NCBI RefSeq assembly: GCF_014191055.1
Contig: NZ_JACHWB010000004.1
Location: forward strand, 372,001 to 436,000
Direction of reading: 5' to 3'
Length of the DNA stretch: 64,000 nucleotides
DNA from: Microvirga lupini
GTDB taxonomy: Bacteria; Pseudomonadota; Alphaproteobacteria; Rhizobiales; Beijerinckiaceae
In this document: positions 1 through 64,000 of the stretch, one piece after another
Layout of the letters: every line of letters starts with the position of its first letter
How positions within the stretch are numbered: the first letter of the stretch is position 1
Notes under the pieces: generated by a model
The model's database searches: none
The model's input: the letters and a program-made list of their open reading frames with translations, nothing else
What the model was told of the DNA's origin: nothing
Translations under genes and position numbers: made by a program

Positions 1-151
1 GGGCGTGCGGGCCCTCGTCCACGGGTTCGTCTCGCTGGAGGCCGCAGGAGCCTTTGGCCTTCCGCTGGACCTGGATGAATCCTTCAGGCGGCTTCTGCGC
101 GCATTCATCGCCGGCCTCCAGAGCCCAAGCAGCGGAAGCCCCTCACCATGA
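1..151 (+). CDS. TetR/AcrR-family regulator, C-terminal fragment (cut by window edge)
   Basis: An open frame runs in from the left edge and stops with TGA at 149-151. Its roughly 49 residues contain an ALVHGFVSLEAAG-like helix followed by a DESF..LL.AFIAGL helix. This resembles the C-terminal ligand-binding/dimerisation region of TetR-family repressors, in which a hydrophobic HGF/HGFVSLE segment is typical. The DNA-binding half lies outside the window, so its target cannot be inferred. The downstream GNAT gene starts 70 bp later on the same strand and could be co-transcribed. Confidence 0.6.
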   Translation, partial: GVRALVHGFVSLEAAGAFGLPLDLDESFRRLLRAFIAGLQSPSSGSPSP

Positions 152-221
152 CCTGTTCCGGAGTGCAGTGCGCTTTTGCGCCCCTGTGACGCCCAAGCCA
201 AACCGTATCCAGAGTTCAATC

Positions 222-764
222 ATGCCTGTCCTTCCGACCACGATCAGGCCCGCGACGCCGCGCGAACTGCCGGACCTCGCGCATTTCGTCGTCGATGCCT
301 ATTCCGAGTTCAGCACCCGGCTGTCGGTCGGGAACTGGGCAACGATGCAGGACAATCTGCGCCGCGCCATCATGAGCCCGGGAGGTGGCCTGCCCCTGGT
401 CGCGGAGATGGGTGGCGCTGTCGGCGGCTTCGTCATGTACTACCCGCCAGGGCGATCCGACGGCGTGCTGTTCCCGCGCGAGTGGGCCTCCATCCGCCTT
501 CTCGGCGTCAGCCAAGCCATGCGGGGACGAGGGCTCGGCAGGGATCTGATGAAGGAATGTCTGCGCAGGGCTGAAGCCGATGGCGCCGCAACCTTCGGGC
601 TGCACACGAGCGAATTGATGGACACTGCCCGCGCCATGTACGAGCGCATGGGGTTTGCGGTCGTGCGCGAACTGGAGCGGCGTGTGGGCGCCAGGTACTG
701 GCTCTTCAAACTCGATCTTCCAACCTCAGCTTCGGAGCCGACCAGAATTAAGGGGGCACAATGA
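222..764 (+). CDS. GNAT family N-acetyltransferase
   Basis: This is a 180-residue cytoplasmic acetyltransferase of the GNAT fold, predicted to move an acetyl group from acetyl-CoA to an unknown amine. The acetyl-CoA-binding motif A appears as RLLGV..AMRGRGLGRDLM (about residues 90-108; R-G-x-G-L/R-G). A C-terminal MYERMGFAV segment is the usual motif B. The frame is open further upstream, but the ATG at 222 is where homology-like sequence begins (TIRPATPRELPDLA). The stop overlaps the start of the methyltransferase gene by 4 bp (ATGA), so the two are probably translationally coupled. The substrate cannot be read from the sequence. Confidence 0.85.
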   Translation: MPVLPTTIRPATPRELPDLAHFVVDAYSEFSTRLSVGNWATMQDNLRRAIMSPGGGLPLVAEMGGAVGGFVMYYPPGRSDGVLFPREWASIRLLGVSQAMRGRGLGRDLMKECLRRAEADGAATFGLHTSELMDTARAMYERMGFAVVRELERRVGARYWLFKLDLPTSASEPTRIKGAQ

Positions 765-1519
765 ACAACCGCTACGGCAGCCTGGCCGCTCTCGTGTACG
801 ATCTCGACAAGCCCGTGGGGCGCACCTTCGGCCGGGAGATCGAATTCTACCGTAGCCGCCTGGCGGATTGTCGCGGCCCCGTTCTGGAGCCTGGCGTCGG
901 CAACGGACGGTTCCTGATCCCGTTGCTGCAGGCCGGCCTCCAAGTCGAGGGCTTCGATGCCTCCGAGGAGATGCTCGAACGCTGCCGCGCCCATTGCTCG
1001 GAGAGAGGGTTTTCCCCTCGTTTGGAAAGAATGCGATTCCAGGACTTCGCCTACGCTGACAGGTTCGAGGCCATCATCGTTCCGTTCGGATCGTTCCAGC
1101 TCATCGGTGACTTCGACGAAGCGCTCGCGGTGTTGGGGCGCTTCCATGACCACCTTATGCCCGGTGGCCGGCTGATTGTGGACCTCGATCCCATCAGCGA
1201 CTTCTTCGCCAATCAGGTCAGGGTCCGGAGTTGGCCGACGGAAGACGGCGACCTGGTCACCCTGCAGGCTCAGCAGGTCGACATCGACCACATCGCGCAG
1301 CGCAAGGTATCGCATCTGCGCTACGAGCGCTGGCGCGACACGCGCCTGATCGAGACCCAGCTCGAATTGTTCACCCTGCGCTGGTGGGGACTCAACGAGT
1401 TCGAATTGGCCCTCAAGGCCGCCGGGTTCGGCGACATCGTCATCTCGGGGAGCCATGAGTACGGCCGCGCGCCCACCCGTGAGGATTGGATGATCACCTT
1501 CGAGGCAAGGAGAACCTGA
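761..1519 (+). CDS. Class I SAM-dependent methyltransferase
   Basis: This 252-residue Rossmann-fold methyltransferase has motif I as VLEPGVGNGRFLIPL (about residues 46-60) and the acidic motif II as VEGFDASEEML. A GGRLIVDLDP strand occupies the motif IV-VI position. The first residues (MNNRYGSLAALVYDLDKPVG) are typical of small-molecule methyltransferases of the UbiE/Methyltransf_25 type. The start overlaps the upstream acetyltransferase stop by 4 bp, indicating an operon. It converges on the AraC-type gene, with 55 bp between the stops. The substrate is unknown. Confidence 0.85.
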   Translation: MNNRYGSLAALVYDLDKPVGRTFGREIEFYRSRLADCRGPVLEPGVGNGRFLIPLLQAGLQVEGFDASEEMLERCRAHCSERGFSPRLERMRFQDFAYADRFEAIIVPFGSFQLIGDFDEALAVLGRFHDHLMPGGRLIVDLDPISDFFANQVRVRSWPTEDGDLVTLQAQQVDIDHIAQRKVSHLRYERWRDTRLIETQLELFTLRWWGLNEFELALKAAGFGDIVISGSHEYGRAPTREDWMITFEARRT

Positions 1520-1574
1520 CCCCACCCAATCTCCTGAGCCGACACCGCCGGTGCCTCTGCCACTTGTGAAGCCA

Positions 1575-2345
1575 CTAGATCAATTGCAGTGATGCCGCCG
1601 GAACGCCGAACATCCGGTGGAACGTGCGGCTGAAGTGGGCCGAGTCGGCGAACCCGGCGTCGTGCGCGGCCGCCGTCAGGGACGACCCGGCGGAGATCCG
1701 CTCGACCGCGAGCATGAGCCGCCGCCAGAGCAGATAGCTCCGGAAGGGCAGGCCGACCTCGGCGGCAAAGAGATGGCTGAAGCGGCTGTCCGAGAGACAG
1801 GCGATGGCCGAGGCTTCCGCAAGCCCGACACCCTCGCCGATGCGCGGCGTAAGCCAGTCGAGGGTGCGCGCAATCCGCGGATCGAGGGTGCTCGGCGGCA
1901 AGCTCTCGCCGACGATGCTCTCCACGATTTGCCGGCCGAGCGTTTCGACGATTTCATTGTCCGGCCGCGGCTCCGTCCAGAGGGAAGCCAGCCTGTCCTG
2001 TGCGTCCCCAAGGCATGGGGCCTCACGCCTGGTTACCGGCGCGCCTGCGAACCGGCCCGTCAGAGCCTGCCCCGCACGGCTTTCGGGCTCCACGAAGAGC
2101 AGGGCGACCTTGCCCTCCGGCTCAAAGGCGTGGGGCACATTCGACCCGATGATAACGGCAGGCCCATCCGTGCGCCCGTCCTCGGTCCGAATGGCAAAGC
2201 GGCCGCCGGCTGAGAGGGTGATCTGGATGGCGTGATGGGCGTGAAGACGGGTTGACGGCTGACCTTCGGGCGCGGGCGGCACGTCGAACGTCCAGAGGCC
2301 ACCTCCGTCCCAGAGCACGATCCGCCCGCGAACCACATTCCTCAT
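1575..2345 (-). CDS. AraC-family transcriptional regulator
   Basis: This 256-residue regulator has an N-terminal cupin-like sensing half (STRLHAHHAIQITLSAGGRF, about residues 30-50). The C-terminal half is an AraC double helix-turn-helix: an ACLSDSRFSHLFAAEVGLPFRSYLLW-like first helix-turn-helix and DAGFADSAHFSRTFHRMFGVPA as the second, which matches the family signature well. The open frame continues far upstream, but the ATG at 2345 fits the domain start (MRNVVRGRIVLWDGG). It is divergent from the FixH-like/peroxidase pair across about 150 bp and is the obvious candidate to control it. That link is an inference from position. Confidence 0.85.
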   Translation of the reverse strand: MRNVVRGRIVLWDGGGLWTFDVPPAPEGQPSTRLHAHHAIQITLSAGGRFAIRTEDGRTDGPAVIIGSNVPHAFEPEGKVALLFVEPESRAGQALTGRFAGAPVTRREAPCLGDAQDRLASLWTEPRPDNEIVETLGRQIVESIVGESLPPSTLDPRIARTLDWLTPRIGEGVGLAEASAIACLSDSRFSHLFAAEVGLPFRSYLLWRRLMLAVERISAGSSLTAAAHDAGFADSAHFSRTFHRMFGVPAASLQLI

Positions 2346-2498
2346 CTGCTTCTGCAAACCCCTTCGTCTCCGAGCGCTACCACACGCGATTCGGCGGCAG
2401 AAGTCAGCAGCTACGTTCAAGCGGAGCATCCGCCCGGCGCATAGGGTGCGCGCTTTCAGAACCCGCGCCGCAACGGTGCCGGAAGAGGACTGACGAAT

Positions 2499-2945
2499 AT
2501 GTTGACCCTGACTTCGCGCCGCGCGCTGCTGCTCGGCATTCCCGCACTTGTGCTTGCCGGCGGCATCGTCACGGCCGGGGCGATGATGCGCTCCGTTCCC
2601 AGCGACCTCGATCTCGCGCTGGAGAAGCCGACCGCGGCAGGCCTCTACAAGGCCGCCATCGCACCACAGACCAATCCCGTCAGTGTCGGGTCGATGCATG
2701 CCTGGACCGTGACCGTCCTGACCCCGACCGGTGCTCCTATCAAGGCGGCGAAGATCGGGATCAACGGCGGCATGCCGCAGCACGGCCATGGCCTGCCGAC
2801 TGCGCCGCAGGTGACCAAGGACCTCGGCGGGGGCCGCTACCTGATTGAGGGCATGAAGTTCAACATGCGCGGCTGGTGGACGCTTGATCTCGCCATCGAC
2901 GGTCCCAAGGGGGCCGACACCGTCACCTTCAACCTCGTGCTCTGA
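2499..2945 (+). CDS. FixH/YtkA-like exported protein
   Basis: This 148-residue protein has an N-terminal hydrophobic segment (RRALLLGIPALVLAGGIVTAG, about residues 7-27) that should act as a signal peptide or membrane anchor. The rest is an Ig-like beta-sandwich domain of the YtkA/FixH type. It shows HAWTVTVLTPTGAPIKAAKIGINGGMPQHGHGLPT, where the GGMPQHGHGLPT piece is diagnostic, and a final GWWTLDLAIDG..GADTVTFNL. A GAGGA-type ribosome site lies just upstream of the ATG. The diheme peroxidase starts 11 bp after the stop, so the pair forms an operon. Related proteins are thought to bind or shuttle metal in the periplasm; the exact role here is unknown. Confidence 0.8.
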   Translation: MLTLTSRRALLLGIPALVLAGGIVTAGAMMRSVPSDLDLALEKPTAAGLYKAAIAPQTNPVSVGSMHAWTVTVLTPTGAPIKAAKIGINGGMPQHGHGLPTAPQVTKDLGGGRYLIEGMKFNMRGWWTLDLAIDGPKGADTVTFNLVL

Positions 2946-2955
2946 GGAGGCCGCG

Positions 2956-4188
<1,233 letters not shown>

Positions 4189-4257
4189 ACTCCGTCACCG
4201 ACCGCAACCTGAACACAAGGCGCGACGCCGCTGTCGCGCCGGAAAGGACCTGTCCCG

Positions 4258-5061
4258 ATGATGACCCGACGCACCCTGCTCGCCCACGCCACTGCCACCG
4301 CCGCCCTCACACCGGCCCTGTCCCAGGCCGCGCCAGCCGACCCGCGCGAGATGGCCTCACACATCCCCGACTTGAGGATGCAAGGGAACGAGCAGATCGC
4401 CATGCTGGTCTATCCCGGCTTCACCGCCCTCGACTTCGTGGGCCCCTATCATTTCCTCGCCGGCATTCCGGGCGCGACGATCCACCTGGTGACCAATCAG
4501 CCGGATCTTCGCCCGGTTGCGAGCGATCTCGGCATGGCGGTGCAGCCCACCGTCACCATGGCCGACTGCCCGGCCGACCTGACGGTGATCTTCGCCCCCG
4601 GCGGCACGACGGGAACGCTGGCGGCAGCGCGTGACGAAAACACCATCGCGTTCATGCGCGACCGCGCCTCGCGGGCGAAGTACGTCACCAGCGTATGCAC
4701 CGGCTCGTTGATCCTCGGGATGGCAGGCGCCCTGAAGGGCCGGCGCGCCACCTCGCACTGGTCCGTCGTGCCGCTGCTGTCGCAGTTCGGTGCCACGCCC
4801 GAGAGGAGCCGCATCGTGCGGGATGGCAACGTGATCACCGGGGCAGGGGTCTCGGCCGGCATCGACTTCGGCATCACCCTCGTCGCCGAGTTGCGAGGCC
4901 GCCCGATGGCCGAGGCCGGCGTGCTGATGGCCGAGTACGCGCCCGAGCCGCCGATCACCGGCGGCACGCTGGAGACGGCGCGTCCGGAGATCGCCGGACT
5001 CCTGCAGATGGGCCTTCAAAGGTTCGTCGAAGAGGCGAAAACCCTCAAGCCCATGTCCTGA
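4258..5061 (+). CDS. Exported DJ-1/PfpI family protein
   Basis: This 267-residue DJ-1/PfpI (class I glutamine amidotransferase-like) protein begins with a twin-arginine style leader (MMTRRTLLAHATATAALT, cleavage likely near LSQAAPA), so it should be exported folded. The catalytic elbow cysteine sits in SVCTGSLIL (about residue 148). The conserved segments MLVYPGFTALDFVGPYHFL and PGGTTGTL are present, as is the region around ATSHWSVV. The domain order and the VCTGS nucleophile resemble isonitrile hydratase (InhA) and related transcription-factor amidase domains, but no DNA-binding part is present. It stands alone downstream of the peroxidase gene. The substrate is not inferable. Confidence 0.82.
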   Translation: MMTRRTLLAHATATAALTPALSQAAPADPREMASHIPDLRMQGNEQIAMLVYPGFTALDFVGPYHFLAGIPGATIHLVTNQPDLRPVASDLGMAVQPTVTMADCPADLTVIFAPGGTTGTLAAARDENTIAFMRDRASRAKYVTSVCTGSLILGMAGALKGRRATSHWSVVPLLSQFGATPERSRIVRDGNVITGAGVSAGIDFGITLVAELRGRPMAEAGVLMAEYAPEPPITGGTLETARPEIAGLLQMGLQRFVEEAKTLKPMS

Positions 5062-5088
5062 CCCGAACCGTGCCAGACAGGAATTGCC

Positions 5089-5577
5089 ATGCCACAGACA
5101 CCGCACGCGGGCGCCGTAAGAATCCGCCAAGCCATCCCCTCGGACACAGAGGACCTGGTGGCTCTTCTGCATGACAGCTTCCGCACGACCTGGGAGCCCG
5201 TCGTGACGGCCGCCGCGGCCCAGGCTTATTGGGAGAGCGACCGCGCCCGACGCTATGTCGTCGAGATGGGCTCCGAGTTCCGGGTGGCCGTCAGCGGCGA
5301 CAAGATGGCGGGCATGGTGCATTGGCGCGGCGACTTCGTCCATGCGCTCCACGTCCTCAGCTCATGGCGGCGCAAAGGCATCGCGACGCAGCTGATGGAC
5401 GAGGCTGAAACGCGCATTGCCGATGCGGGCCATCGTGCGGTGCGCTTGGAAACGGACACGTTCAATCAAGCATCCCAAGGCTTCTACCGCTCCCGTGGCT
5501 ACCAGGAGGAGGAGCGATATCCCGACAGTGAGTGGGCAAGCGGGCTGACGACCTTGCTGCTGCGCAAGCCACTCTGA
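5089..5577 (+). CDS. GNAT family N-acetyltransferase
   Basis: This 162-residue GNAT protein has an N-terminal VRIRQAIPSDTEDLVALLHDSF segment typical of RimI-like acetyltransferases. Motif A reads HVLSSWRRKGIATQLMDEAETR (about residues 85-107), and the C-terminal motif B reads QASQGFYRSRGYQEEERY. It starts 27 bp after the PfpI gene on the same strand. Nothing indicates the acceptor molecule. Confidence 0.85.
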   Translation: MPQTPHAGAVRIRQAIPSDTEDLVALLHDSFRTTWEPVVTAAAAQAYWESDRARRYVVEMGSEFRVAVSGDKMAGMVHWRGDFVHALHVLSSWRRKGIATQLMDEAETRIADAGHRAVRLETDTFNQASQGFYRSRGYQEEERYPDSEWASGLTTLLLRKPL

Positions 5578-5639
5578 GTTTCGTGCCGCCATGCCGCAGC
5601 CGCGCGGTCTGCGGGTAAGTCCCAATCGAGGAGATGACG

Positions 5640-6428
5640 ATGTCGACATTCGTGCTGGTTCATGGCGCTTGGCATGGCGCGTGGTGCTGGGAGCGGGTTG
5701 TGCCGCTGCTGGAGAGCCACGGTCACCGTGTGATCGCCCCTGACCTGCCGGGCATGGGCCAGGACCGGACGCCGTTTGCCAACGTGACGCTTGAAGGATG
5801 GGCCCGCTTCGTAGCCGACCTTGCGCGGCAGCAGGAAGAACCCATCATCCTGGTGGGCCACAGCCGCGCCGGGATCGTGGTGAGCCAGGCGGCCGAATAC
5901 GTGCCCGACCGCATCCAGACCCTCGTCTATCTGGCCGCCTTTCTGGTGCCCGATGGGTGCACCCTGTTGGACACCATGCGGCGGATCCCGCCGCGGCCGG
6001 AGTCGAAGGACTCGCTGGTCTTCGCTCCCGACGGCGCGACGTCCACCATCGCACCCGACGCCGTGAAGCGCGTGTTCTACAACACCACCCCGAACGAGTG
6101 GGTGGCCCGTGCAGCGGCGCTCTCGGGGCCGGAGCCGATGGTGAGCTTCACGACGCCGCTCCAGGTGACGGATGAACGCTACGGATCAGTGGACCGGGTC
6201 TACATCGAATGCACGCAGGACCGGGCCATCGCGCCCCAGCTGCAAAGCATGATGGTGGCGGACATGCCGTGCCGCGAGGTCGTCACGATGGACACCGACC
6301 ACTCGCCCTTTTACTCGGCGCCGGACCTGTTGGCAGCGCACCTGCTGGCCATCGCGGCGAACCGACCCCTGGTGAACCACGCGGGGTCCGCCGGGGATGA
6401 TGATCTTTCCCATCTTGGAGCCCGTTGA
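5640..6428 (+). CDS. Alpha/beta hydrolase (SABP2/MES-like esterase)
   Basis: This 262-residue alpha/beta hydrolase starts FVLVHGAWHGAWCWERVVPLLESHGH, the hallmark of the salicylate-binding-protein-2/methylesterase group. The nucleophile serine lies in GHSRAG (about residue 78), with the second glycine of the usual GHSxGG elbow changed. The acid is likely in the YIECTQDRAI region and the histidine in DTDHSPFYS. GAGGAG at 5628-5633 sits directly against the ATG at 5634 but at ideal distance from the second ATG at 5640, so I place the start at 5640. The stop shares one base with the next GNAT start. Confidence 0.85.
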   Translation: MSTFVLVHGAWHGAWCWERVVPLLESHGHRVIAPDLPGMGQDRTPFANVTLEGWARFVADLARQQEEPIILVGHSRAGIVVSQAAEYVPDRIQTLVYLAAFLVPDGCTLLDTMRRIPPRPESKDSLVFAPDGATSTIAPDAVKRVFYNTTPNEWVARAAALSGPEPMVSFTTPLQVTDERYGSVDRVYIECTQDRAIAPQLQSMMVADMPCREVVTMDTDHSPFYSAPDLLAAHLLAIAANRPLVNHAGSAGDDDLSHLGAR

Positions 6429-6940
6429 TGCCCTCTGTTCGCCTAGCCCGTTCCGAGGATTTGATCGAACTCGCGGCCGTCGAGCGCTCCGCCGCATCCG
6501 TGTTCCGGGATGTCGGTCTCGCTTGGCTGGCGGACGGCGAAACGATGGATTCGGGACTGCTAGCGGCGCTCTGCCACGACGGCACGCTCTGGGTCGCGAC
6601 CGATGAGATGCATGAGCCGGTGGGTTTCCTTGCGGCCCATGAACTCGATGGCCGGTTCTACATCGCGGAGGTCTCCATCGCCCGGTTCCACCAGCGCCAG
6701 GGACATGGCGCCAGGCTGATCGCGGCAGCGGTGGATCACGCCAGGGCCGCAGGCTTTGGCGCGGTGACGCTCACCACCTACCGGGACCTGCCCTGGAACG
6801 GTCCATACTACTCCAGGCTCGGGTTTGTGGAGGTCGATCCGGAGGAGGCGGGACCGGGCCATCTCCAGAAGCTCCAGGCCGAGGCCGAAGCGGGCCATGA
6901 GCCGGCCCGGCGCTGCGTCATGGCGTTGTCCCTGGGATGA
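6428..6940 (+). CDS. GNAT family N-acetyltransferase
   Basis: This 170-residue GNAT protein has motif A as YIAEVSIARFHQRQGHGARLIAAAVDHAR (about residues 78-105) and a C-terminal PYYSRLGFVEV segment. The ATG overlaps the stop of the esterase gene (TGATG), so the two are coupled. The motif A arrangement resembles acetyltransferases annotated as detoxifying or tabtoxin-resistance-like, but that is only a family-level impression. Confidence 0.85.
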   Translation: MPSVRLARSEDLIELAAVERSAASVFRDVGLAWLADGETMDSGLLAALCHDGTLWVATDEMHEPVGFLAAHELDGRFYIAEVSIARFHQRQGHGARLIAAAVDHARAAGFGAVTLTTYRDLPWNGPYYSRLGFVEVDPEEAGPGHLQKLQAEAEAGHEPARRCVMALSLG

Positions 6941-6991
6941 TCCTCCTCAGCCCTGCCGCGACGTCTAGACTCTCATCAACCGTGTGCTTCC

Positions 6992-7492
6992 ATGCATCGA
7001 ACACATCCTAATGCCCACCATGACATTGAGCTGCGGCTCTTCTCGGAGGACGACAGGGCGAGTTGCCAAAGAATCGCAGCCCTGGCGGCGCTCAGCTCGT
7101 ACGGGCCGCGCATGCCGGAGTTGCGGGGGCGGTTCGTCGAAGCGCAGCCGCTGGAGCCTGCGGACGAACGCATCGTCGCCGTCCGCGATAGCGCCATCGC
7201 GGGTTTCCTCGACCTGATCGGAAGCCACGTCTCCAACCTGTTCGTCGATCCGCAGCATCAGGGGCAGGGGATCGGGACGGCCTTGATGGCGGAGGCGGCG
7301 CGTCGGGTGGTCGGAGATCTGACGCTGTCGGTTTTCACCCTGAACCCTGATGCGCGGCGTCTGTACGAGCGCCTCGGTTTCCGGATCGAGGGAGTGAAGA
7401 CGGCGCCGTTTGCGGGCTCCAGCGCTGAGGTCTGGATCATGCGCAAGCCGCGACCGGGGAAATGGCCCTCGGGAGACACTCCCGAGGGTTGA
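6992..7492 (+). CDS. GNAT family N-acetyltransferase
   Basis: This 166-residue GNAT protein has a clear acetyl-CoA motif, LFVDPQHQGQGIGTALMAEAARRV (about residues 81-104), and a C-terminal ARRLYERLGFRIEG. It follows the previous gene by 50 bp. A perfect 10-bp hairpin overlaps its last codons and probably ends transcription. Confidence 0.85.
   Translation: MHRTHPNAHHDIELRLFSEDDRASCQRIAALAALSSYGPRMPELRGRFVEAQPLEPADERIVAVRDSAIAGFLDLIGSHVSNLFVDPQHQGQGIGTALMAEAARRVVGDLTLSVFTLNPDARRLYERLGFRIEGVKTAPFAGSSAEVWIMRKPRPGKWPSGDTPEG
7466..7488 (+). terminator. Hairpin overlapping the end of a GNAT gene
   Basis: A perfect 10-bp stem (CCCTCGGGAG paired with CTCCCGAGGG) with a 3-nt ACA loop ends 4 bp before the end of the acetyltransferase gene. 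There is no U-run, only GTT after the stem, so termination strength is uncertain. Its position between two same-strand genes fits a terminator embedded in the coding end. Confidence 0.5.
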
Positions 7493-7576
7493 CCTTGCCA
7501 TGGCGGCAGCGCTTACCCGTCCGCCATCGGCTCGGTCCGACAGGTCGCATTCGCAAAAGAGAGTTCCGATCCAATC

Positions 7577-8560
7577 ATGTCCCGACGCATCATTCTCATG
7601 GGCCTTCTTGTTTCGGTGCTTGCCCTTGGCGGCGCATATGTCGCGTGGCGGCGCCCGGACAGGCCCGCTTCAGATCATCAGGTCACCTCGGAGCGGAGCA
7701 GGGTGCCGTCAGACCAGGTCGAGACCGGACTTCTCGGCGGCAGGATCCCGTACATCCGCGGCGGCGCGGGGCCGAGGCACGCGGCCGTGTTCTTTGGCGG
7801 CAACGCCCTGTTCAAGCGCCTCGACCTGTCGTCCGATCCCGGCCGTTACGCAGGACAGATTGCGGCCCTTTTGCCGGAGGGTTTCCGCTTCACGATCCTG
7901 GGCTACGAGGAGACGCCGCCCGCAGATTACACCCTCGACACCATCGTGCGGGACATGGCCTCCGTGGTTCGGGCCGAAATCGGCAAGCCGGACTTGGTGA
8001 TCGGCGTTTCTTTCGGGGGCTTCGTCGCGCAACGCTTCGCGGCGGAGCATCCTGACCTTGTGGACCGCCTTGTCCTTCTGGTCAGCGGCCACCGGTTCTC
8101 CGAGGAGGGCTGGGCGGCGATGGAGCGCCAGTTCAAGGCGCTTGGGACCGGCGACTTCCATTCGCTTGTGACTGACAACGTCCTTCTCTTCCGCCGGCCC
8201 TGGTACAACTGGCTGGTGCGCCTGAAACTGTGGAAGGACCGCGACCGGTTGGCGGCGGAGTTCAAGGATCCCACGCTCATCCTGCGGTCGTACCGCAGCC
8301 TGTTCTCCGAGGACTTTGCGCGCAATCCGGAATTTACAAAGCGGATCACGACGCCGACGCTGGTGGTTGGAGGAACGGCGGACCAGTTCTTCGGCACACG
8401 TGTCTTTGAGGAGACCGCGACGATGATCGTGGGTGCAGGCATCGCGCTGTACGAGGGCGAAACCCACATGCTGCCGATTGAGAGGAGCGGTGACGTGGCG
8501 GACGCCATCGCGGCGTTCCTGGCCGAGGGGCGGGATGCGGCCCCGTTGGCGGTCCGCTGA
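7577..8560 (+). CDS. Membrane-anchored alpha/beta hydrolase
   Basis: This 327-residue protein has an N-terminal hydrophobic segment (IILMGLLVSVLALGGAYVAW, about residues 5-24) that should anchor it facing the periplasm. An alpha/beta-hydrolase domain follows. The nucleophile elbow is IGVSFGGFVAQRF (serine about residue 141), the acid is likely in VVGGTADQFF (about residue 263) and the histidine in GETHMLPIE (about residue 297). All three triad positions are present. It sits alone after the acetyltransferase run. The substrate is unknown. Confidence 0.8.
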   Translation: MSRRIILMGLLVSVLALGGAYVAWRRPDRPASDHQVTSERSRVPSDQVETGLLGGRIPYIRGGAGPRHAAVFFGGNALFKRLDLSSDPGRYAGQIAALLPEGFRFTILGYEETPPADYTLDTIVRDMASVVRAEIGKPDLVIGVSFGGFVAQRFAAEHPDLVDRLVLLVSGHRFSEEGWAAMERQFKALGTGDFHSLVTDNVLLFRRPWYNWLVRLKLWKDRDRLAAEFKDPTLILRSYRSLFSEDFARNPEFTKRITTPTLVVGGTADQFFGTRVFEETATMIVGAGIALYEGETHMLPIERSGDVADAIAAFLAEGRDAAPLAVR

Positions 8561-9029
8561 AGCCCGCCACGTCAGGTGGTCTCCCGAATTGGGAAGTCAG
8601 AGCGGACGCGTCCGACCGCGCTCGCCGCGACGCGAGGCTTGGTTTCCGACACCAGCCGTAAGCTTCGAGCCAATCGCGGGCGGAAGTGCTCTCACCACCC
8701 TCGAAAATGGCGGTTGCGTCATCGGAGTGCGGTTGCATGTCCTCACCAGCGAGAAAATCGCCATCCCGCCCCCAGACTGGTTTGCCCGCGATGGTCAGGG
8801 GCAACACCTCTCCTTCGGTATCGTCATCCGGAACGACGCCGTCCGGATGGACGACGGCGCCGGCCAACGGCTCGCGCGACCGGCTGGTGAGTTCGACCCG
8901 ACCACCGGGGCAGGATCTCCATGCAGAGGTACTCGGTCCACTCATCAATGGATCCGCTGAAGGTACCGGATAACACCGAGGGGAACCGTCAGCGGAGGCT
9001 CCGGGCGGAAATCGGAATTTCTACCCTCT
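8561..9029. other. Gene-poor interval
   Basis: No convincing gene was found between the hydrolase and the GIY-YIG gene. Open frames on both strands have skewed composition and no recognisable domain. The plus-strand piece around 8640-8920 (LTTLENGGCVIGVRLHVL...) could be a decayed gene, but I see no start or family to support it. Confidence 0.5.
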
Positions 9030-9365
9030 TCAAATCGGGTTTGCGTTCAACTCCTTCCGCCAACGGGATGCACGTTCCTTCAGATCCGCGTCACGCGTGT
9101 AGGATGATGGCCCATCTTCAAGCCTTTCCAGGATTTCGAAGGTGAACTGCGCCTCGCCGTGGCGACGCCATGACTCCAGCAACTCCTTCCTGGGGTGGGT
9201 GCCCTGTCGGAGTGTGAACCACAGGCGGGTCTGGATGGTCTCGATGTTGGGCCACTGCCCAACCCAGGTCTCGCCGGAAGCCACGCAGCGAACTACGTAG
9301 ACCCCGCCGACGACCTTGCGTTCCTTGTAGGCGGCCACGGCTGCCCTGCGCGCCTCACCCTTCAT
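9030..9365 (-). CDS. Small GIY-YIG domain protein
   Basis: This 111-residue protein begins with a basic helix (MKGEARRAAVAAYKERKVVG) and then a GIY-YIG core: GGVYVVRC (about residues 20-27), GETWVGQ, and an RLWFTLRQGTHPRKEL segment where the conserved arginine and following helix lie. The C-terminal part has FEILERLE. The family is found as a stand-alone gene in many Rhizobiales, and its biological role is not established. It is divergent from the DUF2239 gene; the shared intergenic region carries two palindromic operators. Confidence 0.7.
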   Translation of the reverse strand: MKGEARRAAVAAYKERKVVGGVYVVRCVASGETWVGQWPNIETIQTRLWFTLRQGTHPRKELLESWRRHGEAQFTFEILERLEDGPSSYTRDADLKERASRWRKELNANPI

Positions 9366-9438
9366 CCCTCTACCCCTTCAACTGGTTGCGAGGCGACTTC
9401 GTATCGCCTCGTCGTCCGGAAGGACGCTATCTATGAAT

Positions 9439-9480
9439 ATTACACGGGTAATATTGACGCAAACCTTTTACCCGGGTAAT
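9439..9480 (+). promoter_or_regulatory. Twin palindromic operators upstream of the DUF2239 gene
   Basis: Two near-identical palindromes, ATTACACGGGTAAT (9439-9452) and TTTACCCGGGTAAT (9467-9480), lie 28 bp apart and are versions of TTACCCGGGTAA. A TTGACG (9454-9459) with TAATAA 17 bp downstream (9477-9482) could be the promoter, with both boundaries touched by the palindromes. That would favour repression by a dimeric regulator. The regulator is not identified. Confidence 0.6.
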
Positions 9481-9496
9481 AATTGGAGGTCAACTT

Positions 9497-10165
9497 GTGG
9501 TGCTGAACGTGTCCGATCCCCTTGCCAATCCCTGCACGGCCTTTGACGGCCATCGCTTGCTCCTCTCCGGTCCGCTTGTCGAAGTGGCTCTAGCTGTCAA
9601 AGCGGCCACCGAAACCGGCTTGTCGAACGCGATCCTCGTGTTCGATGATGTGACCGGCCGCGTCATTGATCTGGACCTGCGTGGGAGCAAGGCCGACATC
9701 ATCGAGAGGTTGTCTCAGCCTCCTCGGACGCATGCTGGGCGCCACCGCCCCTGTGCGAATGAGGCGTCCAAACTTGCGACAGACGAGAGTTCCGAACTAC
9801 GGGGCCGGGGGCGCCCGAAACTGGGAGTCGTTGCGCGGGAGGTGACGCTGCTGCCGCGGCACTGGGAGTGGCTGGCCGCGCAGCCGGGTGGCGCATCTGC
9901 TGTCCTGAGAAGGCTGGTGGATGATGCTCGGCGTAGCGGGGGAACGCGCCAGCAAAGGCGGACTGCCCAGGAGGCCGCCTATCAGTTCATGCTGGCGATG
10001 GCGGGCGATCTGCCAGGCTATGAGGAGGCCACACGCGCGCTCTTCGCGGATGATCGCCCCACGCTGGAGCAATGGATCGCAAACTGGCCGCACGACATCC
10101 GGTCCTACGTCCTGCGCCTGGCCTTCGGTCCGCAGGACGATCCAACCTCGCTCCGGGCGGAATAG
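9497..10165 (+). CDS. DUF2239 family protein
   Basis: This 222-residue protein matches the DUF2239 pattern throughout. It has the N-terminal TAFDGHRLLLSGPLVEVALAVK, then ILVFDDVTGRVIDLDLRGS, and a GRGRPKLGVVAREVTLLPRHWEWLAAQPGGAS block (about residues 100-130). The rest is helical. The GRGRPKLG stretch is AT-hook-like. The function of the family is unknown. The start is the GTG at 9497, placed 6 nt after a strong GGAGGT at 9485-9490. The next gene starts 4 bp after the stop, so it heads a three-gene operon with a hydrolase and a methyltransferase. Confidence 0.85.
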   Translation: MVLNVSDPLANPCTAFDGHRLLLSGPLVEVALAVKAATETGLSNAILVFDDVTGRVIDLDLRGSKADIIERLSQPPRTHAGRHRPCANEASKLATDESSELRGRGRPKLGVVAREVTLLPRHWEWLAAQPGGASAVLRRLVDDARRSGGTRQQRRTAQEAAYQFMLAMAGDLPGYEEATRALFADDRPTLEQWIANWPHDIRSYVLRLAFGPQDDPTSLRAE

Positions 10166-10169
10166 CATC

Positions 10170-11096
10170 ATGGCCATCGTGAGAACCAATGGGATCGATC
10201 TGGCCTATGACTGTTTCGGCGACGAGGCCGGTGAAGCGCTCCTGCTGATCGCAGGATTGGGTACGCAAATGATCCGGTGGACGGTTCCGTTCTGCGAGGC
10301 GTTGGCGGCGCGTGGCTACCGTGTGATCCGTTTCGACAACCGGGACAGCGGACATTCGACCCATTTCCACCAGTGCGCTCCGCCGGATTTTGGTGCGCTG
10401 GCGGCAGCGCTGATGGCCGGACGGCGGCCCGACGTTCCCTATACGCTCCACGACATGGCTGCGGACGCCATCGGATTGCTCGACGCTCTCGCCATTGACC
10501 GGGCGCATGTCGTCGGGCGCTCAATGGGCGGGATGATCGCCCAGATCATGGCGAGCGATCATCCCGAGCGGGTGCTGTCCCTGACCTCGATCATGGCAAG
10601 CACGGGTAATCCCATGCTGCCGCAGGCTGCCCCCGACGTCATGGCGCTGATGATGCGCCCGGCGCCGGATCCCGTCTCGGACGAAGCCGGCCTCATCGCG
10701 CACAAGCTTGCCTTCGCACGCCGCATCGCCGGCAACGGCCATCCGTTTGACGAAGATACCCATCGCCTCCTCATCATGGAGGAGACCCGGCGGGCCTATG
10801 ATCCCGGCGGCTCCGCACGGCAGATCGCCGCGATGGCCGTGACCGGTGACCGTCGCCCGCGTCTGGCGACGATCTCCGCGCCGACGCTCGTCGTTCACGG
10901 GGCCGATGATCCGCTCATCCTTCCGGCTTGCGGCCGGGACACCGCAGCTTCGATCCCGGATGCAGACCTGATGCTGATCGACGGAATGGGGCACGACTTG
11001 CCGCCTGCGCTGGATAGCATGGTCATTGAGGCCATCGACCAGACGGCTGGGCGGTCATTCCCGCTCAGGACGTTTGGGAGGAGAAATCGATCATGA
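10170..11096 (+). CDS. Alpha/beta hydrolase
   Basis: This 308-residue hydrolase has a complete triad pattern: VVGRSMGGMIAQ with the nucleophile serine at about residue 114, the acid in HGADDPLI (about residue 249) and the histidine in GMGHDLPPAL (about residue 275). The GLGTQMIRW and FDNRDSGHS segments are typical of the family that includes the aclacinomycin methylesterase-like RdmC group. The ATG at 10170 lies 4 bp after the DUF2239 stop, and the gene ends in an ATGA overlap with the methyltransferase. Confidence 0.85.
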   Translation: MAIVRTNGIDLAYDCFGDEAGEALLLIAGLGTQMIRWTVPFCEALAARGYRVIRFDNRDSGHSTHFHQCAPPDFGALAAALMAGRRPDVPYTLHDMAADAIGLLDALAIDRAHVVGRSMGGMIAQIMASDHPERVLSLTSIMASTGNPMLPQAAPDVMALMMRPAPDPVSDEAGLIAHKLAFARRIAGNGHPFDEDTHRLLIMEETRRAYDPGGSARQIAAMAVTGDRRPRLATISAPTLVVHGADDPLILPACGRDTAASIPDADLMLIDGMGHDLPPALDSMVIEAIDQTAGRSFPLRTFGRRNRS

Positions 11097-11731
11097 GCAT
11101 GGCGGGTGACGCCCATTTCTGGGATCGGATCTCACGGAAGTATGCCAGGTCCGCGATTGCGGATCAGGCCGGCTATGAGCGGACGCTGGAGCGGACCCGG
11201 GCCCTGCTGGGACCAGGAGACAGGGTGTTGGAACTGGGCTGCGGAACAGGAACAACGGCCCTCCGGCTCGCGGGCGGCGTTCAAGACTATGTCGCGACGG
11301 ACCTTTCCGCCGGAATGATCGCAATTGCCAAGGAGAAGCATGCCGCAGGCCCCGTCCCGACCCTTGCCTTCCGGACCGCGACAGCCGAGGCGCTTGCGCC
11401 TGACGCAGCACGGTTCAACGTGGTTTTGGGCTTCAACTATCTCCATCTGGTCCGCGACCTGCCCGGCACGCTGCGCTGCATCTACGCCTTGCTTGCAGCG
11501 GAAGGCCTGTTCATCTCCAAGACACCCTGCTTGGGACACATGAACCCGCTCATCCGGTCCGTGGCGTTGCCTGCGATGCGCGTGATCGGCAAGGCACCCT
11601 ATGCGGGCGTCTTTCGGGTAGCGGACCTGAGCCAGCACATCCGGGCCGCGGGCTTCGACATCCTTGCCACCGAAAGCCATGCATCCAAGGGCAACGACAA
11701 TCGTCCTTACGTTGTGGCCCGCAAGTGGTGA
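11093..11731 (+). CDS. Class I SAM-dependent methyltransferase
   Basis: This 212-residue methyltransferase has motif I as DRVLELGCGTGTTALRLA (about residues 42-59) and an acidic YVATDLSAGMI motif II. Its opening region (FWDRISRKYARSAIADQAGYERTLERTR) is characteristic of a common proteobacterial small methyltransferase family. It is translationally coupled to the hydrolase by ATGA. The substrate is unknown. A hairpin candidate follows within 70 bp. Confidence 0.85.
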   Translation: MSMAGDAHFWDRISRKYARSAIADQAGYERTLERTRALLGPGDRVLELGCGTGTTALRLAGGVQDYVATDLSAGMIAIAKEKHAAGPVPTLAFRTATAEALAPDAARFNVVLGFNYLHLVRDLPGTLRCIYALLAAEGLFISKTPCLGHMNPLIRSVALPAMRVIGKAPYAGVFRVADLSQHIRAAGFDILATESHASKGNDNRPYVVARKW

Positions 11732-11768
11732 CGGGAGCGGCCGTGACAGGAGCTGCCTGGCACCACCC

Positions 11769-11799
11769 TGCCACGGCGCGCCTCTGAACGGCCGTGGCA
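11769..11799 (+). terminator. Terminator-like hairpin after the DUF2239 operon
   Basis: Perfect 9-bp arms TGCCACGGC (11769-11777) and GCCGTGGCA (11791-11799) enclose a 13-nt loop shortly after the methyltransferase stop. There is no U-tract, so it may act as a transcription barrier or an mRNA end-protecting stem. Confidence 0.4.
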
Positions 11800-11818
11800 A
11801 GGAAGCCGCGTTACCAAA

Positions 11819-12115
11819 TCAAGTGTTGATCAAGTGCCGCTGATCCTGGACGAACAGGATCGGCGAGGAAACGAGGCTCCCCGGATCGTTGGGAACGAAC
11901 CGAAGCACTTGGGATCCAGAGGCCTGGATCACGTCACCCACCGTCGGCTCAAAGATCTCGTCAAAGCGACAGCAAAAAGGCTTGGCGGAGACTTGGCGGA
12001 AAGTGCCCCGAACACCCCCGATTTCGACTGTTTTCCCCGCTTTCAGCCCGTCGAAATCCGGCTCCTCCCGAGGGGGCCCGTCAGCGGAGCCTCTGAGTGG
12101 TGAACATGGCTCCAA
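11819..12115 (-). CDS. Small hypothetical protein, doubtful
   Basis: A 98-codon frame on the minus strand reads like a compact beta-rich protein (PDFDGLKAGKTVEIGG..GTFRQV...VGDVIQASGSQVLRFV). No family is recognised and there is no ATG in frame; the only start would be TTG at 12115. It lies where ordinary chromosome gives way to accessory DNA. It may be a decayed gene. Confidence 0.3.
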   Translation of the reverse strand: MEPCSPLRGSADGPPREEPDFDGLKAGKTVEIGGVRGTFRQVSAKPFCCRFDEIFEPTVGDVIQASGSQVLRFVPNDPGSLVSSPILFVQDQRHLINT

Positions 12116-12260
12116 GCACGGTGCCTGTTCACCCAGCCTGACCTGGGTCGGAAGCCATCAACGGGCGTGCTTCACAAGGAACTCCGATACGATCCTTCTG
12201 GCGATGGATCCGCACCTCGTTGGGGCTTGTTGGGAGATGAATGAAGTCCGAGATTTTGAC

Positions 12261-12932
12261 TTAAGTGCTTGCAGGCTGCACCGCTTGTTGAGGGCCAAGG
12301 CCCCGAACATAGATTTCGCCCTTGTCCATCTCACAAAAATCTTTGGTCGTCATTCCGGCATAGGTCGGGATCTCAGCCACATAGGCCTCTCCTGAAATCC
12401 CGCTGGCGGCATGCTCGATGAAATTTCTCCAGGGGACTGGATCCTTCTGAACGGTGCGGGCGACGATGAGAAGCTTGTAATCCGCTTGGCCGGCCTTCAG
12501 CTTGCTCAGGTCTTCGCTCACCTTCGTTCCGTCCGGTTTGAGTTCTGATTCCACCTGCCAGAGGGTTCGTTTCAGAACGGGCACCTGTGATCGCTGGTAG
12601 GCGGTCTCAATCCACTGGACTTCCATGAGCGTCACGTCATGCATGAACTCCCAGCGTGGCCAATGCTTGAGACCGGACGGCAGTAGCTCCTTTTTGTCGC
12701 TGGCTTGGGGCCGGCCCCCGAATGCCGCAATCCGTGGCCGCCCTGGAATGCCGGATTCGCTTTGAGGCTTGTACCGTTCCCAGAACGCCTCTCGCAGCGC
12801 ATTGAGCCAAGCGTCTCCGGTTTTCGCGTACCGTTCTGGCCCATAGTCCAGCATGATCTCAAAAGCCCTGACGATGACCTCGCCCACAAATTCACGGCCA
12901 TCAATGAAAGGGTGGGAAACCCCTGTCTTCAT
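12261..12932 (-). CDS. Hypothetical protein, possible PD-(D/E)XK-like fold
   Basis: This 223-residue soluble protein has the central block EVQWIETAYQ...TLWQVESELK followed by DYKLLIVA (about residues 110-170). It looks like the strand-helix pattern of restriction-endonuclease-like folds, with E and WQVESE as candidate active-site positions, and is reminiscent of small proteins annotated near restriction loci. No family name can be assigned. The ATG at 12932 was chosen because upstream codons look non-coding. Confidence 0.5.
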   Translation of the reverse strand: MKTGVSHPFIDGREFVGEVIVRAFEIMLDYGPERYAKTGDAWLNALREAFWERYKPQSESGIPGRPRIAAFGGRPQASDKKELLPSGLKHWPRWEFMHDVTLMEVQWIETAYQRSQVPVLKRTLWQVESELKPDGTKVSEDLSKLKAGQADYKLLIVARTVQKDPVPWRNFIEHAASGISGEAYVAEIPTYAGMTTKDFCEMDKGEIYVRGLGPQQAVQPAST

Positions 12933-13167
12933 CCGTACGCTCCAGCTTCGGTCTGCGGAGACTATATGCGGAGTGACAGAACGACCAGGGCACACCACAG
13001 CCTAGGTTTCAGGCAAGCGGCAGCAGGAGGTGATGGTCGATGCAGACGATACGTCAGGACGACAGCCTCATGTCTGGATGCGAGATAATCCGCTCGGACA
13101 GGCACAGCTAGGGAGGTGCACAAGGTGAACAGGCGAAGTAGCTTCACCACATCCGACCGAGTGTCCT

Positions 13168-13977
13168 ATGCCGCGAATGGGGCGACCACTCTGGCTTGAT
13201 TTTGAAAAGAGCGCCAGAATTGTCGCGAGGTCCATACGTCCGAATCCAGCTCGATGGGCGGGATCGACCTCAACCATTCTTCAGGGAACGGCAGGGCTGT
13301 CACGGCAGCGAGGGCGCGATCCGGTGCTGACGTTCGAAACAATCTGGCCGCTCCTTCAGCCCAAGTCCCATGAGGTGCCTGGCGGGACGGCGTGGGCTGC
13401 CCCTCGCGGGGCGCTCGTTTGCGCCCTGTCGGCCTGTTGCGGCCTGTGGCCGCTCGAAATCATCGAGCTTCCTCCGGCGCACTGGCGTCCTGGCGGCCGG
13501 GATGTTGTCCTGACCTCAAGCCTGCGGGGCATCCATCGCCGGGTCCCGCGGTACATCCCGCTTTCGCCGTTCGTCATCGCCCTCATGGAGGGGTATAGGC
13601 AAGCCCTTCCATCTGAGATCCTTGGGGATCATCAGACCCCGCTGATCAGAGGCGCGAACCTGAAGCCAATGCGGCAAATGGAGATCGATGACCATGCCCG
13701 GCGCACCGCCATTCGGGTCGGATTGAAGGGCGCGACCCTGGCCGTCATACGTGCGCGTTTCGAGCTGCTCATCCGGGGGCAGGACGACGGCAGTGGACTC
13801 GTGCCGTACCTCCTCGGAGAGATCCGGACCCACAGCAATGCTGCAAGGTGGCTGGCCGAGGATCCTCCCGACCCTGTGGTCAGGTCTTTCCTGAAGGGTG
13901 TTCATCCGCTCTGGGCACCGCCTCGGGAGCTTTGGCACAGGAAGAGTTCTCGTGGACGAAAACCGTCTTCGGCTTGA
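13168..13977 (+). pseudogene. Degenerate tyrosine-recombinase-like protein
   Basis: This 269-residue frame has a layout resembling an integrase catalytic half. ALVCALSACCGLWPLEIIELPPAHW (about residues 88-112) sits where integrases have TGLRxSEIxxLxxxxW, but the catalytic arginine is replaced by tryptophan. VPRYIPLSPFVIALM matches the strand-helix that follows. No HxxR box or catalytic tyrosine is visible after it. It is either a catalytically dead recombinase-fold protein or a remnant. It lies just left of a 41-bp palindrome, which fits a former element boundary. Confidence 0.35.
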
Positions 13978-14140
13978 GGTATCCAAATACCTAAATTCCT
14001 GGTGGTCTGGCCCCGGAATGGCCCCCGGAACAGAGGGCATTTCCCTGAATTTCGGGCCCTCGGACTGCATCCGGCTGTGCGGGAGAGGACGAAAATCAAC
14101 GGGATAGCGCGTCCTTCATCCTTTTCAAGCCACAGCGCAT

Positions 14141-14181
14141 CCGCCCCATAACCCCTTGCGGCGCAAGGGGTTATGGGGCGG
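14141..14181. repeat. 41-bp perfect palindrome
   Basis: Two exactly complementary 20-base arms (14141-14160 and 14162-14181) flank a single central G. The arms run from CCGCCCCATAA to the CGCAAGGGG region. It lies between the recombinase-like remnant and the end of the nuclease gene, followed by a short tandem of ATGGCCCCGCA. There is no U-run, so a simple terminator is less likely than an element end, recombination site or protein-binding cruciform. Confidence 0.75.
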
Positions 14182-14318
14182 AATGGCCGCCAAATGGCCC
14201 CGCAATGGCCCCGCAATGGCGCCGGAATTCCGCCCGGACACGGCCGCGGGCGGGCCTCGCCGCCTCAGGCGCGCGCGCCTTCCCGCCACAGCCCCCACGC
14301 CCACGGGACGGGGCGGGT

Positions 14319-15305
14319 TCAGCCCTCCGAGGCCGTCCGGATATGGATCGTGCTGATGCGCGGCCGCCCGCGCCCGACGTCCCCGAAACCCAGACGCAGG
14401 AGCGGCGGCCCGGACGCCACGAGCAGGCTGAGAGGCTGGCCCGGCCCCGCCGGTTGCCAGCTCCCGCCCGGGCGGGGGACGCTCGCGAACGCCGCCAGGC
14501 GGTGGGAGCGCCGGCTGCCGATGCCGTGGCCGCGGATGTTGAAGCCGTCGTCGACCGCGGGGGCGAGCAGCAGGTCGACGAGCCTGGACCAGTCATCGGA
14601 GCCGCCCGGCTGCGCCGGCCGCCCGGCCCGTGGCCACCCCCCGACCATCCGCGCCATGTAGCCCCCGAGCGTCGGGCCGGTCAGGGCGTCCATGGCCGGC
14701 GCGGGCTGCACCGCGTGCCATGCGGCGCCCGGCCTGCGCCGGCCGCCTGTCCTGATCAGCCCGTAGCGCCCGCCCGGCTCGGCGGTTCCGGGCGATCCGA
14801 TGCTGTAGGCCGTTCCCTCCAGGGTGAAGCGCGGCCATGTGCGGTACAGGTGCAGCTGGGTGGGGTCCGGCGCCCTGACGACCCCCGTCTTGTTCTTCTT
14901 CGCCTGCACCAGGACCGCACGCCTTGTCCTTGGGATGAAGGTCGGTCCCGCAGGGCCGCCCCTACGGGTCGCGAAGCCGTCGTCGTGGACGATCAGAAGG
15001 TCCGCGAGCTCGCAGGTCGCGTCCGGCCGGGCGCCGTGGCGGAACGACACCATGGGCTTGAGATGGCAGAACACCCCGGTCATGCCGACGAGGACGCCGG
15101 ACGGCTTGAGGAGGGCGTCCCAGGCGCTTTGGATCGCTGCGAGCCCGTCGATGACAAAGCAGGCGACGATCTCCGGCTCGTTCCGGGGCGGGGTCAGGGG
15201 AGGTGTGCCGCGCGTGATCGCGGCGTGGACCACCTGATCGGCGGCCTGCTGCAGCGCCTGGACCGTCCGGGCGTCCATCGCGCCGGCTTGCTGGGGGGAG
15301 GACAT
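14319..15305 (-). CDS. PD-(D/E)XK nuclease-like protein paired with a helicase
   Basis: This 328-residue protein shows a restriction-nuclease-like core: CELADLLIVHDD (E and D at about residues 98-101), then RRAVLVQAKKNK (Q-x-K at about residues 131-133). This is the E...D...QxK order of the PD-(D/E)XK fold. The rest is low-complexity and G+C-rich, with no known family. It starts 13 bp after the large helicase on the same strand, so they form a two-gene operon in which this would be the nuclease. The exact substrate (phage or plasmid DNA) is inferred from the pairing. Confidence 0.65.
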   Translation of the reverse strand: MSSPQQAGAMDARTVQALQQAADQVVHAAITRGTPPLTPPRNEPEIVACFVIDGLAAIQSAWDALLKPSGVLVGMTGVFCHLKPMVSFRHGARPDATCELADLLIVHDDGFATRRGGPAGPTFIPRTRRAVLVQAKKNKTGVVRAPDPTQLHLYRTWPRFTLEGTAYSIGSPGTAEPGGRYGLIRTGGRRRPGAAWHAVQPAPAMDALTGPTLGGYMARMVGGWPRAGRPAQPGGSDDWSRLVDLLLAPAVDDGFNIRGHGIGSRRSHRLAAFASVPRPGGSWQPAGPGQPLSLLVASGPPLLRLGFGDVGRGRPRISTIHIRTASEG

Positions 15306-15318
15306 CTCGAAGGATCCT

Positions 15319-18300
15319 TCACGGGCTGCCGATGACGGTCAAAGGAATGGCGTACGTCTCCTTCAGGTACGCCTCCGTCGCGGCGAGCAGGTCGAGCTGC
15401 TCGCGCGAGGCGTTCGCCTTCGACAGACCTGGTTGCACGATGAAGATGCGGAAGTCCGGGATGAGGAGCCGGGCCCGGTGCGCGAGCGCCGCGAGGTCGG
15501 CATCGTTGCCCACCTCGAACCGCGACACGCCGTGCTTGCGCTCGCGCTCGGCGCTCCGGCGCCGCAGGTGTTGGAGCAATCCCACCGGGTCCGCCTTCCA
15601 CATGACGCTCTTCTGGGCTTGGCCGCACACGGCGTAGAGGTCGTCGACGCGGGCCCCGGCCATCCTCTCCTTCGAAAACTTGCAGTGGTAGAAATGCACG
15701 ACCAGCCGCTCGCCGACGACCTTCAGCCCGACGATGTCGGCGGCCTCGTGGTGGTCGTCGTCGTCGAGCAGGAAACTGTAGTGCGGGTCGTGGGCGGGAT
15801 CGGCAAGGACCCGCAGGGCGTGGAACTGGATCGAATGCGGCCGCTTGGCGACCTTCTGGGACTCGACGGTGAGGTCCACGTGCGCGGGCCAGGACCAGGC
15901 CTCCAGCCGCTCGCGCGGATACGGGGCGCGCTCGCCAGGGTTCCGGAGCCTGAACTGCTCGTTGTAGATCAGGAAGGTGTTGTCCTCGAAGCGCACGACG
16001 GGCGGCTCCTCGTCGAACCACTCCGACAGGGTCTTGATCCTCTTCCCGGCCTTGATCCGCACCTCCTGGCGCGAGAGCGGCTCGTAGCGGACATGTTCTC
16101 CCCTGAAGGCGATCCGGTACCCCGCCGACTTCGTTTCGGTGAACACCCGGAACTGGATCGGACCGTCGCGCTCATGCGCGATGAGCTCCAGCCCCGCCTC
16201 GTAGAACGGCGCGACCTCGCCGTCGATCTCGACGGTGACGCCTTCTTCGGGGCGGTTGTAGAACTCCTCCGACCACTCGATCACGAGCGGCACCAGCGCC
16301 GGGCGGTCGCTGACACGCTCGGGAAGGAGCACGTTGCGCAGGATGATCTCTCCCGGGTCGATGCTCTCGTCGATGAGCTTGCGCCCGATGGCCTGGCACC
16401 ACTCCAGCCATTCGGACGGGTCATAGGCGATCTTATACGACCAGACGCGGCCCTTCTTCGAGCAGCCGACGGTCACCTTGCCGCCGTCGGCGTATCCCTT
16501 GCCGAACGTGTTCGACTTCGTCTTCGTCTCCAGGTCGCCCGACGTGACTGCCTCGGCGATGTCGGCGCCCACGAGCATCGTGAAACGGACCGCCTTGGAC
16601 AGGGAGTGGCTCAGGCCGAGGTTCATCAGCACGAGCCGGTTGATGCCGTGCAGTGAACGGAACACCTCCTCGCCGCGGATCAGCGAGATGTCTTCGCCGG
16701 CGACGGACTTCGCGATCCCCTCATGCGTGCCGTCGTTGTTCGAGCTGTTGATGAAGAGCAGCCCGAGCTCGCGGTTCCAGTGCAGGACGTAAAGGTGGTA
16801 GGAGACGTTCGAGATCTCCTTGACGGCGCCCCAGGAGACCGGCTCGACCTCCCTGGTGACAAAGACGGCCATCTCGAACCGGCGGCTGATGGCCGGATCC
16901 GCCAGAAGGCTCACCCACTTCGTCTCGACATCGAGGTCCTCGGGCCGCCAGCGCTCGCAGGCGGTGCGGTAAACCACCGCCGACATCTTCGGCGCGATGT
17001 TGCGCAGGGCGATCTCGGGAGGCGCATCGACGAAGCTCTCGATGAGATCCGAGCGCCGCTGCTGGCGCCCCGTCTCACCCTCGCTCAAGCGGCGAAGGAG
17101 GACGTTCCAGTCCGCGTCCTCCGCATACAGGTCCCGCAGGCTCTCGTCGACACCGGGATCGGCGATGTTGGCCACCACCGTGGCGCGACCGAGATGAGCG
17201 GCCGTCCGGGTGAAGCGGCCCGTGAACTGGAGCGTGATAGCGAGGCTCTTGTGCATGTCGTGCAGCGCCGCGATCTTGAGCTCGGGAAGATCGAAGCCCT
17301 CGCCGAGCATGTCGACGCAGACGATCACCCTCGTCTCGTCCGCGCGCAGCGCGCGCAACGCCTCGCGCCGCTGCGCCTGGGGCATCTTGCTGTGGATCAG
17401 CAGGGGGCGGTGCCCGGGCGCAATCTCCGCATAGAGGGCATGCACCGAGGACGCGCGGTCGATGCTGTCGACGCGCGCCATCACGAGGTGGCGCAGGCCG
17501 CTCCCGCGGTCCGCGTCAAGGCGGGCGAGGGCCGCGCATGCGATCTCACGGTCGGCATCCCTGGTCCCGAAGACGTTGACCGGCCGGAAGTTGATGGGGC
17601 GGAAATAGCCCTCCTCCTGCGCCTTCCTCAGGGGATAGTTGAACACCACCTTTCCGTCGACGTGGCGGCCGTCGGTCCTGAAGGGGGTAGCCGTGAACTG
17701 AACGATAACCTTGGCCAGCATGCGCCGGCGGAACGCGTCCCATGTCCGGGCTGAGATGTGATGGGCCTCGTCGATGAAAAGGTGCGTGCATGCCTCCGCG
17801 ATCCGCTCCTGGATGGCGGGCTCGCAACCGCCGACCACCTGCATGTTGGTGACCACCACGTTGCAACGTGCGAACAGTTCGTCGACTTCCTCGACGGTGC
17901 GCGGGCGATGCTCCATGACGCCCACGACCGGATGGTGCGCGTCGCGGCTGACGATGCCATGGTCCTTGAGGATGCCGAGCGTGATGAACTTGCGCGAGAC
18001 CTGGTCGCGCAACGCGACGGTGGGGACGACCACGAGAAGCCGGTGCAGGCGTTGGCTGACCAGCAACGCCAGCATGGTCTCGGTCTTCCCGGTTCCGGTG
18101 GGCATCACGACGGTGGCGGGGGCCGTCGTGACCTTCCAGTGCGCCAGGATGGCATGCAGCGCACCGCTTTGGGGGCTGCGAAGGCCCGGGGTTCCCGCCT
18201 CGGGATCCTCCTCCTGGAATTGAAACCGGCCCCGCCACGATTTCCGGGCGTCGTCGCAAAGCGCCGCCGCCTCCTCGCGGCTGAGTTCCTCGGGGTCGCT

Positions 18301-18600
18301 CGACACCGGCTTGAGCCAACGAGGCTTGGCCGCCTCGTCGCGGGCCCTCTCCGCCGTGTCGAGCATGTCCAGGGAACGGAGCCGCAGGACGCCGTCATCC
18401 GTTTCGCGGGGCTGCACCCTGCGCTCCGTGACGAGCAGCGTCGTTCCGTCCCCCAGTGCGAAGCGCGTGCCGTCCCGCGTCTCCGCGAGCACTTCGGCCT
18501 CGATTGCAGCCTGAGGAATGGCGACCTGCCGGATCCTGTTGCCATGGATCTTGCCGTCGACGCGATAGCGCGCCGGCACATGGATGTTACGCGTTGGCAC
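15319..18600 (-). CDS. Large SF2 (DEAD/DEAH) helicase with nuclease-like C-terminus
   Basis: This 1093-residue superfamily 2 helicase has Walker A in MPTGTGKTETM (about residue 168), motif II in FIDEAHH (about 280), motif III in FTATPF (about 303) and a motif VI-like QFTGRFTRT (about 461). It is related to the helicase subunits of restriction and defence systems. The C-terminal 200 residues include EAADIVGLKVVGERLVVHFYHCKFS (about 965-985), which looks like a second PD-(D/E)XK core or the corresponding DUF1837/HamA-like region. It is upstream of, and co-transcribed with, the PD-(D/E)XK protein. The pair resembles a two-gene helicase-nuclease defence module. Confidence 0.75.
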   Translation of the reverse strand: MPTRNIHVPARYRVDGKIHGNRIRQVAIPQAAIEAEVLAETRDGTRFALGDGTTLLVTERRVQPRETDDGVLRLRSLDMLDTAERARDEAAKPRWLKPVSSDPEELSREEAAALCDDARKSWRGRFQFQEEDPEAGTPGLRSPQSGALHAILAHWKVTTAPATVVMPTGTGKTETMLALLVSQRLHRLLVVVPTVALRDQVSRKFITLGILKDHGIVSRDAHHPVVGVMEHRPRTVEEVDELFARCNVVVTNMQVVGGCEPAIQERIAEACTHLFIDEAHHISARTWDAFRRRMLAKVIVQFTATPFRTDGRHVDGKVVFNYPLRKAQEEGYFRPINFRPVNVFGTRDADREIACAALARLDADRGSGLRHLVMARVDSIDRASSVHALYAEIAPGHRPLLIHSKMPQAQRREALRALRADETRVIVCVDMLGEGFDLPELKIAALHDMHKSLAITLQFTGRFTRTAAHLGRATVVANIADPGVDESLRDLYAEDADWNVLLRRLSEGETGRQQRRSDLIESFVDAPPEIALRNIAPKMSAVVYRTACERWRPEDLDVETKWVSLLADPAISRRFEMAVFVTREVEPVSWGAVKEISNVSYHLYVLHWNRELGLLFINSSNNDGTHEGIAKSVAGEDISLIRGEEVFRSLHGINRLVLMNLGLSHSLSKAVRFTMLVGADIAEAVTSGDLETKTKSNTFGKGYADGGKVTVGCSKKGRVWSYKIAYDPSEWLEWCQAIGRKLIDESIDPGEIILRNVLLPERVSDRPALVPLVIEWSEEFYNRPEEGVTVEIDGEVAPFYEAGLELIAHERDGPIQFRVFTETKSAGYRIAFRGEHVRYEPLSRQEVRIKAGKRIKTLSEWFDEEPPVVRFEDNTFLIYNEQFRLRNPGERAPYPRERLEAWSWPAHVDLTVESQKVAKRPHSIQFHALRVLADPAHDPHYSFLLDDDDHHEAADIVGLKVVGERLVVHFYHCKFSKERMAGARVDDLYAVCGQAQKSVMWKADPVGLLQHLRRRSAERERKHGVSRFEVGNDADLAALAHRARLLIPDFRIFIVQPGLSKANASREQLDLLAATEAYLKETYAIPLTVIGSP

Positions 18601-18934
18601 CCCGAATCCCCCACTTTTCGCGGAAGATTATCACAGGCGCCCGCGTGTGCAGCCAAAGGACATGCAATGTAGAGGAGGTTGACGGGCCTTGGGCGGGGCC
18701 GCGCCAGCCGCTTGTCGCACTCCTGTCGCGGCGCGGCCGGCGAAGGATCAATGCGCCCCCTCAAAAGAAAATGGCATTCGATCCTTTCACGTTCTTTGCA
18801 GATTGGAGCCACCAAATTGGAGCCGTCATAGACTGATGGTTTCATCGTCCTGTGAATACTATCCATTCCGCCCTTGACCGCCGGCTCCAAGGGCCGAAGC
18901 TTGCTGCAACATTCAAGAAAACGTGCAGGGGGCA
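18601..18934. other. Divergent intergenic region
   Basis: About 330 bp separates the helicase start from the zinc-finger gene start. It is more A+T-rich toward 18760-18860, consistent with divergent promoters. A GTGAATACTATCCATTCCG segment (about 18851-18869) loosely resembles the repeated upstream element seen before the exported-protein genes at 46-53 kb. I see no gene or clear operator. Confidence 0.4.
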
Positions 18935-19756
18935 ATGTCGTCAGGATTGAATGGCCCGAGCCGCAAGCCTTTCGCCACGGTGGTCGCCCATTGCCGTCAG
19001 TGCGCGGATTTCGAGGACGCCGAGCCTCTCGGTGTCGAGGACGAAGCCGGCGAGCCGGATCGCTTCTGGTTTTACGAGGACCATCCCGACATCGGCTGGG
19101 TCAAGCGCCGCCGCCGCTGCCTGTCGTGCGAGCGGGCCTACGCCACCGGGGAGGTGGACGAGAGCCTGATCGAGGAGCTGCGCGAGCTCCGCGGGCAGGT
19201 TGCCAGCCAGGCCGCCCAGATCGCGAGCCTGACCGAGCAGCTGGCCGAGGCCAACCAACGGGCCGCGGCCGCGGCCGCGCCGCCGCAGGTGGCCGTGCCC
19301 GCATGGGCCGACGGGGCCGTCACCGCCGTTCCCCGCGTGGTCGCCGAACGGATCGTCAGCGAGAGCGCCTGGTGGCTGCAGCACCCGAGCGGAAGCGCGT
19401 GCCGGGCGCCGCGCATGGCGGACCGGTTGCAAAACACCCGGTGGGGCTGGGCCGTGTCCTATGGGGCGAACTGGTTCGCGGCCGCCCTGGCCGCCCATCG
19501 CTGTGCGAAGATCGCGAAGGACGTCCTCAACGATGCGGCGGCCGGCCGGCCCGTCGACGCCCAGAAGGTCAAGGCCGAGATGGACCGGGCCATCTGGTCA
19601 AGTGTGCTCAACCACGACCTTGAGCAATATCCCGCCTGCAGCTACCGGCGCGAGCAGAACGACCTGGTCTTCGGCGTGCATTCCATCGACATCGTCGACG
19701 TCCGGAAGGTCTTGCTGGAGGTCACGGGTCTCGGCGCGGTCCCGGGATTCGCATGA
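18935..19756 (+). CDS. Zinc-ribbon and coiled-coil protein of unknown function
   Basis: This protein of about 273 residues has paired cysteines near its N-terminus, HCRQC (about residues 19-23) and RCLSC (about 58-62), forming a likely zinc ribbon. A coiled coil follows (QVASQAAQIASLTEQLAEANQRAA, about 86-110), then a helical C-terminal half (WGWAVSYGANWFAAALAAHRCAKIAKDVL). No family was recognised. A GTG at 18923 is also possible as the start. It lies between the helicase-nuclease pair and the GIY-YIG gene and is oriented away from the helicase. Confidence 0.6.
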   Translation: MSSGLNGPSRKPFATVVAHCRQCADFEDAEPLGVEDEAGEPDRFWFYEDHPDIGWVKRRRRCLSCERAYATGEVDESLIEELRELRGQVASQAAQIASLTEQLAEANQRAAAAAAPPQVAVPAWADGAVTAVPRVVAERIVSESAWWLQHPSGSACRAPRMADRLQNTRWGWAVSYGANWFAAALAAHRCAKIAKDVLNDAAAGRPVDAQKVKAEMDRAIWSSVLNHDLEQYPACSYRREQNDLVFGVHSIDIVDVRKVLLEVTGLGAVPGFA

Positions 19757-19790
19757 TCGGGCGCCCGCGAACGCCGCGCGACTGCCGCGG

Positions 19791-20249
19791 TCAGTGGGTG
19801 TCAAACTCGTCCAGGGGAAGCTGCAGTTCGAGGCAGGCATAGAGCTCCAGCAGGTACTGCAGGACCGGATCGGTCACCTCCACGAAGCGCACCTGCATCG
19901 CCCTGACGGCCTCGATCTGCCGATGAAACTCCGCGCCGAACACGGGGTCCTTCGACAGATGGCCCCTGGATCCTTCGGTGGTGTAGGTCGCGGCCCGGGC
20001 GAGAGCCCGTCGGGCGCGCTTGAACGCGAACGAAGCCGAATAGTGGCTGCGGGTGATGTGCCCTCGAAGGCGGCCCCCCAGGTTTCGGGTCCGGCCGACA
20101 TGCACCGGGACCCCGTCCTCGAAAAACACGTAGATGCCCGCCTTTCCCCGTTGGGCCGCAATGCCTTTCTGGTGGAATGCGGGGGACGACATGAGCTGGG
20201 CGAACAACACCGGAACCGCCGATGTCGCCGTGTGAAACATGGTGTTCAT
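19791..20249 (-). CDS. GIY-YIG nuclease family protein
   Basis: This 152-residue protein carries a clear GIY-YIG core: KAGIYVFFEDGVPVHVGRTRNLGGRLRGH (about residues 36-64), with GIY, HVG and the conserved arginine. A helical tail follows, ending in a VTDPVLQYLLELYACLEL helix. The ATG at 20249 was chosen over 20309 because the domain begins shortly after it. The catalytic glutamate is probably in the tail (LLELYACLEL). It converges with the zinc-ribbon gene and lies downstream of the integrase. It may act in DNA restriction or in mobility of the element. Confidence 0.75.
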   Translation of the reverse strand: MNTMFHTATSAVPVLFAQLMSSPAFHQKGIAAQRGKAGIYVFFEDGVPVHVGRTRNLGGRLRGHITRSHYSASFAFKRARRALARAATYTTEGSRGHLSKDPVFGAEFHRQIEAVRAMQVRFVEVTDPVLQYLLELYACLELQLPLDEFDTH

Positions 20250-20395
20250 GCCGCTCACTTCAGACCCCTGTCCAATGGGGCCGACTTCCCCCGTTCCGGA
20301 ACGCGGCACAGTTGTTCAGGAGCGGGATCCCGTCAAGGTGTCGGTTGGCGTGCCGACGCCCGCGGGCCGTGTTCCGCGGCCTGATCCACAAGACG

Positions 20396-20423
20396 CCGCC
20401 GCGGCATGCGCATGCCGCGGCGG
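20396..20423. repeat. 28-bp perfect palindrome beside the integrase stop
   Basis: The arms CCGCCGCGGCATGC and GCATGCCGCGGCGG are exactly complementary with no loop, centred between 20409 and 20410, and lie 7 bp beyond the integrase stop codon on the minus strand. A transcriptional stop for the integrase is possible, but the absence of a loop and U-run also allows a recombination or protein-binding site. Confidence 0.7.
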
Positions 20424-20429
20424 GCACTG

Positions 20430-22031
20430 TCAAGCGGCGAGGGAGGCGGCGCGGCCGGGCCTGAGATCGAAGGCGGCCCGGGCTGGCAGGACGGTCGACG
20501 TCAGCTCCCCAGCCGCCAGCCAGACCGGCTTCGGCGCCGGACCCTTGGCCGGCTTGAGGCCGCGCGGGAGCTCCGTGCCGCCCATGACCCGGCGGTGGCG
20601 CAGGTCGCGGGCGTTGTCCATCGCCGCAGTGGCGGCGGCATGACCGTCGATGGTGCGCTGGCCATAGACCCGGATCAGCGTCACCGGATCCATGCCCAAA
20701 TAGTCCGCGGCCTCCTCCAGCCGCACCCGGCTCAGCCGCAGCCAGGTCGCGCAGGTGTGCCGCAGCGCGTGCGGGATCACCTCGGGGTCGTCGCCGAACC
20801 CGGCGTCGGCGGCGACCGTGTCCCACAGGTGCTCTAGCCGCTGCCAGTAGGGCGTGCCGTCGGGCTTGTGGATGACGAAATCGGTGCCGAGCGCCTCGTC
20901 CATCGCGCGCCACCGCCTCAGGTGGCGGAGGAGACGCTCGGGCAGGTCAACCGCGGGCTGCCGCTTGCCCCGGTTTGGCGCCACGCCGAGGCCCTGGCGG
21001 TGAAGCACGCCGCCCTCGACGTCGATGGCGCCCGTGTCGCGGTTGAGCCGCCACCGCAGCGCGCGGACGGCCGCGTTCCGCGTGCCGGTGTAGAGCCCGA
21101 TCATGATGAAGCGGAGCAGGGCCCGCCGGGTCTTCCGGACGGCGGGCGGGCGCCGCACGAGGCGCCAGACCCGGCGTCCCTCAACCACCCCGGCCTCGCG
21201 CTTCCAGGCGCCGGCCGCCGTGTCCCAGACAAAGCCGAGCGCGGCGCCGACCAGGCGCGCGCACTCGGACCGGGTCAGGTACCGGGTGCGGTGTGGCGAA
21301 TTGCGCGGGACCCAGATCGGCGGCAGGCCGAACACCTTCCTGTCCTGCGCGAAGTCCGCGACCGCCTTGCGGAACGCGATGAGCTCCTTGCGGACCGTGC
21401 CTTCCTGGACCAGGCGGACGTCCGAGGCGCCCGGGCGGCAGGTGCCGAGCGGCTGGTCGAGCCGCTCGGCGAGGTACTGGCGCAGGGCGCGTTCGGTGAC
21501 CTCGCCCATGGGCGTGTCGCCGAAATAGTGGTTGATGCGTCCGATCTCGCGGACCTTGCGGTCGTATTCGCGCCGCGCGTTGTCGGCCTTCCGGGCCTTC
21601 GGATCGCCCGGGTGGCGCGGCGCCATCCGGTCCGGCCTGCGGCCGAGCCGCGACAGGGCATGGGCGCAGATGGCGGACACGGTCACCGCGAGCGGCGAGA
21701 CCGCGCCCAGCCGCGTCGCGAGCTTGATCACCGTGTAGGCGGCCTTGAACGCCTCCGCCTCGTCCCTCTGGGACTCCCGGAAGCCGGTCGAAAGCTCAAA
21801 GCCGCCCTCGTCGTGGAGGTACCAGATCGGTTCCGAGGGCCCGCGGACCCGCAGGTCCAGACAGGGAAGGTCCCGACTCGGCTTTCTTCCGCGGCGGGCC
21901 TTCGGCAGGGCGGCGGAGGCGCTGACGCCCTTCCTGAGGATGTCCTCCAGGAGCGCCAGGGGGACGTTGATGTCGGCCGGGCGCAGGGATGCGGTGGCCG
22001 TCGTGAACTCGGTTTGCTTGATCCTCGCCAT
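20430..22031 (-). CDS. Tyrosine recombinase/integrase
   Basis: This 533-residue tyrosine recombinase has an N-terminal SAM-like core-binding domain (about residues 150-260). The catalytic domain has arginine I in GLYTGTRNAAVRALRW (about residue 315), the H-x-x-R box in HALRHTCATWL (about 420) and the catalytic tyrosine in IRVYGQRTIDGH (about 454). All key residues are visible. An excisionase-like gene lies upstream on the same strand. No tRNA or direct repeat at its ends was found by eye, so its attachment site is unknown. Confidence 0.9.
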   Translation of the reverse strand: MARIKQTEFTTATASLRPADINVPLALLEDILRKGVSASAALPKARRGRKPSRDLPCLDLRVRGPSEPIWYLHDEGGFELSTGFRESQRDEAEAFKAAYTVIKLATRLGAVSPLAVTVSAICAHALSRLGRRPDRMAPRHPGDPKARKADNARREYDRKVREIGRINHYFGDTPMGEVTERALRQYLAERLDQPLGTCRPGASDVRLVQEGTVRKELIAFRKAVADFAQDRKVFGLPPIWVPRNSPHRTRYLTRSECARLVGAALGFVWDTAAGAWKREAGVVEGRRVWRLVRRPPAVRKTRRALLRFIMIGLYTGTRNAAVRALRWRLNRDTGAIDVEGGVLHRQGLGVAPNRGKRQPAVDLPERLLRHLRRWRAMDEALGTDFVIHKPDGTPYWQRLEHLWDTVAADAGFGDDPEVIPHALRHTCATWLRLSRVRLEEAADYLGMDPVTLIRVYGQRTIDGHAAATAAMDNARDLRHRRVMGGTELPRGLKPAKGPAPKPVWLAAGELTSTVLPARAAFDLRPGRAASLAA

Positions 22032-22053
22032 CGGAGTACAGTTTCTCTGTCGG

Positions 22054-22072
22054 CACCCACTGCCTGTGGGTG
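22054..22072 (-). promoter_or_regulatory. Hairpin upstream of the integrase
   Basis: A perfect 7-bp stem CACCCAC/GTGGGTG with a TGCCT loop sits 22 bp upstream of the integrase start, in the leader between it and the excisionase-like gene. It could attenuate integrase expression or be an integrase arm-site structure. Confidence 0.4.
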
Positions 22073-22125
22073 GCCGGTTGCGAAATGGACCTGGTCGGGC
22101 TGTGTGCTTGCCGGCAGTGGCCCGA

Positions 22126-22530
22126 TCAGGATCCCGCGGCGCTCCGGGGACGTCGTCCGGGCCGCCGCATGGACCCGGGTCCTTTCGGGGGCAGGCGCGG
22201 CGCCAGGGCCGCCTCCCGCTTCATCCCCTCCACCATGTCCCTTACGGCATCGCTCGCCCTCCTTGTCGGCTCCGCAGCCTCAGGGGCGGCGGGGCGCAGC
22301 ACTTGGCAGTTTGACAGCGCCCGCAGCGCGAGCGGCGTCACGAAAAACTTGCCGGCGACGACGCTCACGGGCAGCCGCCCGTCGCGGATCGCCGTCCGCA
22401 GCGACGAGACGCTGAGCGGGCCGTCGGGCCAGAACAGGGCGACAGCCTCGCCGAGGCTCAGCAGCTCATCCTCCCGCCACAGCGCCGGGTCCGGCCGCGC
22501 CGCGACCCGGGGATAGTCTGTCCTGTGCAT
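22126..22530 (-). CDS. Excisionase-like helix-turn-helix protein
   Basis: This protein of about 134 residues has a MerR/Xis-style DNA-binding domain, LSLGEAVALFWPDGPLSVSSLRTAIRDGRLPVSVVAGKFFVTPLALRAL (about residues 27-75). The SLRTAIRDGRLP helix followed by a beta-hairpin wing is the usual pattern. The position directly upstream of the integrase, same strand and about 95 bp away, fits a recombination directionality factor. The ATG at 22530 was chosen because the frame upstream is low-complexity. Confidence 0.7.
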   Translation of the reverse strand: MHRTDYPRVAARPDPALWREDELLSLGEAVALFWPDGPLSVSSLRTAIRDGRLPVSVVAGKFFVTPLALRALSNCQVLRPAAPEAAEPTRRASDAVRDMVEGMKREAALAPRLPPKGPGSMRRPGRRPRSAAGS

Positions 22531-23095
22531 CGGACGTCCTCCATGAGAGCAGAAAATGCGGAAAAGTCGAATCCCTCCAGCCACTTCGGCGGGCGCCACG
22601 GTGGGCCGGGCCCGCGGGCCGCGCGGCGGGCTGTCGGTCCGACCTGCCGACGGATGCGCCTCTGAATTCTTTTGAATAGGCCTCCAAATCCTTCAGCCCC
22701 ATTCCTGGAGGTCCTGGAAGGGCTTCGCGCCTGGCCGGGCGCGCGGGCCGCGCCGGACCGGGGATCCGGGGCAAAATGGGCCGGCTGATCCTTTGAAGGA
22801 TTGGCGGTCCTGTCAGACACCAAATGGTTGTATTTCGCGCGCCAAAGCCCGCGAAAATTCGCGTTGGGGTTGCCGAACAATTTTTCGGCGGGCCCGGGGA
22901 ACGAGGCTCCGACAGGGGGGCGGAGATGCAACAAGGGCACGAATCGAGGTCGGGGACTCCCGGCCCGGGGGCGAATCCGTGCCCCGGCGGGGACGGGTCG
23001 GCCGCCGCGAAGGCACCGCCGGGCCGCCGGCCCACCCCGCGGCCTGGTTTCGGCTGGCGCCTGCCGAGCTCCCCATGGCTGCGCGGCGGAAAAGG
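22531..23095. other. Gene-free, possibly regulatory interval
   Basis: About 560 bp between the excisionase-like gene and the protease operon has no convincing gene; the long frames here are composition shadows. An A+T-richer patch (22800-22880, ATTTCGCGCG, GCGAAAATTCGCG) stands out from the G+C-rich surroundings, with a short hairpin ATCCTT-TG-AAGGAT at about 22791. It could carry a promoter, integrase arm-binding sites or an origin-like region. No iterons are obvious. Confidence 0.4.
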
Positions 23096-23326
23096 TCATG
23101 GTTCCCTCCCGCCGCCACGACGCTCACGGGCGAGCGGAAGCCGGATGACAGCGCCCCTCGCGATGGACCGGCGGCGCAGGCGCCGCGCGCGCCGCTCGGC
23201 CTCGGCATGGGCGGCCCGGGCGATGGCCACCCGCGCCCGTCCCGCCGCGTCCCGGAACGCTCGGGCTCCGAGCGCCGCCCGCACCGAGAGCAGCCTCTCG
23301 ATGATCTCAGCGATATGAGTGTCCAC
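23096..23326 (-). CDS. Small hypothetical protein after the AAA-protease
   Basis: A short basic helical protein of about 76 residues starts at a GTG (23326) and overlaps the end of the AAA/M41 gene by about 20 bp (DTHIAEIIERLLSVRAALGARAFRDAAGRARVAIARA). The overlap and direction suggest translational coupling to the protease. No family was recognised, and G+C bias makes chance frames common here, so this is tentative. Confidence 0.4.
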   Translation of the reverse strand: MDTHIAEIIERLLSVRAALGARAFRDAAGRARVAIARAAHAEAERRARRLRRRSIARGAVIRLPLARERRGGGREP

Positions 23327-25310
23327 GGCGGCCTCCCTTGCCCCGGCGCCTCCGGCCAGCCGTCGCGCGCGCATAGGCCGTGAACAGCCGCTGGAAGTCG
23401 CTCCCGCTCATATATCGTTCGGCGACGAGCACCTCGGCGATGGTTTCGACCAGCCGGCGGTGCTCGCGCACGACGGCGACGGCGCAGGCGTGCAGCCGAT
23501 TGAGGTCGCCCTCGACGGCGCGGCGCAGGTCCGGGTCGAGGGCGAGCAGGGAGGACGCGTTCTCCGGCGCGGCGCGGTAGGCCAGCGTGTCCCCGAGGCC
23601 CAGGCTCGCGTGCAGGGCCGCCAGCCAGCCGGTGGCGAGCGCCAGGTCGGAGCGGGCGCTGCCGCCCGCGCCCGTCGTGGCCGCGCCGCAGATGACCTGC
23701 TCCGCCGCGCGGCCGGCGAGCAGGCCGATGACCATCGTCTCCAGCGCCGGGCGCGTCAGGACCGGCTCCACGGCGAGCGCGTTCATGAACCCGCCGCCGC
23801 CGCTCCGGTCGAGCAGGCTGATCTCCGCAACGGTGCCGGCGCCCACGAGGGACGTAACCACGGCATGGCCGGCCTCATGCACGGCGCAGCAGCGCAGGGC
23901 CTCGGGCGAGCGGGTGTCCGGCGGCAGGATCTCGGCCATGAGGTCGTGGAGCGCCATCGCCCGTCCGGCCATCCGGGCCCGGCGCCGGGCCGACCTGACC
24001 CACAGCGCGGCGTCAGCCCCGGTGGCCCCGGCCGCGATCCGGGCCAGCGGGCCCAGGTTAGCCCCGGGAAGGTCGTGCTCGCCAAGATGGTGCCGCAGGA
24101 TCCCGGCGAGGGCCGCAGGATCGGGGATCGGAATCTCGATCACGCGGTTCAGGCGCCCTGGGCGCACGAGCGCGCTGTCGAGCCTTTGCGCGTGATTGGT
24201 GGCGCCGACGATGACCACCCGCGACAATGGATCCGAGAGCGTGCGCTCGATGTCCAGCAAAACCGTGGTGACCAAAACCGACCAGTAATCGCGGTTGCGC
24301 CCGTCCACGGTGGCGCGGTCGGGGAGCGCATCGAGCTCGTCGATGAAAAGCAGCGCGGGCCGCGACAGCGCCGCCGCGGCGGCCAAGGCCTTCTCCCACT
24401 CCCGGATGGTGACGTCCAGGTATCCCGTTCCCTGGGAGAACCAGGTTCCCACCGAGGTCGACACCAGGGGCATGCCCGTCGTCCCGGCGATGCTCCGTGC
24501 CAGTGTCGTCTTGCCGGTGCCGGGCGGGCCGGCCCAGACGCAGGCCCGGTCGATGGCCGAGAAGTCCAGGGCGCCGCGCCGCCAGGCCTCAAGGTCCTGC
24601 ACGAGGGCTTCGGCCCAGGTCATCGCCTCGCCAAAGCCGTGCAGGGCGGACAGCGCCGGCGCCTCGGCCACGGTCGCGTCGACCATGGTTCGGGCGCGGG
24701 CCGCGGCCTGCAGCCGGCGCACGCACGAGGCCGGCGTCGTCCGGATCCTGACCGCCGAGCAGATGTCGGGGTAGTCCAGGCCGAGGCCCAGATCTGGCGG
24801 AACCCGCCGCGGGGCGGACCCGGTCGCGGCCCGGATCACCCGGCGCAGGACGGCCGGCGAAGGATGCGGGATCGTGATCTGCAGGTCGGCGGCGCCGATC
24901 AGGGCCGACGGGAGATGGCGGCGCGGATCCGGGGCGATGCCCAGAAAGCGCCCGCTCCGGCTGAGGTGGTCCATCGCGTGGTCGTTGCCCTTGGCGGGCT
25001 GGTGGTGGACGCGGTCCGTGCCGGTGCGGATGGCGACGCCGTCCCACGACGCGAGCGTGCGGGCGGCGAGATACGTCGGCTCGACCCAGGCCGGCGTCGG
25101 AACGCTGATCACCGCCGCGAGCGCCGGCGCCGCGGTAAACCGGCGCCGGGTGCGCCGGTCGAGCGCCGCCTCCAGGGCGAAGCGGGCCAGGGTCTGGGCC
25201 GCGGGGGTGAACGGGGCGGCGGCGGGCTCCGCCGGCTCCGTCGCCGCCTCGTCCTCCGCCGGCACCAGGAGATCGTCGAGGGTGACATCGATGTCGTCTG
25301 TGTTGGCCAT
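23307..25310 (-). CDS. Soluble AAA+ ATPase/M41 zinc protease (FtsH-like)
   Basis: This 667-residue protein joins an AAA+ ATPase to an M41 peptidase, as in FtsH. Walker A is AGPPGTGKTTLARS (about residue 263), Walker B is LLFIDELDALP (about 325) and the second region of homology is SALVRPGRLNRVIEIP (about 375). The zinc protease site is CAVHEAGHAVVTS (HEXXH, about 477). Unlike housekeeping FtsH, no transmembrane segments are visible in the first 200 residues, which instead contain an unknown N-terminal domain. It should act as an ATP-driven protease in the cytoplasm. A LexA-type box lies about 265 bp upstream, after the TnsA-like gene. Confidence 0.85.
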   Translation of the reverse strand: MANTDDIDVTLDDLLVPAEDEAATEPAEPAAAPFTPAAQTLARFALEAALDRRTRRRFTAAPALAAVISVPTPAWVEPTYLAARTLASWDGVAIRTGTDRVHHQPAKGNDHAMDHLSRSGRFLGIAPDPRRHLPSALIGAADLQITIPHPSPAVLRRVIRAATGSAPRRVPPDLGLGLDYPDICSAVRIRTTPASCVRRLQAAARARTMVDATVAEAPALSALHGFGEAMTWAEALVQDLEAWRRGALDFSAIDRACVWAGPPGTGKTTLARSIAGTTGMPLVSTSVGTWFSQGTGYLDVTIREWEKALAAAAALSRPALLFIDELDALPDRATVDGRNRDYWSVLVTTVLLDIERTLSDPLSRVVIVGATNHAQRLDSALVRPGRLNRVIEIPIPDPAALAGILRHHLGEHDLPGANLGPLARIAAGATGADAALWVRSARRRARMAGRAMALHDLMAEILPPDTRSPEALRCCAVHEAGHAVVTSLVGAGTVAEISLLDRSGGGGFMNALAVEPVLTRPALETMVIGLLAGRAAEQVICGAATTGAGGSARSDLALATGWLAALHASLGLGDTLAYRAAPENASSLLALDPDLRRAVEGDLNRLHACAVAVVREHRRLVETIAEVLVAERYMSGSDFQRLFTAYARATAGRRRRGKGGRRGHSYR

Positions 25311-25573
25311 GGGGCAACCTCGTGGGGCGAAGCGGCCGGGCGCGCCTCAGCGCGCGCCGGACGGGTCCGCCGTGAAACAGGATCGGGATCGGGGGCGATG
25401 GGCCCCGCGGCGGGGCCGGTGTCTGTCTCCGCGCGGCGCTGAAGGCGCGCCACGGACAGGGGGGTGGTCCCGTCGGCCGGGACGAAAGGGTGGGGAGGCG
25501 CTCCGTGGCCTCCATGGTCCCGCAGCCCTGCTGCGGTGGCGGCCCCGTCACGGCGGAGGCCTTGCGTGTCTTA

Positions 25574-25588
25574 GAACAAATAGGGAAC
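25574..25588 (-). promoter_or_regulatory. LexA-type SOS box upstream of the AAA-protease
   Basis: GAAC-AAATAGG-GAAC is an exact match to the alphaproteobacterial LexA operator, a direct repeat GTTC-N7-GTTC (seen here on the complementary strand). It lies in the leader of the AAA/M41 gene, just after the stop of the TnsA-like gene. An identical copy precedes the TnsA-like gene itself. Confidence 0.75.
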
Positions 25589-25602
25589 AAGATGTAGGCT
25601 TG

Positions 25603-26253
25603 TCAATTACCTCCTTCGGAGGGGCGAAGGCGTCCTGCTCGGCGCAGGGGGCGCCGCCGCCGCACCGGGGTCTCGGGGCCAAGCGGGGCCGCCGCCAAGT
25701 CGAGTTCGACGAGGTCGCGGCAGGCCAGGGCCAGAATGACGGCGACGCCGTCGCCCTCGCGCACGGCCCTGGCCACCTCGGCCAGGGGGGCGGGATCGAG
25801 GCGCCTGAGCACCTCCAGCACCCTCACCTGGTCGGCGGCCAGAACCGGAACCCGCCGGCAGCCCCAGACGGAGCGTGCGTTCATGAGCAGGGGGGTGCCA
25901 TGGACCTGCGGCGGCTCACGGCGCTCGTAGGCGACACCCTGGGCGGCGAACGCGGCCGCGGCGGCTTCGAACCGGCCGCGGCCGACTATGATTCTGGCCG
26001 GATGGCACACGTCGATGACCACGGTGCCGCTGTCGGTTTCGAGCTGGTAGTCGGGGACATGGGGCAGCGGAAGCCCCTCCAGCGTGATCGTGACCGGATC
26101 CGCCGGTGCGATGGCGCGCACGGCGGGGTCCAGGGTCGCGACCAGCAGGGCGTCGAAGACATGGCGGTCGCGCGCGGCGATGGGGCCGCGGGTCTTGGCG
26201 CTTTCGAACTGGCGCGCCGGCGGGGCGGGCCGGGTGGATTGGGGACGCAACAT
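25603..26253 (-). CDS. TnsA-like endonuclease-fold protein
   Basis: This protein of about 216 residues has the segment PLPHVPDYQLETDSGTVVIDVCHPARI (about residues 62-88). This is the H-x-PD-(Y/F)...VxIDV(C/K) arrangement of the TnsA N-terminal PD-(D/E)XK endonuclease domain. The K of the usual VxVK position is changed, so cleavage activity is uncertain. A helical C-terminal part (RVLEVLRRLDPAPLAEVARAVREG) follows and could be a winged helix. A LexA-type box precedes the gene. It lies directly upstream of the AAA/M41 gene with a second promoter between, and no TnsB or TnsC is present. Confidence 0.55.
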   Translation of the reverse strand: MLRPQSTRPAPPARQFESAKTRGPIAARDRHVFDALLVATLDPAVRAIAPADPVTITLEGLPLPHVPDYQLETDSGTVVIDVCHPARIIVGRGRFEAAAAAFAAQGVAYERREPPQVHGTPLLMNARSVWGCRRVPVLAADQVRVLEVLRRLDPAPLAEVARAVREGDGVAVILALACRDLVELDLAAAPLGPETPVRRRRPLRRAGRLRPSEGGN

Positions 26254-26365
26254 GGACGCACTCCTACGAATCCCCGCGCGCCCGGCCGCCGCAGGGACGG
26301 CCAGGGGGGCGGGGCGGCGCCGGGCCTGGCCGGTCGCCATGGGTTGTCAGATGATCCGCATCTGC

Positions 26366-26380
26366 GAACAAATAGGGAAC
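26366..26380 (-). promoter_or_regulatory. LexA-type SOS box upstream of the TnsA-like gene
   Basis: This is an identical copy of GAAC-AAATAGG-GAAC, followed by AAAAA, about 113 bp upstream of the TnsA-like start. The same 17-base core (GAACAAATAGGGAACAA) occurs in front of the AAA/M41 gene, so the two units are probably co-regulated by DNA damage. Confidence 0.75.
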
Positions 26381-26512
26381 AAAAAGCTTGGCCGTGTCAA
26401 CGACTCGAAAGAGGTAGGAGTGAAGTCTTAGGCGCGTGCCTCTTGGGCTTGGGCTGTGGAAAACGCCCTGGCCGCTGAGATGCCGCTGTGCATGGCGTTC
26501 ACCGGCTCGCGA

Positions 26513-27424
26513 TCAGAAGGACGTCTCCGGCCAGGCGAATCTGAAGGTTCCGACATAGAACTTCTCGTACAGAAACCGGAGATCCTGCTCCCAGTGCTGG
26601 ATGGCCGTCTCCATTCGCGCGTCGCGTCGGCGCTTAGCGTTTCGGGTGAGCGACGCGACGGTTTCAGCGAGCTTGCGCAGGCGGGTCGCCGTGCCCGGGG
26701 CATCCCATTCGTCGAGGTAGCGGCGCGGGAACAGAGGGGGAAGCTGGCCCTTGAAGATCTCGGCCAGGATCATCTTGCGCTGGCCAAAGGCGAGCCCCTC
26801 CGTCTTGCCAACCTTGTAGCCCATGGCCTGCAGCATGCCCTCGGGCAGCCAGCCCTTGGTGTCGATGCTGTGGCGGCCGGCCTTTGCGTCGGTCGAGGGC
26901 CAGGCAAAGTAGTCGTCGGGGTTGACCGGATCCAGGCGCCGGCGAACCCACTCCTGCCCGATGGCGTCCAACAGGAATCTCGCGTCGCCGTGGCGGAAGG
27001 CCCGGTCCGGATCGCCAAGCGTGGTGAGGCAATTGCGCCAGAGCTGGATCGTCTCGGGCAGGTCCATGCGCGGCAGGGCGTCGATCAGCCTGAGCGTTGC
27101 CTGGCCCGCCGCCTGCCGCGCGGGAGGGGCGGCTGGAACTGCGGGGCGCCCGGTCGGCACAGCCGCGGCGGTTTTCCCCTGTGCGCGGGCATGGGCCTGA
27201 AGGTTGCGCTCATGGGCTCGGAGCTTGCGAAGGGACGCCCCGCATTGGGGCGCCACGGGAAGGGCCTCGATCTGGGCGATGATCCCGCGCACGTGCTCCG
27301 GGGACGTGGCATCCAATCCTTGGATGACGAGCGTGCTCACGGTTCTGAGCGCCTGGTTGACCTCTTTGTTGGTCAGTGGGGTGGCTGTCTTCTTGCCTTT
27401 CCACCGGGTGTAAGGAGGAGCCAT
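26513..27424 (-). CDS. Hypothetical protein downstream of a DUF4268 nuclease
   Basis: This 303-residue, mostly helical protein belongs to no recognised family. It ends with QHWEQDLRFLYEKFYVGTFRFAWPETSF, and a C-terminal W-x-x-DL...YY...F-W-P block of this kind recurs in uncharacterised proteins of defence islands. A proline/alanine-rich linker (about residues 95-115) separates an N-terminal helical domain from the C-terminal one. The ATG at 27424 has GGGGAA 5 nt upstream. It is transcribed with the DUF4268 gene (40 bp gap), back to back with the large helicase-methylase operon. Confidence 0.65.
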   Translation of the reverse strand: MAPPYTRWKGKKTATPLTNKEVNQALRTVSTLVIQGLDATSPEHVRGIIAQIEALPVAPQCGASLRKLRAHERNLQAHARAQGKTAAAVPTGRPAVPAAPPARQAAGQATLRLIDALPRMDLPETIQLWRNCLTTLGDPDRAFRHGDARFLLDAIGQEWVRRRLDPVNPDDYFAWPSTDAKAGRHSIDTKGWLPEGMLQAMGYKVGKTEGLAFGQRKMILAEIFKGQLPPLFPRRYLDEWDAPGTATRLRKLAETVASLTRNAKRRRDARMETAIQHWEQDLRFLYEKFYVGTFRFAWPETSF

Positions 27425-27464
27425 GGACGTTCCCCAGTTCGGTGCCCGTTCCTGAAACCCGCTG

Positions 27465-28460
27465 TCAGATGTCGGCCTCGGAACCTTCCGGCTTCCACTC
27501 ATCGGCCCGCAGCGCCTTGATCCGTGGACCCAGGACCCGCACGTAGGCCTCCGCGGTGTTCGCAAGCCAGCCGTAGTACTCGGGCCACTTGTCCGTCCGG
27601 GCGAAGTCCGCCGGCTTGAGCCCGGTGTAGATGTGGCTCTCCTTCTTGCCGGGGAGCTCCTTCCACTGCAGCTCCATCCCGAGCCCGGCCTCGATGGCCG
27701 CCTTGTCCCGCGAGAGCAGGTGGAAGAAGGCCTTCGCCTGGTCGTCGCCCATGACGAGGTTGACCGCGATGCCCTGGTCCCGGACGAGGGCCATGGTGTC
27801 GAGGCGGAACCCGGACCGGCCGATGCTGAAGGACACCCAATGCTGCGGCTGCGGCTTGATCGGGCGGATCTTGCCGTTGCGCCCGGCCAGGTGCTTCATG
27901 AACCCGGTCCAGAATTCCAACTGAGTCTGCTTCGCCTCCGTCAGATCGCCGGCCTCGATCCTGTGGGCCGCCTGCGAGACCTGGCGGCTCCAGTCGTTCG
28001 GCTTGGACACGATGTTGAACTTGGGCGCAGGTTCGGATTGCCCGATCTTCCAGAGCTCGACCTCCAGGCCGAAGAACTGGAATTCCTCGTCGGTGATCCC
28101 GTTGAGCCAGTCGAGCGTCGCCCGGTGCTCCTCCGTGAAGCGCTGGGCGATCCAGACGATGGTGACCGCCTTCAGCCCGGAGGCGTAGACGAGAAGCTGG
28201 CCCAGGTGGGTGTGGTCGGTGCGCTCAAGCTGGTTCTCGATCAGCACCCAGTTGCCGGTGCGCAGGTCCTTGCAGAGGATGTCGGCCCGGAACGGCCCCA
28301 CGTCCTTCTCCTGGGCCTCCAGCTCCAGGTCGAGGCCAATGGTCTCGCCCAGCACCTCCAGGTTTTCCGGCCTGGCGAGCCACGGCGTGAAGTCGGCCGA
28401 CTCCGACGACCAGACGCTCCGAAGGTCGACCTTCTGCAGCCGCCCAAGACTGATGTTCAT
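27465..28460 (-). CDS. DUF4268 protein with PD-(D/E)XK nuclease-like N-terminus
   Basis: This 331-residue protein has an N-terminal restriction-nuclease-like domain, VGPFRADILCKDLRTGNWVLIENQLERTDHTHLGQLLVYASGLKAVTIVWIA (about residues 53-105). D...E-x-Q supplies the nuclease-type acidic pair, and the HLGQLLVYA helix is typical. The C-terminal half (about 160-310: WVSFSIGRSGFRLDTMAL, WKELPGKKESHIY) is DUF4268. Such proteins occur beside restriction and defence genes. It is divergent from the SNF2-type helicase across 280 bp. Confidence 0.8.
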   Translation of the reverse strand: MNISLGRLQKVDLRSVWSSESADFTPWLARPENLEVLGETIGLDLELEAQEKDVGPFRADILCKDLRTGNWVLIENQLERTDHTHLGQLLVYASGLKAVTIVWIAQRFTEEHRATLDWLNGITDEEFQFFGLEVELWKIGQSEPAPKFNIVSKPNDWSRQVSQAAHRIEAGDLTEAKQTQLEFWTGFMKHLAGRNGKIRPIKPQPQHWVSFSIGRSGFRLDTMALVRDQGIAVNLVMGDDQAKAFFHLLSRDKAAIEAGLGMELQWKELPGKKESHIYTGLKPADFARTDKWPEYYGWLANTAEAYVRVLGPRIKALRADEWKPEGSEADI

Positions 28461-28671
28461 TCCCGCGCCCCCCGGCCTGTGTTTGGTCGCCGTTAACCGT
28501 GGCCATTCTTCGCAGCTTTGACGCCCAGGAGAACCCCAACGAATCGCCTATACGGTCATTGCGGATCTGGATTCGCGCAAGTCGGCGGGGCGAGCAAGGC
28601 CTTGGATCGATTGCTCGAATCCAGGGTTCGTGCACAATTCGGCAAAACCCAAGAACATGCGGGGGGCAACC

Positions 28672-28734
28672 ATGGACATGCAGACGATCACCCGGCCCAT
28701 CTCGGGGCGGCCTTCCAACCGGGCGAACGGGTAA
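28672..28734 (+). CDS. 20-codon leader ORF before the helicase-methylase operon
   Basis: ATG at 28672 opens MDMQTITRPISGRPSNRANG and stops with TAA at 28732-28734, 6 nt before the helicase start. A very strong GGGGGG-type ribosome site (28661-28666, about 5-8 nt upstream) precedes it, whereas no comparable site lies before the helicase ATG. It could couple ribosomes into the helicase gene or act as a regulatory leader peptide. Its reality rests on position only. Confidence 0.45.
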   Translation: MDMQTITRPISGRPSNRANG

Positions 28735-28740
28735 ACCGCC

Positions 28741-31674
28741 ATGGCCCGTGGATCCCTTGTGGCGGGTGCCCGCATCCGTGTCCGTGACGCCGAATGGGTG
28801 GTCGGCCACGTCGAGCCCAGCCCCCTGTCCGGCAATGTGATCCATGCCGTCGGCCTGTCCGGCGTCGTGCGCGACAAGGCGGCGATCTTCGTCGAGACGG
28901 TTGAAAAGGTGCGGGGGCGCGGGATCGAGGTGGTCGATCCGGCCAACGTCACCCTCGTGGCCGACGACTCCTCCGGCTACACCGACACCCTGCTCCACCT
29001 TGAGGCTGCCCTGCGGAAGTCCGCCCCCACGGGCGAGGCGATCCAGGTGGCCGGCAAGGCCGCCATCGACGACCTGGATTTTCAGCTGGAGCCCGTGCGC
29101 CTTGCCTTGAAGGCGCCCCGCGCCCGCATCCTGATCGGCGACGACGTCGGCCTGGGCAAGACCCTGGAGGCGGGCCTGCTCACCTCGGAGCTGATCCTGC
29201 GCCGCCGCGCCAAGCGGATCCTGGTCGTCGCCACCAAGGCGATGCTGGCCCAGTTCCAGCACGAGTTCTGGACCCGCTTCTCGGTGCCGCTCGTGCGCAT
29301 CGACAGCGACAAGATCCGCCAGATCCGCGCCCGGATCCCGCTCAACCACAACCCCTTCGACCAGTTCGACAAGGCGATCATCTCGGTCGACACCCTCAAG
29401 AACGACCTCCAGTATCGCACCGCGCTGGAGAAGGCGTGGTGGGACCTGATCATCATCGACGAGGCCCACAACGTCGCCGAGCGCCGGGGCGCCGGCGGGG
29501 TGAGCCAGCGCAACCAGCTGGCGGAGCGCCTGGCGTCCCGCTCGGACGCGCTGGTGCTCATGTCGGCCACGCCGCATGACGGCTCCCGCCGCAGCTTCGC
29601 AAGCCTGATGCGGATGCTGGACCCAACCTCCATCGCTGATCCCGACAGCTACGGGCCGGAGGACATCAAGGGCCTGTTCGTGCGCCGCTTCCGCACCACG
29701 CCCTCCGTCCGCGCCGCCCTGAAGAGCAAGGTCCAGAAGCGCGTCACCAACCGCATCAACTTTGCGCCGTCGCCGGCCGAGGAGGCCGCCTACGAGATCC
29801 TGGCCAATCTCGACCTGCAGCAGGACAAGGCCGCCCGGAACCGCGGGCAGCGCCTGTTCAAGACGCTCCTGGAGAAGGCGCTGTTCTCCAGCCCGGCAGC
29901 CTGCGCCGAGACGCTCGACAAGCGGATCAAGGCGCTCATCAAGGAGGGCAGCCCTGAAGCGGAGGCCGACGCCTCCGCCCTCGGGAAGCTGCTCGACGCG
30001 GTCCAGGCCATCGGGGCCGAGGACTTCACCAAGTACCAGCGCCTGCGCAAGCTGCTCGCCGACATCAAGTGGTCGCCGAAGAAGAAGGACGACCGCATCG
30101 TCGTCTTCTCCGAGCGCATTGCCACCTTGGAATGGCTCGCCGAGCGCCTGCGCGCGGATCTCGGGCTGAACGAGGAGCAGGTGAAGACCCTGCACGCCTC
30201 CGGTGGCGACGCCGACCGCAAGGCGCAGGAGGTGGTCCGCGACTTCGGGCTGGAGCGCTCGCCGATCCGCATCCTGCTCGCGTCCGACATGGCGTCCGAG
30301 GGCCTGAACCTCCACTACCTGTCGCGCAAGCTCGTTCACTTCGACATCCCCTGGGCACTGCTCACGTTCCAGCAGCGCAACGGCCGCATCGACCGTTACG
30401 GGCAGGAGCACCAGCCTCACATCTGGTACCTCGTCGCCGAGCCGGCCCAGCCGAAGATCCGGGGCGACCTGCGCGTCCTCGACCGCCTGATCGAGAAGGA
30501 CGAAGCGGCACAGGACAGCATCAGCGATCCTTCCGCATTCCTTGGCACCAACGACGAACTGGAGCAGGAGGACGTCGTCGCGCAGGCCATCGAGAAGGGC
30601 CTGTCCGCGGAGCAGTTCGAGGCCGAGATGGACGCCCGGGCGGATGCTTCGGACGCTGCGGGCGACGACGCCTACGCCGCCCTGGAGGCGTTCTTCGAGA
30701 TCGCCCAGCCGGAAGCGCCTGCCGTCCCGGCCGAGCGCGAGGCGGGGCGCCCGTCGGTGTTCGAGACGACCTTCGACTTCACGACGGCGGCGCTCGAACG
30801 GGTGAAGGCGTGGAAGCACGACCTGGAGTACGAGGTCGACCGGAAGGACCGGGTGATCACTCTGCCGATTCCGGACGACTTCCGCGAGCGTTCGGACTTC
30901 GGCGGACGGGCGGCCCGTGCGGTCGACGCGCGCTTCATGCCGCCCGAGGCCGAGCCACAGGACGGACGGGTCAGGCTGACCGACAACCGCTCGCTGATGA
31001 ACGACCGCATCGTCGCCTCGCGCCAGGGCGCCGGCGGTGGCTGGCCGGAGTTCCAGTACCTGTGGGACGTCCATCCGGCGGTCGACTGGCTGGCGGACAA
31101 GATTTCGGGCGTGTTCGGCCGCCAGAACGCGCCGGTGGCGCGCCTGGTCGGTGTTCTTGAGCCCAAGCAGACGGCGTTCGTCTTCAACGGCGTTGTTCCG
31201 AACCTCAAGGGGCAGCCCCTGGTGGACGAGTGGCCCGTCGTCCTGTTCTCCGGATCCGAGTTCGCAGGGATCGAGACGGTGCGCGAGTTCCTCGCGCGGG
31301 CTGGTCTTGGCCGAACTGAGATCCCCAACATCGGCGCAACCCGTCTCGACGACGTGCAGAAGCTGGTGGAGGAGGCGGTCAACCGCGCCCAGACCTACGT
31401 GCATGAGGCCCGGAAGCGCTTCCAGAACGAACTCGATGGGGAGCTGCTGGCCATTGACGAGCGGCTTGAAAAGCTGCGCGCCCAGCACCGTCAAGCAATC
31501 AGAGACCTGTTCGGCCGCCTGGAGGACAACGCCATCCAGCGCAGCAAGAAGGCGCGCCAGGAGGAGAAGGTGGAGCAGATCTTCGCGTCGTGGTGGGACT
31601 GGATCAAGAAAACGCGCGAGACGCCGAACGATCCCAATCCTTACGTCCGCCTTGTAGCCGTGTTTCGGGGGTGA
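28741..31674 (+). CDS. SNF2-type helicase (DrmD-like), first gene of the defence operon
   Basis: This 977-residue SF2/SNF2 ATPase has Walker A in GDDVGLGKTLEAGLL (about residue 136), motif II in IIIDEAHNV (about 240) and motif III in MSATPHDG (about 276). The C-terminal lobe carries LLASDMASEGLNLHYL and QQRNGRIDRYGQ (about 545). A long tail (residues 620-977) has coiled-coil-like segments (ALEAFFEIA...RHQAIRDLFGRLEDNAIQRSKKARQEEKVEQ). The overall type resembles DrmD, the SNF2 helicase of class 1 DISARM, and helicases of BREX loci. The next gene starts 4 bp after the stop. It likely translocates on or remodels invading DNA together with the methyltransferase. Confidence 0.8.
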   Translation: MARGSLVAGARIRVRDAEWVVGHVEPSPLSGNVIHAVGLSGVVRDKAAIFVETVEKVRGRGIEVVDPANVTLVADDSSGYTDTLLHLEAALRKSAPTGEAIQVAGKAAIDDLDFQLEPVRLALKAPRARILIGDDVGLGKTLEAGLLTSELILRRRAKRILVVATKAMLAQFQHEFWTRFSVPLVRIDSDKIRQIRARIPLNHNPFDQFDKAIISVDTLKNDLQYRTALEKAWWDLIIIDEAHNVAERRGAGGVSQRNQLAERLASRSDALVLMSATPHDGSRRSFASLMRMLDPTSIADPDSYGPEDIKGLFVRRFRTTPSVRAALKSKVQKRVTNRINFAPSPAEEAAYEILANLDLQQDKAARNRGQRLFKTLLEKALFSSPAACAETLDKRIKALIKEGSPEAEADASALGKLLDAVQAIGAEDFTKYQRLRKLLADIKWSPKKKDDRIVVFSERIATLEWLAERLRADLGLNEEQVKTLHASGGDADRKAQEVVRDFGLERSPIRILLASDMASEGLNLHYLSRKLVHFDIPWALLTFQQRNGRIDRYGQEHQPHIWYLVAEPAQPKIRGDLRVLDRLIEKDEAAQDSISDPSAFLGTNDELEQEDVVAQAIEKGLSAEQFEAEMDARADASDAAGDDAYAALEAFFEIAQPEAPAVPAEREAGRPSVFETTFDFTTAALERVKAWKHDLEYEVDRKDRVITLPIPDDFRERSDFGGRAARAVDARFMPPEAEPQDGRVRLTDNRSLMNDRIVASRQGAGGGWPEFQYLWDVHPAVDWLADKISGVFGRQNAPVARLVGVLEPKQTAFVFNGVVPNLKGQPLVDEWPVVLFSGSEFAGIETVREFLARAGLGRTEIPNIGATRLDDVQKLVEEAVNRAQTYVHEARKRFQNELDGELLAIDERLEKLRAQHRQAIRDLFGRLEDNAIQRSKKARQEEKVEQIFASWWDWIKKTRETPNDPNPYVRLVAVFRG

Positions 31675-31677
31675 ACC

Positions 31678-34600
31678 ATGCCGATTGAACTCGCCGGTAT
31701 TTCGAACGAAAACGAATTCTACTCCGAGCACTACCTCTCGACGATCTTCGAGGGGGACATCGAGGAGACCTTCCGCGGGTGGAAGGAGGCCGAAAAGGCT
31801 GGGGAGACTCCGCCGAACAAGCTCATGGAGAAGGTCGGCGTCCAATGGCGTCGCCTGTCCGCGGCCTACCTTGAGGAGCGGGACGACCGCAAGCGCCTCC
31901 TGATCGGGCGCACGTTCGCTCATGAGATGCTGACCGCCTTGGGCTTCGAGCGGCATTCGGAGCTCGTTGTCGACGCTGAGGGCAAGCTCATCCCCGTTCT
32001 GGCTCGCCGTTCGTTCCACGACGGCCGTGACGCCGTCTGGGTGGTCGAGGTGCCGTCGCCGGCCGGAGCCGACTTCGAGGTCGACCCGCTGCAGATCCGG
32101 TTCCGGTGCGAGCAGTTCGAGGGGATCGCAACCGCGGAGGAGGTCGAGAAGCGCCGCAAGGACAATGCCGAGGCGGCCCTCGTGAAGGGCATCTTCGCGC
32201 TTGAGGCGCCCCCACGCTTCGTCGTGCTCCTCAGCATGTCCCAGGCAGTCCTGATCGACCGTAACAAGTGGTCCGACAGCCGCCTGCTGCGTTTCCGCTT
32301 CCCGGAAATCTTCGGGCGCGGCGACAACGCAACCGTCGGCGTAACGGCGGCTCTGCTGCATGCCGCGTCGCTGGCTCCGGGATCGGGAACCTCGCTCATC
32401 GACCGGATCGACGAGGAAAGCCACCGGCATGCCTTCGGCGTCTCGCAGGATCTCAAGTACGCACTTCGGGAGGCCATTGAACTTCTCGGCAACGAGGCGG
32501 CGGAACTGATTGTCGCCAAGCGCCGGGCCAACAAGGAAGGTGTTTTCACGGGAGGGAATGCCCTCGACGCGGAAAAGCTCACGACCGAATGCCTGCGGTA
32601 CATGTACCGCCTTCTCTTCCTGTTCTTCATCGAAGCGCGTCCGGAGCTTGGCTTCGCGCCCATGAAGGCGAAGGCATACCGCATGGGCTACAGCCTGGAG
32701 AGCCTGCGCGAGCTTGAGTTGGTTCCTCTGGAGACGGACGAGGACCGCAACGGCCATTATATCTCGGACACCCTCGACACGCTGTTCAGCGTGGTCTTCG
32801 AGGGAACACCCGGAGCCGGCGTGGCGAAGGGGGACCTCACCGAGGAGTTCACCTTCAACCCGGTCCGGGCGCGCCTATTCTCGCCGGAGGCCATCGGGAC
32901 CTACTTGCGGGGACTGCAGTTCCGCAACGCGACCATGCAGCGGATCATCGAGCTCCTGTCGCTGTCGCGCGGTGACCGCACACGGGGGCGCGGCCGCATC
33001 TCGTATGCCCAGCTCGGGATCTCGCAGCTTGGCGCCGTCTACGAGTCGTTGCTGTCCTTCTCGGGCTTCTTCGCGTCCGAGGATCTGATTGAGCTCAAGC
33101 CCGCGGGCAAGCCGGCACCGGGGCCGCTGGAGGCAGCCTTCTTCGCCCCCCGGAGCCGGTCTGATAACTTCGACGAGAGCGAGATTGTCTACGAGGGGAC
33201 GACGGCGAAGATCTTCCCCAAGGGCACGTTCATCTATCGCTTGGCCGGACGCAACCGCGAGAACTCGGCCTCATTCTACACGCCTGAGCCCCTGGCCCGC
33301 GTCATGGTGAAGTACGCGCTGAAGGAGCTCCTTGCCGGCAAGAAGGCGGATGACATCCTGAAGCTGCGTATCGTCGAGCCCGCGATGGGATCGGCAGCAT
33401 TCCTGGTCGAGGTGGTCAACCAACTCGCCGACAAGTACCTGGAACTCAAGCAAGTGGAGCTCAAGAAGCGGATCCCGCACGAGCGCTATGCCTTGGAGCG
33501 TCAGAAGGTTCGCGCCTACCTGGCTGACCGGAACGTGTTCGGCGTCGACCTCAATCCGGTTGCCGTTGAGCTCGGGCAGGTGTCCCTCTGGCTCGATTGC
33601 CTCCATGAGGGTGGGTTTGCGCCCTGGTTCGAGGACCAAGTTCACGCCGGAAACTCGCTAGTGGGCGCCCGCCGGGCCGTATTCCCCGTATCCTCGCTCG
33701 ATGCGCGAAAGGAGGAGGACCGCTGGCACAAGCGTGGGCCGCGCGAGATCGGATGGTCTGGGGAGGCTCGCAAGGCGGAAGAGGTCTGGCACTTCCTTCT
33801 GCCAGATCCCGCCATGAGCACGTACGACCAGAAGGTGGTTCGTCCGCTTGCGCCCCAGGCCTGGGCTACGTTCGCTGAGTGGCGGCGCGACTTCATGCGT
33901 CCACTTGATAAGGATGAGATCGCAACCGTGAAGCGACTGTCCAGCGTGGTCGATACCCTGTTCGAGGATGTCGCAGATCGCCTTCAGGAAGTACGCAAGG
34001 AGGTTAATGACGAGATCTCGATCTGGCCGGCGGAACCGCAGCCAAACGAGCGGCACGTCGACTTCCAGGAGAAAATTCGCCGTCTGGAGAGCTTCCAAGG
34101 CCAGGGCGTTAAGAATGCCGTGTCGTGGCGTCGGCTCCGCAGCGCGATGGATGCATGGTGTGCTCTCTGGTTCTGGCCCATCGACCAAGCCGACAAGCTC
34201 CCGTCGAGGACAAAGTTCTTCCAAGACCTTGACCTCCTCCTCTCCCAAGGTGTCGACAACCAGAAGGTCGTCACTGGCGCGTTCGCGACTGGTGCATCTC
34301 AGGGGCGCTTGTTCGAGACCGTCACGCTGCCTGGCGCTAAAGGTTCAGGGGCCCTGTTTAGGACGGAGGAGCGCGTTGTTGAACTGCGAAAGAACGATCT
34401 GTTCGAAGATGTGAACGTCGATCAGCTAATCAAGGCATCGCCCTGGCTGCCGACCGCGATGGACGTCGCACACCGTCGCCGGTTCATGCATTTCGATCTT
34501 GAGTTCGCAGATGTGATGCGTGAGCGAGGGGGCTTTGATCTTGTCATTGGCAACCCGCCATGGCTAAAGCCTGCTTGGATTGATGCACATATCCTAAGCG

Positions 34601-36483
34601 AGCACGAGCCGACCTTCGGTATTCGAGAGGTTTCTGCCGCCGAGGTCGAGAAGGCTAAACCGCGTCTGTTCGAGCAGAACTCTCGCCTCAAGTCGTCCTA
34701 TCTTGATGACTACGTTGAAATCGGAGGATTGCAGGCGTTTCTGTCATCGCCAAACTGCTATCCCTTCGCCGGTGGAGGGCAAGCAAATCTGTACAAGTGT
34801 TTTATCGATCTGACCTTCCGGATCACCGCGAAGGGCGGCTTTGGAGCCCTCATCCACCAGGACAATCATCTCTCAGATCCGGAAGGCGGACCGCTGCGTC
34901 GTGCTTGGTATCGTCGCATTAGGCGGCATTATCACTTCCGGAATGCCATCACCCGGAGGATGTTCGCCGAGGTTAGCGACCGTAAAACCTTCAGCCTTAA
35001 TGTTTACGGCGGGCAAGAGCAGGAAATTGGGTTCGACCACGCCGCCTCACTTCTGCTCCCTACAATGATTGATGAGAGCTACAGTCACGATGGTGTCGGC
35101 TCCGTACCTGGCCTCAAGCGGCCTGAGGGCGGGTGGGACACTCGCGGCCATCGGAAGCGTATCGTACGAATCGACGATGAGGTTCTTCAGATATTCGCCT
35201 CAGTCATTGAGGAAGAAGGAACGCCAGCCGACTGTACCCGCTTCCTGTTCCCATTTTCGACGGAAACTCTTCAAATATTCAAGTCGTTTGGATTTGAACG
35301 TAGCTCTTTCGCTGTAGCTGCGAGATCTTTCCAGTCAAAGGGGCTGTGGGACGAAGGAGCTTCGACCAAGCGAGACAAGACTTTGGAGGTGAGGCCTCAC
35401 TTTCCTGAGTCTGACCTTGAACTTATACTTACGGGTCCGCTGATCTATGTGGCCAATCCCTTCTACAAGTGTGTTAGCTCAGCTGGATCAAAGGAGGTCG
35501 AAGTCGATCTGCAGGAGATCCCGAGTGAGTACATCCCTCGCGCAAGATATGGACGGATATGCAGTCGAGAGAGATTCCGACAAGGAATTCCCAGCTTGAG
35601 TTGGGATACAAAGAGATTGCATACAGATGTCTATAGAATTGCGTTTAGGAGGATGATGAGCCCTCCAACGGAACGGACATTAATATCTACGCTAATTCCA
35701 CCTGGCGTATCCCATGTGAACACAGTGGAGAGCATCGCATTTGATGACGAGAACAATCTCGTGTCTGCCTATCCACTATGGATATCGCTTCCGTTCGACT
35801 TCCTCGTAAAAGCCACAGGCATGTCCGACTTCCGGGAATCCAGTCTTAAGTTTTTCCCTTGGGCTTCTGTTGCGGACACAGCCAAACATCGCGCACTGCG
35901 ACTTTCCTGTTTGACCTCATCCTATTCGGAAATATGGGATCGATGCGCCGCGACCTTGGACGTCCTTCCATGGTCCTCGCGGGACCCGCGCCTAGCGGTC
36001 GAAACTGCGCATTCCGACCCAAGTCTGACGAAGTGGAGTCGTGATGCAGGCCTGAGGTCTGACTTCGCGCGGCGCCAAGCGCTGGTCGAGATTGATGTCC
36101 TTGTGGCCCAAGCGCTCGGGCTTACCCTCGATCAGCTCATAGAGATGTATCGCACGCAGTTTCACGTGCTGGACGAGAATGAGCGAGGCACATGGTACGA
36201 CCGCAACGGCCGCATCGTTTGGACCTGCTCGAAGGGCTTGTCGGGTATAGGTTGGCGGAAGCTGGATGGTCGTAAGCCGAGTGCCAAGGAGTGGGTGGAG
36301 ACTTACGCTAACCTAGGGGAGGGCGAGCGTCTGGAGTGCCACCTGCCAGTCGAGTTCCTGCCTGACGGGCCGAAAACTGTTCATCGTGTCTACGAGGCGC
36401 CGTTCGTCACGTGCGACCGCGAGGCTGATTACCGAACCGCATGGGCCTTCTTCGAAGCCCAGAACCAGAAGAAAGCCGCCTGA
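31678..36483 (+). CDS. N6-adenine DNA methyltransferase (PglX/DrmMI-like)
   Basis: This 1601-residue gamma-type adenine methyltransferase has motif I as RIVEPAMGSAAFLVEV (about residue 566, the DPAxGSGxF site with small changes) and motif IV as LVIGNPPWLKPAW (NPPW, about 958). The N-terminal 500 residues form the helical region seen in Eco57I/PglX-type enzymes. The part after NPPW (960-1430) should be the target-recognition domain. Its DNA (about 34.5-36.0 kb) is visibly A+T-richer than the rest of the gene. In DISARM and BREX such enzymes mark host DNA as self. It is co-directional with only 3 bp between neighbours on either side. No separate nuclease motif is obvious. Confidence 0.88.
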   Translation: MPIELAGISNENEFYSEHYLSTIFEGDIEETFRGWKEAEKAGETPPNKLMEKVGVQWRRLSAAYLEERDDRKRLLIGRTFAHEMLTALGFERHSELVVDAEGKLIPVLARRSFHDGRDAVWVVEVPSPAGADFEVDPLQIRFRCEQFEGIATAEEVEKRRKDNAEAALVKGIFALEAPPRFVVLLSMSQAVLIDRNKWSDSRLLRFRFPEIFGRGDNATVGVTAALLHAASLAPGSGTSLIDRIDEESHRHAFGVSQDLKYALREAIELLGNEAAELIVAKRRANKEGVFTGGNALDAEKLTTECLRYMYRLLFLFFIEARPELGFAPMKAKAYRMGYSLESLRELELVPLETDEDRNGHYISDTLDTLFSVVFEGTPGAGVAKGDLTEEFTFNPVRARLFSPEAIGTYLRGLQFRNATMQRIIELLSLSRGDRTRGRGRISYAQLGISQLGAVYESLLSFSGFFASEDLIELKPAGKPAPGPLEAAFFAPRSRSDNFDESEIVYEGTTAKIFPKGTFIYRLAGRNRENSASFYTPEPLARVMVKYALKELLAGKKADDILKLRIVEPAMGSAAFLVEVVNQLADKYLELKQVELKKRIPHERYALERQKVRAYLADRNVFGVDLNPVAVELGQVSLWLDCLHEGGFAPWFEDQVHAGNSLVGARRAVFPVSSLDARKEEDRWHKRGPREIGWSGEARKAEEVWHFLLPDPAMSTYDQKVVRPLAPQAWATFAEWRRDFMRPLDKDEIATVKRLSSVVDTLFEDVADRLQEVRKEVNDEISIWPAEPQPNERHVDFQEKIRRLESFQGQGVKNAVSWRRLRSAMDAWCALWFWPIDQADKLPSRTKFFQDLDLLLSQGVDNQKVVTGAFATGASQGRLFETVTLPGAKGSGALFRTEERVVELRKNDLFEDVNVDQLIKASPWLPTAMDVAHRRRFMHFDLEFADVMRERGGFDLVIGNPPWLKPAWIDAHILSEHEPTFGIREVSAAEVEKAKPRLFEQNSRLKSSYLDDYVEIGGLQAFLSSPNCYPFAGGGQANLYKCFIDLTFRITAKGGFGALIHQDNHLSDPEGGPLRRAWYRRIRRHYHFRNAITRRMFAEVSDRKTFSLNVYGGQEQEIGFDHAASLLLPTMIDESYSHDGVGSVPGLKRPEGGWDTRGHRKRIVRIDDEVLQIFASVIEEEGTPADCTRFLFPFSTETLQIFKSFGFERSSFAVAARSFQSKGLWDEGASTKRDKTLEVRPHFPESDLELILTGPLIYVANPFYKCVSSAGSKEVEVDLQEIPSEYIPRARYGRICSRERFRQGIPSLSWDTKRLHTDVYRIAFRRMMSPPTERTLISTLIPPGVSHVNTVESIAFDDENNLVSAYPLWISLPFDFLVKATGMSDFRESSLKFFPWASVADTAKHRALRLSCLTSSYSEIWDRCAATLDVLPWSSRDPRLAVETAHSDPSLTKWSRDAGLRSDFARRQALVEIDVLVAQALGLTLDQLIEMYRTQFHVLDENERGTWYDRNGRIVWTCSKGLSGIGWRKLDGRKPSAKEWVETYANLGEGERLECHLPVEFLPDGPKTVHRVYEAPFVTCDREADYRTAWAFFEAQNQKKAA

Positions 36484-36485
36484 AG

Positions 36486-39400
36486 ATGCTTCCCTCTATC
36501 CTTGCGCGGCAAGTCCGGGCCGGCGTTGAAGACCAGCTGCGTGCCTCGTTCTCGCCGTCGACGAAGGCCTTCGAGAACATCATTGAAAGCTTCCTTGATG
36601 AGCCGGAGGCACTCATCAAGGGACCATGGCTGTCGCTCGACATGCCCTTCCGGCGCAGTGAGCGGGCTGAGGAGTTCTTCCCGGACGTTCCGCTCGGGTT
36701 CAGGCCGTACAGGCACCAGGAGCGGGCGTTCGAGCGCCTCTCCGGGATACGCCCCAAATCGACCCTCGTGGCGACCGGAACCGGATCGGGCAAGACGGAG
36801 TGCTTCCTCCTGCCCGTGCTCGACAGCTGCGCCAAGGCCAAGGGCGAGCCTGGTATCAAGGCGATCATCATCTACCCGATGAACGCCCTGGCGACCGACC
36901 AGGCGCGACGGATCGCAAAGCTCATCGACAAGAACCCGAGGCTCAAGGGCCTGCGGGCTGGCATCTACGCTGATGAGCGTCCCCAAAACGCGTCGTCGGT
37001 GATGACGCCAACCTGGATCATCGACTCCCGCGATGCTCTGGTGAAGAACCCGCCAGACATCCTTCTCACCAACTACAAGATGCTCGACTATATGCTCGTC
37101 CGCCCGGAGGAGCGCGAGATCTGGGAGAAGAACCGGCCCGACACCCTCCGCCACCTGATCGTTGACGAGCTTCACACTTTTGACGGCGCCCAAGGTACGG
37201 ACCTGGCCAGCCTGATCCGGCGCCTCAAGGATCGCCTGAAGATGCGCAGCGGCGATCTCTGCTGCGTCGGCACCTCGGCGACCCTCGGCGGGCCCGAGGC
37301 CATCGAGGACCTCGTGGCCTACGCGCGCGAGATATTCGACGAGCCATTTGACGCCTCGTCGGTGGTCCTGGAGGACCGCCAGTCGGTCAACGAGTATCTG
37401 GAGGACATCCAGATCACAGCGTTGGACGTGCCGGCCGAGGATCAGATCACCGCACTTGTGCGCAAGACGGACGACCTCACGCCTGAGGAGCTCGTGCGGC
37501 TTGCCTTCGGCTTCTGGCTCAAGGCCCAGCCTCCCAGGGATGTCTCGGCCACGGATTGGCGGGTGTCCCTCGGACACATGCTGGACGGGCACGTTTTCTT
37601 CCAGACGCTCCTGAAAATCCTGAAGGGACGTCCGCGGTCCTACACCGACATCAAGGAGGAGTTTCGCCGCAACAAGCTCTACCGGGGACTCGGCGACGAC
37701 CACCTCGACGCCCTGATCGACACCCTGACGGCTTTGATCGCGCATGCGCGACGGATCTATCCGGACGCCGTCGACGAGTCCGGCAAGCCCATCCCGATGC
37801 CGTTCTTCAACGTCCGTCATCAGCTCTGGCTGCGCGAGCTCCGGCGCATGGTGGCCAATGTCGGAACGACGCCGCGCCTGCAGCATCACGATGACCTGGG
37901 CTTTGAGGAGCAGCAGCGCGCCCTTCCGGTCATCCATTGCCGGGCCTGCGGCGGCGCGGGATGGGCCACCGTCACGCCGAACGACGAACGCCGCCCGTTG
38001 GGGGCGGAACTCCAGGAGGTTTACAGCGCCTATTTCGGCTACTCGGATCGCCTCCGCTTCATCTTCCGGGAGTCGCCGGTTCCGCGGATCAAGCGCCGGG
38101 TTGTTGGCCAGACGCGGTCCGCCTGGCTCTGCACCGAGTGCCTGGTGCCACACTATGGCGAAACCTGCCCGGAGGGCGGCTGTGGGTCCTGCCGCGCATC
38201 CACGGACAAACTCATCGAGGTCTTCGTTCATAAGCCGGGGCGCCTCACCGACGAGAAGTTCCGGGTCGACCACGATTGCACCTTCTGCGGGGCTCCCAAT
38301 GGCCTCGGCATTCTGGGGGCGCAGTCCGTCACGTTGGTGACGGGCATGGTGGCGACCATGTTCGGGTCGGACCACAACGATGACCCCAAGCTCCTGACCT
38401 TCTCAGACTCCGTGCAGGATGCCGCGCACCGGGCCGGCGTCCTGCAGGCCCGGAACGCCTCCAACGTGTTCAGGGCTGGCCTGTCCCGCTTCGTGTGCGA
38501 GGCCGTAGCGCCGAACATGGAGACCGTCGAGGCCGAAGCCCCCAAGGCGATGCAGAAGGCGCTGGGCGACAAGACGCCGGACGGCGATTTCGTTGCCACG
38601 TACCTGCCGGCCGACATGGAATGGCGCAACGACTACAAGGCGCTCCTTGCAACGGACGAGCTTCCGCCGGGAAGCAAGCTGCCGGAGTACCTTCAGCAAA
38701 GGCTCGCCTGGGAGAGCTTCGCGGAACTCACCTTCCGCTCGCGCCTTGGCGCCACGGTCGAAAGGACCGGACTCGCCGCCCCGCATACCGACCTCTCTCT
38801 GGTCGGGCCCCTGTGCGAGGAGATCGCCGCAAGAATGCGGAACGATCTTGGGATGGCCTCGGATGCGATCTCCCAGGAGGACCTGCTTCGTTTCCTCGTT
38901 GGCCTCCTCGATCATATGCGGGCCCGCGGAGCCGTCGCGACCGACATCACTAGGCTTTACGTGGCCCGGGAGGCGAACTGGTACGCGGTGGTGAGGGCGC
39001 ATCCGCACGGGCGTTCGCTGCCGCAGTACGCCCCGGCCGCACCCAAGCCAACGTTCCCGTCCAACCGCGTCCTGCGGGGCTTCGAGCCCGTGGCCACTGA
39101 CGGCATCGGGGGCTGGTATGTGCCCTGGTTCCTTAAGTGGTTCGAGCACAAGCTGGTTCTCACGGGCGATTTGTACCGCGATTTCTACAACCTGATGTTC
39201 AAGGTCCTGGAGAACCGCAACCTCGTCGAGCGCCTTCCCATCGGCGTCGGAAAGGATGTCGCGGCCACCTGCGCCTGGGGATTGAAGCCCGAAACCGTCC
39301 GGGTGCATGCCAAGTCCGCCACCGTCCGCTGCGACACGTGCGGCAACCTGCATCACATCCCCGCCGCCCAGGAGTTCGTCGACGTCTGGACAGGCATGCG

Positions 39401-42400
39401 ATGCACCCGGGTGGGCTGCGAAGGATCCATGGGACTGGACGGCGATGCGCGCCGCAACCGTTTCCGCACCCGGATCCTCACCAAGGGACGCATCAAGCGG
39501 GTTATCGCGGCGGAGCACACCGGTCTGCTGGGGCGTGAGCAGCGGCAGGAAGTCGAACGGCGGTTCATGACGGATGACCGCAAGACCTGGTATCCGAACC
39601 TGCTCGCCGCGACGCCGACGCTGGAAATGGGCATCAACATTGGCGACCTGTCCACCCTGGTGCTGTGCTCGGTTCCGCCCGAGCAGGCCAACTATGTCCA
39701 GCGCATCGGGCGCACCGGACGCCGTGACGGCAACTCGCTCAACGTGACCGTTGCGACCGCCAGGCCACATGACATGTGGTATTGGGCCGATCCGGAGGAA
39801 ATGATCTCCGGCAAGGTGCGGACCCCGGGCGTCCACCTGAAGGCGGTGGCGATCCTGAAGCGCCAGTTCGCCGCCTACACGCTGGATCGCTGGGTGTCGG
39901 AGGCTGGCGCCGGCGTGAAGAGCTACGGCAAGGTCCGCGATGCGCTCAACGCCATAACGGCGAAGAACCAGAATGCCTTCCCGCTGTTCTGGTTCAAGTT
40001 CGTCGAGGAGAAGGCCGAGAGCCTGTTCAACGATTTCTGTCGCCTGTTCCCACGGCTTCTGGAGGACACCGAGGCCTTGGAGGCCCTCCGGGCGTTCGCG
40101 TTCGGGGGTGAGAACGACAGTCTCGCCTATGCCGTCGCGAACGAGTTCGCCGGCGTCTCCGCCGAGATCTCCGCAATCCAGGAGCGCATGGACGCCGCAT
40201 CGGCCATGGCGAAGAAGCTCAAGGCCGAGCAGCCGCCGCCCACCGACCTGAAGGAGCGCCTGGACGCGCTTGACCGCGAGAAGCGGGCCCTGGGGATGAT
40301 CAAACGCGAGATCAACAGCGGCGACATCGTCGGCTTCCTCACGGACCGGGGCATTCTCCCGAACTATCTCTTCCCCGAGCAGGGCGTCACGCTAAAGTCG
40401 ATCCTGTATCGCACGGAGGTTGCGAGCGAGGAGGACAAGGCCCCGACCATCACGGAGTACATGAGGCCAGCGGCGGCGGCCCTGGGCGAGTTCGCCCCAA
40501 GCGCGCTGTTCTATGCCGACAGCCGCAAGCTCAAGATCGATCAAATCGATCTTTCGGCCTCGCCCATCGAACATTGGCGGGTCTGCCCGGACTGCACCCA
40601 CATGGCGCTCGCGCAGGCCGAGACGACGGAGGAGGGCTGTCCTTGCTGCGGCTCCAAGATGTGGGCCGACAAGGGCGCTCGGCGGCCCATGATCCGCCTG
40701 AAGCAGGTCTACGCCGTCGGCAACGACCGGAACACCCGAATCGGCGATGACGGGGACGAGCGTGAGACCCGCTACTTCGACCGCGACTACCTGCCTGCGT
40801 TCGAGCGCAACCAGATTGGAAACGCCTATGCGGTCGAGGACGGCGCCCTGCCGTTCGCCTTCGAGCATCTCCGGCGCTGCACCTTCCGCGAGGTCAACTT
40901 CGGCGAAAACGGCGACACGCCGTCCGGGCAGAAGGTGGCCGGCGAGCGCCGCCTCGGGCACGGGTTCTCCCTCTGCCGTTCCTGCGGACGGGTTCAGGAT
41001 CCCGAAGAAATCCGCCGCATGCGCCGGGACGGCTCCAAGAAGGGGCTCCATCAACCGCGTTGCCATGAGGTGAATTCCGAGGATGACGACACCTACGTCT
41101 CGGTCGTCTACCTGTACCGGGAGTTCACATCCGAGGCGATCCGGTTCCTGCTGCCGCTCGCCTCATCCAAGGACCACGACAAGGTGAAGTCCCTGCGCGC
41201 GGCGATGGACCTCGGCCTGCGCCTCCACTTCAAGGGCAAGGTCGACCATCTTCGCACGTCGCTGGTGGAGACGGCCGACGGCCCGCTCACCCGGCGGTAC
41301 CTGTACCTCTACGACACCGTCCCCGGCGGAACGGGCTATCTCAAGCAGCTCGCCACCAGGCCGGACGAGATGCAGGACGTGTTCGCGCTTGCCTTGGCCC
41401 ACATGCGTGACTGCGTCTGCAACACGGATCCGCGCAAGGACGGCTGCCCGCGGTGCATCCGCTCGCATGCCTCGACGTTCGGCCGCGGGGAGGTGTCGCG
41501 CGACACGGCCAGCGGCATCATCGCCGAAATCCTGGCTGACTGGGACAAGCTGCGCCCCGTCGACAACGTCGATGGCGTGAAGCTGAACAAGGCCCTTGAG
41601 AGCGAGCTTGAGGCGATGTTCGTCGCCCGCTTCAGGGACAACGTGCAGGCTGCGGGGGGCAAGTTCATCAAGGCCGTGGTCAACGCACAGCCCGGATTCT
41701 TCGTGAAGCACGGGGATGGCGAGTGGCGGCTCCAGCCGCAGGTGGACCTCAGCAAGCATTTCCCGGGTGTGCCCAAGACCCGCGCCGACTTCGTCCTCTG
41801 GCCGGCCGTCCCGACGCCCGGCTCAAAGCCCGTCGCGATCTATCTCGACGGGTGGCAATGGCATCACGACAGGATCCCCAACGACCTGCGGGTGCGCCAG
41901 GAGCTCATCCGGTCCGGACACGTCCTGGTGTGGTCGCTGACCTGGGCCGATGTCGAGACCGCGTCCGGAGGTGAGGCGAAGAAGCACTTCTGGGATCCTT
42001 CCTCGTCGCTGCCGGGACCCATGCTCAATCGCCTTACGGATGGAGAGCAGACCCTGACGGACCTCAGGGCCGTCCTGGAGGCCGCGCCGTTCGATCAGTT
42101 CCTGCGGTACGTCCGCTGCCCGGACATGACCGCTTGGACGGGAAGGGCGTGCGCGCTCTCGACCGGTCTGTTCCTGTCCGGCATGCAGGCCGGCAAGGAT
42201 CCCAAGGCCGTCATGGCGGCCACGGAAGAGTTCAGCGGTGACGCCGGGCGGGCGACGCTGGAGGCGATGCCGGGCACGCCACTCTATGGCTACAGGCTCG
42301 ACAAGGGCGTGGGGTGCGTGACGGTCGCGGTCGAGCAGCCGTGGCGGCCGCCCGAATGGCCCCAGGGCCGCACGCTGACCACGGTCGTCGGGTTCGAGCA

Positions 42401-42842
42401 CCGCCTGGCGGAGTCGCCGGAAGCCAAGAAGGCCTGGAATGGCGCCCTGCGGCTTCTTAACCTGCTTCAGTTCGGAGGCCCCTTGTACGTCGGCTGCACG
42501 GAGGAGATCGGACTTGATCCCGCTCCCCGGCCGGCGCCCGAGCAGGAGGATGCCTACAGCGAGGCGTGGGCCGACGTGGAGCGCCTAGTTCTCGCCGACC
42601 TGCTGCCGCTCGTGCGGAAGCTGAGGCAGAAGGTTCCGCCGGTCACGCCGCCGGAGGCCCTCTACGAGGTGGCGGATGCGGAAGGAAACGCCATCGGAAC
42701 CTTGGAGCTTGCCTGGCCCGAGCAAAAGAAGGGGATCGTGCTTGAACCCGACCTCGCACGCCTCTTCCCGGGCTGGACGATCATCGTCTATGCCGGGCAG
42801 GACAACATCTTTGAAGACGATCCAGTGGGAGAGCCGGCATGA
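36486..42842 (+). CDS. Giant DEAD-type helicase with DUF1998 (DrmA/DrmB- or DruE-like)
   Basis: This 2118-residue protein has Walker A in VATGTGSGKTECFLL (about residue 98), motif II in LIVDELHTFDGAQG (about 225), SATLGG (about 260) and a motif VI QRIGRTGRRDG (about 1071). Zinc-binding cysteine clusters are spread between about residues 480 and 1510 (CRACGG, CTEC, CDTCG, CPDC...CPCCGS, CRSCG). The DUF1998 domain ends in DTVPGGTGYLKQL and CVCN...DGCPRCIRSH (about 1610-1660). A further segment (DFVLWP...YLDGWQWHHDRI, about 1770-1795) resembles a Vsr/PD-(D/E)XK nuclease. Helicase and DUF1998 are separate proteins (DrmA, DrmB) in DISARM but are fused here, as in Druantia DruE. Confidence 0.85.
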   Translation: MLPSILARQVRAGVEDQLRASFSPSTKAFENIIESFLDEPEALIKGPWLSLDMPFRRSERAEEFFPDVPLGFRPYRHQERAFERLSGIRPKSTLVATGTGSGKTECFLLPVLDSCAKAKGEPGIKAIIIYPMNALATDQARRIAKLIDKNPRLKGLRAGIYADERPQNASSVMTPTWIIDSRDALVKNPPDILLTNYKMLDYMLVRPEEREIWEKNRPDTLRHLIVDELHTFDGAQGTDLASLIRRLKDRLKMRSGDLCCVGTSATLGGPEAIEDLVAYAREIFDEPFDASSVVLEDRQSVNEYLEDIQITALDVPAEDQITALVRKTDDLTPEELVRLAFGFWLKAQPPRDVSATDWRVSLGHMLDGHVFFQTLLKILKGRPRSYTDIKEEFRRNKLYRGLGDDHLDALIDTLTALIAHARRIYPDAVDESGKPIPMPFFNVRHQLWLRELRRMVANVGTTPRLQHHDDLGFEEQQRALPVIHCRACGGAGWATVTPNDERRPLGAELQEVYSAYFGYSDRLRFIFRESPVPRIKRRVVGQTRSAWLCTECLVPHYGETCPEGGCGSCRASTDKLIEVFVHKPGRLTDEKFRVDHDCTFCGAPNGLGILGAQSVTLVTGMVATMFGSDHNDDPKLLTFSDSVQDAAHRAGVLQARNASNVFRAGLSRFVCEAVAPNMETVEAEAPKAMQKALGDKTPDGDFVATYLPADMEWRNDYKALLATDELPPGSKLPEYLQQRLAWESFAELTFRSRLGATVERTGLAAPHTDLSLVGPLCEEIAARMRNDLGMASDAISQEDLLRFLVGLLDHMRARGAVATDITRLYVAREANWYAVVRAHPHGRSLPQYAPAAPKPTFPSNRVLRGFEPVATDGIGGWYVPWFLKWFEHKLVLTGDLYRDFYNLMFKVLENRNLVERLPIGVGKDVAATCAWGLKPETVRVHAKSATVRCDTCGNLHHIPAAQEFVDVWTGMRCTRVGCEGSMGLDGDARRNRFRTRILTKGRIKRVIAAEHTGLLGREQRQEVERRFMTDDRKTWYPNLLAATPTLEMGINIGDLSTLVLCSVPPEQANYVQRIGRTGRRDGNSLNVTVATARPHDMWYWADPEEMISGKVRTPGVHLKAVAILKRQFAAYTLDRWVSEAGAGVKSYGKVRDALNAITAKNQNAFPLFWFKFVEEKAESLFNDFCRLFPRLLEDTEALEALRAFAFGGENDSLAYAVANEFAGVSAEISAIQERMDAASAMAKKLKAEQPPPTDLKERLDALDREKRALGMIKREINSGDIVGFLTDRGILPNYLFPEQGVTLKSILYRTEVASEEDKAPTITEYMRPAAAALGEFAPSALFYADSRKLKIDQIDLSASPIEHWRVCPDCTHMALAQAETTEEGCPCCGSKMWADKGARRPMIRLKQVYAVGNDRNTRIGDDGDERETRYFDRDYLPAFERNQIGNAYAVEDGALPFAFEHLRRCTFREVNFGENGDTPSGQKVAGERRLGHGFSLCRSCGRVQDPEEIRRMRRDGSKKGLHQPRCHEVNSEDDDTYVSVVYLYREFTSEAIRFLLPLASSKDHDKVKSLRAAMDLGLRLHFKGKVDHLRTSLVETADGPLTRRYLYLYDTVPGGTGYLKQLATRPDEMQDVFALALAHMRDCVCNTDPRKDGCPRCIRSHASTFGRGEVSRDTASGIIAEILADWDKLRPVDNVDGVKLNKALESELEAMFVARFRDNVQAAGGKFIKAVVNAQPGFFVKHGDGEWRLQPQVDLSKHFPGVPKTRADFVLWPAVPTPGSKPVAIYLDGWQWHHDRIPNDLRVRQELIRSGHVLVWSLTWADVETASGGEAKKHFWDPSSSLPGPMLNRLTDGEQTLTDLRAVLEAAPFDQFLRYVRCPDMTAWTGRACALSTGLFLSGMQAGKDPKAVMAATEEFSGDAGRATLEAMPGTPLYGYRLDKGVGCVTVAVEQPWRPPEWPQGRTLTTVVGFEHRLAESPEAKKAWNGALRLLNLLQFGGPLYVGCTEEIGLDPAPRPAPEQEDAYSEAWADVERLVLADLLPLVRKLRQKVPPVTPPEALYEVADAEGNAIGTLELAWPEQKKGIVLEPDLARLFPGWTIIVYAGQDNIFEDDPVGEPA

Positions 42843-45025
42843 CCGCGCGGAAGCCTGACGTTCACATCATGATCGACGCGCTGCTGTCGCAGAATCGGCT
42901 GCCCCGCGCGGTTCAGGACAAGGCGGCGAAGCTCATCCTCAAGCTCAAGAACGATCCCGCCGCGAACGGGATCAACTTCGAGAGCATCGAGGGTGCCCGT
43001 GATCGCCACATGAAGTCGGCTCGGATCGACCAGGGCCACCGCGCCATCGTGTACGACCGCGGTGGTGCCCTGATCGTGCTGTGGATGGACAAGCACGACG
43101 ACGCTTACCGCTGGGCGCGTGACCGCATCATCGATGTCAACCCGCTCACCGCCTCGGTGCAGGTCACCGACATGAGCCTGGTCGAGGTTCCCCCCGCGGC
43201 CCAGGCCGCAGGGGCCGCCGAGAAACCCCGGTTCGCCGATTACAGCGATGCCAACCTGGTTGCCGTCGGCGTTCCCGAGGCGCTGCTGCCGGCCATCCGG
43301 GCCATCCGGACCGACGAGGAACTTGAAGCCAACAAGCCGGGTATCCCGGCCGACGCTTACGACGCCCTGGTTTGCCTGGCGGCCGGCTACTCTGTTGAGG
43401 AGACGCTGGAGGAGTTGGAGCGCACCACCGCTTCCAACATTTCCGCGGACGACTTCGCCGCGGCTCTCAAGACCCCGGAAAGCCAACGCTCGTTCTGGTT
43501 CGTCGAGGACGACCAGGAGCTCCAGAAGGTGCTCGACGAACCGCTGGAGTTCTGGCGCATCTTCCTCCATCCATCGCAGCGCAAGCTCGTGAACCGGCAG
43601 TGGAATGGCCCAGTTCTCGTCAGGGGTGGCGCCGGCACCGGCAAGACCGTGGTCGCGATGCACCGCGCCCGCTACCTGGCCGGCCGCCTGATCACCGCGA
43701 AGGACGCGTTGGGCAAGATCCTCTTTACGACCTTCACTTCCAACCTCGCGGCTGATGTCAAAGCCAACCTGATCAATCTTTGCTCTCAGGAGGAGATGGA
43801 CCGGATCGAGGTCATGCATCTTGATGGATGGGTGACCGATTTCCTCCGTCGCCAGGGCTATCAGCGTGAAATCCTGTACGGGGATGATCCCCGCCAGACG
43901 GATGCATGGGATGCCGCCTTCCGGGTCCATGGCAAGGACATTGGGCTGAGCCTGGAGTTCCTGCGGGACGAATGGCGCCAGGTCGTTCAGGCGAACGGCA
44001 TCTCCGACATGCCTGGATACCTCAGGGTGCAGCGGACCGGGCGTGGCACATCCATCGACCGGAAGACCAAGGAAAAGGTCTGGGCCGTGTTCGCGGCCTA
44101 CCGCGCCAGGCTCGACGAGGAGCAGCTCTCCGAGCCCGAGGACGCTTATCGGCACGCCCGCGATATCCTGCGTGCCAAGCCGGCCCTGCTGCCCTACCGG
44201 GCCATCATGGTCGACGAGGCGCAGGACCTTGGGGCCGAGGCCTTCCGGCTGATTGCGGAGATCGCTCCAAAGGCCGATGGCGTCGCCGGCCCCGACAGCC
44301 TGTTCATTGTCGGGGATGCGCACCAGCGCATCTACGGCCGGCGGGCGGCCATGTCGAAGTGCGGCATCAATGTGCGGGGCCGCAGCCGCAAGCTCCGGAT
44401 CTGCTACCGCACCTCCGACGAGATCCGGCGTTTCGCTGAGGCCATCATTCAGGGCGTTACGGTCGATGACCTCGACGACTCCACCGACGACCTGAAGGGC
44501 TACCGCAGCCTCTTCCACGGTCCGCGGCCGGACATCGCCATCACCTCCTCTCCGGAGGACGAACTGTCGGCGCTCGTGGAATGGATCGAGCGCTGCAAGG
44601 CAGACGGCATCGAGGAGAGCGAGATCTGCGTCCTTGCGCGCACGAACGATCTCGTGAAGGCAGCGGCCGACGGGCTGAAGGCCCTCGGCTTCAAGGTGAA
44701 CATGCTCGCGCGGAAGAAGGCGGACGACCGGACCAAGGCCGGATTGCGCCTTGGCACGATGCATCGCGCCAAAGGGCTGGAGTTCGCGGCTATCGCCATC
44801 GTCGATGTCAACGACGGTGTGATGCCACCGCGCTGGCTCTTAGATGCCGCGCCTGATGCCGCGATCAGGCGGCAGGTCATTGAGGCGGACAAGGCGCTCC
44901 TGCACGTCTCGTCCACGCGGGCCAAGAAACGCCTTTTCGTAGCGACTTCGGGGGATGCGAGCGACCTGCTGCCAAAAGCAACGGCGGGTGATCGGAAGGC
45001 AGCACAGCAGGCGAGGGCAGCGTGA
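42839..45025 (+). CDS. UvrD/Rep-type helicase with RelE-like N-terminal domain
   Basis: This 728-residue superfamily 1 helicase has Walker A in VRGGAGTGKTVVAMHRA (about residue 264), motif II in MVDEAQDLGAEAF (about 458), FIVGDAHQRIYG (about 490), RICYRTSDEIRRF (about 520), TMHRAKGLEF (about 640) and STRAKKRLFVAT (about 692). The first 90 residues (AAKLILKLKNDPAANGINFESIEGARDRHMKSARIDQGHRAIVY...VLWMDKHDDAYRWARDR) look like a RelE/ParE-type toxin fold. That fusion also occurs in some stand-alone UvrD-like proteins. It overlaps the giant helicase by 4 bp (ATGA). UvrD-type helicases are not part of standard DISARM. Confidence 0.85.
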   Translation: MTARKPDVHIMIDALLSQNRLPRAVQDKAAKLILKLKNDPAANGINFESIEGARDRHMKSARIDQGHRAIVYDRGGALIVLWMDKHDDAYRWARDRIIDVNPLTASVQVTDMSLVEVPPAAQAAGAAEKPRFADYSDANLVAVGVPEALLPAIRAIRTDEELEANKPGIPADAYDALVCLAAGYSVEETLEELERTTASNISADDFAAALKTPESQRSFWFVEDDQELQKVLDEPLEFWRIFLHPSQRKLVNRQWNGPVLVRGGAGTGKTVVAMHRARYLAGRLITAKDALGKILFTTFTSNLAADVKANLINLCSQEEMDRIEVMHLDGWVTDFLRRQGYQREILYGDDPRQTDAWDAAFRVHGKDIGLSLEFLRDEWRQVVQANGISDMPGYLRVQRTGRGTSIDRKTKEKVWAVFAAYRARLDEEQLSEPEDAYRHARDILRAKPALLPYRAIMVDEAQDLGAEAFRLIAEIAPKADGVAGPDSLFIVGDAHQRIYGRRAAMSKCGINVRGRSRKLRICYRTSDEIRRFAEAIIQGVTVDDLDDSTDDLKGYRSLFHGPRPDIAITSSPEDELSALVEWIERCKADGIEESEICVLARTNDLVKAAADGLKALGFKVNMLARKKADDRTKAGLRLGTMHRAKGLEFAAIAIVDVNDGVMPPRWLLDAAPDAAIRRQVIEADKALLHVSSTRAKKRLFVATSGDASDLLPKATAGDRKAAQQARAA

Positions 45026-45882
45026 TGAGTTCAAGCACTTCCGCTGCCTTTGCGGATCCGGCCATTGATGAGGCTCTGCAGCGATTCATGCTGCCGGCAT
45101 TCTGGTCTGGCTTCAAGGACGAAGCTCCCTTCGTCCATCCACAGGATCGCCCGGTCATCGCCAAGTCTCCCCATGGAGGGTGGCTTGCGACGGCCGCCGC
45201 CGAGAACTTCGACACCGTCGTTCAGACGGACAGCCTCGGTGTCGGAGATGACCGGTTCTATTTCTCGCTTCTCCCTGTCCCATATGCAGGCGACCTCGCC
45301 CGGGCTGACATCTTCATCCTCCTGCTGAACCCGGGTGGTGGCGGCGTTTTCGACTTTCATGTCGAGTATCGCTGCCCCTCTTGGCGGGATCGTGTCCTGG
45401 GCAACCTCTCCCAGGCCGTCCACGGGATGGAGTTCCCCAACCTCAACCTGGATCCAGAGTTTTGCTGGACAGGCGGCTATCAGTGGTGGGAGCGCAAGCT
45501 GAGGGCCGTCGCCATGGAGCTTGTCCCTCTGTGTGGGAGCTACCGCAATGCGCTGCGCGAGTTGTCTCGACGCGTCGCATGCATTGAGCTTGTGCCCTAT
45601 CACTCCACATCTTTTAACGGGCATAAACTCCTTGAGGTCCTTCCCTCGACCCTCCAAGCCCGGCGCTATGTTCGCGATGTACTCCTGCCGCGGGCGCAGG
45701 GGGACGAACTCAGCATCATCGTGACCCGCCAGAGCAAGACCTGGGGCCTTCCTGCACAGGAGGGGGTGCCAAGCATAGTCCATTACACGGGCCAACAGGC
45801 ACGCGGGGTGCATTTCGGACCCACCACAACAGGCGGGCGCGAGATCCTGCGGCGGATCAGGAAAACGGGACCTCTCAGCTAG
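45025..45882 (+). CDS. Unknown protein, possible UDG-like fold; fifth gene of the operon
   Basis: This 285-residue soluble protein has the central segment ADIFILLLNPGGGGVFDFHVE (about residues 95-115), similar to the hydrophobic strand and turn in proteins with a uracil-DNA-glycosylase-like fold (LLLNPG...). CIELVPYHSTSFNGHKL (about 190-206) may be the second conserved loop. It starts on the last base of the UvrD stop (ATG at 45025), so it is coupled to the operon. No family can be named with confidence; enzymatic assignment is speculative. Confidence 0.6.
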   Translation: MSSSTSAAFADPAIDEALQRFMLPAFWSGFKDEAPFVHPQDRPVIAKSPHGGWLATAAAENFDTVVQTDSLGVGDDRFYFSLLPVPYAGDLARADIFILLLNPGGGGVFDFHVEYRCPSWRDRVLGNLSQAVHGMEFPNLNLDPEFCWTGGYQWWERKLRAVAMELVPLCGSYRNALRELSRRVACIELVPYHSTSFNGHKLLEVLPSTLQARRYVRDVLLPRAQGDELSIIVTRQSKTWGLPAQEGVPSIVHYTGQQARGVHFGPTTTGGREILRRIRKTGPLS

Positions 45883-45894
45883 ACCGGGAAAGTC

Positions 45895-46290
45895 ATGAAG
45901 AAGCGTGAACCAAAGAAGCCATCCCGCCTCGGGTTGGAAATCGAGGCGGCCGTGGAGCGCGACCCGCGTTTCGAGCGGCATCAGCCCAACCGGCTCTACC
46001 AGTGCACCTTTCGCACCGTGGAGGGGCGCGAGGTTTTCGCTTTCGAGCGAGTCACGCTGGATGCGATCCGATTCTGGCTGCCGCCGACGGAGGCCGTCAA
46101 GAAGGCCGTGACCGCAGAGGGCATCGTGGTGCCGGAGATCAGCATCCCTTACCCGGATCGGAATGATCCTGAGCGCTATGGGCGGCTATCAAATCTCTTG
46201 GGTGTTCCCGAACTCAAGGATGAGCCGCTGCTTCCTGTTCCCATCATGTCGGCGGATCAGGCCATCCGCATCTTGGCGGCTCTGCCCTGA
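45895..46290 (+). CDS. Small unknown protein, last gene of the operon
   Basis: This 131-residue protein has a basic N-terminus (MKKREPKKPSRLGLE) and a mixed alpha/beta remainder (NRLYQCTFRTVEGREVFAFERVTLDAIRFWLP). It starts 12 bp after the previous stop on the same strand, so it probably belongs to the same transcript. No family was recognised. It might be an accessory or regulatory subunit. Confidence 0.6.
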   Translation: MKKREPKKPSRLGLEIEAAVERDPRFERHQPNRLYQCTFRTVEGREVFAFERVTLDAIRFWLPPTEAVKKAVTAEGIVVPEISIPYPDRNDPERYGRLSNLLGVPELKDEPLLPVPIMSADQAIRILAALP

Positions 46291-46312
46291 CGCGGCGCCA
46301 GGACGACCGTCA

Positions 46313-46355
46313 CCAAATAATCCGCGCCGCAATGTCGAATCGGTATTCTCGTTCT
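46313..46355 (+). repeat. Upstream element, copy 1
   Basis: The stretch TCCGCGCCG...GTCGAATCGGTATTCTCGTTCT is repeated with few changes at 52602-52641, and its second half recurs at 51227-51250. Each copy lies 100-190 bp before a gene for an exported protein. TAT(T/C)CT could be a -10 box, with TCCGC(G/A) at the -35 distance, but the -35 is not of the usual type. Confidence 0.55.
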
Positions 46356-46493
46356 GGGAGGCCAGCCTAAGGAACCATCATGGACATCTATCGAAAAGGA
46401 TCCATGAGTGTCGGTCCAAGAGCAGACGCCATTCCATCAAGCATCGGCCAAAACTGGAACCGCCGGGAGTTGCGCTCCAAATCAACGGGGGAG

Positions 46494-46979
46494 ATGAACG
46501 TGAAGAGTTTTACTGCTCCACGGGTGGCAGCAGCGCTTTGGGTGCTGCTCATCCCAGGACATTCCTATGCCGGCGGCGACTTTCCGGTGGCATCCTGCAA
46601 GTCATGGAACGGCACGGTTGTCGAGCGCTTGGGCATCGACACGTCCGCCGCGACGATGAGGGGCATCATCACCAAGGCTGATCTTGAGGAATACTGCGAG
46701 CGGGATCCTGGCGGCGAGACGAAGCAATACGGCGGTAAGCTCACGACAGGGCAATGCGTCTCCCGATACCAGAAGACTGAGAGAAACATCGTGCTGGCAG
46801 CACAGGCCGACTGCCGTGCGGGGACCATCCAGTTCCGCTACGGCAGCCAGGCGCCACGGAAGGTCAGGTTTCCGCTTGGGGAGGAGGCGGACACGTCTTG
46901 CGCTTCCGGCCTGCCACCATTGATCGAGCAATTCAAGATGCTCTGCCCAACGGCGGCACGGCGTATGGGTGTCGAGTAG
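46494..46979 (+). CDS. Small exported protein, unknown
   Basis: This 161-residue protein begins with a signal peptide (FTAPRVAAALWVLLIPGHSYAG, cleavage near residue 26). The mature part has five cysteines in pairs (SCKSW, YCERD, QCVSR, DCRAG, SCASG, LCPTA), consistent with periplasmic disulfides. A GTG at 46500, at better distance from GGGGGAG (46487-46493), is an alternative start. It is preceded by copy 1 of the repeated upstream element, which ties it to the two exported protease-like genes. It resembles nothing I can name. Confidence 0.65.
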   Translation: MNVKSFTAPRVAAALWVLLIPGHSYAGGDFPVASCKSWNGTVVERLGIDTSAATMRGIITKADLEEYCERDPGGETKQYGGKLTTGQCVSRYQKTERNIVLAAQADCRAGTIQFRYGSQAPRKVRFPLGEEADTSCASGLPPLIEQFKMLCPTAARRMGVE

Positions 46980-46993
46980 GGCTTGGATCGAAG

Positions 46994-47857
46994 ATGCTGA
47001 ATGCCATCCTGCACGGTAAGGGAAGAACCCTTCCAGACGACGTCAAACCAGGCGCATCCCTGAAGAGCACGTTCAAACGCTCGGAGGATCTGCTCACTGC
47101 AACCATCTTCGAGCGCTTGTCCTACTTGGACGGGGAGATCATATGGCAACTTCTCCGGAAGACCTTCAAACCGGATCTCCTTCCCAATCGCCGGCTGGCC
47201 TCTCTGGAGGAGATCGAATTCTGGCCACTTTGGACCAAGGCGAACTCGCGTCTGAAGAAGGATGTCGAACCCGATGTAGTGCTCCGGTTCGCCGTCGGTG
47301 ATCCGGCGCGGACTGTCACCCTCATCATCGAAAGCAAGCTGGATGGGGTTCAGTATCCCGACCAATGGGCCCAGCAGTGGATCGCGCATGACGAGGAGTA
47401 TTCCGGGGAGGACGGTCCGGACGAATGCTATTTCCTAGCCCTGGGCGGGTTAAGGGGCAGTGCCGAAATGACCGTCTCGACTTTCTCCGAGAGAATAGCC
47501 GAGCAACACGGCATCAGTGTCCAAGCCGCTGCCGCCGACTGGTCTGATCTTATGACCGCCCTGGATGAGGTTGACATCGAGCGCCGAGATGTCCGCCGCA
47601 TTGTCACTGATCTTCAGGAGGCTCTAGCGCTTCATGGCTACCGCCGCGTCCGACCCCTCGCTGAGTTGCCCTCCTGTTCCGACCGTCTGCGGGGCAATTT
47701 CGAGCGGTCTGCAGCCCAGCTGCGCTCCTGGGCCGTCTCTGATTCCGAACCGGTGCCGATGACAGATCTCGGCGATTTAGCGGGATGGGCGGCAACCACC
47801 ATGCGGTTCAGGCCGATCCTGTCAGACGGCCGTGTCCTTCGTAAGTTGGAGCTTTGA
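46994..47857 (+). CDS. PD-(D/E)XK nuclease-like protein
   Basis: This 287-residue protein has a compact nuclease-like core, KDVEPDVVLRFAVGDPARTVTLIIESKLDGVQYPDQWAQQW (about residues 90-130). D...E-x-K is followed by a QW..QW helix, typical of restriction-endonuclease-fold proteins of defence islands. The ATG at 46994 gives a compact protein. The stop lies 1 bp before the next start, so it forms a pair with the following gene. The target is unknown. Confidence 0.65.
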   Translation: MLNAILHGKGRTLPDDVKPGASLKSTFKRSEDLLTATIFERLSYLDGEIIWQLLRKTFKPDLLPNRRLASLEEIEFWPLWTKANSRLKKDVEPDVVLRFAVGDPARTVTLIIESKLDGVQYPDQWAQQWIAHDEEYSGEDGPDECYFLALGGLRGSAEMTVSTFSERIAEQHGISVQAAAADWSDLMTALDEVDIERRDVRRIVTDLQEALALHGYRRVRPLAELPSCSDRLRGNFERSAAQLRSWAVSDSEPVPMTDLGDLAGWAATTMRFRPILSDGRVLRKLEL

Positions 47858-47858
47858 T

Positions 47859-48488
47859 ATGAACGAGATGGTTGAACTCTCGACAGCGTTGACCGATGTG
47901 CGGCGCGCTTACAGGCTGCTTTGGTCCTATCAGCGTCGGGCGCTGGACATCATTCGTTTGATCGCCGACGGATTCGACGGACATGAATTCTATCTCTGGG
48001 AGCCCGTGAACAATGATCGTCCCGTTGGGAGGCTGAAGGACCCGACCACCCGTTGGGCATGGGACATGCTGCCGATGGGAAAGATGACGTATCTTTGCCT
48101 TCCGCAGGGAGCCGAGCGGAACCATCCCAAGGCCGGTGAATGGATGCTCGAAATCACCCTGGACTCGGACACTGGCTTTTCGGATCCCGAGACGGGGGAG
48201 GAGCCGGACCCGCAAGACTTCACCGATGTTGCCAAATCCGTGTCGAAGATCAGGCTGGTAGCATGGCAATGCACATCATCAGCTGATCTCAACTGGTACG
48301 AGGATGTTTGGAACTCGACCGACTGGCCGGATCAGGACGGAGAGTTGGTGGAACATTCCGATCCGCCGTTCCGGGCATTGAGCAAGGAATACGATTTGAA
48401 GCATCTCGCGGACAAGAGCGCGGTGAACAATGCAGTCACCGAGTTCAAGGCCCTGTTGAAAGCTAAGATGGGCATAGAGGCCGCCTAG
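47859..48488 (+). CDS. Unknown partner of the PD-(D/E)XK protein
   Basis: This 209-residue soluble protein (LWSYQRRALDIIRLIADGFDGHEFYLWEPVNNDRPVGR...) matches no recognised family. The N-terminus is helical and the middle is beta-rich with acidic loops. It starts at once after the nuclease gene and is the only co-transcribed partner, so it may be an inhibitor, sensor or recognition subunit of that nuclease. Confidence 0.6.
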   Translation: MNEMVELSTALTDVRRAYRLLWSYQRRALDIIRLIADGFDGHEFYLWEPVNNDRPVGRLKDPTTRWAWDMLPMGKMTYLCLPQGAERNHPKAGEWMLEITLDSDTGFSDPETGEEPDPQDFTDVAKSVSKIRLVAWQCTSSADLNWYEDVWNSTDWPDQDGELVEHSDPPFRALSKEYDLKHLADKSAVNNAVTEFKALLKAKMGIEAA

Positions 48489-48623
48489 CAAGAGGGAGGC
48501 CGTCGTTGACTCCACCTTGCAGGCAGTCGCATGTGAACACCAACGAACCAGTTGCACTGCCTTCAGGCGCGAATTGCCGCCTGGGGCAATGCCCTTGATC
48601 AGCCTGATAGAGACAGAGACGGG

Positions 48624-49358
48624 TCAACGCCGCTTGGCCAGGATTTGGTCAGCCTTCTCCTTGACCGCTTTGTCCAGCTCGTCTTTCGCCTTAATCGCAT
48701 CCCCATCGCAGGCTTCGACGAGTTTCGCCCATAAGGTATCGGTCACCCGCGGCGGCTTCTTCGACCGTGTCGTTCTTGCTGGGGCTCTGCCGAGCAACTG
48801 CATCGGGTCCTGTGGATCATCCAACCTCAAAGGCCGCTTGGGCTGTGCGAGTGCCTTCAAAATGTGACGTGCAAGCGACCTCACCTCTTCGAAATCAAGA
48901 TCGGCGACGAGCGTGATGTTTCCGTCGTCGTCCTTGTTCCACACCCTCACACCACTGAACAGGCCGTCACGTTCCAATGGCAGAATATTGAAATGAGCGA
49001 TGCTGTTGCGGAGAAGCCGAGGAAGGTTCTTGAGCGACCCCGGGTCGACCCTCTCCCTCTCCCCGTCTGCGCCCGTGATTTCAACGCCATTCTTAAGCTC
49101 TGTCGGGGATGGGTACACAATCCTGACTGCATCGGGCAGGGGCTTGTAACCCTTCAATAGCTCGCCCAATGCATCTGGAGCCCGCTCGTGTGGGAAGACC
49201 AGAACTCCCAGCAACGAGATCAGGAGCTGCGTATCAGAGTAGGGAGCACGGTTCTGATCAGGATCTCCAGGCTTTGGGGCCAGGGACTGGATCAGATCAA
49301 GGTTTGCAAGAATGCGCTCCGCAAGCGCCTGCAGGAGGGGGCCGATTGGATATGCCAT
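48624..49358 (-). CDS. HEPN-type protein (RNase motif RNSIAH)
   Basis: This 244-residue protein has the HEPN catalytic signature R-x4-H in LPRLLRNSIAHFNILPLER (about residues 113-131), preceded by helical segments that include DTQLLISLLGVLVFPHERA. HEPN proteins are commonly metal-independent RNases in toxin-antitoxin, abortive-infection and other defence modules. The C-terminus is lysine-rich (KAVKEKADQILAKRR). It lies 70 bp downstream of the 550-residue gene on the same strand. The similarity resembles the pEK499_p136-type HEPN family. Confidence 0.7.
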   Translation of the reverse strand: MAYPIGPLLQALAERILANLDLIQSLAPKPGDPDQNRAPYSDTQLLISLLGVLVFPHERAPDALGELLKGYKPLPDAVRIVYPSPTELKNGVEITGADGERERVDPGSLKNLPRLLRNSIAHFNILPLERDGLFSGVRVWNKDDDGNITLVADLDFEEVRSLARHILKALAQPKRPLRLDDPQDPMQLLGRAPARTTRSKKPPRVTDTLWAKLVEACDGDAIKAKDELDKAVKEKADQILAKRR

Positions 49359-49428
49359 GGGATATCACGCACCTTTGCGGTGTTTGCGAACTCGAACTTT
49401 CAGCAAGAGCGGTGAGAAGGGATCGCAA

Positions 49429-51081
49429 CTAAGATCGGGGTTTTCTGATCAGCGCCAGGAGCCCTTCACAAAGTTCACGTTCAGTCAGGCACTCGGCTGT
49501 GAGATAGGCGATATACTCCAGGTCGCTTTCGGCGTCCGAATCCACGTTCCTGTTGCTCAGGTACGCGGCCACGAGGGTGTCGCCCAGGACGTCCATGGCC
49601 TGCAGATATTTGCGAAGCCCGCTCGCCTTCGAAAGCAGCTCCGTGCCCCGCGAGTAGTATGGATCGGTAAGTGCAAGCCTTGGCAGCCTTGCGACCTCGG
49701 TCAGGAACGCTGCCACGTGGCCCCAGCCGGATTGGTGGGCGCTCTTTGCCCCAATCTCCGGAATGACTTTGTTGTATTCGTAAAGGGGGGCAAACCGCCC
49801 ATCCATCGCTTTCTCCAAGCGGGCCCTGGCACTGTCCAGGATGCCAGCCAAGGCGGGGTCGTTCTCGCTGAGGGGGCGGCCCATTTGGTCTGCCATGGTG
49901 CGCGCGTCGTCGATGATGCGTTTGCTCTGGCGCCCGATGAAGGCTTCTATGTCGCCCCCGATGGCAGCGACCAATGCCGTTCTTCCCTTCTGGTCCTCGT
50001 TTTGGAGCTCGGCCTCGAAGAGCGGCCTGGCGAGGGATGGAACCCACCTCTGCGCATCTCCCATCCCGAAGCTGAACTTCCTCAAAAGGGTGGAGCAACG
50101 CGTTTTTGCGTTTTCGATCTCCTTCAGCATCTTTTCGTCAGGCAGGATGTTTAGACGGTACTTTGACTCGCGTACCACGGTTCCCGCGGTGTCCTTGCCC
50201 TGCTTTTCAAACAGGGTCGGTGGCAAGGGCAGTCGTAATGGGGGCAGGCGGCTTGCCTCGTTGACGATGGCGATTGCGCCCTTCTCGAATACCCCGCTGA
50301 GATCCCGCTTCAACGGGTCTATGGGTGTCAAGATGCCGGAGCTGGTGAGCGTTGGTACGGGATTGCCTTCGTCGTCCTCGACTGTGACGTCGCCGGTTTC
50401 CGGGTCCACCGTGACCGTGTTCAGAGCCCCTGGCTGATCGTCGAGAAGCTCCTTGTAAGCCTCCCAGAGAAGCCGGCCCTCCTCGGTGCCTTCGGGATGA
50501 ACCAGGCGAGGGATATCGCACACCTCGCGGGAGAGGCGGGTGGAGCTGCCTTGCACCAAGTCTATCCATTGGCGAAGGCTGTCTGCCTGCTGCAGGCTAA
50601 GAGGGAGACCAAGCGTCAGCCGCGTTGCTTCGGGGGCGTTCAGGAGAAAGTTCTGGTCGGCCCCAATCAGGACCGTTCCGCAATCGTCGTTCTCCCGCTG
50701 CACCCAGAGGACGTTCGTCGGCGAGGTGACGTTGTCGGTGTGGAGGTACAGATGGAACTCGTAGTCTCCACCGGATGCCACTTGGATCTCGTAAAGGTCC
50801 AGCAACACGTCCTTGGTCGTCGGGCAGGCTGCCGACAGCACGATGACCAACTTCACATACCTTGGAGCACCCTTGTCCGAGAGGACCTGGAGGTGTGCCG
50901 CCGCTCTGTGGTCCAAGCCTGAAACGACGCCGATCAGGGTGCGTGCGTCCTCAAGGGCGGGAGGGCCGCCCTGGGGGGTGTGGCCGCTGAGTTCCAGCGT
51001 GGAAGGACGCAGATACAAGTCCACGCTCTGGGTAGATTTGGAGGGCGAACTCGTCCCGTGGTCAATCGCCTTCTGGTCCAT
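49429..51081 (-). CDS. Large unknown protein upstream of a HEPN gene
   Basis: This protein of about 550 residues belongs to no family I recognise. The N-terminal half is beta-rich with the segment YVKLVIVLSAACPTTKDVLLDLYEIQ. A conserved-looking middle follows (about 200-260), then a long alpha-helical C-terminal half (AIGGDIEAFIGRQSKRIIDDARTMADQM...). No Walker motif or nuclease motif is visible. It is the first gene of a two-gene operon with the HEPN RNase-like protein and could be its sensor or antitoxin. An ATG at 51096 is an alternative start. Confidence 0.6.
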   Translation of the reverse strand: MDQKAIDHGTSSPSKSTQSVDLYLRPSTLELSGHTPQGGPPALEDARTLIGVVSGLDHRAAAHLQVLSDKGAPRYVKLVIVLSAACPTTKDVLLDLYEIQVASGGDYEFHLYLHTDNVTSPTNVLWVQRENDDCGTVLIGADQNFLLNAPEATRLTLGLPLSLQQADSLRQWIDLVQGSSTRLSREVCDIPRLVHPEGTEEGRLLWEAYKELLDDQPGALNTVTVDPETGDVTVEDDEGNPVPTLTSSGILTPIDPLKRDLSGVFEKGAIAIVNEASRLPPLRLPLPPTLFEKQGKDTAGTVVRESKYRLNILPDEKMLKEIENAKTRCSTLLRKFSFGMGDAQRWVPSLARPLFEAELQNEDQKGRTALVAAIGGDIEAFIGRQSKRIIDDARTMADQMGRPLSENDPALAGILDSARARLEKAMDGRFAPLYEYNKVIPEIGAKSAHQSGWGHVAAFLTEVARLPRLALTDPYYSRGTELLSKASGLRKYLQAMDVLGDTLVAAYLSNRNVDSDAESDLEYIAYLTAECLTERELCEGLLALIRKPRS

Positions 51082-51220
51082 AGGGATTCCCAACATTTGT
51101 AGCCGCCCATCAGTAGCACGGCCGCTTAAGCTTAGCGATTCGGCCGCCTTCGGGGCATGGGCTGACTCGGCATGAGTGTGCAGGGCCGGAGAGCCAAGGC
51201 ATCGGTCAGGGGTGTGGCGG

Positions 51221-51250
51221 GATAGGCATTGAATCGTCTATTCTTGTATT
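51221..51250 (+). repeat. Upstream element, copy 2 (partial)
   Basis: CATTGAATCGTCTATTCTTGTATT matches the second half of the element seen at 46331-46355 and 52616-52641, with one extra base. GGATAGGCATTGA also recurs at about 52780. It lies about 100 bp before the exported ClpP-fold gene. Confidence 0.5.
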
Positions 51251-51346
51251 GGGTATATCTCGGTCCTGGGCGGCCTCTTGGCAGAGGAACCGCCCAGGAT
51301 GATGCCGTGGTGTTCCCGCTGCCCTTCACGAACCCCTTTCCAACCA

Positions 51347-52387
51347 ATGGATATGATGTCGCGAACACTACTCAGGACGCTGGCGATCTGCTTCGGCGTT
51401 ACGCTGTCTCAACAGGCTGCCGCCGCCGATATCCGGACCGGTACTCTCCCGGATGGTTCGACAATCGTGATCGTGACGGGCGATTTCGTGGCTTCCGACA
51501 TAGAGGTCTTCAAATCGAAGATCGCGGGGGTGCGAAAAGGGGTGGTTGCCCTGGACAGCAATGGGGGGAGCCTTCACGCGGGCATTCAGATGGGCACCGC
51601 AATCCGCCTGCGCGGGCTTGCAACTGTTGTGCCGGTCGGAAGCCAATGCGCCTCCGCATGCGCGATTGCATGGTTGGGTGGCACACCGCGGATGATGGGC
51701 AGTGATGCCAAAATCGGGTTCCATGCGGCCTATAGGCTGGAAAACGGCGCCGCCATCGAGACCGGGGTCGGAAACGCTCTCTTGGGCGCATACCTCAGCA
51801 ATCTAGGGCTTTCAGACCAAGCCATCGTCTACGTAACCATGGCTGCACCAAGCTCCATGACCTGGCTCAGCCGGAGAGAGGCGGAAACTCTCGGCATTGA
51901 TATATTAAACGAGACAGAAGATCGTCCTCCGGCCGTTTCAGCGCCGCGCCAGGAATCACCAGCCCCGGCGAGCCCGGCGCCGACACTGTCCGCGGAGTTC
52001 CTGGCCCGTCAGTTCGCCCATGAATATTTCGAGAAACTTGGATCGTACGCTGGGGCGACTTCAGAATTGTTTGAAGAATCCTATGCCGCATCCGTCTTCT
52101 ATCACAACAAGACCGTTCCCCGGGGCCAGATCGTACGGGAGAAGGTTAACTACGGGGCACGATGGCCCAAGCGGTCCTACAAATGGCGTGAGGAGACCCT
52201 GAGCGTCTCCTGCGCCCCCGGCGGCCAAACTTGCACGGTGGAAGGCCTAGTCAATTGGACCGCCCGCAGCGACGAAAGGCGGAAATCCGCTGCAGGCGTG
52301 GCCAGCATGCGTCTGACCATCATGTGGGATGGTGTCCGCAGGCAAATCATCGAAGAGGTTAGTAAGGTCGTTGCGAAGGACTCTTAA
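51347..52387 (+). CDS. Exported ClpP/crotonase-fold protein (COG3904-like)
   Basis: This 346-residue protein has a signal peptide (MSRTLLRTLAICFGVTLSQQAAAAD, cleavage about residue 27). A ClpP-like domain follows: VVALDSNGGSLHAGIQMGTAIR (about 65-86), then VGSQCASACAIAWLGG with the serine in the ASAC position (about 102), and FHAAYR with a possible catalytic histidine. This is the pattern of periplasmic COG3904-type proteins, putative serine proteases of unknown substrate. A separate C-terminal domain (residues 210-346) is NTF2-like. The gene is next to a paralogue. ATG at 51347 is one of three close starts. Confidence 0.75.
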   Translation: MDMMSRTLLRTLAICFGVTLSQQAAAADIRTGTLPDGSTIVIVTGDFVASDIEVFKSKIAGVRKGVVALDSNGGSLHAGIQMGTAIRLRGLATVVPVGSQCASACAIAWLGGTPRMMGSDAKIGFHAAYRLENGAAIETGVGNALLGAYLSNLGLSDQAIVYVTMAAPSSMTWLSRREAETLGIDILNETEDRPPAVSAPRQESPAPASPAPTLSAEFLARQFAHEYFEKLGSYAGATSELFEESYAASVFYHNKTVPRGQIVREKVNYGARWPKRSYKWREETLSVSCAPGGQTCTVEGLVNWTARSDERRKSAAGVASMRLTIMWDGVRRQIIEEVSKVVAKDS

Positions 52388-52801
52388 GAGAGCCTCTCGG
52401 GAGCAATAATCGGCATTCTCAAGTCAGAGAGGCAAAGCCTGGCTGGCTTCGGTCGCCAGCGGGCCCGGGCTTGGGCAGCACCGCTCCATCGCACAGCTTT
52501 AGGCTTACGTCTCTACGAAAGACTTCGAATAGACTTCCCCAGGGCTTTGGGCTCGACAGATCCGGAGACCTGCTCCGAAGGGAGAAAGGCGACTGACCGA
52601 AATATTCCGCACCGGCACGTCGAATCGCTATCCTCGTTCCTATCAGTTGGCTGACGGATCCTCATAGGCCGTCTAAGACGAACACTTCTGCGAGGCAGTT
52701 TGAGAACGGGGCGGCATCCCGATATGCCGCGGCTCACGTTGAAGACGACACCGAGATGTTGTGCTCGCGTCCTGCGTTCGGATAGGCATTGAGAGGCCGT
52801 T
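52388..52801. other. Intergenic region with copy 3 of the upstream element
   Basis: About 410 bp between the two exported protease-like genes contains no gene. The repeated element copy lies at 52602-52641. Short A+T-rich pieces and a GGATAGGCATTGA sequence near 52780 precede the next start (GAGAGG at 52790-52795). Confidence 0.5.
52602..52641 (+). repeat. Upstream element, copy 3
   Basis: TATTCCGCACCGGCACGTCGAATCGCTATCCTCGTTCC matches copy 1 (46313-46355) over its whole length with scattered substitutions. The spacing of TCCGC to TAT(T/C)CT is the same in both. It lies about 160-200 bp before the second ClpP-fold gene. Confidence 0.6.
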
Positions 52802-53836
52802 ATGGGGCGAGATGTTGAACAGATGATGCGCGTTGGGTTGAGGTCACTGCTGGCGCTTAAAAGGACCAGTGCTTCATTGCTGTTCTGCTCGGTTGTAGCC
52901 TTCCATTGCATTGGCGCTGCATCTGCAATGGAATTCAAGCTGGAAAACTCAAAAGATCACACAAGTGCAGCTGTGTTTGCTCGGGGCCCGATTGAAGCGG
53001 GCGATGCCCAAAAGATGCAGCAGCTTATAGGAAGTAGCTCGCTGCCAGTCGAGATCCTGTCAATAGAGAGTCCTGGTGGCAGTGTTGCCGAGGCAAAGAA
53101 AGTGGCAGAGATAGTAAAGCTCAGCCAGTTAATTGTGGTCGCCGATCACGAATGTGCGTCGGCTTGCGCCCAAGTGATATTCCCGGCAGGCAAGTACTCG
53201 ATTCTTACAAAGGGTAGCCTTTTAGGTATCCACTCTTGTTCCAGTCAGGGGGTAAGGTCTGAAGTCTGCAATGAAGATATTGCGAATTTCGTCGTGTCGA
53301 ATGGTTTTCCGCACGGGACAGTCGATATGTATATGGACCTGTACAATCCGTCTGACATGAAATGGATGGGCGAGATAGCTGCGCGTTGCTTCGGATACTA
53401 CCATGCAATCGGAGAGCCCCTGCCCAATAACGGCGGGAAGAAAGCGTGCGTGGATGGATACATATTTACATCCAGTTCGGGGATCAAAACTAGACCCTAC
53501 GGGCCGAGTTTCGATTGCACCAAAGCGCGAACCAAAGTGGAAAAACTGCTTTGCATGGACAAAGAGTTGATGGCTTCCGACAGCGTATTGGGGCGAGCTT
53601 ATGATGCAAGACGCCAGAAATCGAATGATGACGAAAAGCCCCGTTTGAAGGCAGAGCAGATCGCTTGGATCAACAGAAGAAACGACAAATGTTCGGGGTT
53701 GATACCGGACGAGCTCGGCTATATCGACACGCGTGAAGCTGCACTTTGCCTCTTCTTAGCCAATGAGGCCAGAATTTATGAACTCATAGGGTTCGATCCT
53801 GCCAAGCCTTCTAGCTCCATCCGGCAGACGCCTTGA
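52802..53836 (+). CDS. Exported ClpP-fold protein with C-terminal LprI-like domain
   Basis: This 344-residue protein has a hydrophobic leader (SASLLFCSVVAFHCIGAASA). The ClpP-like domain has SIESPGGSVAEAKKVAEIV (about 95-113) and the serine region DHECASACAQVIFPAG (about 117-132). A C-terminal segment FDCTKARTKVEKLLCMDKELMASDSVLGRAYDARR...AWINRRNDKC (about 237-300) is the LprI/DUF1311 domain, with paired cysteines, known from a lysozyme-inhibitor family. It is a paralogue of the preceding gene with a different tail. The start with GAGAGG 6 nt upstream was chosen. The substrate is unknown. Confidence 0.75.
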   Translation: MGRDVEQMMRVGLRSLLALKRTSASLLFCSVVAFHCIGAASAMEFKLENSKDHTSAAVFARGPIEAGDAQKMQQLIGSSSLPVEILSIESPGGSVAEAKKVAEIVKLSQLIVVADHECASACAQVIFPAGKYSILTKGSLLGIHSCSSQGVRSEVCNEDIANFVVSNGFPHGTVDMYMDLYNPSDMKWMGEIAARCFGYYHAIGEPLPNNGGKKACVDGYIFTSSSGIKTRPYGPSFDCTKARTKVEKLLCMDKELMASDSVLGRAYDARRQKSNDDEKPRLKAEQIAWINRRNDKCSGLIPDELGYIDTREAALCLFLANEARIYELIGFDPAKPSSSIRQTP

Positions 53837-53849
53837 GGCGGAAGGACTC

Positions 53850-55535
53850 CTAAGGACTGCTGGCTCTCTCTTTGCTCCACCGGGTCCTCCGGCCGTCGGT
53901 CGTCTCGGCCGCCGTGACCTCGTACCGAGGGTGCTTGTCGATCTCGGGCTTCAGCGCGTCTGACGGGAATTCGCCGTATCCTCCGCCCTCGTTGGCCTGG
54001 GCATGGCCCTGGATCGCGTCCAGCTTCGCCGAATCCATGCCGCATCGGCGCCCCACCGTCTTGAACCGATGCCGCCATGCATGGTTGGGCAGAACATCGC
54101 GATCATCAATCCCAAGACCGCGGACCCACAAGGCGATGCTCTGGCCGACGCGGACGTAGGTGGGGTTCTGCCCCGAGACTCCCTCCTTCTGCCGCTCGGG
54201 CGCATAGAACAGCGGACCCTTGCCACGCTGCTGGACGAAGTCGATGAAGCCCTGCTCGACCAGGTGGTCGTGCAGGGGGATCATGCGGAACCGGCGGGTT
54301 TTCACGCTTCCGGCCTCGGGCGTGATCTTGATGGTGTAGAACGTCACCTCGACTTTGCGGCCATTCTCCATCCGGACCATCGAGTCCTCGAAGACGTCCT
54401 GGCCACGGAGCTGGGTGATCTCGTTGACCCGTGCGCCGGTGTAGGCGCACAGCCACGGCACCCAGCGCCGTGCGGCGGCATGCTCCGGCGTGATCAGCGG
54501 GCTCGGCGGCGCCAGCGCGGCCGACAGGATCATCCGCGCCTCTTGATCCGTGAACCCCTTCCCGCGGCTCTCCACCTTTTTCGGCACCGTGACCTCGATC
54601 TCGCCGGCCGGATTCGCCTTCACCTTGCCTTGTCCCTTGGCCCAGCCGTACACGGCGCTGGCGGCGGCGATGTAGACCTCCTTGACCGTCTTGGGACCGA
54701 GGGGCTTCCCTTTCTTGTTCTTGGAGTCCGGCTGCGGACTCTCCAGAAGGTGGTCCCGCCACCGCATCAGGTCCTCTTCCGTAACATCGCGCGCGTCCCT
54801 GACGCCGACGAAGGCCACCATCTTCTGGATGACAGGCTCCCAGCGCTTGACCGTCTTCGGACTGATCTGCTTGCTCTTCTTGTAGGCCTCCCAGAGCTCC
54901 TCCATGGTCAGCGGGGGCCCAAAACGCTGCGGCGCCGGGAAGCGCTCGGCCTGCGGGTCGGGCCGGTAATCGCCCTCGGCGTTGCGGCGCAGCTGGGCGT
55001 GGGCGTCCCGCATCGCCTCCGCAGTCGCGAGGATGATCCGCTTGCGGTCTTGCGGGCTGACCTGGAGGCCGTGCCTGGCGAGCAGGTCGTCCACCCGCGG
55101 GCCGTAGCGGTCGCGGGCCAGGGCCTCGGCCTCGGTCCAGCCGGTGGTGAGCAGGAGTCCGGACGGGATTTTGCGCTGCCGCTGCCGGACCGAGTGGATC
55201 AGGTTGTCGAAGGCGAGGGCAAAGACCCAGAGTTCGGTCCCGCCCGGATTCGCCCGGTGGGCCACGACCTCCTCGCGGTAGACCTCGCCGGCCAGGGCAT
55301 GGACCTGCTCATGGCTGAGGGCGACCAGGCCTTGGCGCAGGCTCTTCCAGCGCTCCTCGAACTCCGCCGCGACGGCGGGAAAGCGCGCCCGGGCAACGGC
55401 CGGATCCTTGGTCCCGAGGCTGCGGACCACCTCTTGCTTGCCGACGACGGCCACCAGGTCCGCCGGCACGCGCTGGCGGAAGAGGTAGACCCCGGTCTTG
55501 CGGTGCCGCTGGGGACGGACCATGCCAAGCGCCAT
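53850..55535 (-). CDS. Tyrosine integrase next to a tRNA-Ser fragment
   Basis: This tyrosine recombinase of about 561 residues has an N-terminal arm-type domain (GVYLFRQRVPADLVAVVGKQEVVRSLGTKD), a core-binding domain around residues 210-290 and the catalytic domain. Arginine I is in CAYTGARVNEITQLRG (about 363), the H-x-x-R box is HAWRHRFKT (about 490), and YGEF (about 521) likely holds the nucleophilic tyrosine. It starts 88 bp from a truncated tRNA-Ser(CGA), in the same orientation, as expected for an integrase that targets a tRNA 3' end. Alternative starts at 55568 and 55523 exist. It was probably responsible for inserting the DNA to its left. Confidence 0.9.
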   Translation of the reverse strand: MALGMVRPQRHRKTGVYLFRQRVPADLVAVVGKQEVVRSLGTKDPAVARARFPAVAAEFEERWKSLRQGLVALSHEQVHALAGEVYREEVVAHRANPGGTELWVFALAFDNLIHSVRQRQRKIPSGLLLTTGWTEAEALARDRYGPRVDDLLARHGLQVSPQDRKRIILATAEAMRDAHAQLRRNAEGDYRPDPQAERFPAPQRFGPPLTMEELWEAYKKSKQISPKTVKRWEPVIQKMVAFVGVRDARDVTEEDLMRWRDHLLESPQPDSKNKKGKPLGPKTVKEVYIAAASAVYGWAKGQGKVKANPAGEIEVTVPKKVESRGKGFTDQEARMILSAALAPPSPLITPEHAAARRWVPWLCAYTGARVNEITQLRGQDVFEDSMVRMENGRKVEVTFYTIKITPEAGSVKTRRFRMIPLHDHLVEQGFIDFVQQRGKGPLFYAPERQKEGVSGQNPTYVRVGQSIALWVRGLGIDDRDVLPNHAWRHRFKTVGRRCGMDSAKLDAIQGHAQANEGGGYGEFPSDALKPEIDKHPRYEVTAAETTDGRRTRWSKERASSP

Positions 55536-55622
55536 TGTGGAGCACCCTTGTGTAGCACAGGGCGCCACGAAGCCGTTGCACGGCTAGAATCCTATAGCAG
55601 AATCAAGGGATTGGGAAGGCAA

Positions 55623-55685
55623 TGGCGGAGAGGGGGAGATTCGAACTCCCGATACGGTTGCCCGTATGCCGCATTTCGAGTGCGG
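55623..55685 (-). tRNA. 3' fragment of tRNA-Ser(CGA), integrase attachment site
   Basis: On the minus strand the sequence reads the anticodon arm CCGCA-CTCGAAA-TGCGG (anticodon CGA), a variable arm, a TTCGAAT T-arm and CTCTCCGCCA as acceptor end with encoded CCA. The 5' half (acceptor 5' strand and D-arm) is absent: the bases before it (AGAGGAGCC, TTTAACTTG) do not fold as a D-arm. It is therefore a non-functional partial tRNA gene, the usual signature of an att duplication. Confidence 0.75.
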
Positions 55686-55797
55686 CTCCTCTCAAGTTAA
55701 ACCCGCTGCTCGTCGGGCTGATATTGTTTGCGACATCGAGGTATGACTTCAAGAAAGGATGCCAAATAGCATCGGCTCACATCTGAGAGACGTTTGA

Positions 55798-55818
55798 GAA
55801 GTACATGAACTGTACTTC
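55798..55818. terminator. Hairpin near the tRNA fragment
   Basis: A perfect 8-bp stem GAAGTACA/TGTACTTC with a TGAAC loop is followed by CCCC. It lies between the att-like tRNA fragment and the McrB-N/HNH gene. It may be a transcription stop or part of the recombination site. Confidence 0.35.
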
Positions 55819-55897
55819 CCCTATGAGTTGCTTTCACGATGCTCCCAAAAAAGCTTGTTGAAAAGTTCTGTTACGCCGAGGGATCCCGGCTCCACGG

Positions 55898-55914
55898 TGT
55901 CTAAAGTGTAGACA
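55898..55914 (+). promoter_or_regulatory. Palindromic operator before the McrB-N/HNH gene
   Basis: TGTCTA-AAGTG-TAGACA is an exact inverted repeat about 55 bp upstream of the start, in the promoter position. The regulator is not identified. Confidence 0.45.
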
Positions 55915-55968
55915 ACGGAGATCTCGGTCTGATTTGATCGAGCAGGGGAACTTTCTAGGGGCGGGGCT

Positions 55969-56946
55969 GTGAATTTGCGTGGTGCTCTTGAGCACGTATT
56001 ATCAGGATATAGAGATGCGGTTCTCGAACCCGTTGGCGGCCACCCGATGGCCTTCTTTGTTCGACGAGACCTCAAACAAGCTGTCCAAGACTCCCTTAGT
56101 AAAGAAGGGAAAGGCCTTATAGTTGAGGGTAGTGCCGGAGCTGGAAACTGGGCCACTGTGCCGTGGGTCTCAATCTTTGACCCTGTTGTAACGAAAGGTG
56201 CGACGACAGGATACTACGTTGTTTACCTGTTTAGTGCTTCCAAGCCGGTGGTTCATCTCTCTCTAAATCAAGGTACGACAGCCGTCCGAGCCGAGTTCGG
56301 AGGAGCAACCCGTGAAGTGCTTCAGGATCGAGCCGGCTTGATGAGGCGTCGCTTGCCTGAATTCAGTGCCAAGATATCCGCAAAGCCCATCTATCTTGGC
56401 TCCTCAAGAGTTTTGCCGGCCGACTATGAGGCCGGCCATGCACTAGGTTTCACCTATGAACTCGGATCTATGCCAAGTGAAGAACAGCTTCAGGCTGATC
56501 TTCAGGTGCTCGTGAGAGCATACCGGGCTTTGACATTCCGGGGTGGTTTAGATCCGTCTGCCGAAGGTGGAGCACATGAAGAAGGTTCTGGTACGGAGCC
56601 GACATCGCTCATAGAGACTAGACGCTATCGCTTTCACCGCCGTATCGAACGCAACAGTTCCGCCGCTCGTCTCGCTAAGAAGCACCATGGCACAAGGTGC
56701 CAATGCTGTGATTTCGACTTTAACGAGACTTATGGAGCTGTCGGAGCCGGATACATCGAAGCGCACCATCTTCGGCCAATTAGTGAGCTCGAAGAAGGAA
56801 TAGCGGTCACTTACGACACAGCTAAAGACTTCGCTGTCCTGTGCTCGAATTGTCACCGAATGATCCACCGTATGGAAGATCCATCGGACCTCAATGCGTT
56901 AAGGGCGCTACTCCACACCTCTGTGAGCCCGCCTTCTGCGGCTTGA
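55969..56946 (+). CDS. McrB-N (DUF3578)–HNH fusion endonuclease
   Basis: This 325-residue protein carries an N-terminal MrcB_N/DUF3578-type domain (GSAGAGNWATVPWVSIFDPVVTKGATTGYYVVYLFS, about residues 54-90, and VHLSLNQGTTAVR). The C-terminal HNH nuclease is CQCC...YIEAHHLRPI...LCSNCHRMIH (about 244-297), with all metal-binding histidines and cysteines present. In McrBC the N-terminal domain recognises modified cytosine, so this is probably a type IV restriction enzyme in one protein. The GTG start at 55969 has AGGGGCGGGG upstream. Codon use is less G+C-rich than the rest of the window. Confidence 0.85.
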   Translation: MNLRGALEHVLSGYRDAVLEPVGGHPMAFFVRRDLKQAVQDSLSKEGKGLIVEGSAGAGNWATVPWVSIFDPVVTKGATTGYYVVYLFSASKPVVHLSLNQGTTAVRAEFGGATREVLQDRAGLMRRRLPEFSAKISAKPIYLGSSRVLPADYEAGHALGFTYELGSMPSEEQLQADLQVLVRAYRALTFRGGLDPSAEGGAHEEGSGTEPTSLIETRRYRFHRRIERNSSAARLAKKHHGTRCQCCDFDFNETYGAVGAGYIEAHHLRPISELEEGIAVTYDTAKDFAVLCSNCHRMIHRMEDPSDLNALRALLHTSVSPPSAA

Positions 56947-57029
56947 GTCCAATAGCGGATCGGATCTCATAAAGCAGGCCAACCACTTAAGCTAACTGTC
57001 GAACAGAACAAGAATCAGGTTAATTATAA

Positions 57030-57677
57030 ATGGCATGGCGGGATGATGTCCAAGCGGCTCTGGAAGCGATTGGCGGCCAGGGAGCACTCCAGGTAATTTA
57101 CAATGCTGTCGAACAAATTCGGCGCCGCAACGGGGGCACATTGCCACCGTCATGGCAAGCGGTTGTAAGAAGGGAGCTAGAGTACAATTCTTCGGACTCG
57201 GAGAGCTACCAAGGACGCTTCGACCTCTTTTACAGTGTTAACGGCATCGGGGGTGGCGTATGGGGTTTACGTGCACTGGAGCGCCTCACCCCTGTTGCGG
57301 TCGACTCGGCTGAACCAGATAGCCCTTTAGCTAGGATGGAAACGTACCGTATCTTGCGTGATACAGTGATGGCTCGGAGGGTGAAGAAGCTTCACCAAAA
57401 TACATGTCAGATCTGTAGCACCGTCATTCAGCTGTCGGCTGGTCAATCCTACTCGGAAGCACACCACATTCGGCCTTTGGGCCGGCCGCATAATGGCCCT
57501 GATATTCCTGAAAACATCCTCGTGGTTTGCCCTACCCATCACGTTCTTTGCGACTACGGGGCAATCAAGCTTGATGAGGCAATGCTCACCAAACGTAATG
57601 GGCATACGATCGATCCTAAGTTTCTGAACTACCACAATACTTCGATCTTCGAATCGGTCATCGACGATGAGGTGTGA
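57030..57677 (+). CDS. HNH endonuclease
   Basis: This 215-residue protein has an N-terminal winged-helix-like region (ALQVIYNAVEQIRRRNGGTLPPSWQAVVRRELEYNSSDSESY). A C-terminal HNH motif follows: CQIC...YSEAHHIRPLG...ILVVCPTHHVLCDYGAI (about residues 126-178), of the type found in McrA-like restriction proteins. It lies 83 bp after the McrB-N/HNH gene. The two HNH proteins may belong to the same restriction unit or be separate. Confidence 0.8.
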   Translation: MAWRDDVQAALEAIGGQGALQVIYNAVEQIRRRNGGTLPPSWQAVVRRELEYNSSDSESYQGRFDLFYSVNGIGGGVWGLRALERLTPVAVDSAEPDSPLARMETYRILRDTVMARRVKKLHQNTCQICSTVIQLSAGQSYSEAHHIRPLGRPHNGPDIPENILVVCPTHHVLCDYGAIKLDEAMLTKRNGHTIDPKFLNYHNTSIFESVIDDEV

Positions 57678-57756
57678 TCCTCGCATGGGATGAGTTGGCC
57701 CTGCTAAAGGGTCAGGATACTTGAAGGCTGACGCCACAGGACAGTGCGATAGGGAA

Positions 57757-58254
57757 ATGTACGAGCCTGCTGAATACGGGAACGTTGAGGAAAGCAACCA
57801 TGCTAATAGGTTGGTGAATGGTCCTATTCATTGGTTTTCGAACTGGCCGACAGGTGATGTGCCAAATTTTGGAGCGATCACTTACACGATTTGGAACCGA
57901 GAGGGTTCATTCATCTATGCCGGCCATGCAGGTCGTAGCTATAAGGGAGGGAACGAAGGCAATGGGAAGGATGGCCCGTTCGGTCGGTTGAAGAGCCATG
58001 CAAGCGGCCGACGTAGCGGCAATCAATTCTGCATCTATGTTGCTGATTGGCTCGTTCTCCCTAATCTCCACAATCGTATATCGGAGATTGCCGACCGCAC
58101 TCTGTCACTAGATGCAGCCACACGTGACTACATCAAAGCAAATTTGGGCTTCAGGTGGGTATCGATGGAGAGCGGAGGCCATGCCCGTAGCCTAGAAGAT
58201 AGACTTCGACGAGGTGAGGTCGCTTGCGGGAAACCGCTATTGAATCCGCTCTAG
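57757..58254 (+). CDS. GIY-YIG-like nuclease
   Basis: This protein of about 165 residues has GAITYTIWNREGSFIYAGHAGRS (about residues 40-62), a GIY-YIG variant in which the second part is IYAG. A helical tail follows (LSLDAATRDYIKANLGFRWVSM) that could carry the catalytic glutamate. The ATG at 57757 was used; a TTG at 57721 is also possible. It sits among HNH and DUF2971 genes. Confidence 0.65.
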   Translation: MYEPAEYGNVEESNHANRLVNGPIHWFSNWPTGDVPNFGAITYTIWNREGSFIYAGHAGRSYKGGNEGNGKDGPFGRLKSHASGRRSGNQFCIYVADWLVLPNLHNRISEIADRTLSLDAATRDYIKANLGFRWVSMESGGHARSLEDRLRRGEVACGKPLLNPL

Positions 58255-58312
58255 AGATTGTTTGATCGACCGAAGATCTATCTGGTTTGATCGCTTTTGT
58301 TAGATTAGGGTC

Positions 58313-58969
58313 ATGCGGGTCTACCACTTTGTAAATCAACAGTTCGGACTTGAGAATCTAGAACGGCGTCGACTCAAGATCGCCACGCTCAATGATCTCA
58401 ATGATCCTTTTGAACTCGGTATTTACTCCACTAATTCAAAGCTTCGGAGTGACTTCAAGTCCTTGAAAAGTCGACTTGCTCAAGCGTTCGGTCTTCTCTG
58501 CTTTAGTCGAGATTGGAAGAACCCCGTTCAGTGGAGCCACTATGCTGACCGGCATCGTGGTTTGTGCCTAGGCTTCGATATACCAGACGAGCTTCTAACC
58601 CCTGTCATCTACAAATCGCAACTTCCAAAGCCCGATCTACCCATATTGATGGGGCCGGGAGGGCCGGCAACCGACCACGTTAAACAGATCCTCTCTACCA
58701 AGTTTCGTCACTGGCGGTACGAAAATGAGGTCCGGTGTTTCGTACCGATAGGGAATGAGGATGGAGAGAAGCCGGGATTATACTTTACACCCTTCTCAAA
58801 TGATCTCCGGTTACGAGAGGTCATCGTTGGGCACAGTTCACACGTCTCACGTAGTCAATTGAGTAAGGCACTAGGAGATCTTCGATCCGAAGTCTCGGCC
58901 TGTAAGGCCCGCCTAGCGTTCCGCTCATACTCTATCGTCAAGCAGAGGCGAGGCGATCTATGGGAGTAA
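58313..58969 (+). CDS. DUF2971-like protein
   Basis: This 218-residue protein has LNDLNDPFELGIY (about residues 27-39), LLCFSRDWKNPVQWSHYADRHRGLCLGFDIP (about 61-91) and WRYENEVRCFVPI. These match the DUF2971 pattern (FNDPFE, CFS..W.HYA..H.G.C.GF, Y..E.E.R). The function is unknown; such genes are frequent in defence islands and may encode an enzyme or effector. It follows the GIY-YIG gene on the same strand. Confidence 0.75.
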   Translation: MRVYHFVNQQFGLENLERRRLKIATLNDLNDPFELGIYSTNSKLRSDFKSLKSRLAQAFGLLCFSRDWKNPVQWSHYADRHRGLCLGFDIPDELLTPVIYKSQLPKPDLPILMGPGGPATDHVKQILSTKFRHWRYENEVRCFVPIGNEDGEKPGLYFTPFSNDLRLREVIVGHSSHVSRSQLSKALGDLRSEVSACKARLAFRSYSIVKQRRGDLWE

Positions 58970-58994
58970 ACTTCAACAGCGTGGAAGGAAGGAC

Positions 58995-59543
58995 TCATTC
59001 TTCCCCTCTAAGAAGCCGGTAAACGGAGGCACGTCCTATCCTAAGGCGTTTGGCGATCTCTGATGCTCCAAGTCCTTGTGCTTTCAACGCCTGGATTTGA
59101 CCAACATCAATCGAAGGCTTCCTCCCCTTGTAGACCCCATCAGCTTTGGCTTTTGTGATACCCTCCATCTGACGCTCTCGCCTTAGGTTCGTCTCAAATT
59201 CAGCAAAGACGCCGAGCATATCGAGAAACGCTTTCCCCGCCGCTGTGCCTGTGTCGATCGGCTGTTCCGTTGCTTTTAGAGATGCCCCCTTGGACTTAAC
59301 CATCCGCACGATGTCTTGAAGGTCGGCGACTGACCGTGCCAAGCGATCAATGCGTGTGACGATCAGAACATCGCCAGCTCGTATAAAGTCGAGGAGCGTG
59401 GACAGCTCTGTACGTCCTTCACGAGTAGTGCCGGTAATCTTCTCGGAGCGGACGATCTCACATCCCGCCCTTTTCAGAGCCTCAATTTGAACGGTCAGAT
59501 CTTGGTCGCTCGTTGATACTCTCGCATAGCCGTAGGTAGCCAT
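58995..59543 (-). CDS. Serine recombinase (resolvase/invertase)
   Basis: This 182-residue resolvase has the catalytic serine in GYARVSTSDQD (about residue 10), followed by LLDFIRAGDVLIVTRIDRLARSVADL (about 48-74, the R-x-D-R-L-x-R site). FAEFETNLRRERQMEG is the hinge and the C-terminal HTH is SEIAKRLRIGRASVYRLL. All catalytic residues are present. The DNA beside its start contains repeated GTCTC half-sites and looks like its res site. It may resolve dimers or invert DNA of the element. Confidence 0.9.
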   Translation of the reverse strand: MATYGYARVSTSDQDLTVQIEALKRAGCEIVRSEKITGTTREGRTELSTLLDFIRAGDVLIVTRIDRLARSVADLQDIVRMVKSKGASLKATEQPIDTGTAAGKAFLDMLGVFAEFETNLRRERQMEGITKAKADGVYKGRKPSIDVGQIQALKAQGLGASEIAKRLRIGRASVYRLLRGEE

Positions 59544-59555
59544 AGTTCCTCAAAC

Positions 59556-59640
59556 TGTCTCATTAGGCTCTAGACCACTCTACCATCATGTCTCGCAAAT
59601 CAGGAGTCAACCCTAATGAGACGACGAGGGTGTCTCAAGG
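59556..59640. repeat. Resolvase res-like site
   Basis: GTCTCATTAGG (59557-59567) and its inverse CCTAATGAGAC (59612-59622) are exact. Further GTCTC/GAGAC repeats lie at about 59590, 59632 and 59666. The array starts immediately upstream of the serine recombinase, the usual position for paired res subsites. Confidence 0.6.
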
Positions 59641-60067
59641 CTGTGTTTCGCTGAAGTACACCCAAGCGAGACGTCTACATAGAACAGTAGGAGCACGAAA
59701 CGCACAGCGGGCATCGTGTGGACACAAGACTGAAACCAGATCGACCTACCGACTGGCACCGAAGTGGATAGACAAATTGATACCGTTCAGGACCTATTAC
59801 GAACAGAACACAAAGGAAGATGGCTCGGACGTAGCATCGCTCGACCATGAAGATCTGCAACAGCAAGCACAGATCGAAGAGGACCTCTTCGGTCCAATCG
59901 ATGAAGGCCTATCGGCGTATGCTTCGGCAACTCATCGGATAGACGAAGTTTCGTTTCGCCTAGCTCAACAGCAATATGACCGAGCAAAGTCGGATCGTGA
60001 GAGGCAGGATGCAATGAACAAGAAGTTAGATGTGATTGGACGAGTTCTCTTCAGGTTCAGCGCATAG
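59588..60067 (+). CDS. Hypothetical protein, start uncertain
   Basis: An open frame begins within the res-like array. Only the second half looks coding (TKEDGSDVASLDHEDLQQQAQIEEDLFGPIDEGL..., about residues 75-159), being acidic, helical and coiled-coil-like. The real start may be near 59786 or later. No family is recognised. Confidence 0.4.
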   Translation: MSRKSGVNPNETTRVSQGCVSLKYTQARRLHRTVGARNAQRASCGHKTETRSTYRLAPKWIDKLIPFRTYYEQNTKEDGSDVASLDHEDLQQQAQIEEDLFGPIDEGLSAYASATHRIDEVSFRLAQQQYDRAKSDRERQDAMNKKLDVIGRVLFRFSA

Positions 60068-60094
60068 CGGGAAGTTGTAGGCAAAGCCTCTCAC

Positions 60095-60123
60095 TTGACA
60101 CCGCATATGTTATGTTGTAATAT
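60095..60123 (+). promoter_or_regulatory. Strong sigma-70-type promoter
   Basis: TTGACA at 60095-60100 and TAATAT at 60118-60123 are separated by exactly 17 bp. This is the best consensus promoter in the window. It faces the gene-free stretch, so a transcript of unknown product begins near 60130. Confidence 0.6.
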
Positions 60124-60624
60124 AAAGGTGTCACAGCTCACGAGCAGCTGTTGTCTAAATACTTACAAGAACCGTGGACACTCGTCCCTGGCTTGAGGGA
60201 GCCAGCTTAATGAGCCCTCCAACAACAACTCCGGGTAACGGATGGCAACTGTTGATAGCCTAGCGGTCGGGCACTGTTCTGCGCTCTCCACGGAGCGAGA
60301 ACAGCTTCGTTATAGAAGTCGAAAGACAGCATCGGTGCTCTGTGAACCATCCACAACACCTTATCGATCGGATTGTTGCCTCGTTAGCGCCGATTGACCC
60401 CGCCAGCGTAGAAATACGGAAAGCGGCACGTAAAGCGGAGACAGGCTGACGCCCCGTTACCTTGAAAAGGTTGTGCCAACGAGGAGTGTTTATCGGGACG
60501 TGGATCAAGACCCCGAAGACACGTTTCCCCGTGACAGGGAAAGTGTGTCTTCAAACATGGATCAAAACACTAGGATTTTGATGACGATCCTACCAACATG
60601 GTTCTACTTTAGGGTATGCGAAGC

Positions 60625-60645
60625 AACGGCCGCAAAGCGGCCGTT
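60625..60645 (+). terminator. Terminator-like hairpin
   Basis: Perfect 9-bp arms AACGGCCGC and GCGGCCGTT enclose an AAA loop, and TTT overlaps the end of the right arm. It lies about 500 bp downstream of the strong promoter and would close a short transcript. Confidence 0.55.
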
Positions 60646-60815
60646 TCACTAACGTGAAGGTTCAAGTCAAACTTGATGCCAGCAAGCCCAAGGGCCGTAT
60701 GAGTCTCGATCTCCAAGCCTTAATGTAGCTAGGTCATCAGCGATTTCCGCTTGGTTCACTTCGTTCACCAAGGTTCACTCGCTTCGCTCGTTCAAACCTC
60801 TAGCTCTGTTGGGAT

Positions 60816-61598
60816 CTATTGATCACGACGTTCAATGGACTTTCTGGCACCTTCAGGGAGTCCATTGAACATAGAGTCGATCTGATTGGGTTGGGTAATC
60901 ATCTGATCTGCAATCAAGTTTACCAGTCCAAATAACTTGATTGCTGTTTCCCGATCATCACGTAGATCCACCTGACCAGGATGAACTGCATTGTTCCCAA
61001 TGACCCGGACGATATCCAACGCTTGCTGGATCCTTTGATTCAGACCCTTCTTCACCAATGAGGCAATGTCCTCATTGATGTTGTCGCCCTTTTCGCCAAG
61101 GTGTTTGAGGAGCCGTTGAATAGCGAGGCGGAGAAGTGCTGCCGCTCCACGTGGTGAGTGCTGAACTATGATCGCTGCCTCTTCAAAGTCAGCTTTCACC
61201 TCCAACGGGAGATCCTCGTTTGGAGCGACTTCGAACTTCACATCTGGATAGACGGTCTTGTCCCCAACCCACACAGTTATCCCTCGGCAACTAAAGCACC
61301 GAGATAGCCATAAATTACCGACCTCGCTTTGGGACCACATCCCGGAGTCAAGGCGATCGATGAAAGGTTGCCTTGATCTGGACTTCTCGGCCCATTTGAG
61401 AAGCGAGGCCTTTTGCTCTTCATCCAAGTTTCGGTTCTTGCGGATGTCCTCAATTGTGCCCTCATCGGTGACAAAGGGACGAACTTCACGCTCGAAGGGT
61501 TCTGCCAAAAGCTTATACCAATGCTGATGGGCCAACGCAGCACAATGAGGACAATTGAAAGAGTCAGTGCCTAATGTGGGAGGTGTATGCTTCGTCAT
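60816..61598 (-). CDS. DUF4145 (HEPN-like) protein
   Basis: This 260-residue protein has a zinc-ribbon-like N-terminus (CPHC at about residues 16-19, CFSC at about 102-105) and a DUF4145 C-terminal domain, SPRGAAALLRLAIQRLLKHLGEKG...IQQALDIVRVIGNNAVHPGQVDL (about 148-212). DUF4145 belongs to the HEPN clan, and N-x-AVHPG is its signature. DUF4145 proteins are frequent in restriction and defence loci, sometimes as RNases or regulators. The OGG-like gene lies upstream on the same strand, about 50 bp away. Confidence 0.78.
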   Translation of the reverse strand: MTKHTPPTLGTDSFNCPHCAALAHQHWYKLLAEPFEREVRPFVTDEGTIEDIRKNRNLDEEQKASLLKWAEKSRSRQPFIDRLDSGMWSQSEVGNLWLSRCFSCRGITVWVGDKTVYPDVKFEVAPNEDLPLEVKADFEEAAIIVQHSPRGAAALLRLAIQRLLKHLGEKGDNINEDIASLVKKGLNQRIQQALDIVRVIGNNAVHPGQVDLRDDRETAIKLFGLVNLIADQMITQPNQIDSMFNGLPEGARKSIERRDQ

Positions 61599-61650
61599 TT
61601 CTTATGCTTCAGAAATTTCTTGGTTGATCGTCTGGAAAATGGTTACGTGG

Positions 61651-62409
61651 TCAGAGTAAGGCAAAAATAGACCGTTCCACGTCGACAGCTCTCCAGGGCC
61701 TCTTTGTTCCGTTAGTTTCCAACCAAGTGGATCCCTTTGCATTCAATTCCGCCGCTGTATCGATGCAAAACTCACACCACGATGTGTAGGCACTACCCTT
61801 CGATTTTGTATATCCGAGACCCACACTCACGACCCTGGATCCCCACGTGCGATCGAGTTGAGCAAGCCGAGCAATCTTCTCGGCTATCTTGCTATCGTAG
61901 ATCACCGCTCGGCTCGGATCGAGGAACATCAGAACTTTTGATGCGAAAGACATGCCCAAGTTCGGAATGCCCATCAATGCTTTGAGGGCGTGATCGAGGC
62001 GCCCCTCTTTCAGATGAGTGCGCCCATCTCGTAGAGCTGCCTCTAGCGTGTTCATAGAGGGTTTCGGCTTTCCAGCTTTGCCCTCCACCATCCACTTTGT
62101 TCGAGCAAGGGCAAAGCCATTGGGACCCTTTGTAGGGTCGGAACCGGCGTAGTTGCCCCAAAACACTACCGATAAGAGTCCGTGTAAATTGTCCTCGAAG
62201 CCGTCGGACCAGAGTAACTTCGAGTGGAACTCGTCGAGTGTGTGTCTATCCGAGGTTGCGATAAGCGAGAGATCCTTGGTAAGCGTCAAGTTGCCGTGTT
62301 GAAATGAAGTTGCGCCTTCATCAAGCGTCCGGATGAGTCGGGCTGGTGGGTAAACGTAACAGTTTCGTGCTCTCTCCCAATCGGGTGCGCCCCAATCTTG
62401 TATGTTCAT
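61651..62409 (-). CDS. OGG-like (helix-hairpin-helix) protein
   Basis: This 252-residue protein has a helix-hairpin-helix DNA glycosylase-type segment, LKALMGIPNLGMSFASKVLMFLDPSRAVIYDSKIAEKIARL (about residues 146-186), like the 8-oxoguanine glycosylase OGG fold found in defence-associated proteins. The usual catalytic lysine is not obvious in the HhH, so glycosylase activity is uncertain. AGGG lies 6 nt before the ATG at 62409, chosen over 62448. It is co-transcribed with the DUF4145 gene. Confidence 0.6.
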   Translation of the reverse strand: MNIQDWGAPDWERARNCYVYPPARLIRTLDEGATSFQHGNLTLTKDLSLIATSDRHTLDEFHSKLLWSDGFEDNLHGLLSVVFWGNYAGSDPTKGPNGFALARTKWMVEGKAGKPKPSMNTLEAALRDGRTHLKEGRLDHALKALMGIPNLGMSFASKVLMFLDPSRAVIYDSKIAEKIARLAQLDRTWGSRVVSVGLGYTKSKGSAYTSWCEFCIDTAAELNAKGSTWLETNGTKRPWRAVDVERSIFALL

Positions 62410-62755
62410 TTTATGCCCTGAATCTTTCCCATCTGTAATGTAGTTCAAGGTGCCCTTGAAGGTCCAGCTACACCTGCTGTCCTAAGAAGACACCGGGAGA
62501 CGGGCTTTGTGAAACTCTTGTGGAGCAATCATTCTCACAACATCAATAAGAGCGGTGTTCCCCTAACCGGCTCCGATCTGCTTTCGAGAATGGAAAAATA
62601 GCTGTTCTGTATTACTGGAAGGAATCCGAACCATCATGCGGTCATCCATGCCACTGATCCAGAGTTCGACTGGATGGAGCTTGTGTTCCGATCGGGAGGG
62701 CAGGTGTTTCCCATTCGACTGAACCGCCACTTGGTTGCGGAGAAGTAATCGATAT
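62410..62755. other. Intergenic region with a decayed gene end
   Basis: About 350 bp between the OGG-like gene and the integrase. On the plus strand a frame ending at 62748 translates to TDPEFDWMELVFRSGG and RLNRHLVAEK, which looks like the C-terminus of a lost gene. No start or domain remains. Confidence 0.3.
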
Positions 62756-63973
62756 TCATTCTGAAGGTTGGCGGGACTTGATAAACGCCCCAAATTTCAG
62801 CCGTGCATCAACATGAGATAGATAATGCCTTTGCAGCATCTCAACACTCGTCAGCCCGTTAAGGGCAAGGGTCATGGGATCGATGTTAGAATTCACAAGG
62901 CGATCAACAAAGGCTGTGTGTCTCAAGCTGTAAAGCGTCCGGGTACCGTTGGCACCTCGCTTCATCCGGTGAAGATTGAGAGCGTGATCGAATAGTCTCC
63001 TTACCTCTGCAAGGGCATATGTCCGATTGGGGATCGTAGGAAGGAATACGTAATCATCAGAGCTATGGGCAATGCCTTCTTCTATCCTCCGTCGGAGCAA
63101 TGCTCGATAGACTTCGGCGGCTCTCGGCATAGTCATGGACAGCCGACGTACTGTCTTCGATCGCACAGGGTCGATGAGAAGAACCTCTGTCTCGTCCTCA
63201 TTGTGAAATCTGATATGGCCGTGCCGAAGGAGCTTCAAATCGCTTGGTCGTACAAAGCTGTTCACGGCAAAGACCACGTAATCCACGATGTCCTGATCCA
63301 GCCGAATGTATCGGAGGAAGCGGCCACTCCGCATGTACCGGATAGGCTCATCGGCCGAAACTAGACGCTGGAGAGTGGAGACGAGCGTGGCAACCTCGGA
63401 GTGTGTAAAGTGGTCTCTTGGCCGATCGTCACGACGAGACGAGGGGAGGGACGGTAAACCGGGAATTATACCCGCCTCCCAAGCGTGTTTGAGTACCTTG
63501 CGGATCACGACAAGGTACTTGTTCCGAGTGGTTGTCCTCACGCCTCGTTCATTGTGCAACCGGAGGAGGCAATCGTTCACGGCGGCTTTCCCAACCATAT
63601 CGATAGGGAAGCAGCCTATAACCGGGAAGATATGGGATCGAAGCTTGAGGCCCTCCTCATAAATTGACCTTTCGGACACCTCACCGAGCGAAGCCCTGTT
63701 TTGCTCTGCCGCTAGATAAGTTCCGGCGACCTCCGCAAACGTCGGAGCCTTAGAGGTAGCTGGAAGCACTTTGGCTCCGATTTCGAGGTCTTGAAGGAAG
63801 GCACGAGCGAACTCAAAGGCCAAGTCTTGCTCTACACAGCCGGTGCTCCTCCTAACTGTTCGGCCATCGAGACGGGTATAGAGATACCAGTATGGACTAC
63901 CGCTGACCTGGAAGATTGAGGCTCGTCCGCTTGAACCTGGAACAGGAAGGTAGCTGCCGAATGGGCCCTTCAT
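62756..63973 (-). CDS. Tyrosine integrase at the window edge
   Basis: This tyrosine recombinase of about 405 residues has an N-terminal arm-binding domain (WYLYTRLDGRTVRRSTGCVEQD), a core-binding domain (about 85-180) and a catalytic domain. Arginine I is in AVNSFVRPSDLKLLRH (about 241), the H-x-x-R box is YSLRHTAF (about 349) and the tyrosine is in LQRHYLSHVDAR (about 386). The ATG at 63973 was chosen, with TTG at 63988 possible. Together with the truncated tRNA-Ser at 55.6 kb it brackets the A+T-richer 8-kb segment. The tRNA gene it would use should lie just beyond the right edge. Confidence 0.88.
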   Translation of the reverse strand: MKGPFGSYLPVPGSSGRASIFQVSGSPYWYLYTRLDGRTVRRSTGCVEQDLAFEFARAFLQDLEIGAKVLPATSKAPTFAEVAGTYLAAEQNRASLGEVSERSIYEEGLKLRSHIFPVIGCFPIDMVGKAAVNDCLLRLHNERGVRTTTRNKYLVVIRKVLKHAWEAGIIPGLPSLPSSRRDDRPRDHFTHSEVATLVSTLQRLVSADEPIRYMRSGRFLRYIRLDQDIVDYVVFAVNSFVRPSDLKLLRHGHIRFHNEDETEVLLIDPVRSKTVRRLSMTMPRAAEVYRALLRRRIEEGIAHSSDDYVFLPTIPNRTYALAEVRRLFDHALNLHRMKRGANGTRTLYSLRHTAFVDRLVNSNIDPMTLALNGLTSVEMLQRHYLSHVDARLKFGAFIKSRQPSE

Positions 63974-64000
63974 CTCGCCAATCCACAAATTGATAGGAGG

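What the first reader, a model, noticed from the sequence alone, without database searches (positions are those of the whole stretch)
28741..46290. Six-gene operon combining DISARM-, Druantia- and UvrD-type parts: a candidate undescribed defence system
Six genes run in one direction with gaps of at most 12 bp or small overlaps: SNF2-type helicase, N6-adenine methyltransferase, a 2118-residue DEAD helicase with DUF1998 and nuclease-like tail, RelE-like/UvrD helicase, and two unknown small proteins. Class 1 DISARM is known to use a SNF2 helicase (DrmD), methyltransferase (DrmMI), helicase (DrmA), DUF1998 protein (DrmB) and PLD nuclease (DrmC). Here DrmA and DrmB are fused and no PLD gene is visible. 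A UvrD-type helicase takes that place, and DruE-like size points to Druantia. The operon may be a DISARM-like modification-linked system with a different effector module.
Basis: partly seen in the sequence, partly recalled or inferred. Interest (0 to 1): 0.85.

Follow-up and report, generated by a model that had tools for sequence, protein, structure and literature searches.

The report
ARMADA II defence operon with glycosylase module
The operon is a copy of a recently published bacterial anti-phage system (ARMADA type II), extended by two undescribed genes, a probable base-removing DNA enzyme and a small partner protein, and the same kind of pair also turns up beside other systems of the same helicase family.

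Summary
The six genes are real, open and tightly packed. The first four are not undescribed: order, domains and all eight residues mutated in the published E. coli system match ARMADA type II, ArmA-B-C-D (Bell et al. 2025, PMC12458937). PADLOC 2023 predates it, hence its partial DISARM/Druantia hits.

Two things go beyond what I read of the paper. (1) ArmB carries a hypervariable segment where a target-recognition domain should lie: in 13 enterobacterial cassettes ArmA, C and D are 99% identical, this segment 38-82%, suggesting an exchangeable methylation specificity. (2) Genes five and six are a module. P0005 has a probable uracil-DNA-glycosylase (UDG) fold. P0006 is a rare small protein: all six loci I could read lie within 8 kb of a YprA-family system (ARMADA II, Druantia II or III), five carry a UDG-like gene, and in Methylobacterium bullatum both are one fused protein upstream of Druantia II.

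Best reading: a known system plus an accessory base-excision arm, perhaps against hypermodified phage DNA. Activity and substrate are inferred. New variant of a known kind.

The parts
28741..31674 (+). armA (P0001, 977 aa): SNF2/RapA-like (BrxHII/DrmD-like) helicase; Walker A K140, Walker B D240
   Evidence: Pfam SNF2-rel_dom, Helicase_C; 41.8% identical to E. coli ATCC 8739 ArmA, mutated residues conserved
31678..36483 (+). armB (P0002, 1601 aa): PglX/type-IIG-like N6-adenine methyltransferase; SAM motif G571, NPPW N959
   Evidence: Eco57I, N6_Mtase; PADLOC REase_MTase_IIG, residues 59-1594, 803 bits; residues conserved
35278..36027 (+). hypervariable segment of ArmB, about residues 1201-1450 (TRD-like)
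   Evidence: 38-58% identity to VF16 per 50 residues, against 68-100% over residues 1-1200; the same region varies in 13 enterobacterial ArmB; local GC 0.48-0.59
36441..42842 (+). armC (P0003; ATG at 36441 or 36486): YprA-family DEAD helicase with MZB/DUF1998 domain
   Evidence: DEAD E 5e-23, Helicase_C E 1e-10, MZB E 1e-10; K103 and D227 conserved, numbered from 36486
41631..42140 (+). Vsr-like nuclease segment in the ArmC C-terminus (approximate limits)
   Evidence: RxD[FY]...DGxxxH kept in 7 of 7 aligned ArmC; the Vsr assignment of this domain is from PMC12458937
42839..45025 (+). armD (P0004, 728 aa): N-terminal RelE/ParE-like domain (about 1-100) fused to a UvrD/GajB-like helicase; K269, D459
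   Evidence: UvrD-helicase E 2e-23; ParE_like E 0.025; conservation
45022..45882 (+). P0005, 286 aa: probable UDG-superfamily DNA glycosylase, overlapping the armD stop codon
   Evidence: AF2 model pLDDT 91.8; best structure matches are UDG superfamily; weak NCBIfam Brig1 hit, E 8.5e-4, far below cut-off
45895..46290 (+). P0006, 131 aa: small partner of UDG-like proteins; weak structural likeness to a double-wing DNA-binding domain

Best explanation
The locus is an ARMADA type II anti-phage system (armABCD, 28741-45025) with a two-gene accessory arm in the same operon (P0005-P0006). Proposed working: ArmB, an N6-adenine methyltransferase, marks host DNA at sites set by its exchangeable C-terminal segment. 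ArmA, ArmC and ArmD, three motor proteins with a Vsr-like nuclease on ArmC, then load on, unwind and destroy DNA that lacks the mark, without killing the cell. P0005 is a UDG-fold glycosylase that removes a damaged or, more likely, phage-modified base. P0006 binds it or the DNA and guides it, so that phage DNA whose bases are changed and which the ARMADA core reads poorly is still attacked. SHOWN HERE: gene content, conservation, the ArmB hypervariable segment, the P0005-P0006 pairing, a fused homologue, and recurrence beside YprA-family systems. SHOWN BY OTHERS for E. coli ARMADA II: defence, need for all four genes, non-abortive action. INFERRED: methylation specificity, the self/non-self rule, glycosylase activity and its substrate, the role of P0006, joint transcription.
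For: Order A-B-C-D with RelE-UvrD last is the stated hallmark of ARMADA II. Proteins are 34-42% identical to the E. coli ATCC 8739 set and all eight residues mutated in the paper are conserved. ArmB segment hypervariable in Enterobacterales (13 cassettes), in Microvirga and in Martelella versus Gemmobacter. P0005: UDG-like model; Brig1's own best structural match was the S. tokodaii family-4 UDG (PMC11078745 passages), which is also P0005's best VIA match. P0006-like: 4 of 397 family genomes and 2 plasmid records, 6 loci in all; 6 of 6 within 7.4 kb of ArmC, DruE2 or DruE3, 5 of 6 with a UDG-like gene, one fused in frame. Separately, a different UDG-like gene lies 0.5 kb past armD in some E. 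coli: 89 of 5426 genomes hold it, and 89 hold it contiguous with armD (lists not matched record by record).
Confidence: 0.6

Rival explanations
1. P0005-P0006 is a DNA-repair guard of the host, like Vsr beside cytosine methyltransferases: it removes deaminated or otherwise damaged bases made at methylated sites or in single strands that the helicases open.
For: Both Druantia II neighbours have base-repair or C5-methylation company: a C5-methyltransferase-like ORF (PCQ and ENV motifs, read by eye) follows the fusion in M. bullatum, and a Vsr (147.7 bits) lies between DruE2 and the pair in G736. The related UDG of Thauera lies about 4-6 kb from dcm and vsr genes.
Against: ArmB has the NPPW motif, typical of N6-adenine enzymes (recalled), so no 5-methylcytosine is expected from the window's operon; bacteria generally have housekeeping UDGs (recalled); the module is rare and seen near YprA systems.
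Confidence: 0.25
2. P0005 and P0006 are unlinked passengers of a gene-dense defence island and do not work with ARMADA.
For: Neighbours are other candidate defence genes (PDC-S11, PDC-M15A/B, PD-T7-4); P0005 is present or absent between armD and P0006; most P0005 relatives with a readable locus live elsewhere.
Against: P0005 overlaps the armD stop codon; P0006-like genes lie by three different YprA-family systems in 6 of 6 loci; a fused homologue exists.
Confidence: 0.2
3. P0005-P0006 is a toxin-antitoxin-like pair: a glycosylase that harms the cell's own DNA, held back by P0006 until infection.
For: Small partner gene next to a DNA-damaging enzyme fold; ArmD itself carries a RelE-like domain.
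Against: In-frame fusion in M. bullatum; P0006 without the enzyme in VF16; ARMADA II in E. coli is non-abortive (PMC12458937).
Confidence: 0.1
4. The six genes are one new hybrid defence system of DISARM and Druantia parts.
For: Partial hits to DrmD, DrmMI and DruE.
Against: The four-gene core is published as ARMADA II; genes five and six are missing from 30 and 29 of the 32 ARMADA II loci or fragments checked (a few are cut before or in armD).
Confidence: 0.03

Closest known systems
ARMADA type II (Bell et al. 2025, PMC12458937; E. coli NCTC 12900 and ATCC 8739)
   Same: Gene order armA-B-C-D, domains, RelE-UvrD fusion, Vsr-like tail on ArmC, all eight tested residues
   Different: The window adds P0005 and P0006 inside the operon; ArmC is only 34% identical to ATCC 8739. 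ATCC 8739 itself keeps only a 54-residue match to the other UDG-like gene found past armD in SMS-3-5
Brig1/Brig3 antiviral DNA glycosylases (PMC11078745, PMC13160076; abstracts and passages seen)
   Same: UDG-like fold; Brig1's best structural match is the S. tokodaii UDG; some Brig1 homologues lie near BREX/Pgl genes; Brig3 sits in a two-gene operon
   Different: P0005 scores 18.9 bits against a 230-bit Brig1 cut-off; the Brig3 partner BapA is a glucosyl hydrolase, P0006 is a different small protein; substrate of P0005 unknown
Class 1 DISARM
   Same: SNF2 helicase, methyltransferase and DUF1998-type helicase parts
   Different: Helicase and DUF1998 in one protein, Vsr-like tail, no PLD gene, RelE-UvrD present; DrmD model 355 of 610 bits
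Druantia II and III
   Same: YprA-family helicase of about 2000 aa; P0006-like and UDG genes sit beside Druantia II genes in Methylobacterium bullatum and G736
   Different: P0003 gives only partial DruE hits (at most 355 bits) against 2140 and 2088 bits for the DruE2 of G736 and the DruE3 of G274; none of the six proteins hit DruF, DruG, DruH or DruM in the rows shown

Membership tests
ARMADA type II | Strict order: BrxHII/RapA-like helicase, PglX-like methyltransferase, YprA-like helicase, then RelE-UvrD(GajB) fusion | tested here: met
   definition from PMC12458937
ARMADA type II | Residues needed for or contributing to defence in E. coli (ArmA K136/D236, ArmB G605/N971, ArmC K110/D234, ArmD K266/D454) | tested here: met
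   All eight conserved in the window by alignment to ATCC 8739, whose numbering fits the paper's residues
ARMADA type II | Vsr-type nuclease at the ArmC C-terminus | tested here: met
   Conserved RxD[FY]...DGxxxH pattern in 7 of 7; by alignment only, the domain assignment is the paper's
ARMADA type II | ArmC falls in the ARMADA II clade of the YprA tree | not tested
   No tree with ARMADA I references was built
ARMADA type II | Anti-phage activity | not testable with these tools
   Needs a phage assay
DISARM | Separate drmA and drmB genes and a PLD protein drmC | tested here: not met
   Helicase and MZB in one protein; no PLD hit in six proteins
DISARM | DrmD above the NCBIfam cut-off | tested here: not met
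   355 of 610 bits
Druantia | Full-length DruE match with type-specific partners | tested here: not met
   At most 355 bits in pieces, against 2140 and 2088 bits for DruE2 and DruE3; no DruF/G/H/M among the hits shown for the six proteins
UDG superfamily (P0005) | UDG fold | tested here: met
UDG superfamily (P0005) | Sequence match to Pfam UDG (PF03167) | tested here: not met
   No hit for P0005 or the eight relatives scanned at E up to 5; motif I aligns in register with another UDG set at hhalign E 0.06
Brig1 | NCBIfam NF047634 above cut-off | tested here: not met
   18.9 of 230 bits
MotA-type double-wing DNA-binding domain (P0006) | Double-wing fold | tested here: inconclusive

The most novel reading that the evidence does not exclude
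P0005-P0006 is a portable two-part base-excision arm shared by several YprA-family defence systems (ARMADA II, Druantia II, perhaps Druantia III). A small protein resembling the T4 MotA double-wing domain reads DNA whose major groove carries bulky base modifications, and a UDG-fold glycosylase cuts those bases out, covering the phages that methylation-reading systems cannot see. Together with the hypervariable ArmB segment, this would make ARMADA a machine with a constant motor core, a swappable self-mark and plug-in modules against modified phages.
Probability: 0.3. Interest if true: 0.82.

Novelty: new variant of a known kind. Interest (0 to 1): 0.58.

Why it matters
How ARMADA tells self from foreign DNA is not addressed in the parts of the paper that I read. 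A single swappable segment in ArmB, seen in strains whose other three proteins are nearly identical, makes this testable with long-read methylation data from E. coli. The glycosylase pair offers a concrete hypothesis for how methylation-linked systems cope with hypermodified phages, and the fused homologue beside Druantia II suggests that the pair is a functional unit rather than a chance neighbour.

Tried and rejected
Undescribed hybrid system: rejected for the core, which is ARMADA II. Whole six-gene unit conserved: rejected. P0005 always with ARMADA: rejected; 39 of 40 loci in the genome collection show none, and no ArmC-, DruE2- or DruE3-like protein lies in the 42 P0005- or UDG-type loci searched (39 of these plus L063, L064, L096); these loci are 3.9 to 20.9 kb long, so more distant systems would be missed. 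Shared conserved neighbours of P0005 relatives: no neighbour family recurred in more than 4 of the 39 loci clustered; a fortieth, L018, was dropped because no central ORF was called. P0005 in viral contigs: 43 pattern matches, none a relative by tblastn. Brig1 homologues by NF047634 in 249 genomes and 14 controls: nothing rang, uninformative. ImmA/IrrE-like protein of G222 in 289 class genomes: no match at E 1e-15; no positive genome was in the set, so uninformative. A3 profile in 199 family genomes: only the window's own genome. PDB by sequence for P0005, the second UDG set and P0006: no match. PHROGs: nothing useful. Foldseek PDB list for P0006 is led by unrelated PLP enzymes at E 0.07 or worse. 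Matches of about 145 bp of the E. coli UDG query in O157 genomes, first taken for gene remnants, proved by their position to be flanking non-coding sequence.

Not done: a YprA tree; checks of the 455 unlisted records; matching the 89 genomes with the 89 record by record; a search for other divergent UDG types beside ARMADA; a defence-gene scan of the neighbours of the 39 other P0005 loci.
Full report
OBSERVATION. Six ORFs on the + strand fill 28741-46290 with at most 12 bp between them. Pfam gives SNF2/Helicase_C (P0001), Eco57I/N6_Mtase (P0002), DEAD-Helicase_C-MZB (P0003), UvrD with a weak ParE-like N-terminus (P0004) and nothing for P0005 and P0006 at E 0.1. PADLOC gives DrmD 336 bits for P0001, a type IIG enzyme at 803 bits over nearly the whole of P0002, DruE1 355 bits in pieces for P0003, NERD-UvrD and GajB for P0004 and nothing for the last two. 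No NCBIfam cut-off is reached.

WHAT THE CORE IS. A literature search found Bell et al., a bioRxiv preprint of September 2025 (PMC12458937; I read parts 1-4 of 8 of the text, the figure legends and term searches). It defines ARMADA type II by a strict order: BrxHII/RapA-like helicase (ArmA), PglX-like methyltransferase (ArmB), YprA-like helicase with Vsr-type nuclease (ArmC), RelE-GajB/UvrD fusion (ArmD). In E. coli all four genes are needed and protection is non-abortive. I took the ATCC 8739 locus, which the paper also tested, and aligned it with the window, VF16, Martelella, Nostoc, Pseudanabaena and, except for ArmA, G252. The window is 41.8, 41.1, 34.4 and 42.2% identical to ATCC 8739 ArmA-D, and all eight residues mutated in the paper are conserved (window ArmA K140 D240, ArmB G571 N959, ArmC K103 D227, ArmD K269 D459). 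DISARM and Druantia membership fail on tested features. The core is therefore ARMADA II; a clade test by tree was not done.

OTHER ARMADA II LOCI. In the P0003 searches, near-full-length matches came in 2 of 298 family genomes (the window's own and G252), with a partial one in G222, and in 6 of 398 phylum genomes, the window included, with two partial ones; the other matches are short helicase-core ones, of Druantia type where I checked (one case). 30 plasmid records match at E 1e-100. A 16.2-kb E. coli cassette is found at 80% coverage or more in 513 of 5426 complete E. coli genomes.

ARMB CARRIES A HYPERVARIABLE SEGMENT. Between the window and Microvirga sp. VF16, ArmA, C and D are 92, 88 and 91% identical, but ArmB residues 1201-1450 drop to 38-58%. 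In 13 enterobacterial cassettes (12 E. coli, one Klebsiella; chosen by hand from the spread list and from plasmid hits, so not a random sample) mean pairwise identity is 99.7% (ArmA), 99.0% (ArmC), 99.2% (ArmD), and single pairs are 96-100% over ArmB 1-1000. Window means are 38-57% at ArmB 1101-1200 and 1351-1450, with 70-82% between; over 1150-1500 pairs range from 44 to 95%. Martelella versus Gemmobacter dips to 30% at 1401-1450; Martelella versus Haematobacter does not (96-98% there, lowest 72% at 1251-1300). The segment lies downstream of the NPPW motif, where PglX-type and type IIG enzymes carry their target-recognition domain (recalled). The paper's main text has no occurrence of 'TRD' or 'methylation', and its one 'target recognition' concerns zinc modules. 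I infer an exchangeable methylation specificity; that is not shown.

PRESENCE AND ABSENCE. P0005 is present in M. arabica (93% identical) and cleanly absent from VF16, where armD is followed after 58 bp by P0006. In VF16 and M. arabica P0006 is followed by an ImmA/IrrE-like metallopeptidase that I did not find in the window. Relatives of that peptidase lie between armB and armC in Haematobacter (two plasmids) and in G222, while a Martelella cassette with identical ArmD lacks it. In a census of 32 ARMADA II loci (some partial) P0005 occurs in 2, P0006 in 3 and the peptidase in 4. ARMADA II thus has accessory slots.

GENE SIX, P0006, AND THE PAIR. P0006-like genes occur in 4 of 397 family genomes and 2 plasmid records; the profile search raised 28 proteins, most on contigs I could not open. 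Six loci could be read. Window and M. arabica: P0005 then P0006 after armD. VF16: P0006 after armD, no UDG. G274 (an identical 122-aa protein on a contig of the same length is listed as Microvirga splendida): P0006-like, then a UDG-like gene with GITPG and HPSGAN motifs, 7.4 kb from DruE3. G736: DruG2-like, DruE2, Vsr, P0006-like, UDG. M. bullatum: one 422-aa ORF joins the UDG and the P0006-like domain in frame, followed after about 180 bp by a C5-methyltransferase-like ORF, DruF2, DruG2-like (48 bits) and DruE2. So 6 of 6 are beside or near a YprA-family system and 5 of 6 have a UDG-like partner. These are not six independent events: the three ARMADA cassettes are related, and so perhaps are the two Druantia II ones. 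The UDGs of G274, G736 and Thauera match Pfam UDG at E 1e-4 to 5e-4, below the curated cut-off; the fused one only at 0.15. Of 35 plasmid records with a relative of the G274 UDG, only M. bullatum is also among the two with a P0006-like gene, so this UDG type mostly occurs without P0006.

A SECOND UDG BESIDE ARMADA II. In E. coli SMS-3-5 and GPEC606 a 216-aa gene, named 'uracil-DNA glycosylase family protein' in some records, lies convergent about 0.5 kb past armD (Pfam UDG E 0.003, below cut-off). 89 of 5426 genomes hold it at 80% coverage or more and 89 hold armD plus this gene contiguously. 90 of the 485 matching records are at least 99% identical, so this is probably one lineage event. Most ARMADA II genomes of E. 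coli lack it. ATCC 8739 keeps a 54-residue match.

MECHANISM. Core: ArmB marks, ArmA/C/D destroy unmarked DNA (marking inferred, defence shown by others). Pair: base excision guided by P0006 (inferred). Brig1 homologues also occur near BREX/Pgl genes (PMC11078745), a precedent for glycosylases beside methylation-linked systems. Rivals and tests are listed in their sections. Papers holding both 'Druantia' and 'uracil-DNA glycosylase': one, a review of restriction glycosylases seen only in the listing. In the searches I saw no title, abstract start or passage that describes this pair; most of those texts were not read and supplements were not open to me.

VERDICT. Known core, new accessory module and a new, directly testable feature of ArmB.

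Noticed in passing
27465-28460 (-): Homologue of candidate defence family PDC-S11 (E 1e-124) with DUF4268, divergent from armA.
   Followed up: no
46898-48488 (+): PDC-M15A/M15B pair downstream of P0006 (E 7e-65 and 9e-86), where VF16 and M. arabica carry an ImmA/IrrE-like gene.
   Followed up: partly
60816-61598 (-): Homologue of anti-phage protein PD-T7-4 (E 4e-80).
   Followed up: no
48624-49358 (-), 53850-55568 (-), 57030-57677 (+): HEPN pEK499_p136-like protein, DUF6538/phage-type integrase and HNH protein downstream: a defence island with mobile-element genes.
   Followed up: no
L088:8129-8977, L051:4280-5137, L059:17166-18281, L002:11269-12384: Related ImmA/IrrE-like metallopeptidases inside or just after ARMADA II operons (31-90% identical): a second accessory gene of ARMADA II.
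   Followed up: partly
L080, L085, L087 past armD: E. coli UDG-like gene convergent with armD in 89 of 5426 genomes; ATCC 8739 has only a 54-residue match left.
   Followed up: partly
L093:17389-19182: Tsukamurella ARMADA-like operon with armC split in two and a second UvrD-type helicase gene overlapping armD.
   Followed up: no
L092:9001-24126: Cylindrospermopsis plasmid with the order armC-armD-armA-armB, against the strict order stated for ARMADA II.
   Followed up: no
L075:6880-12169: A same-genus genome (G690) with an ArmD-like protein (34%) next to an ArmA-like one (29%) but no ArmC found in the stretch.
   Followed up: no
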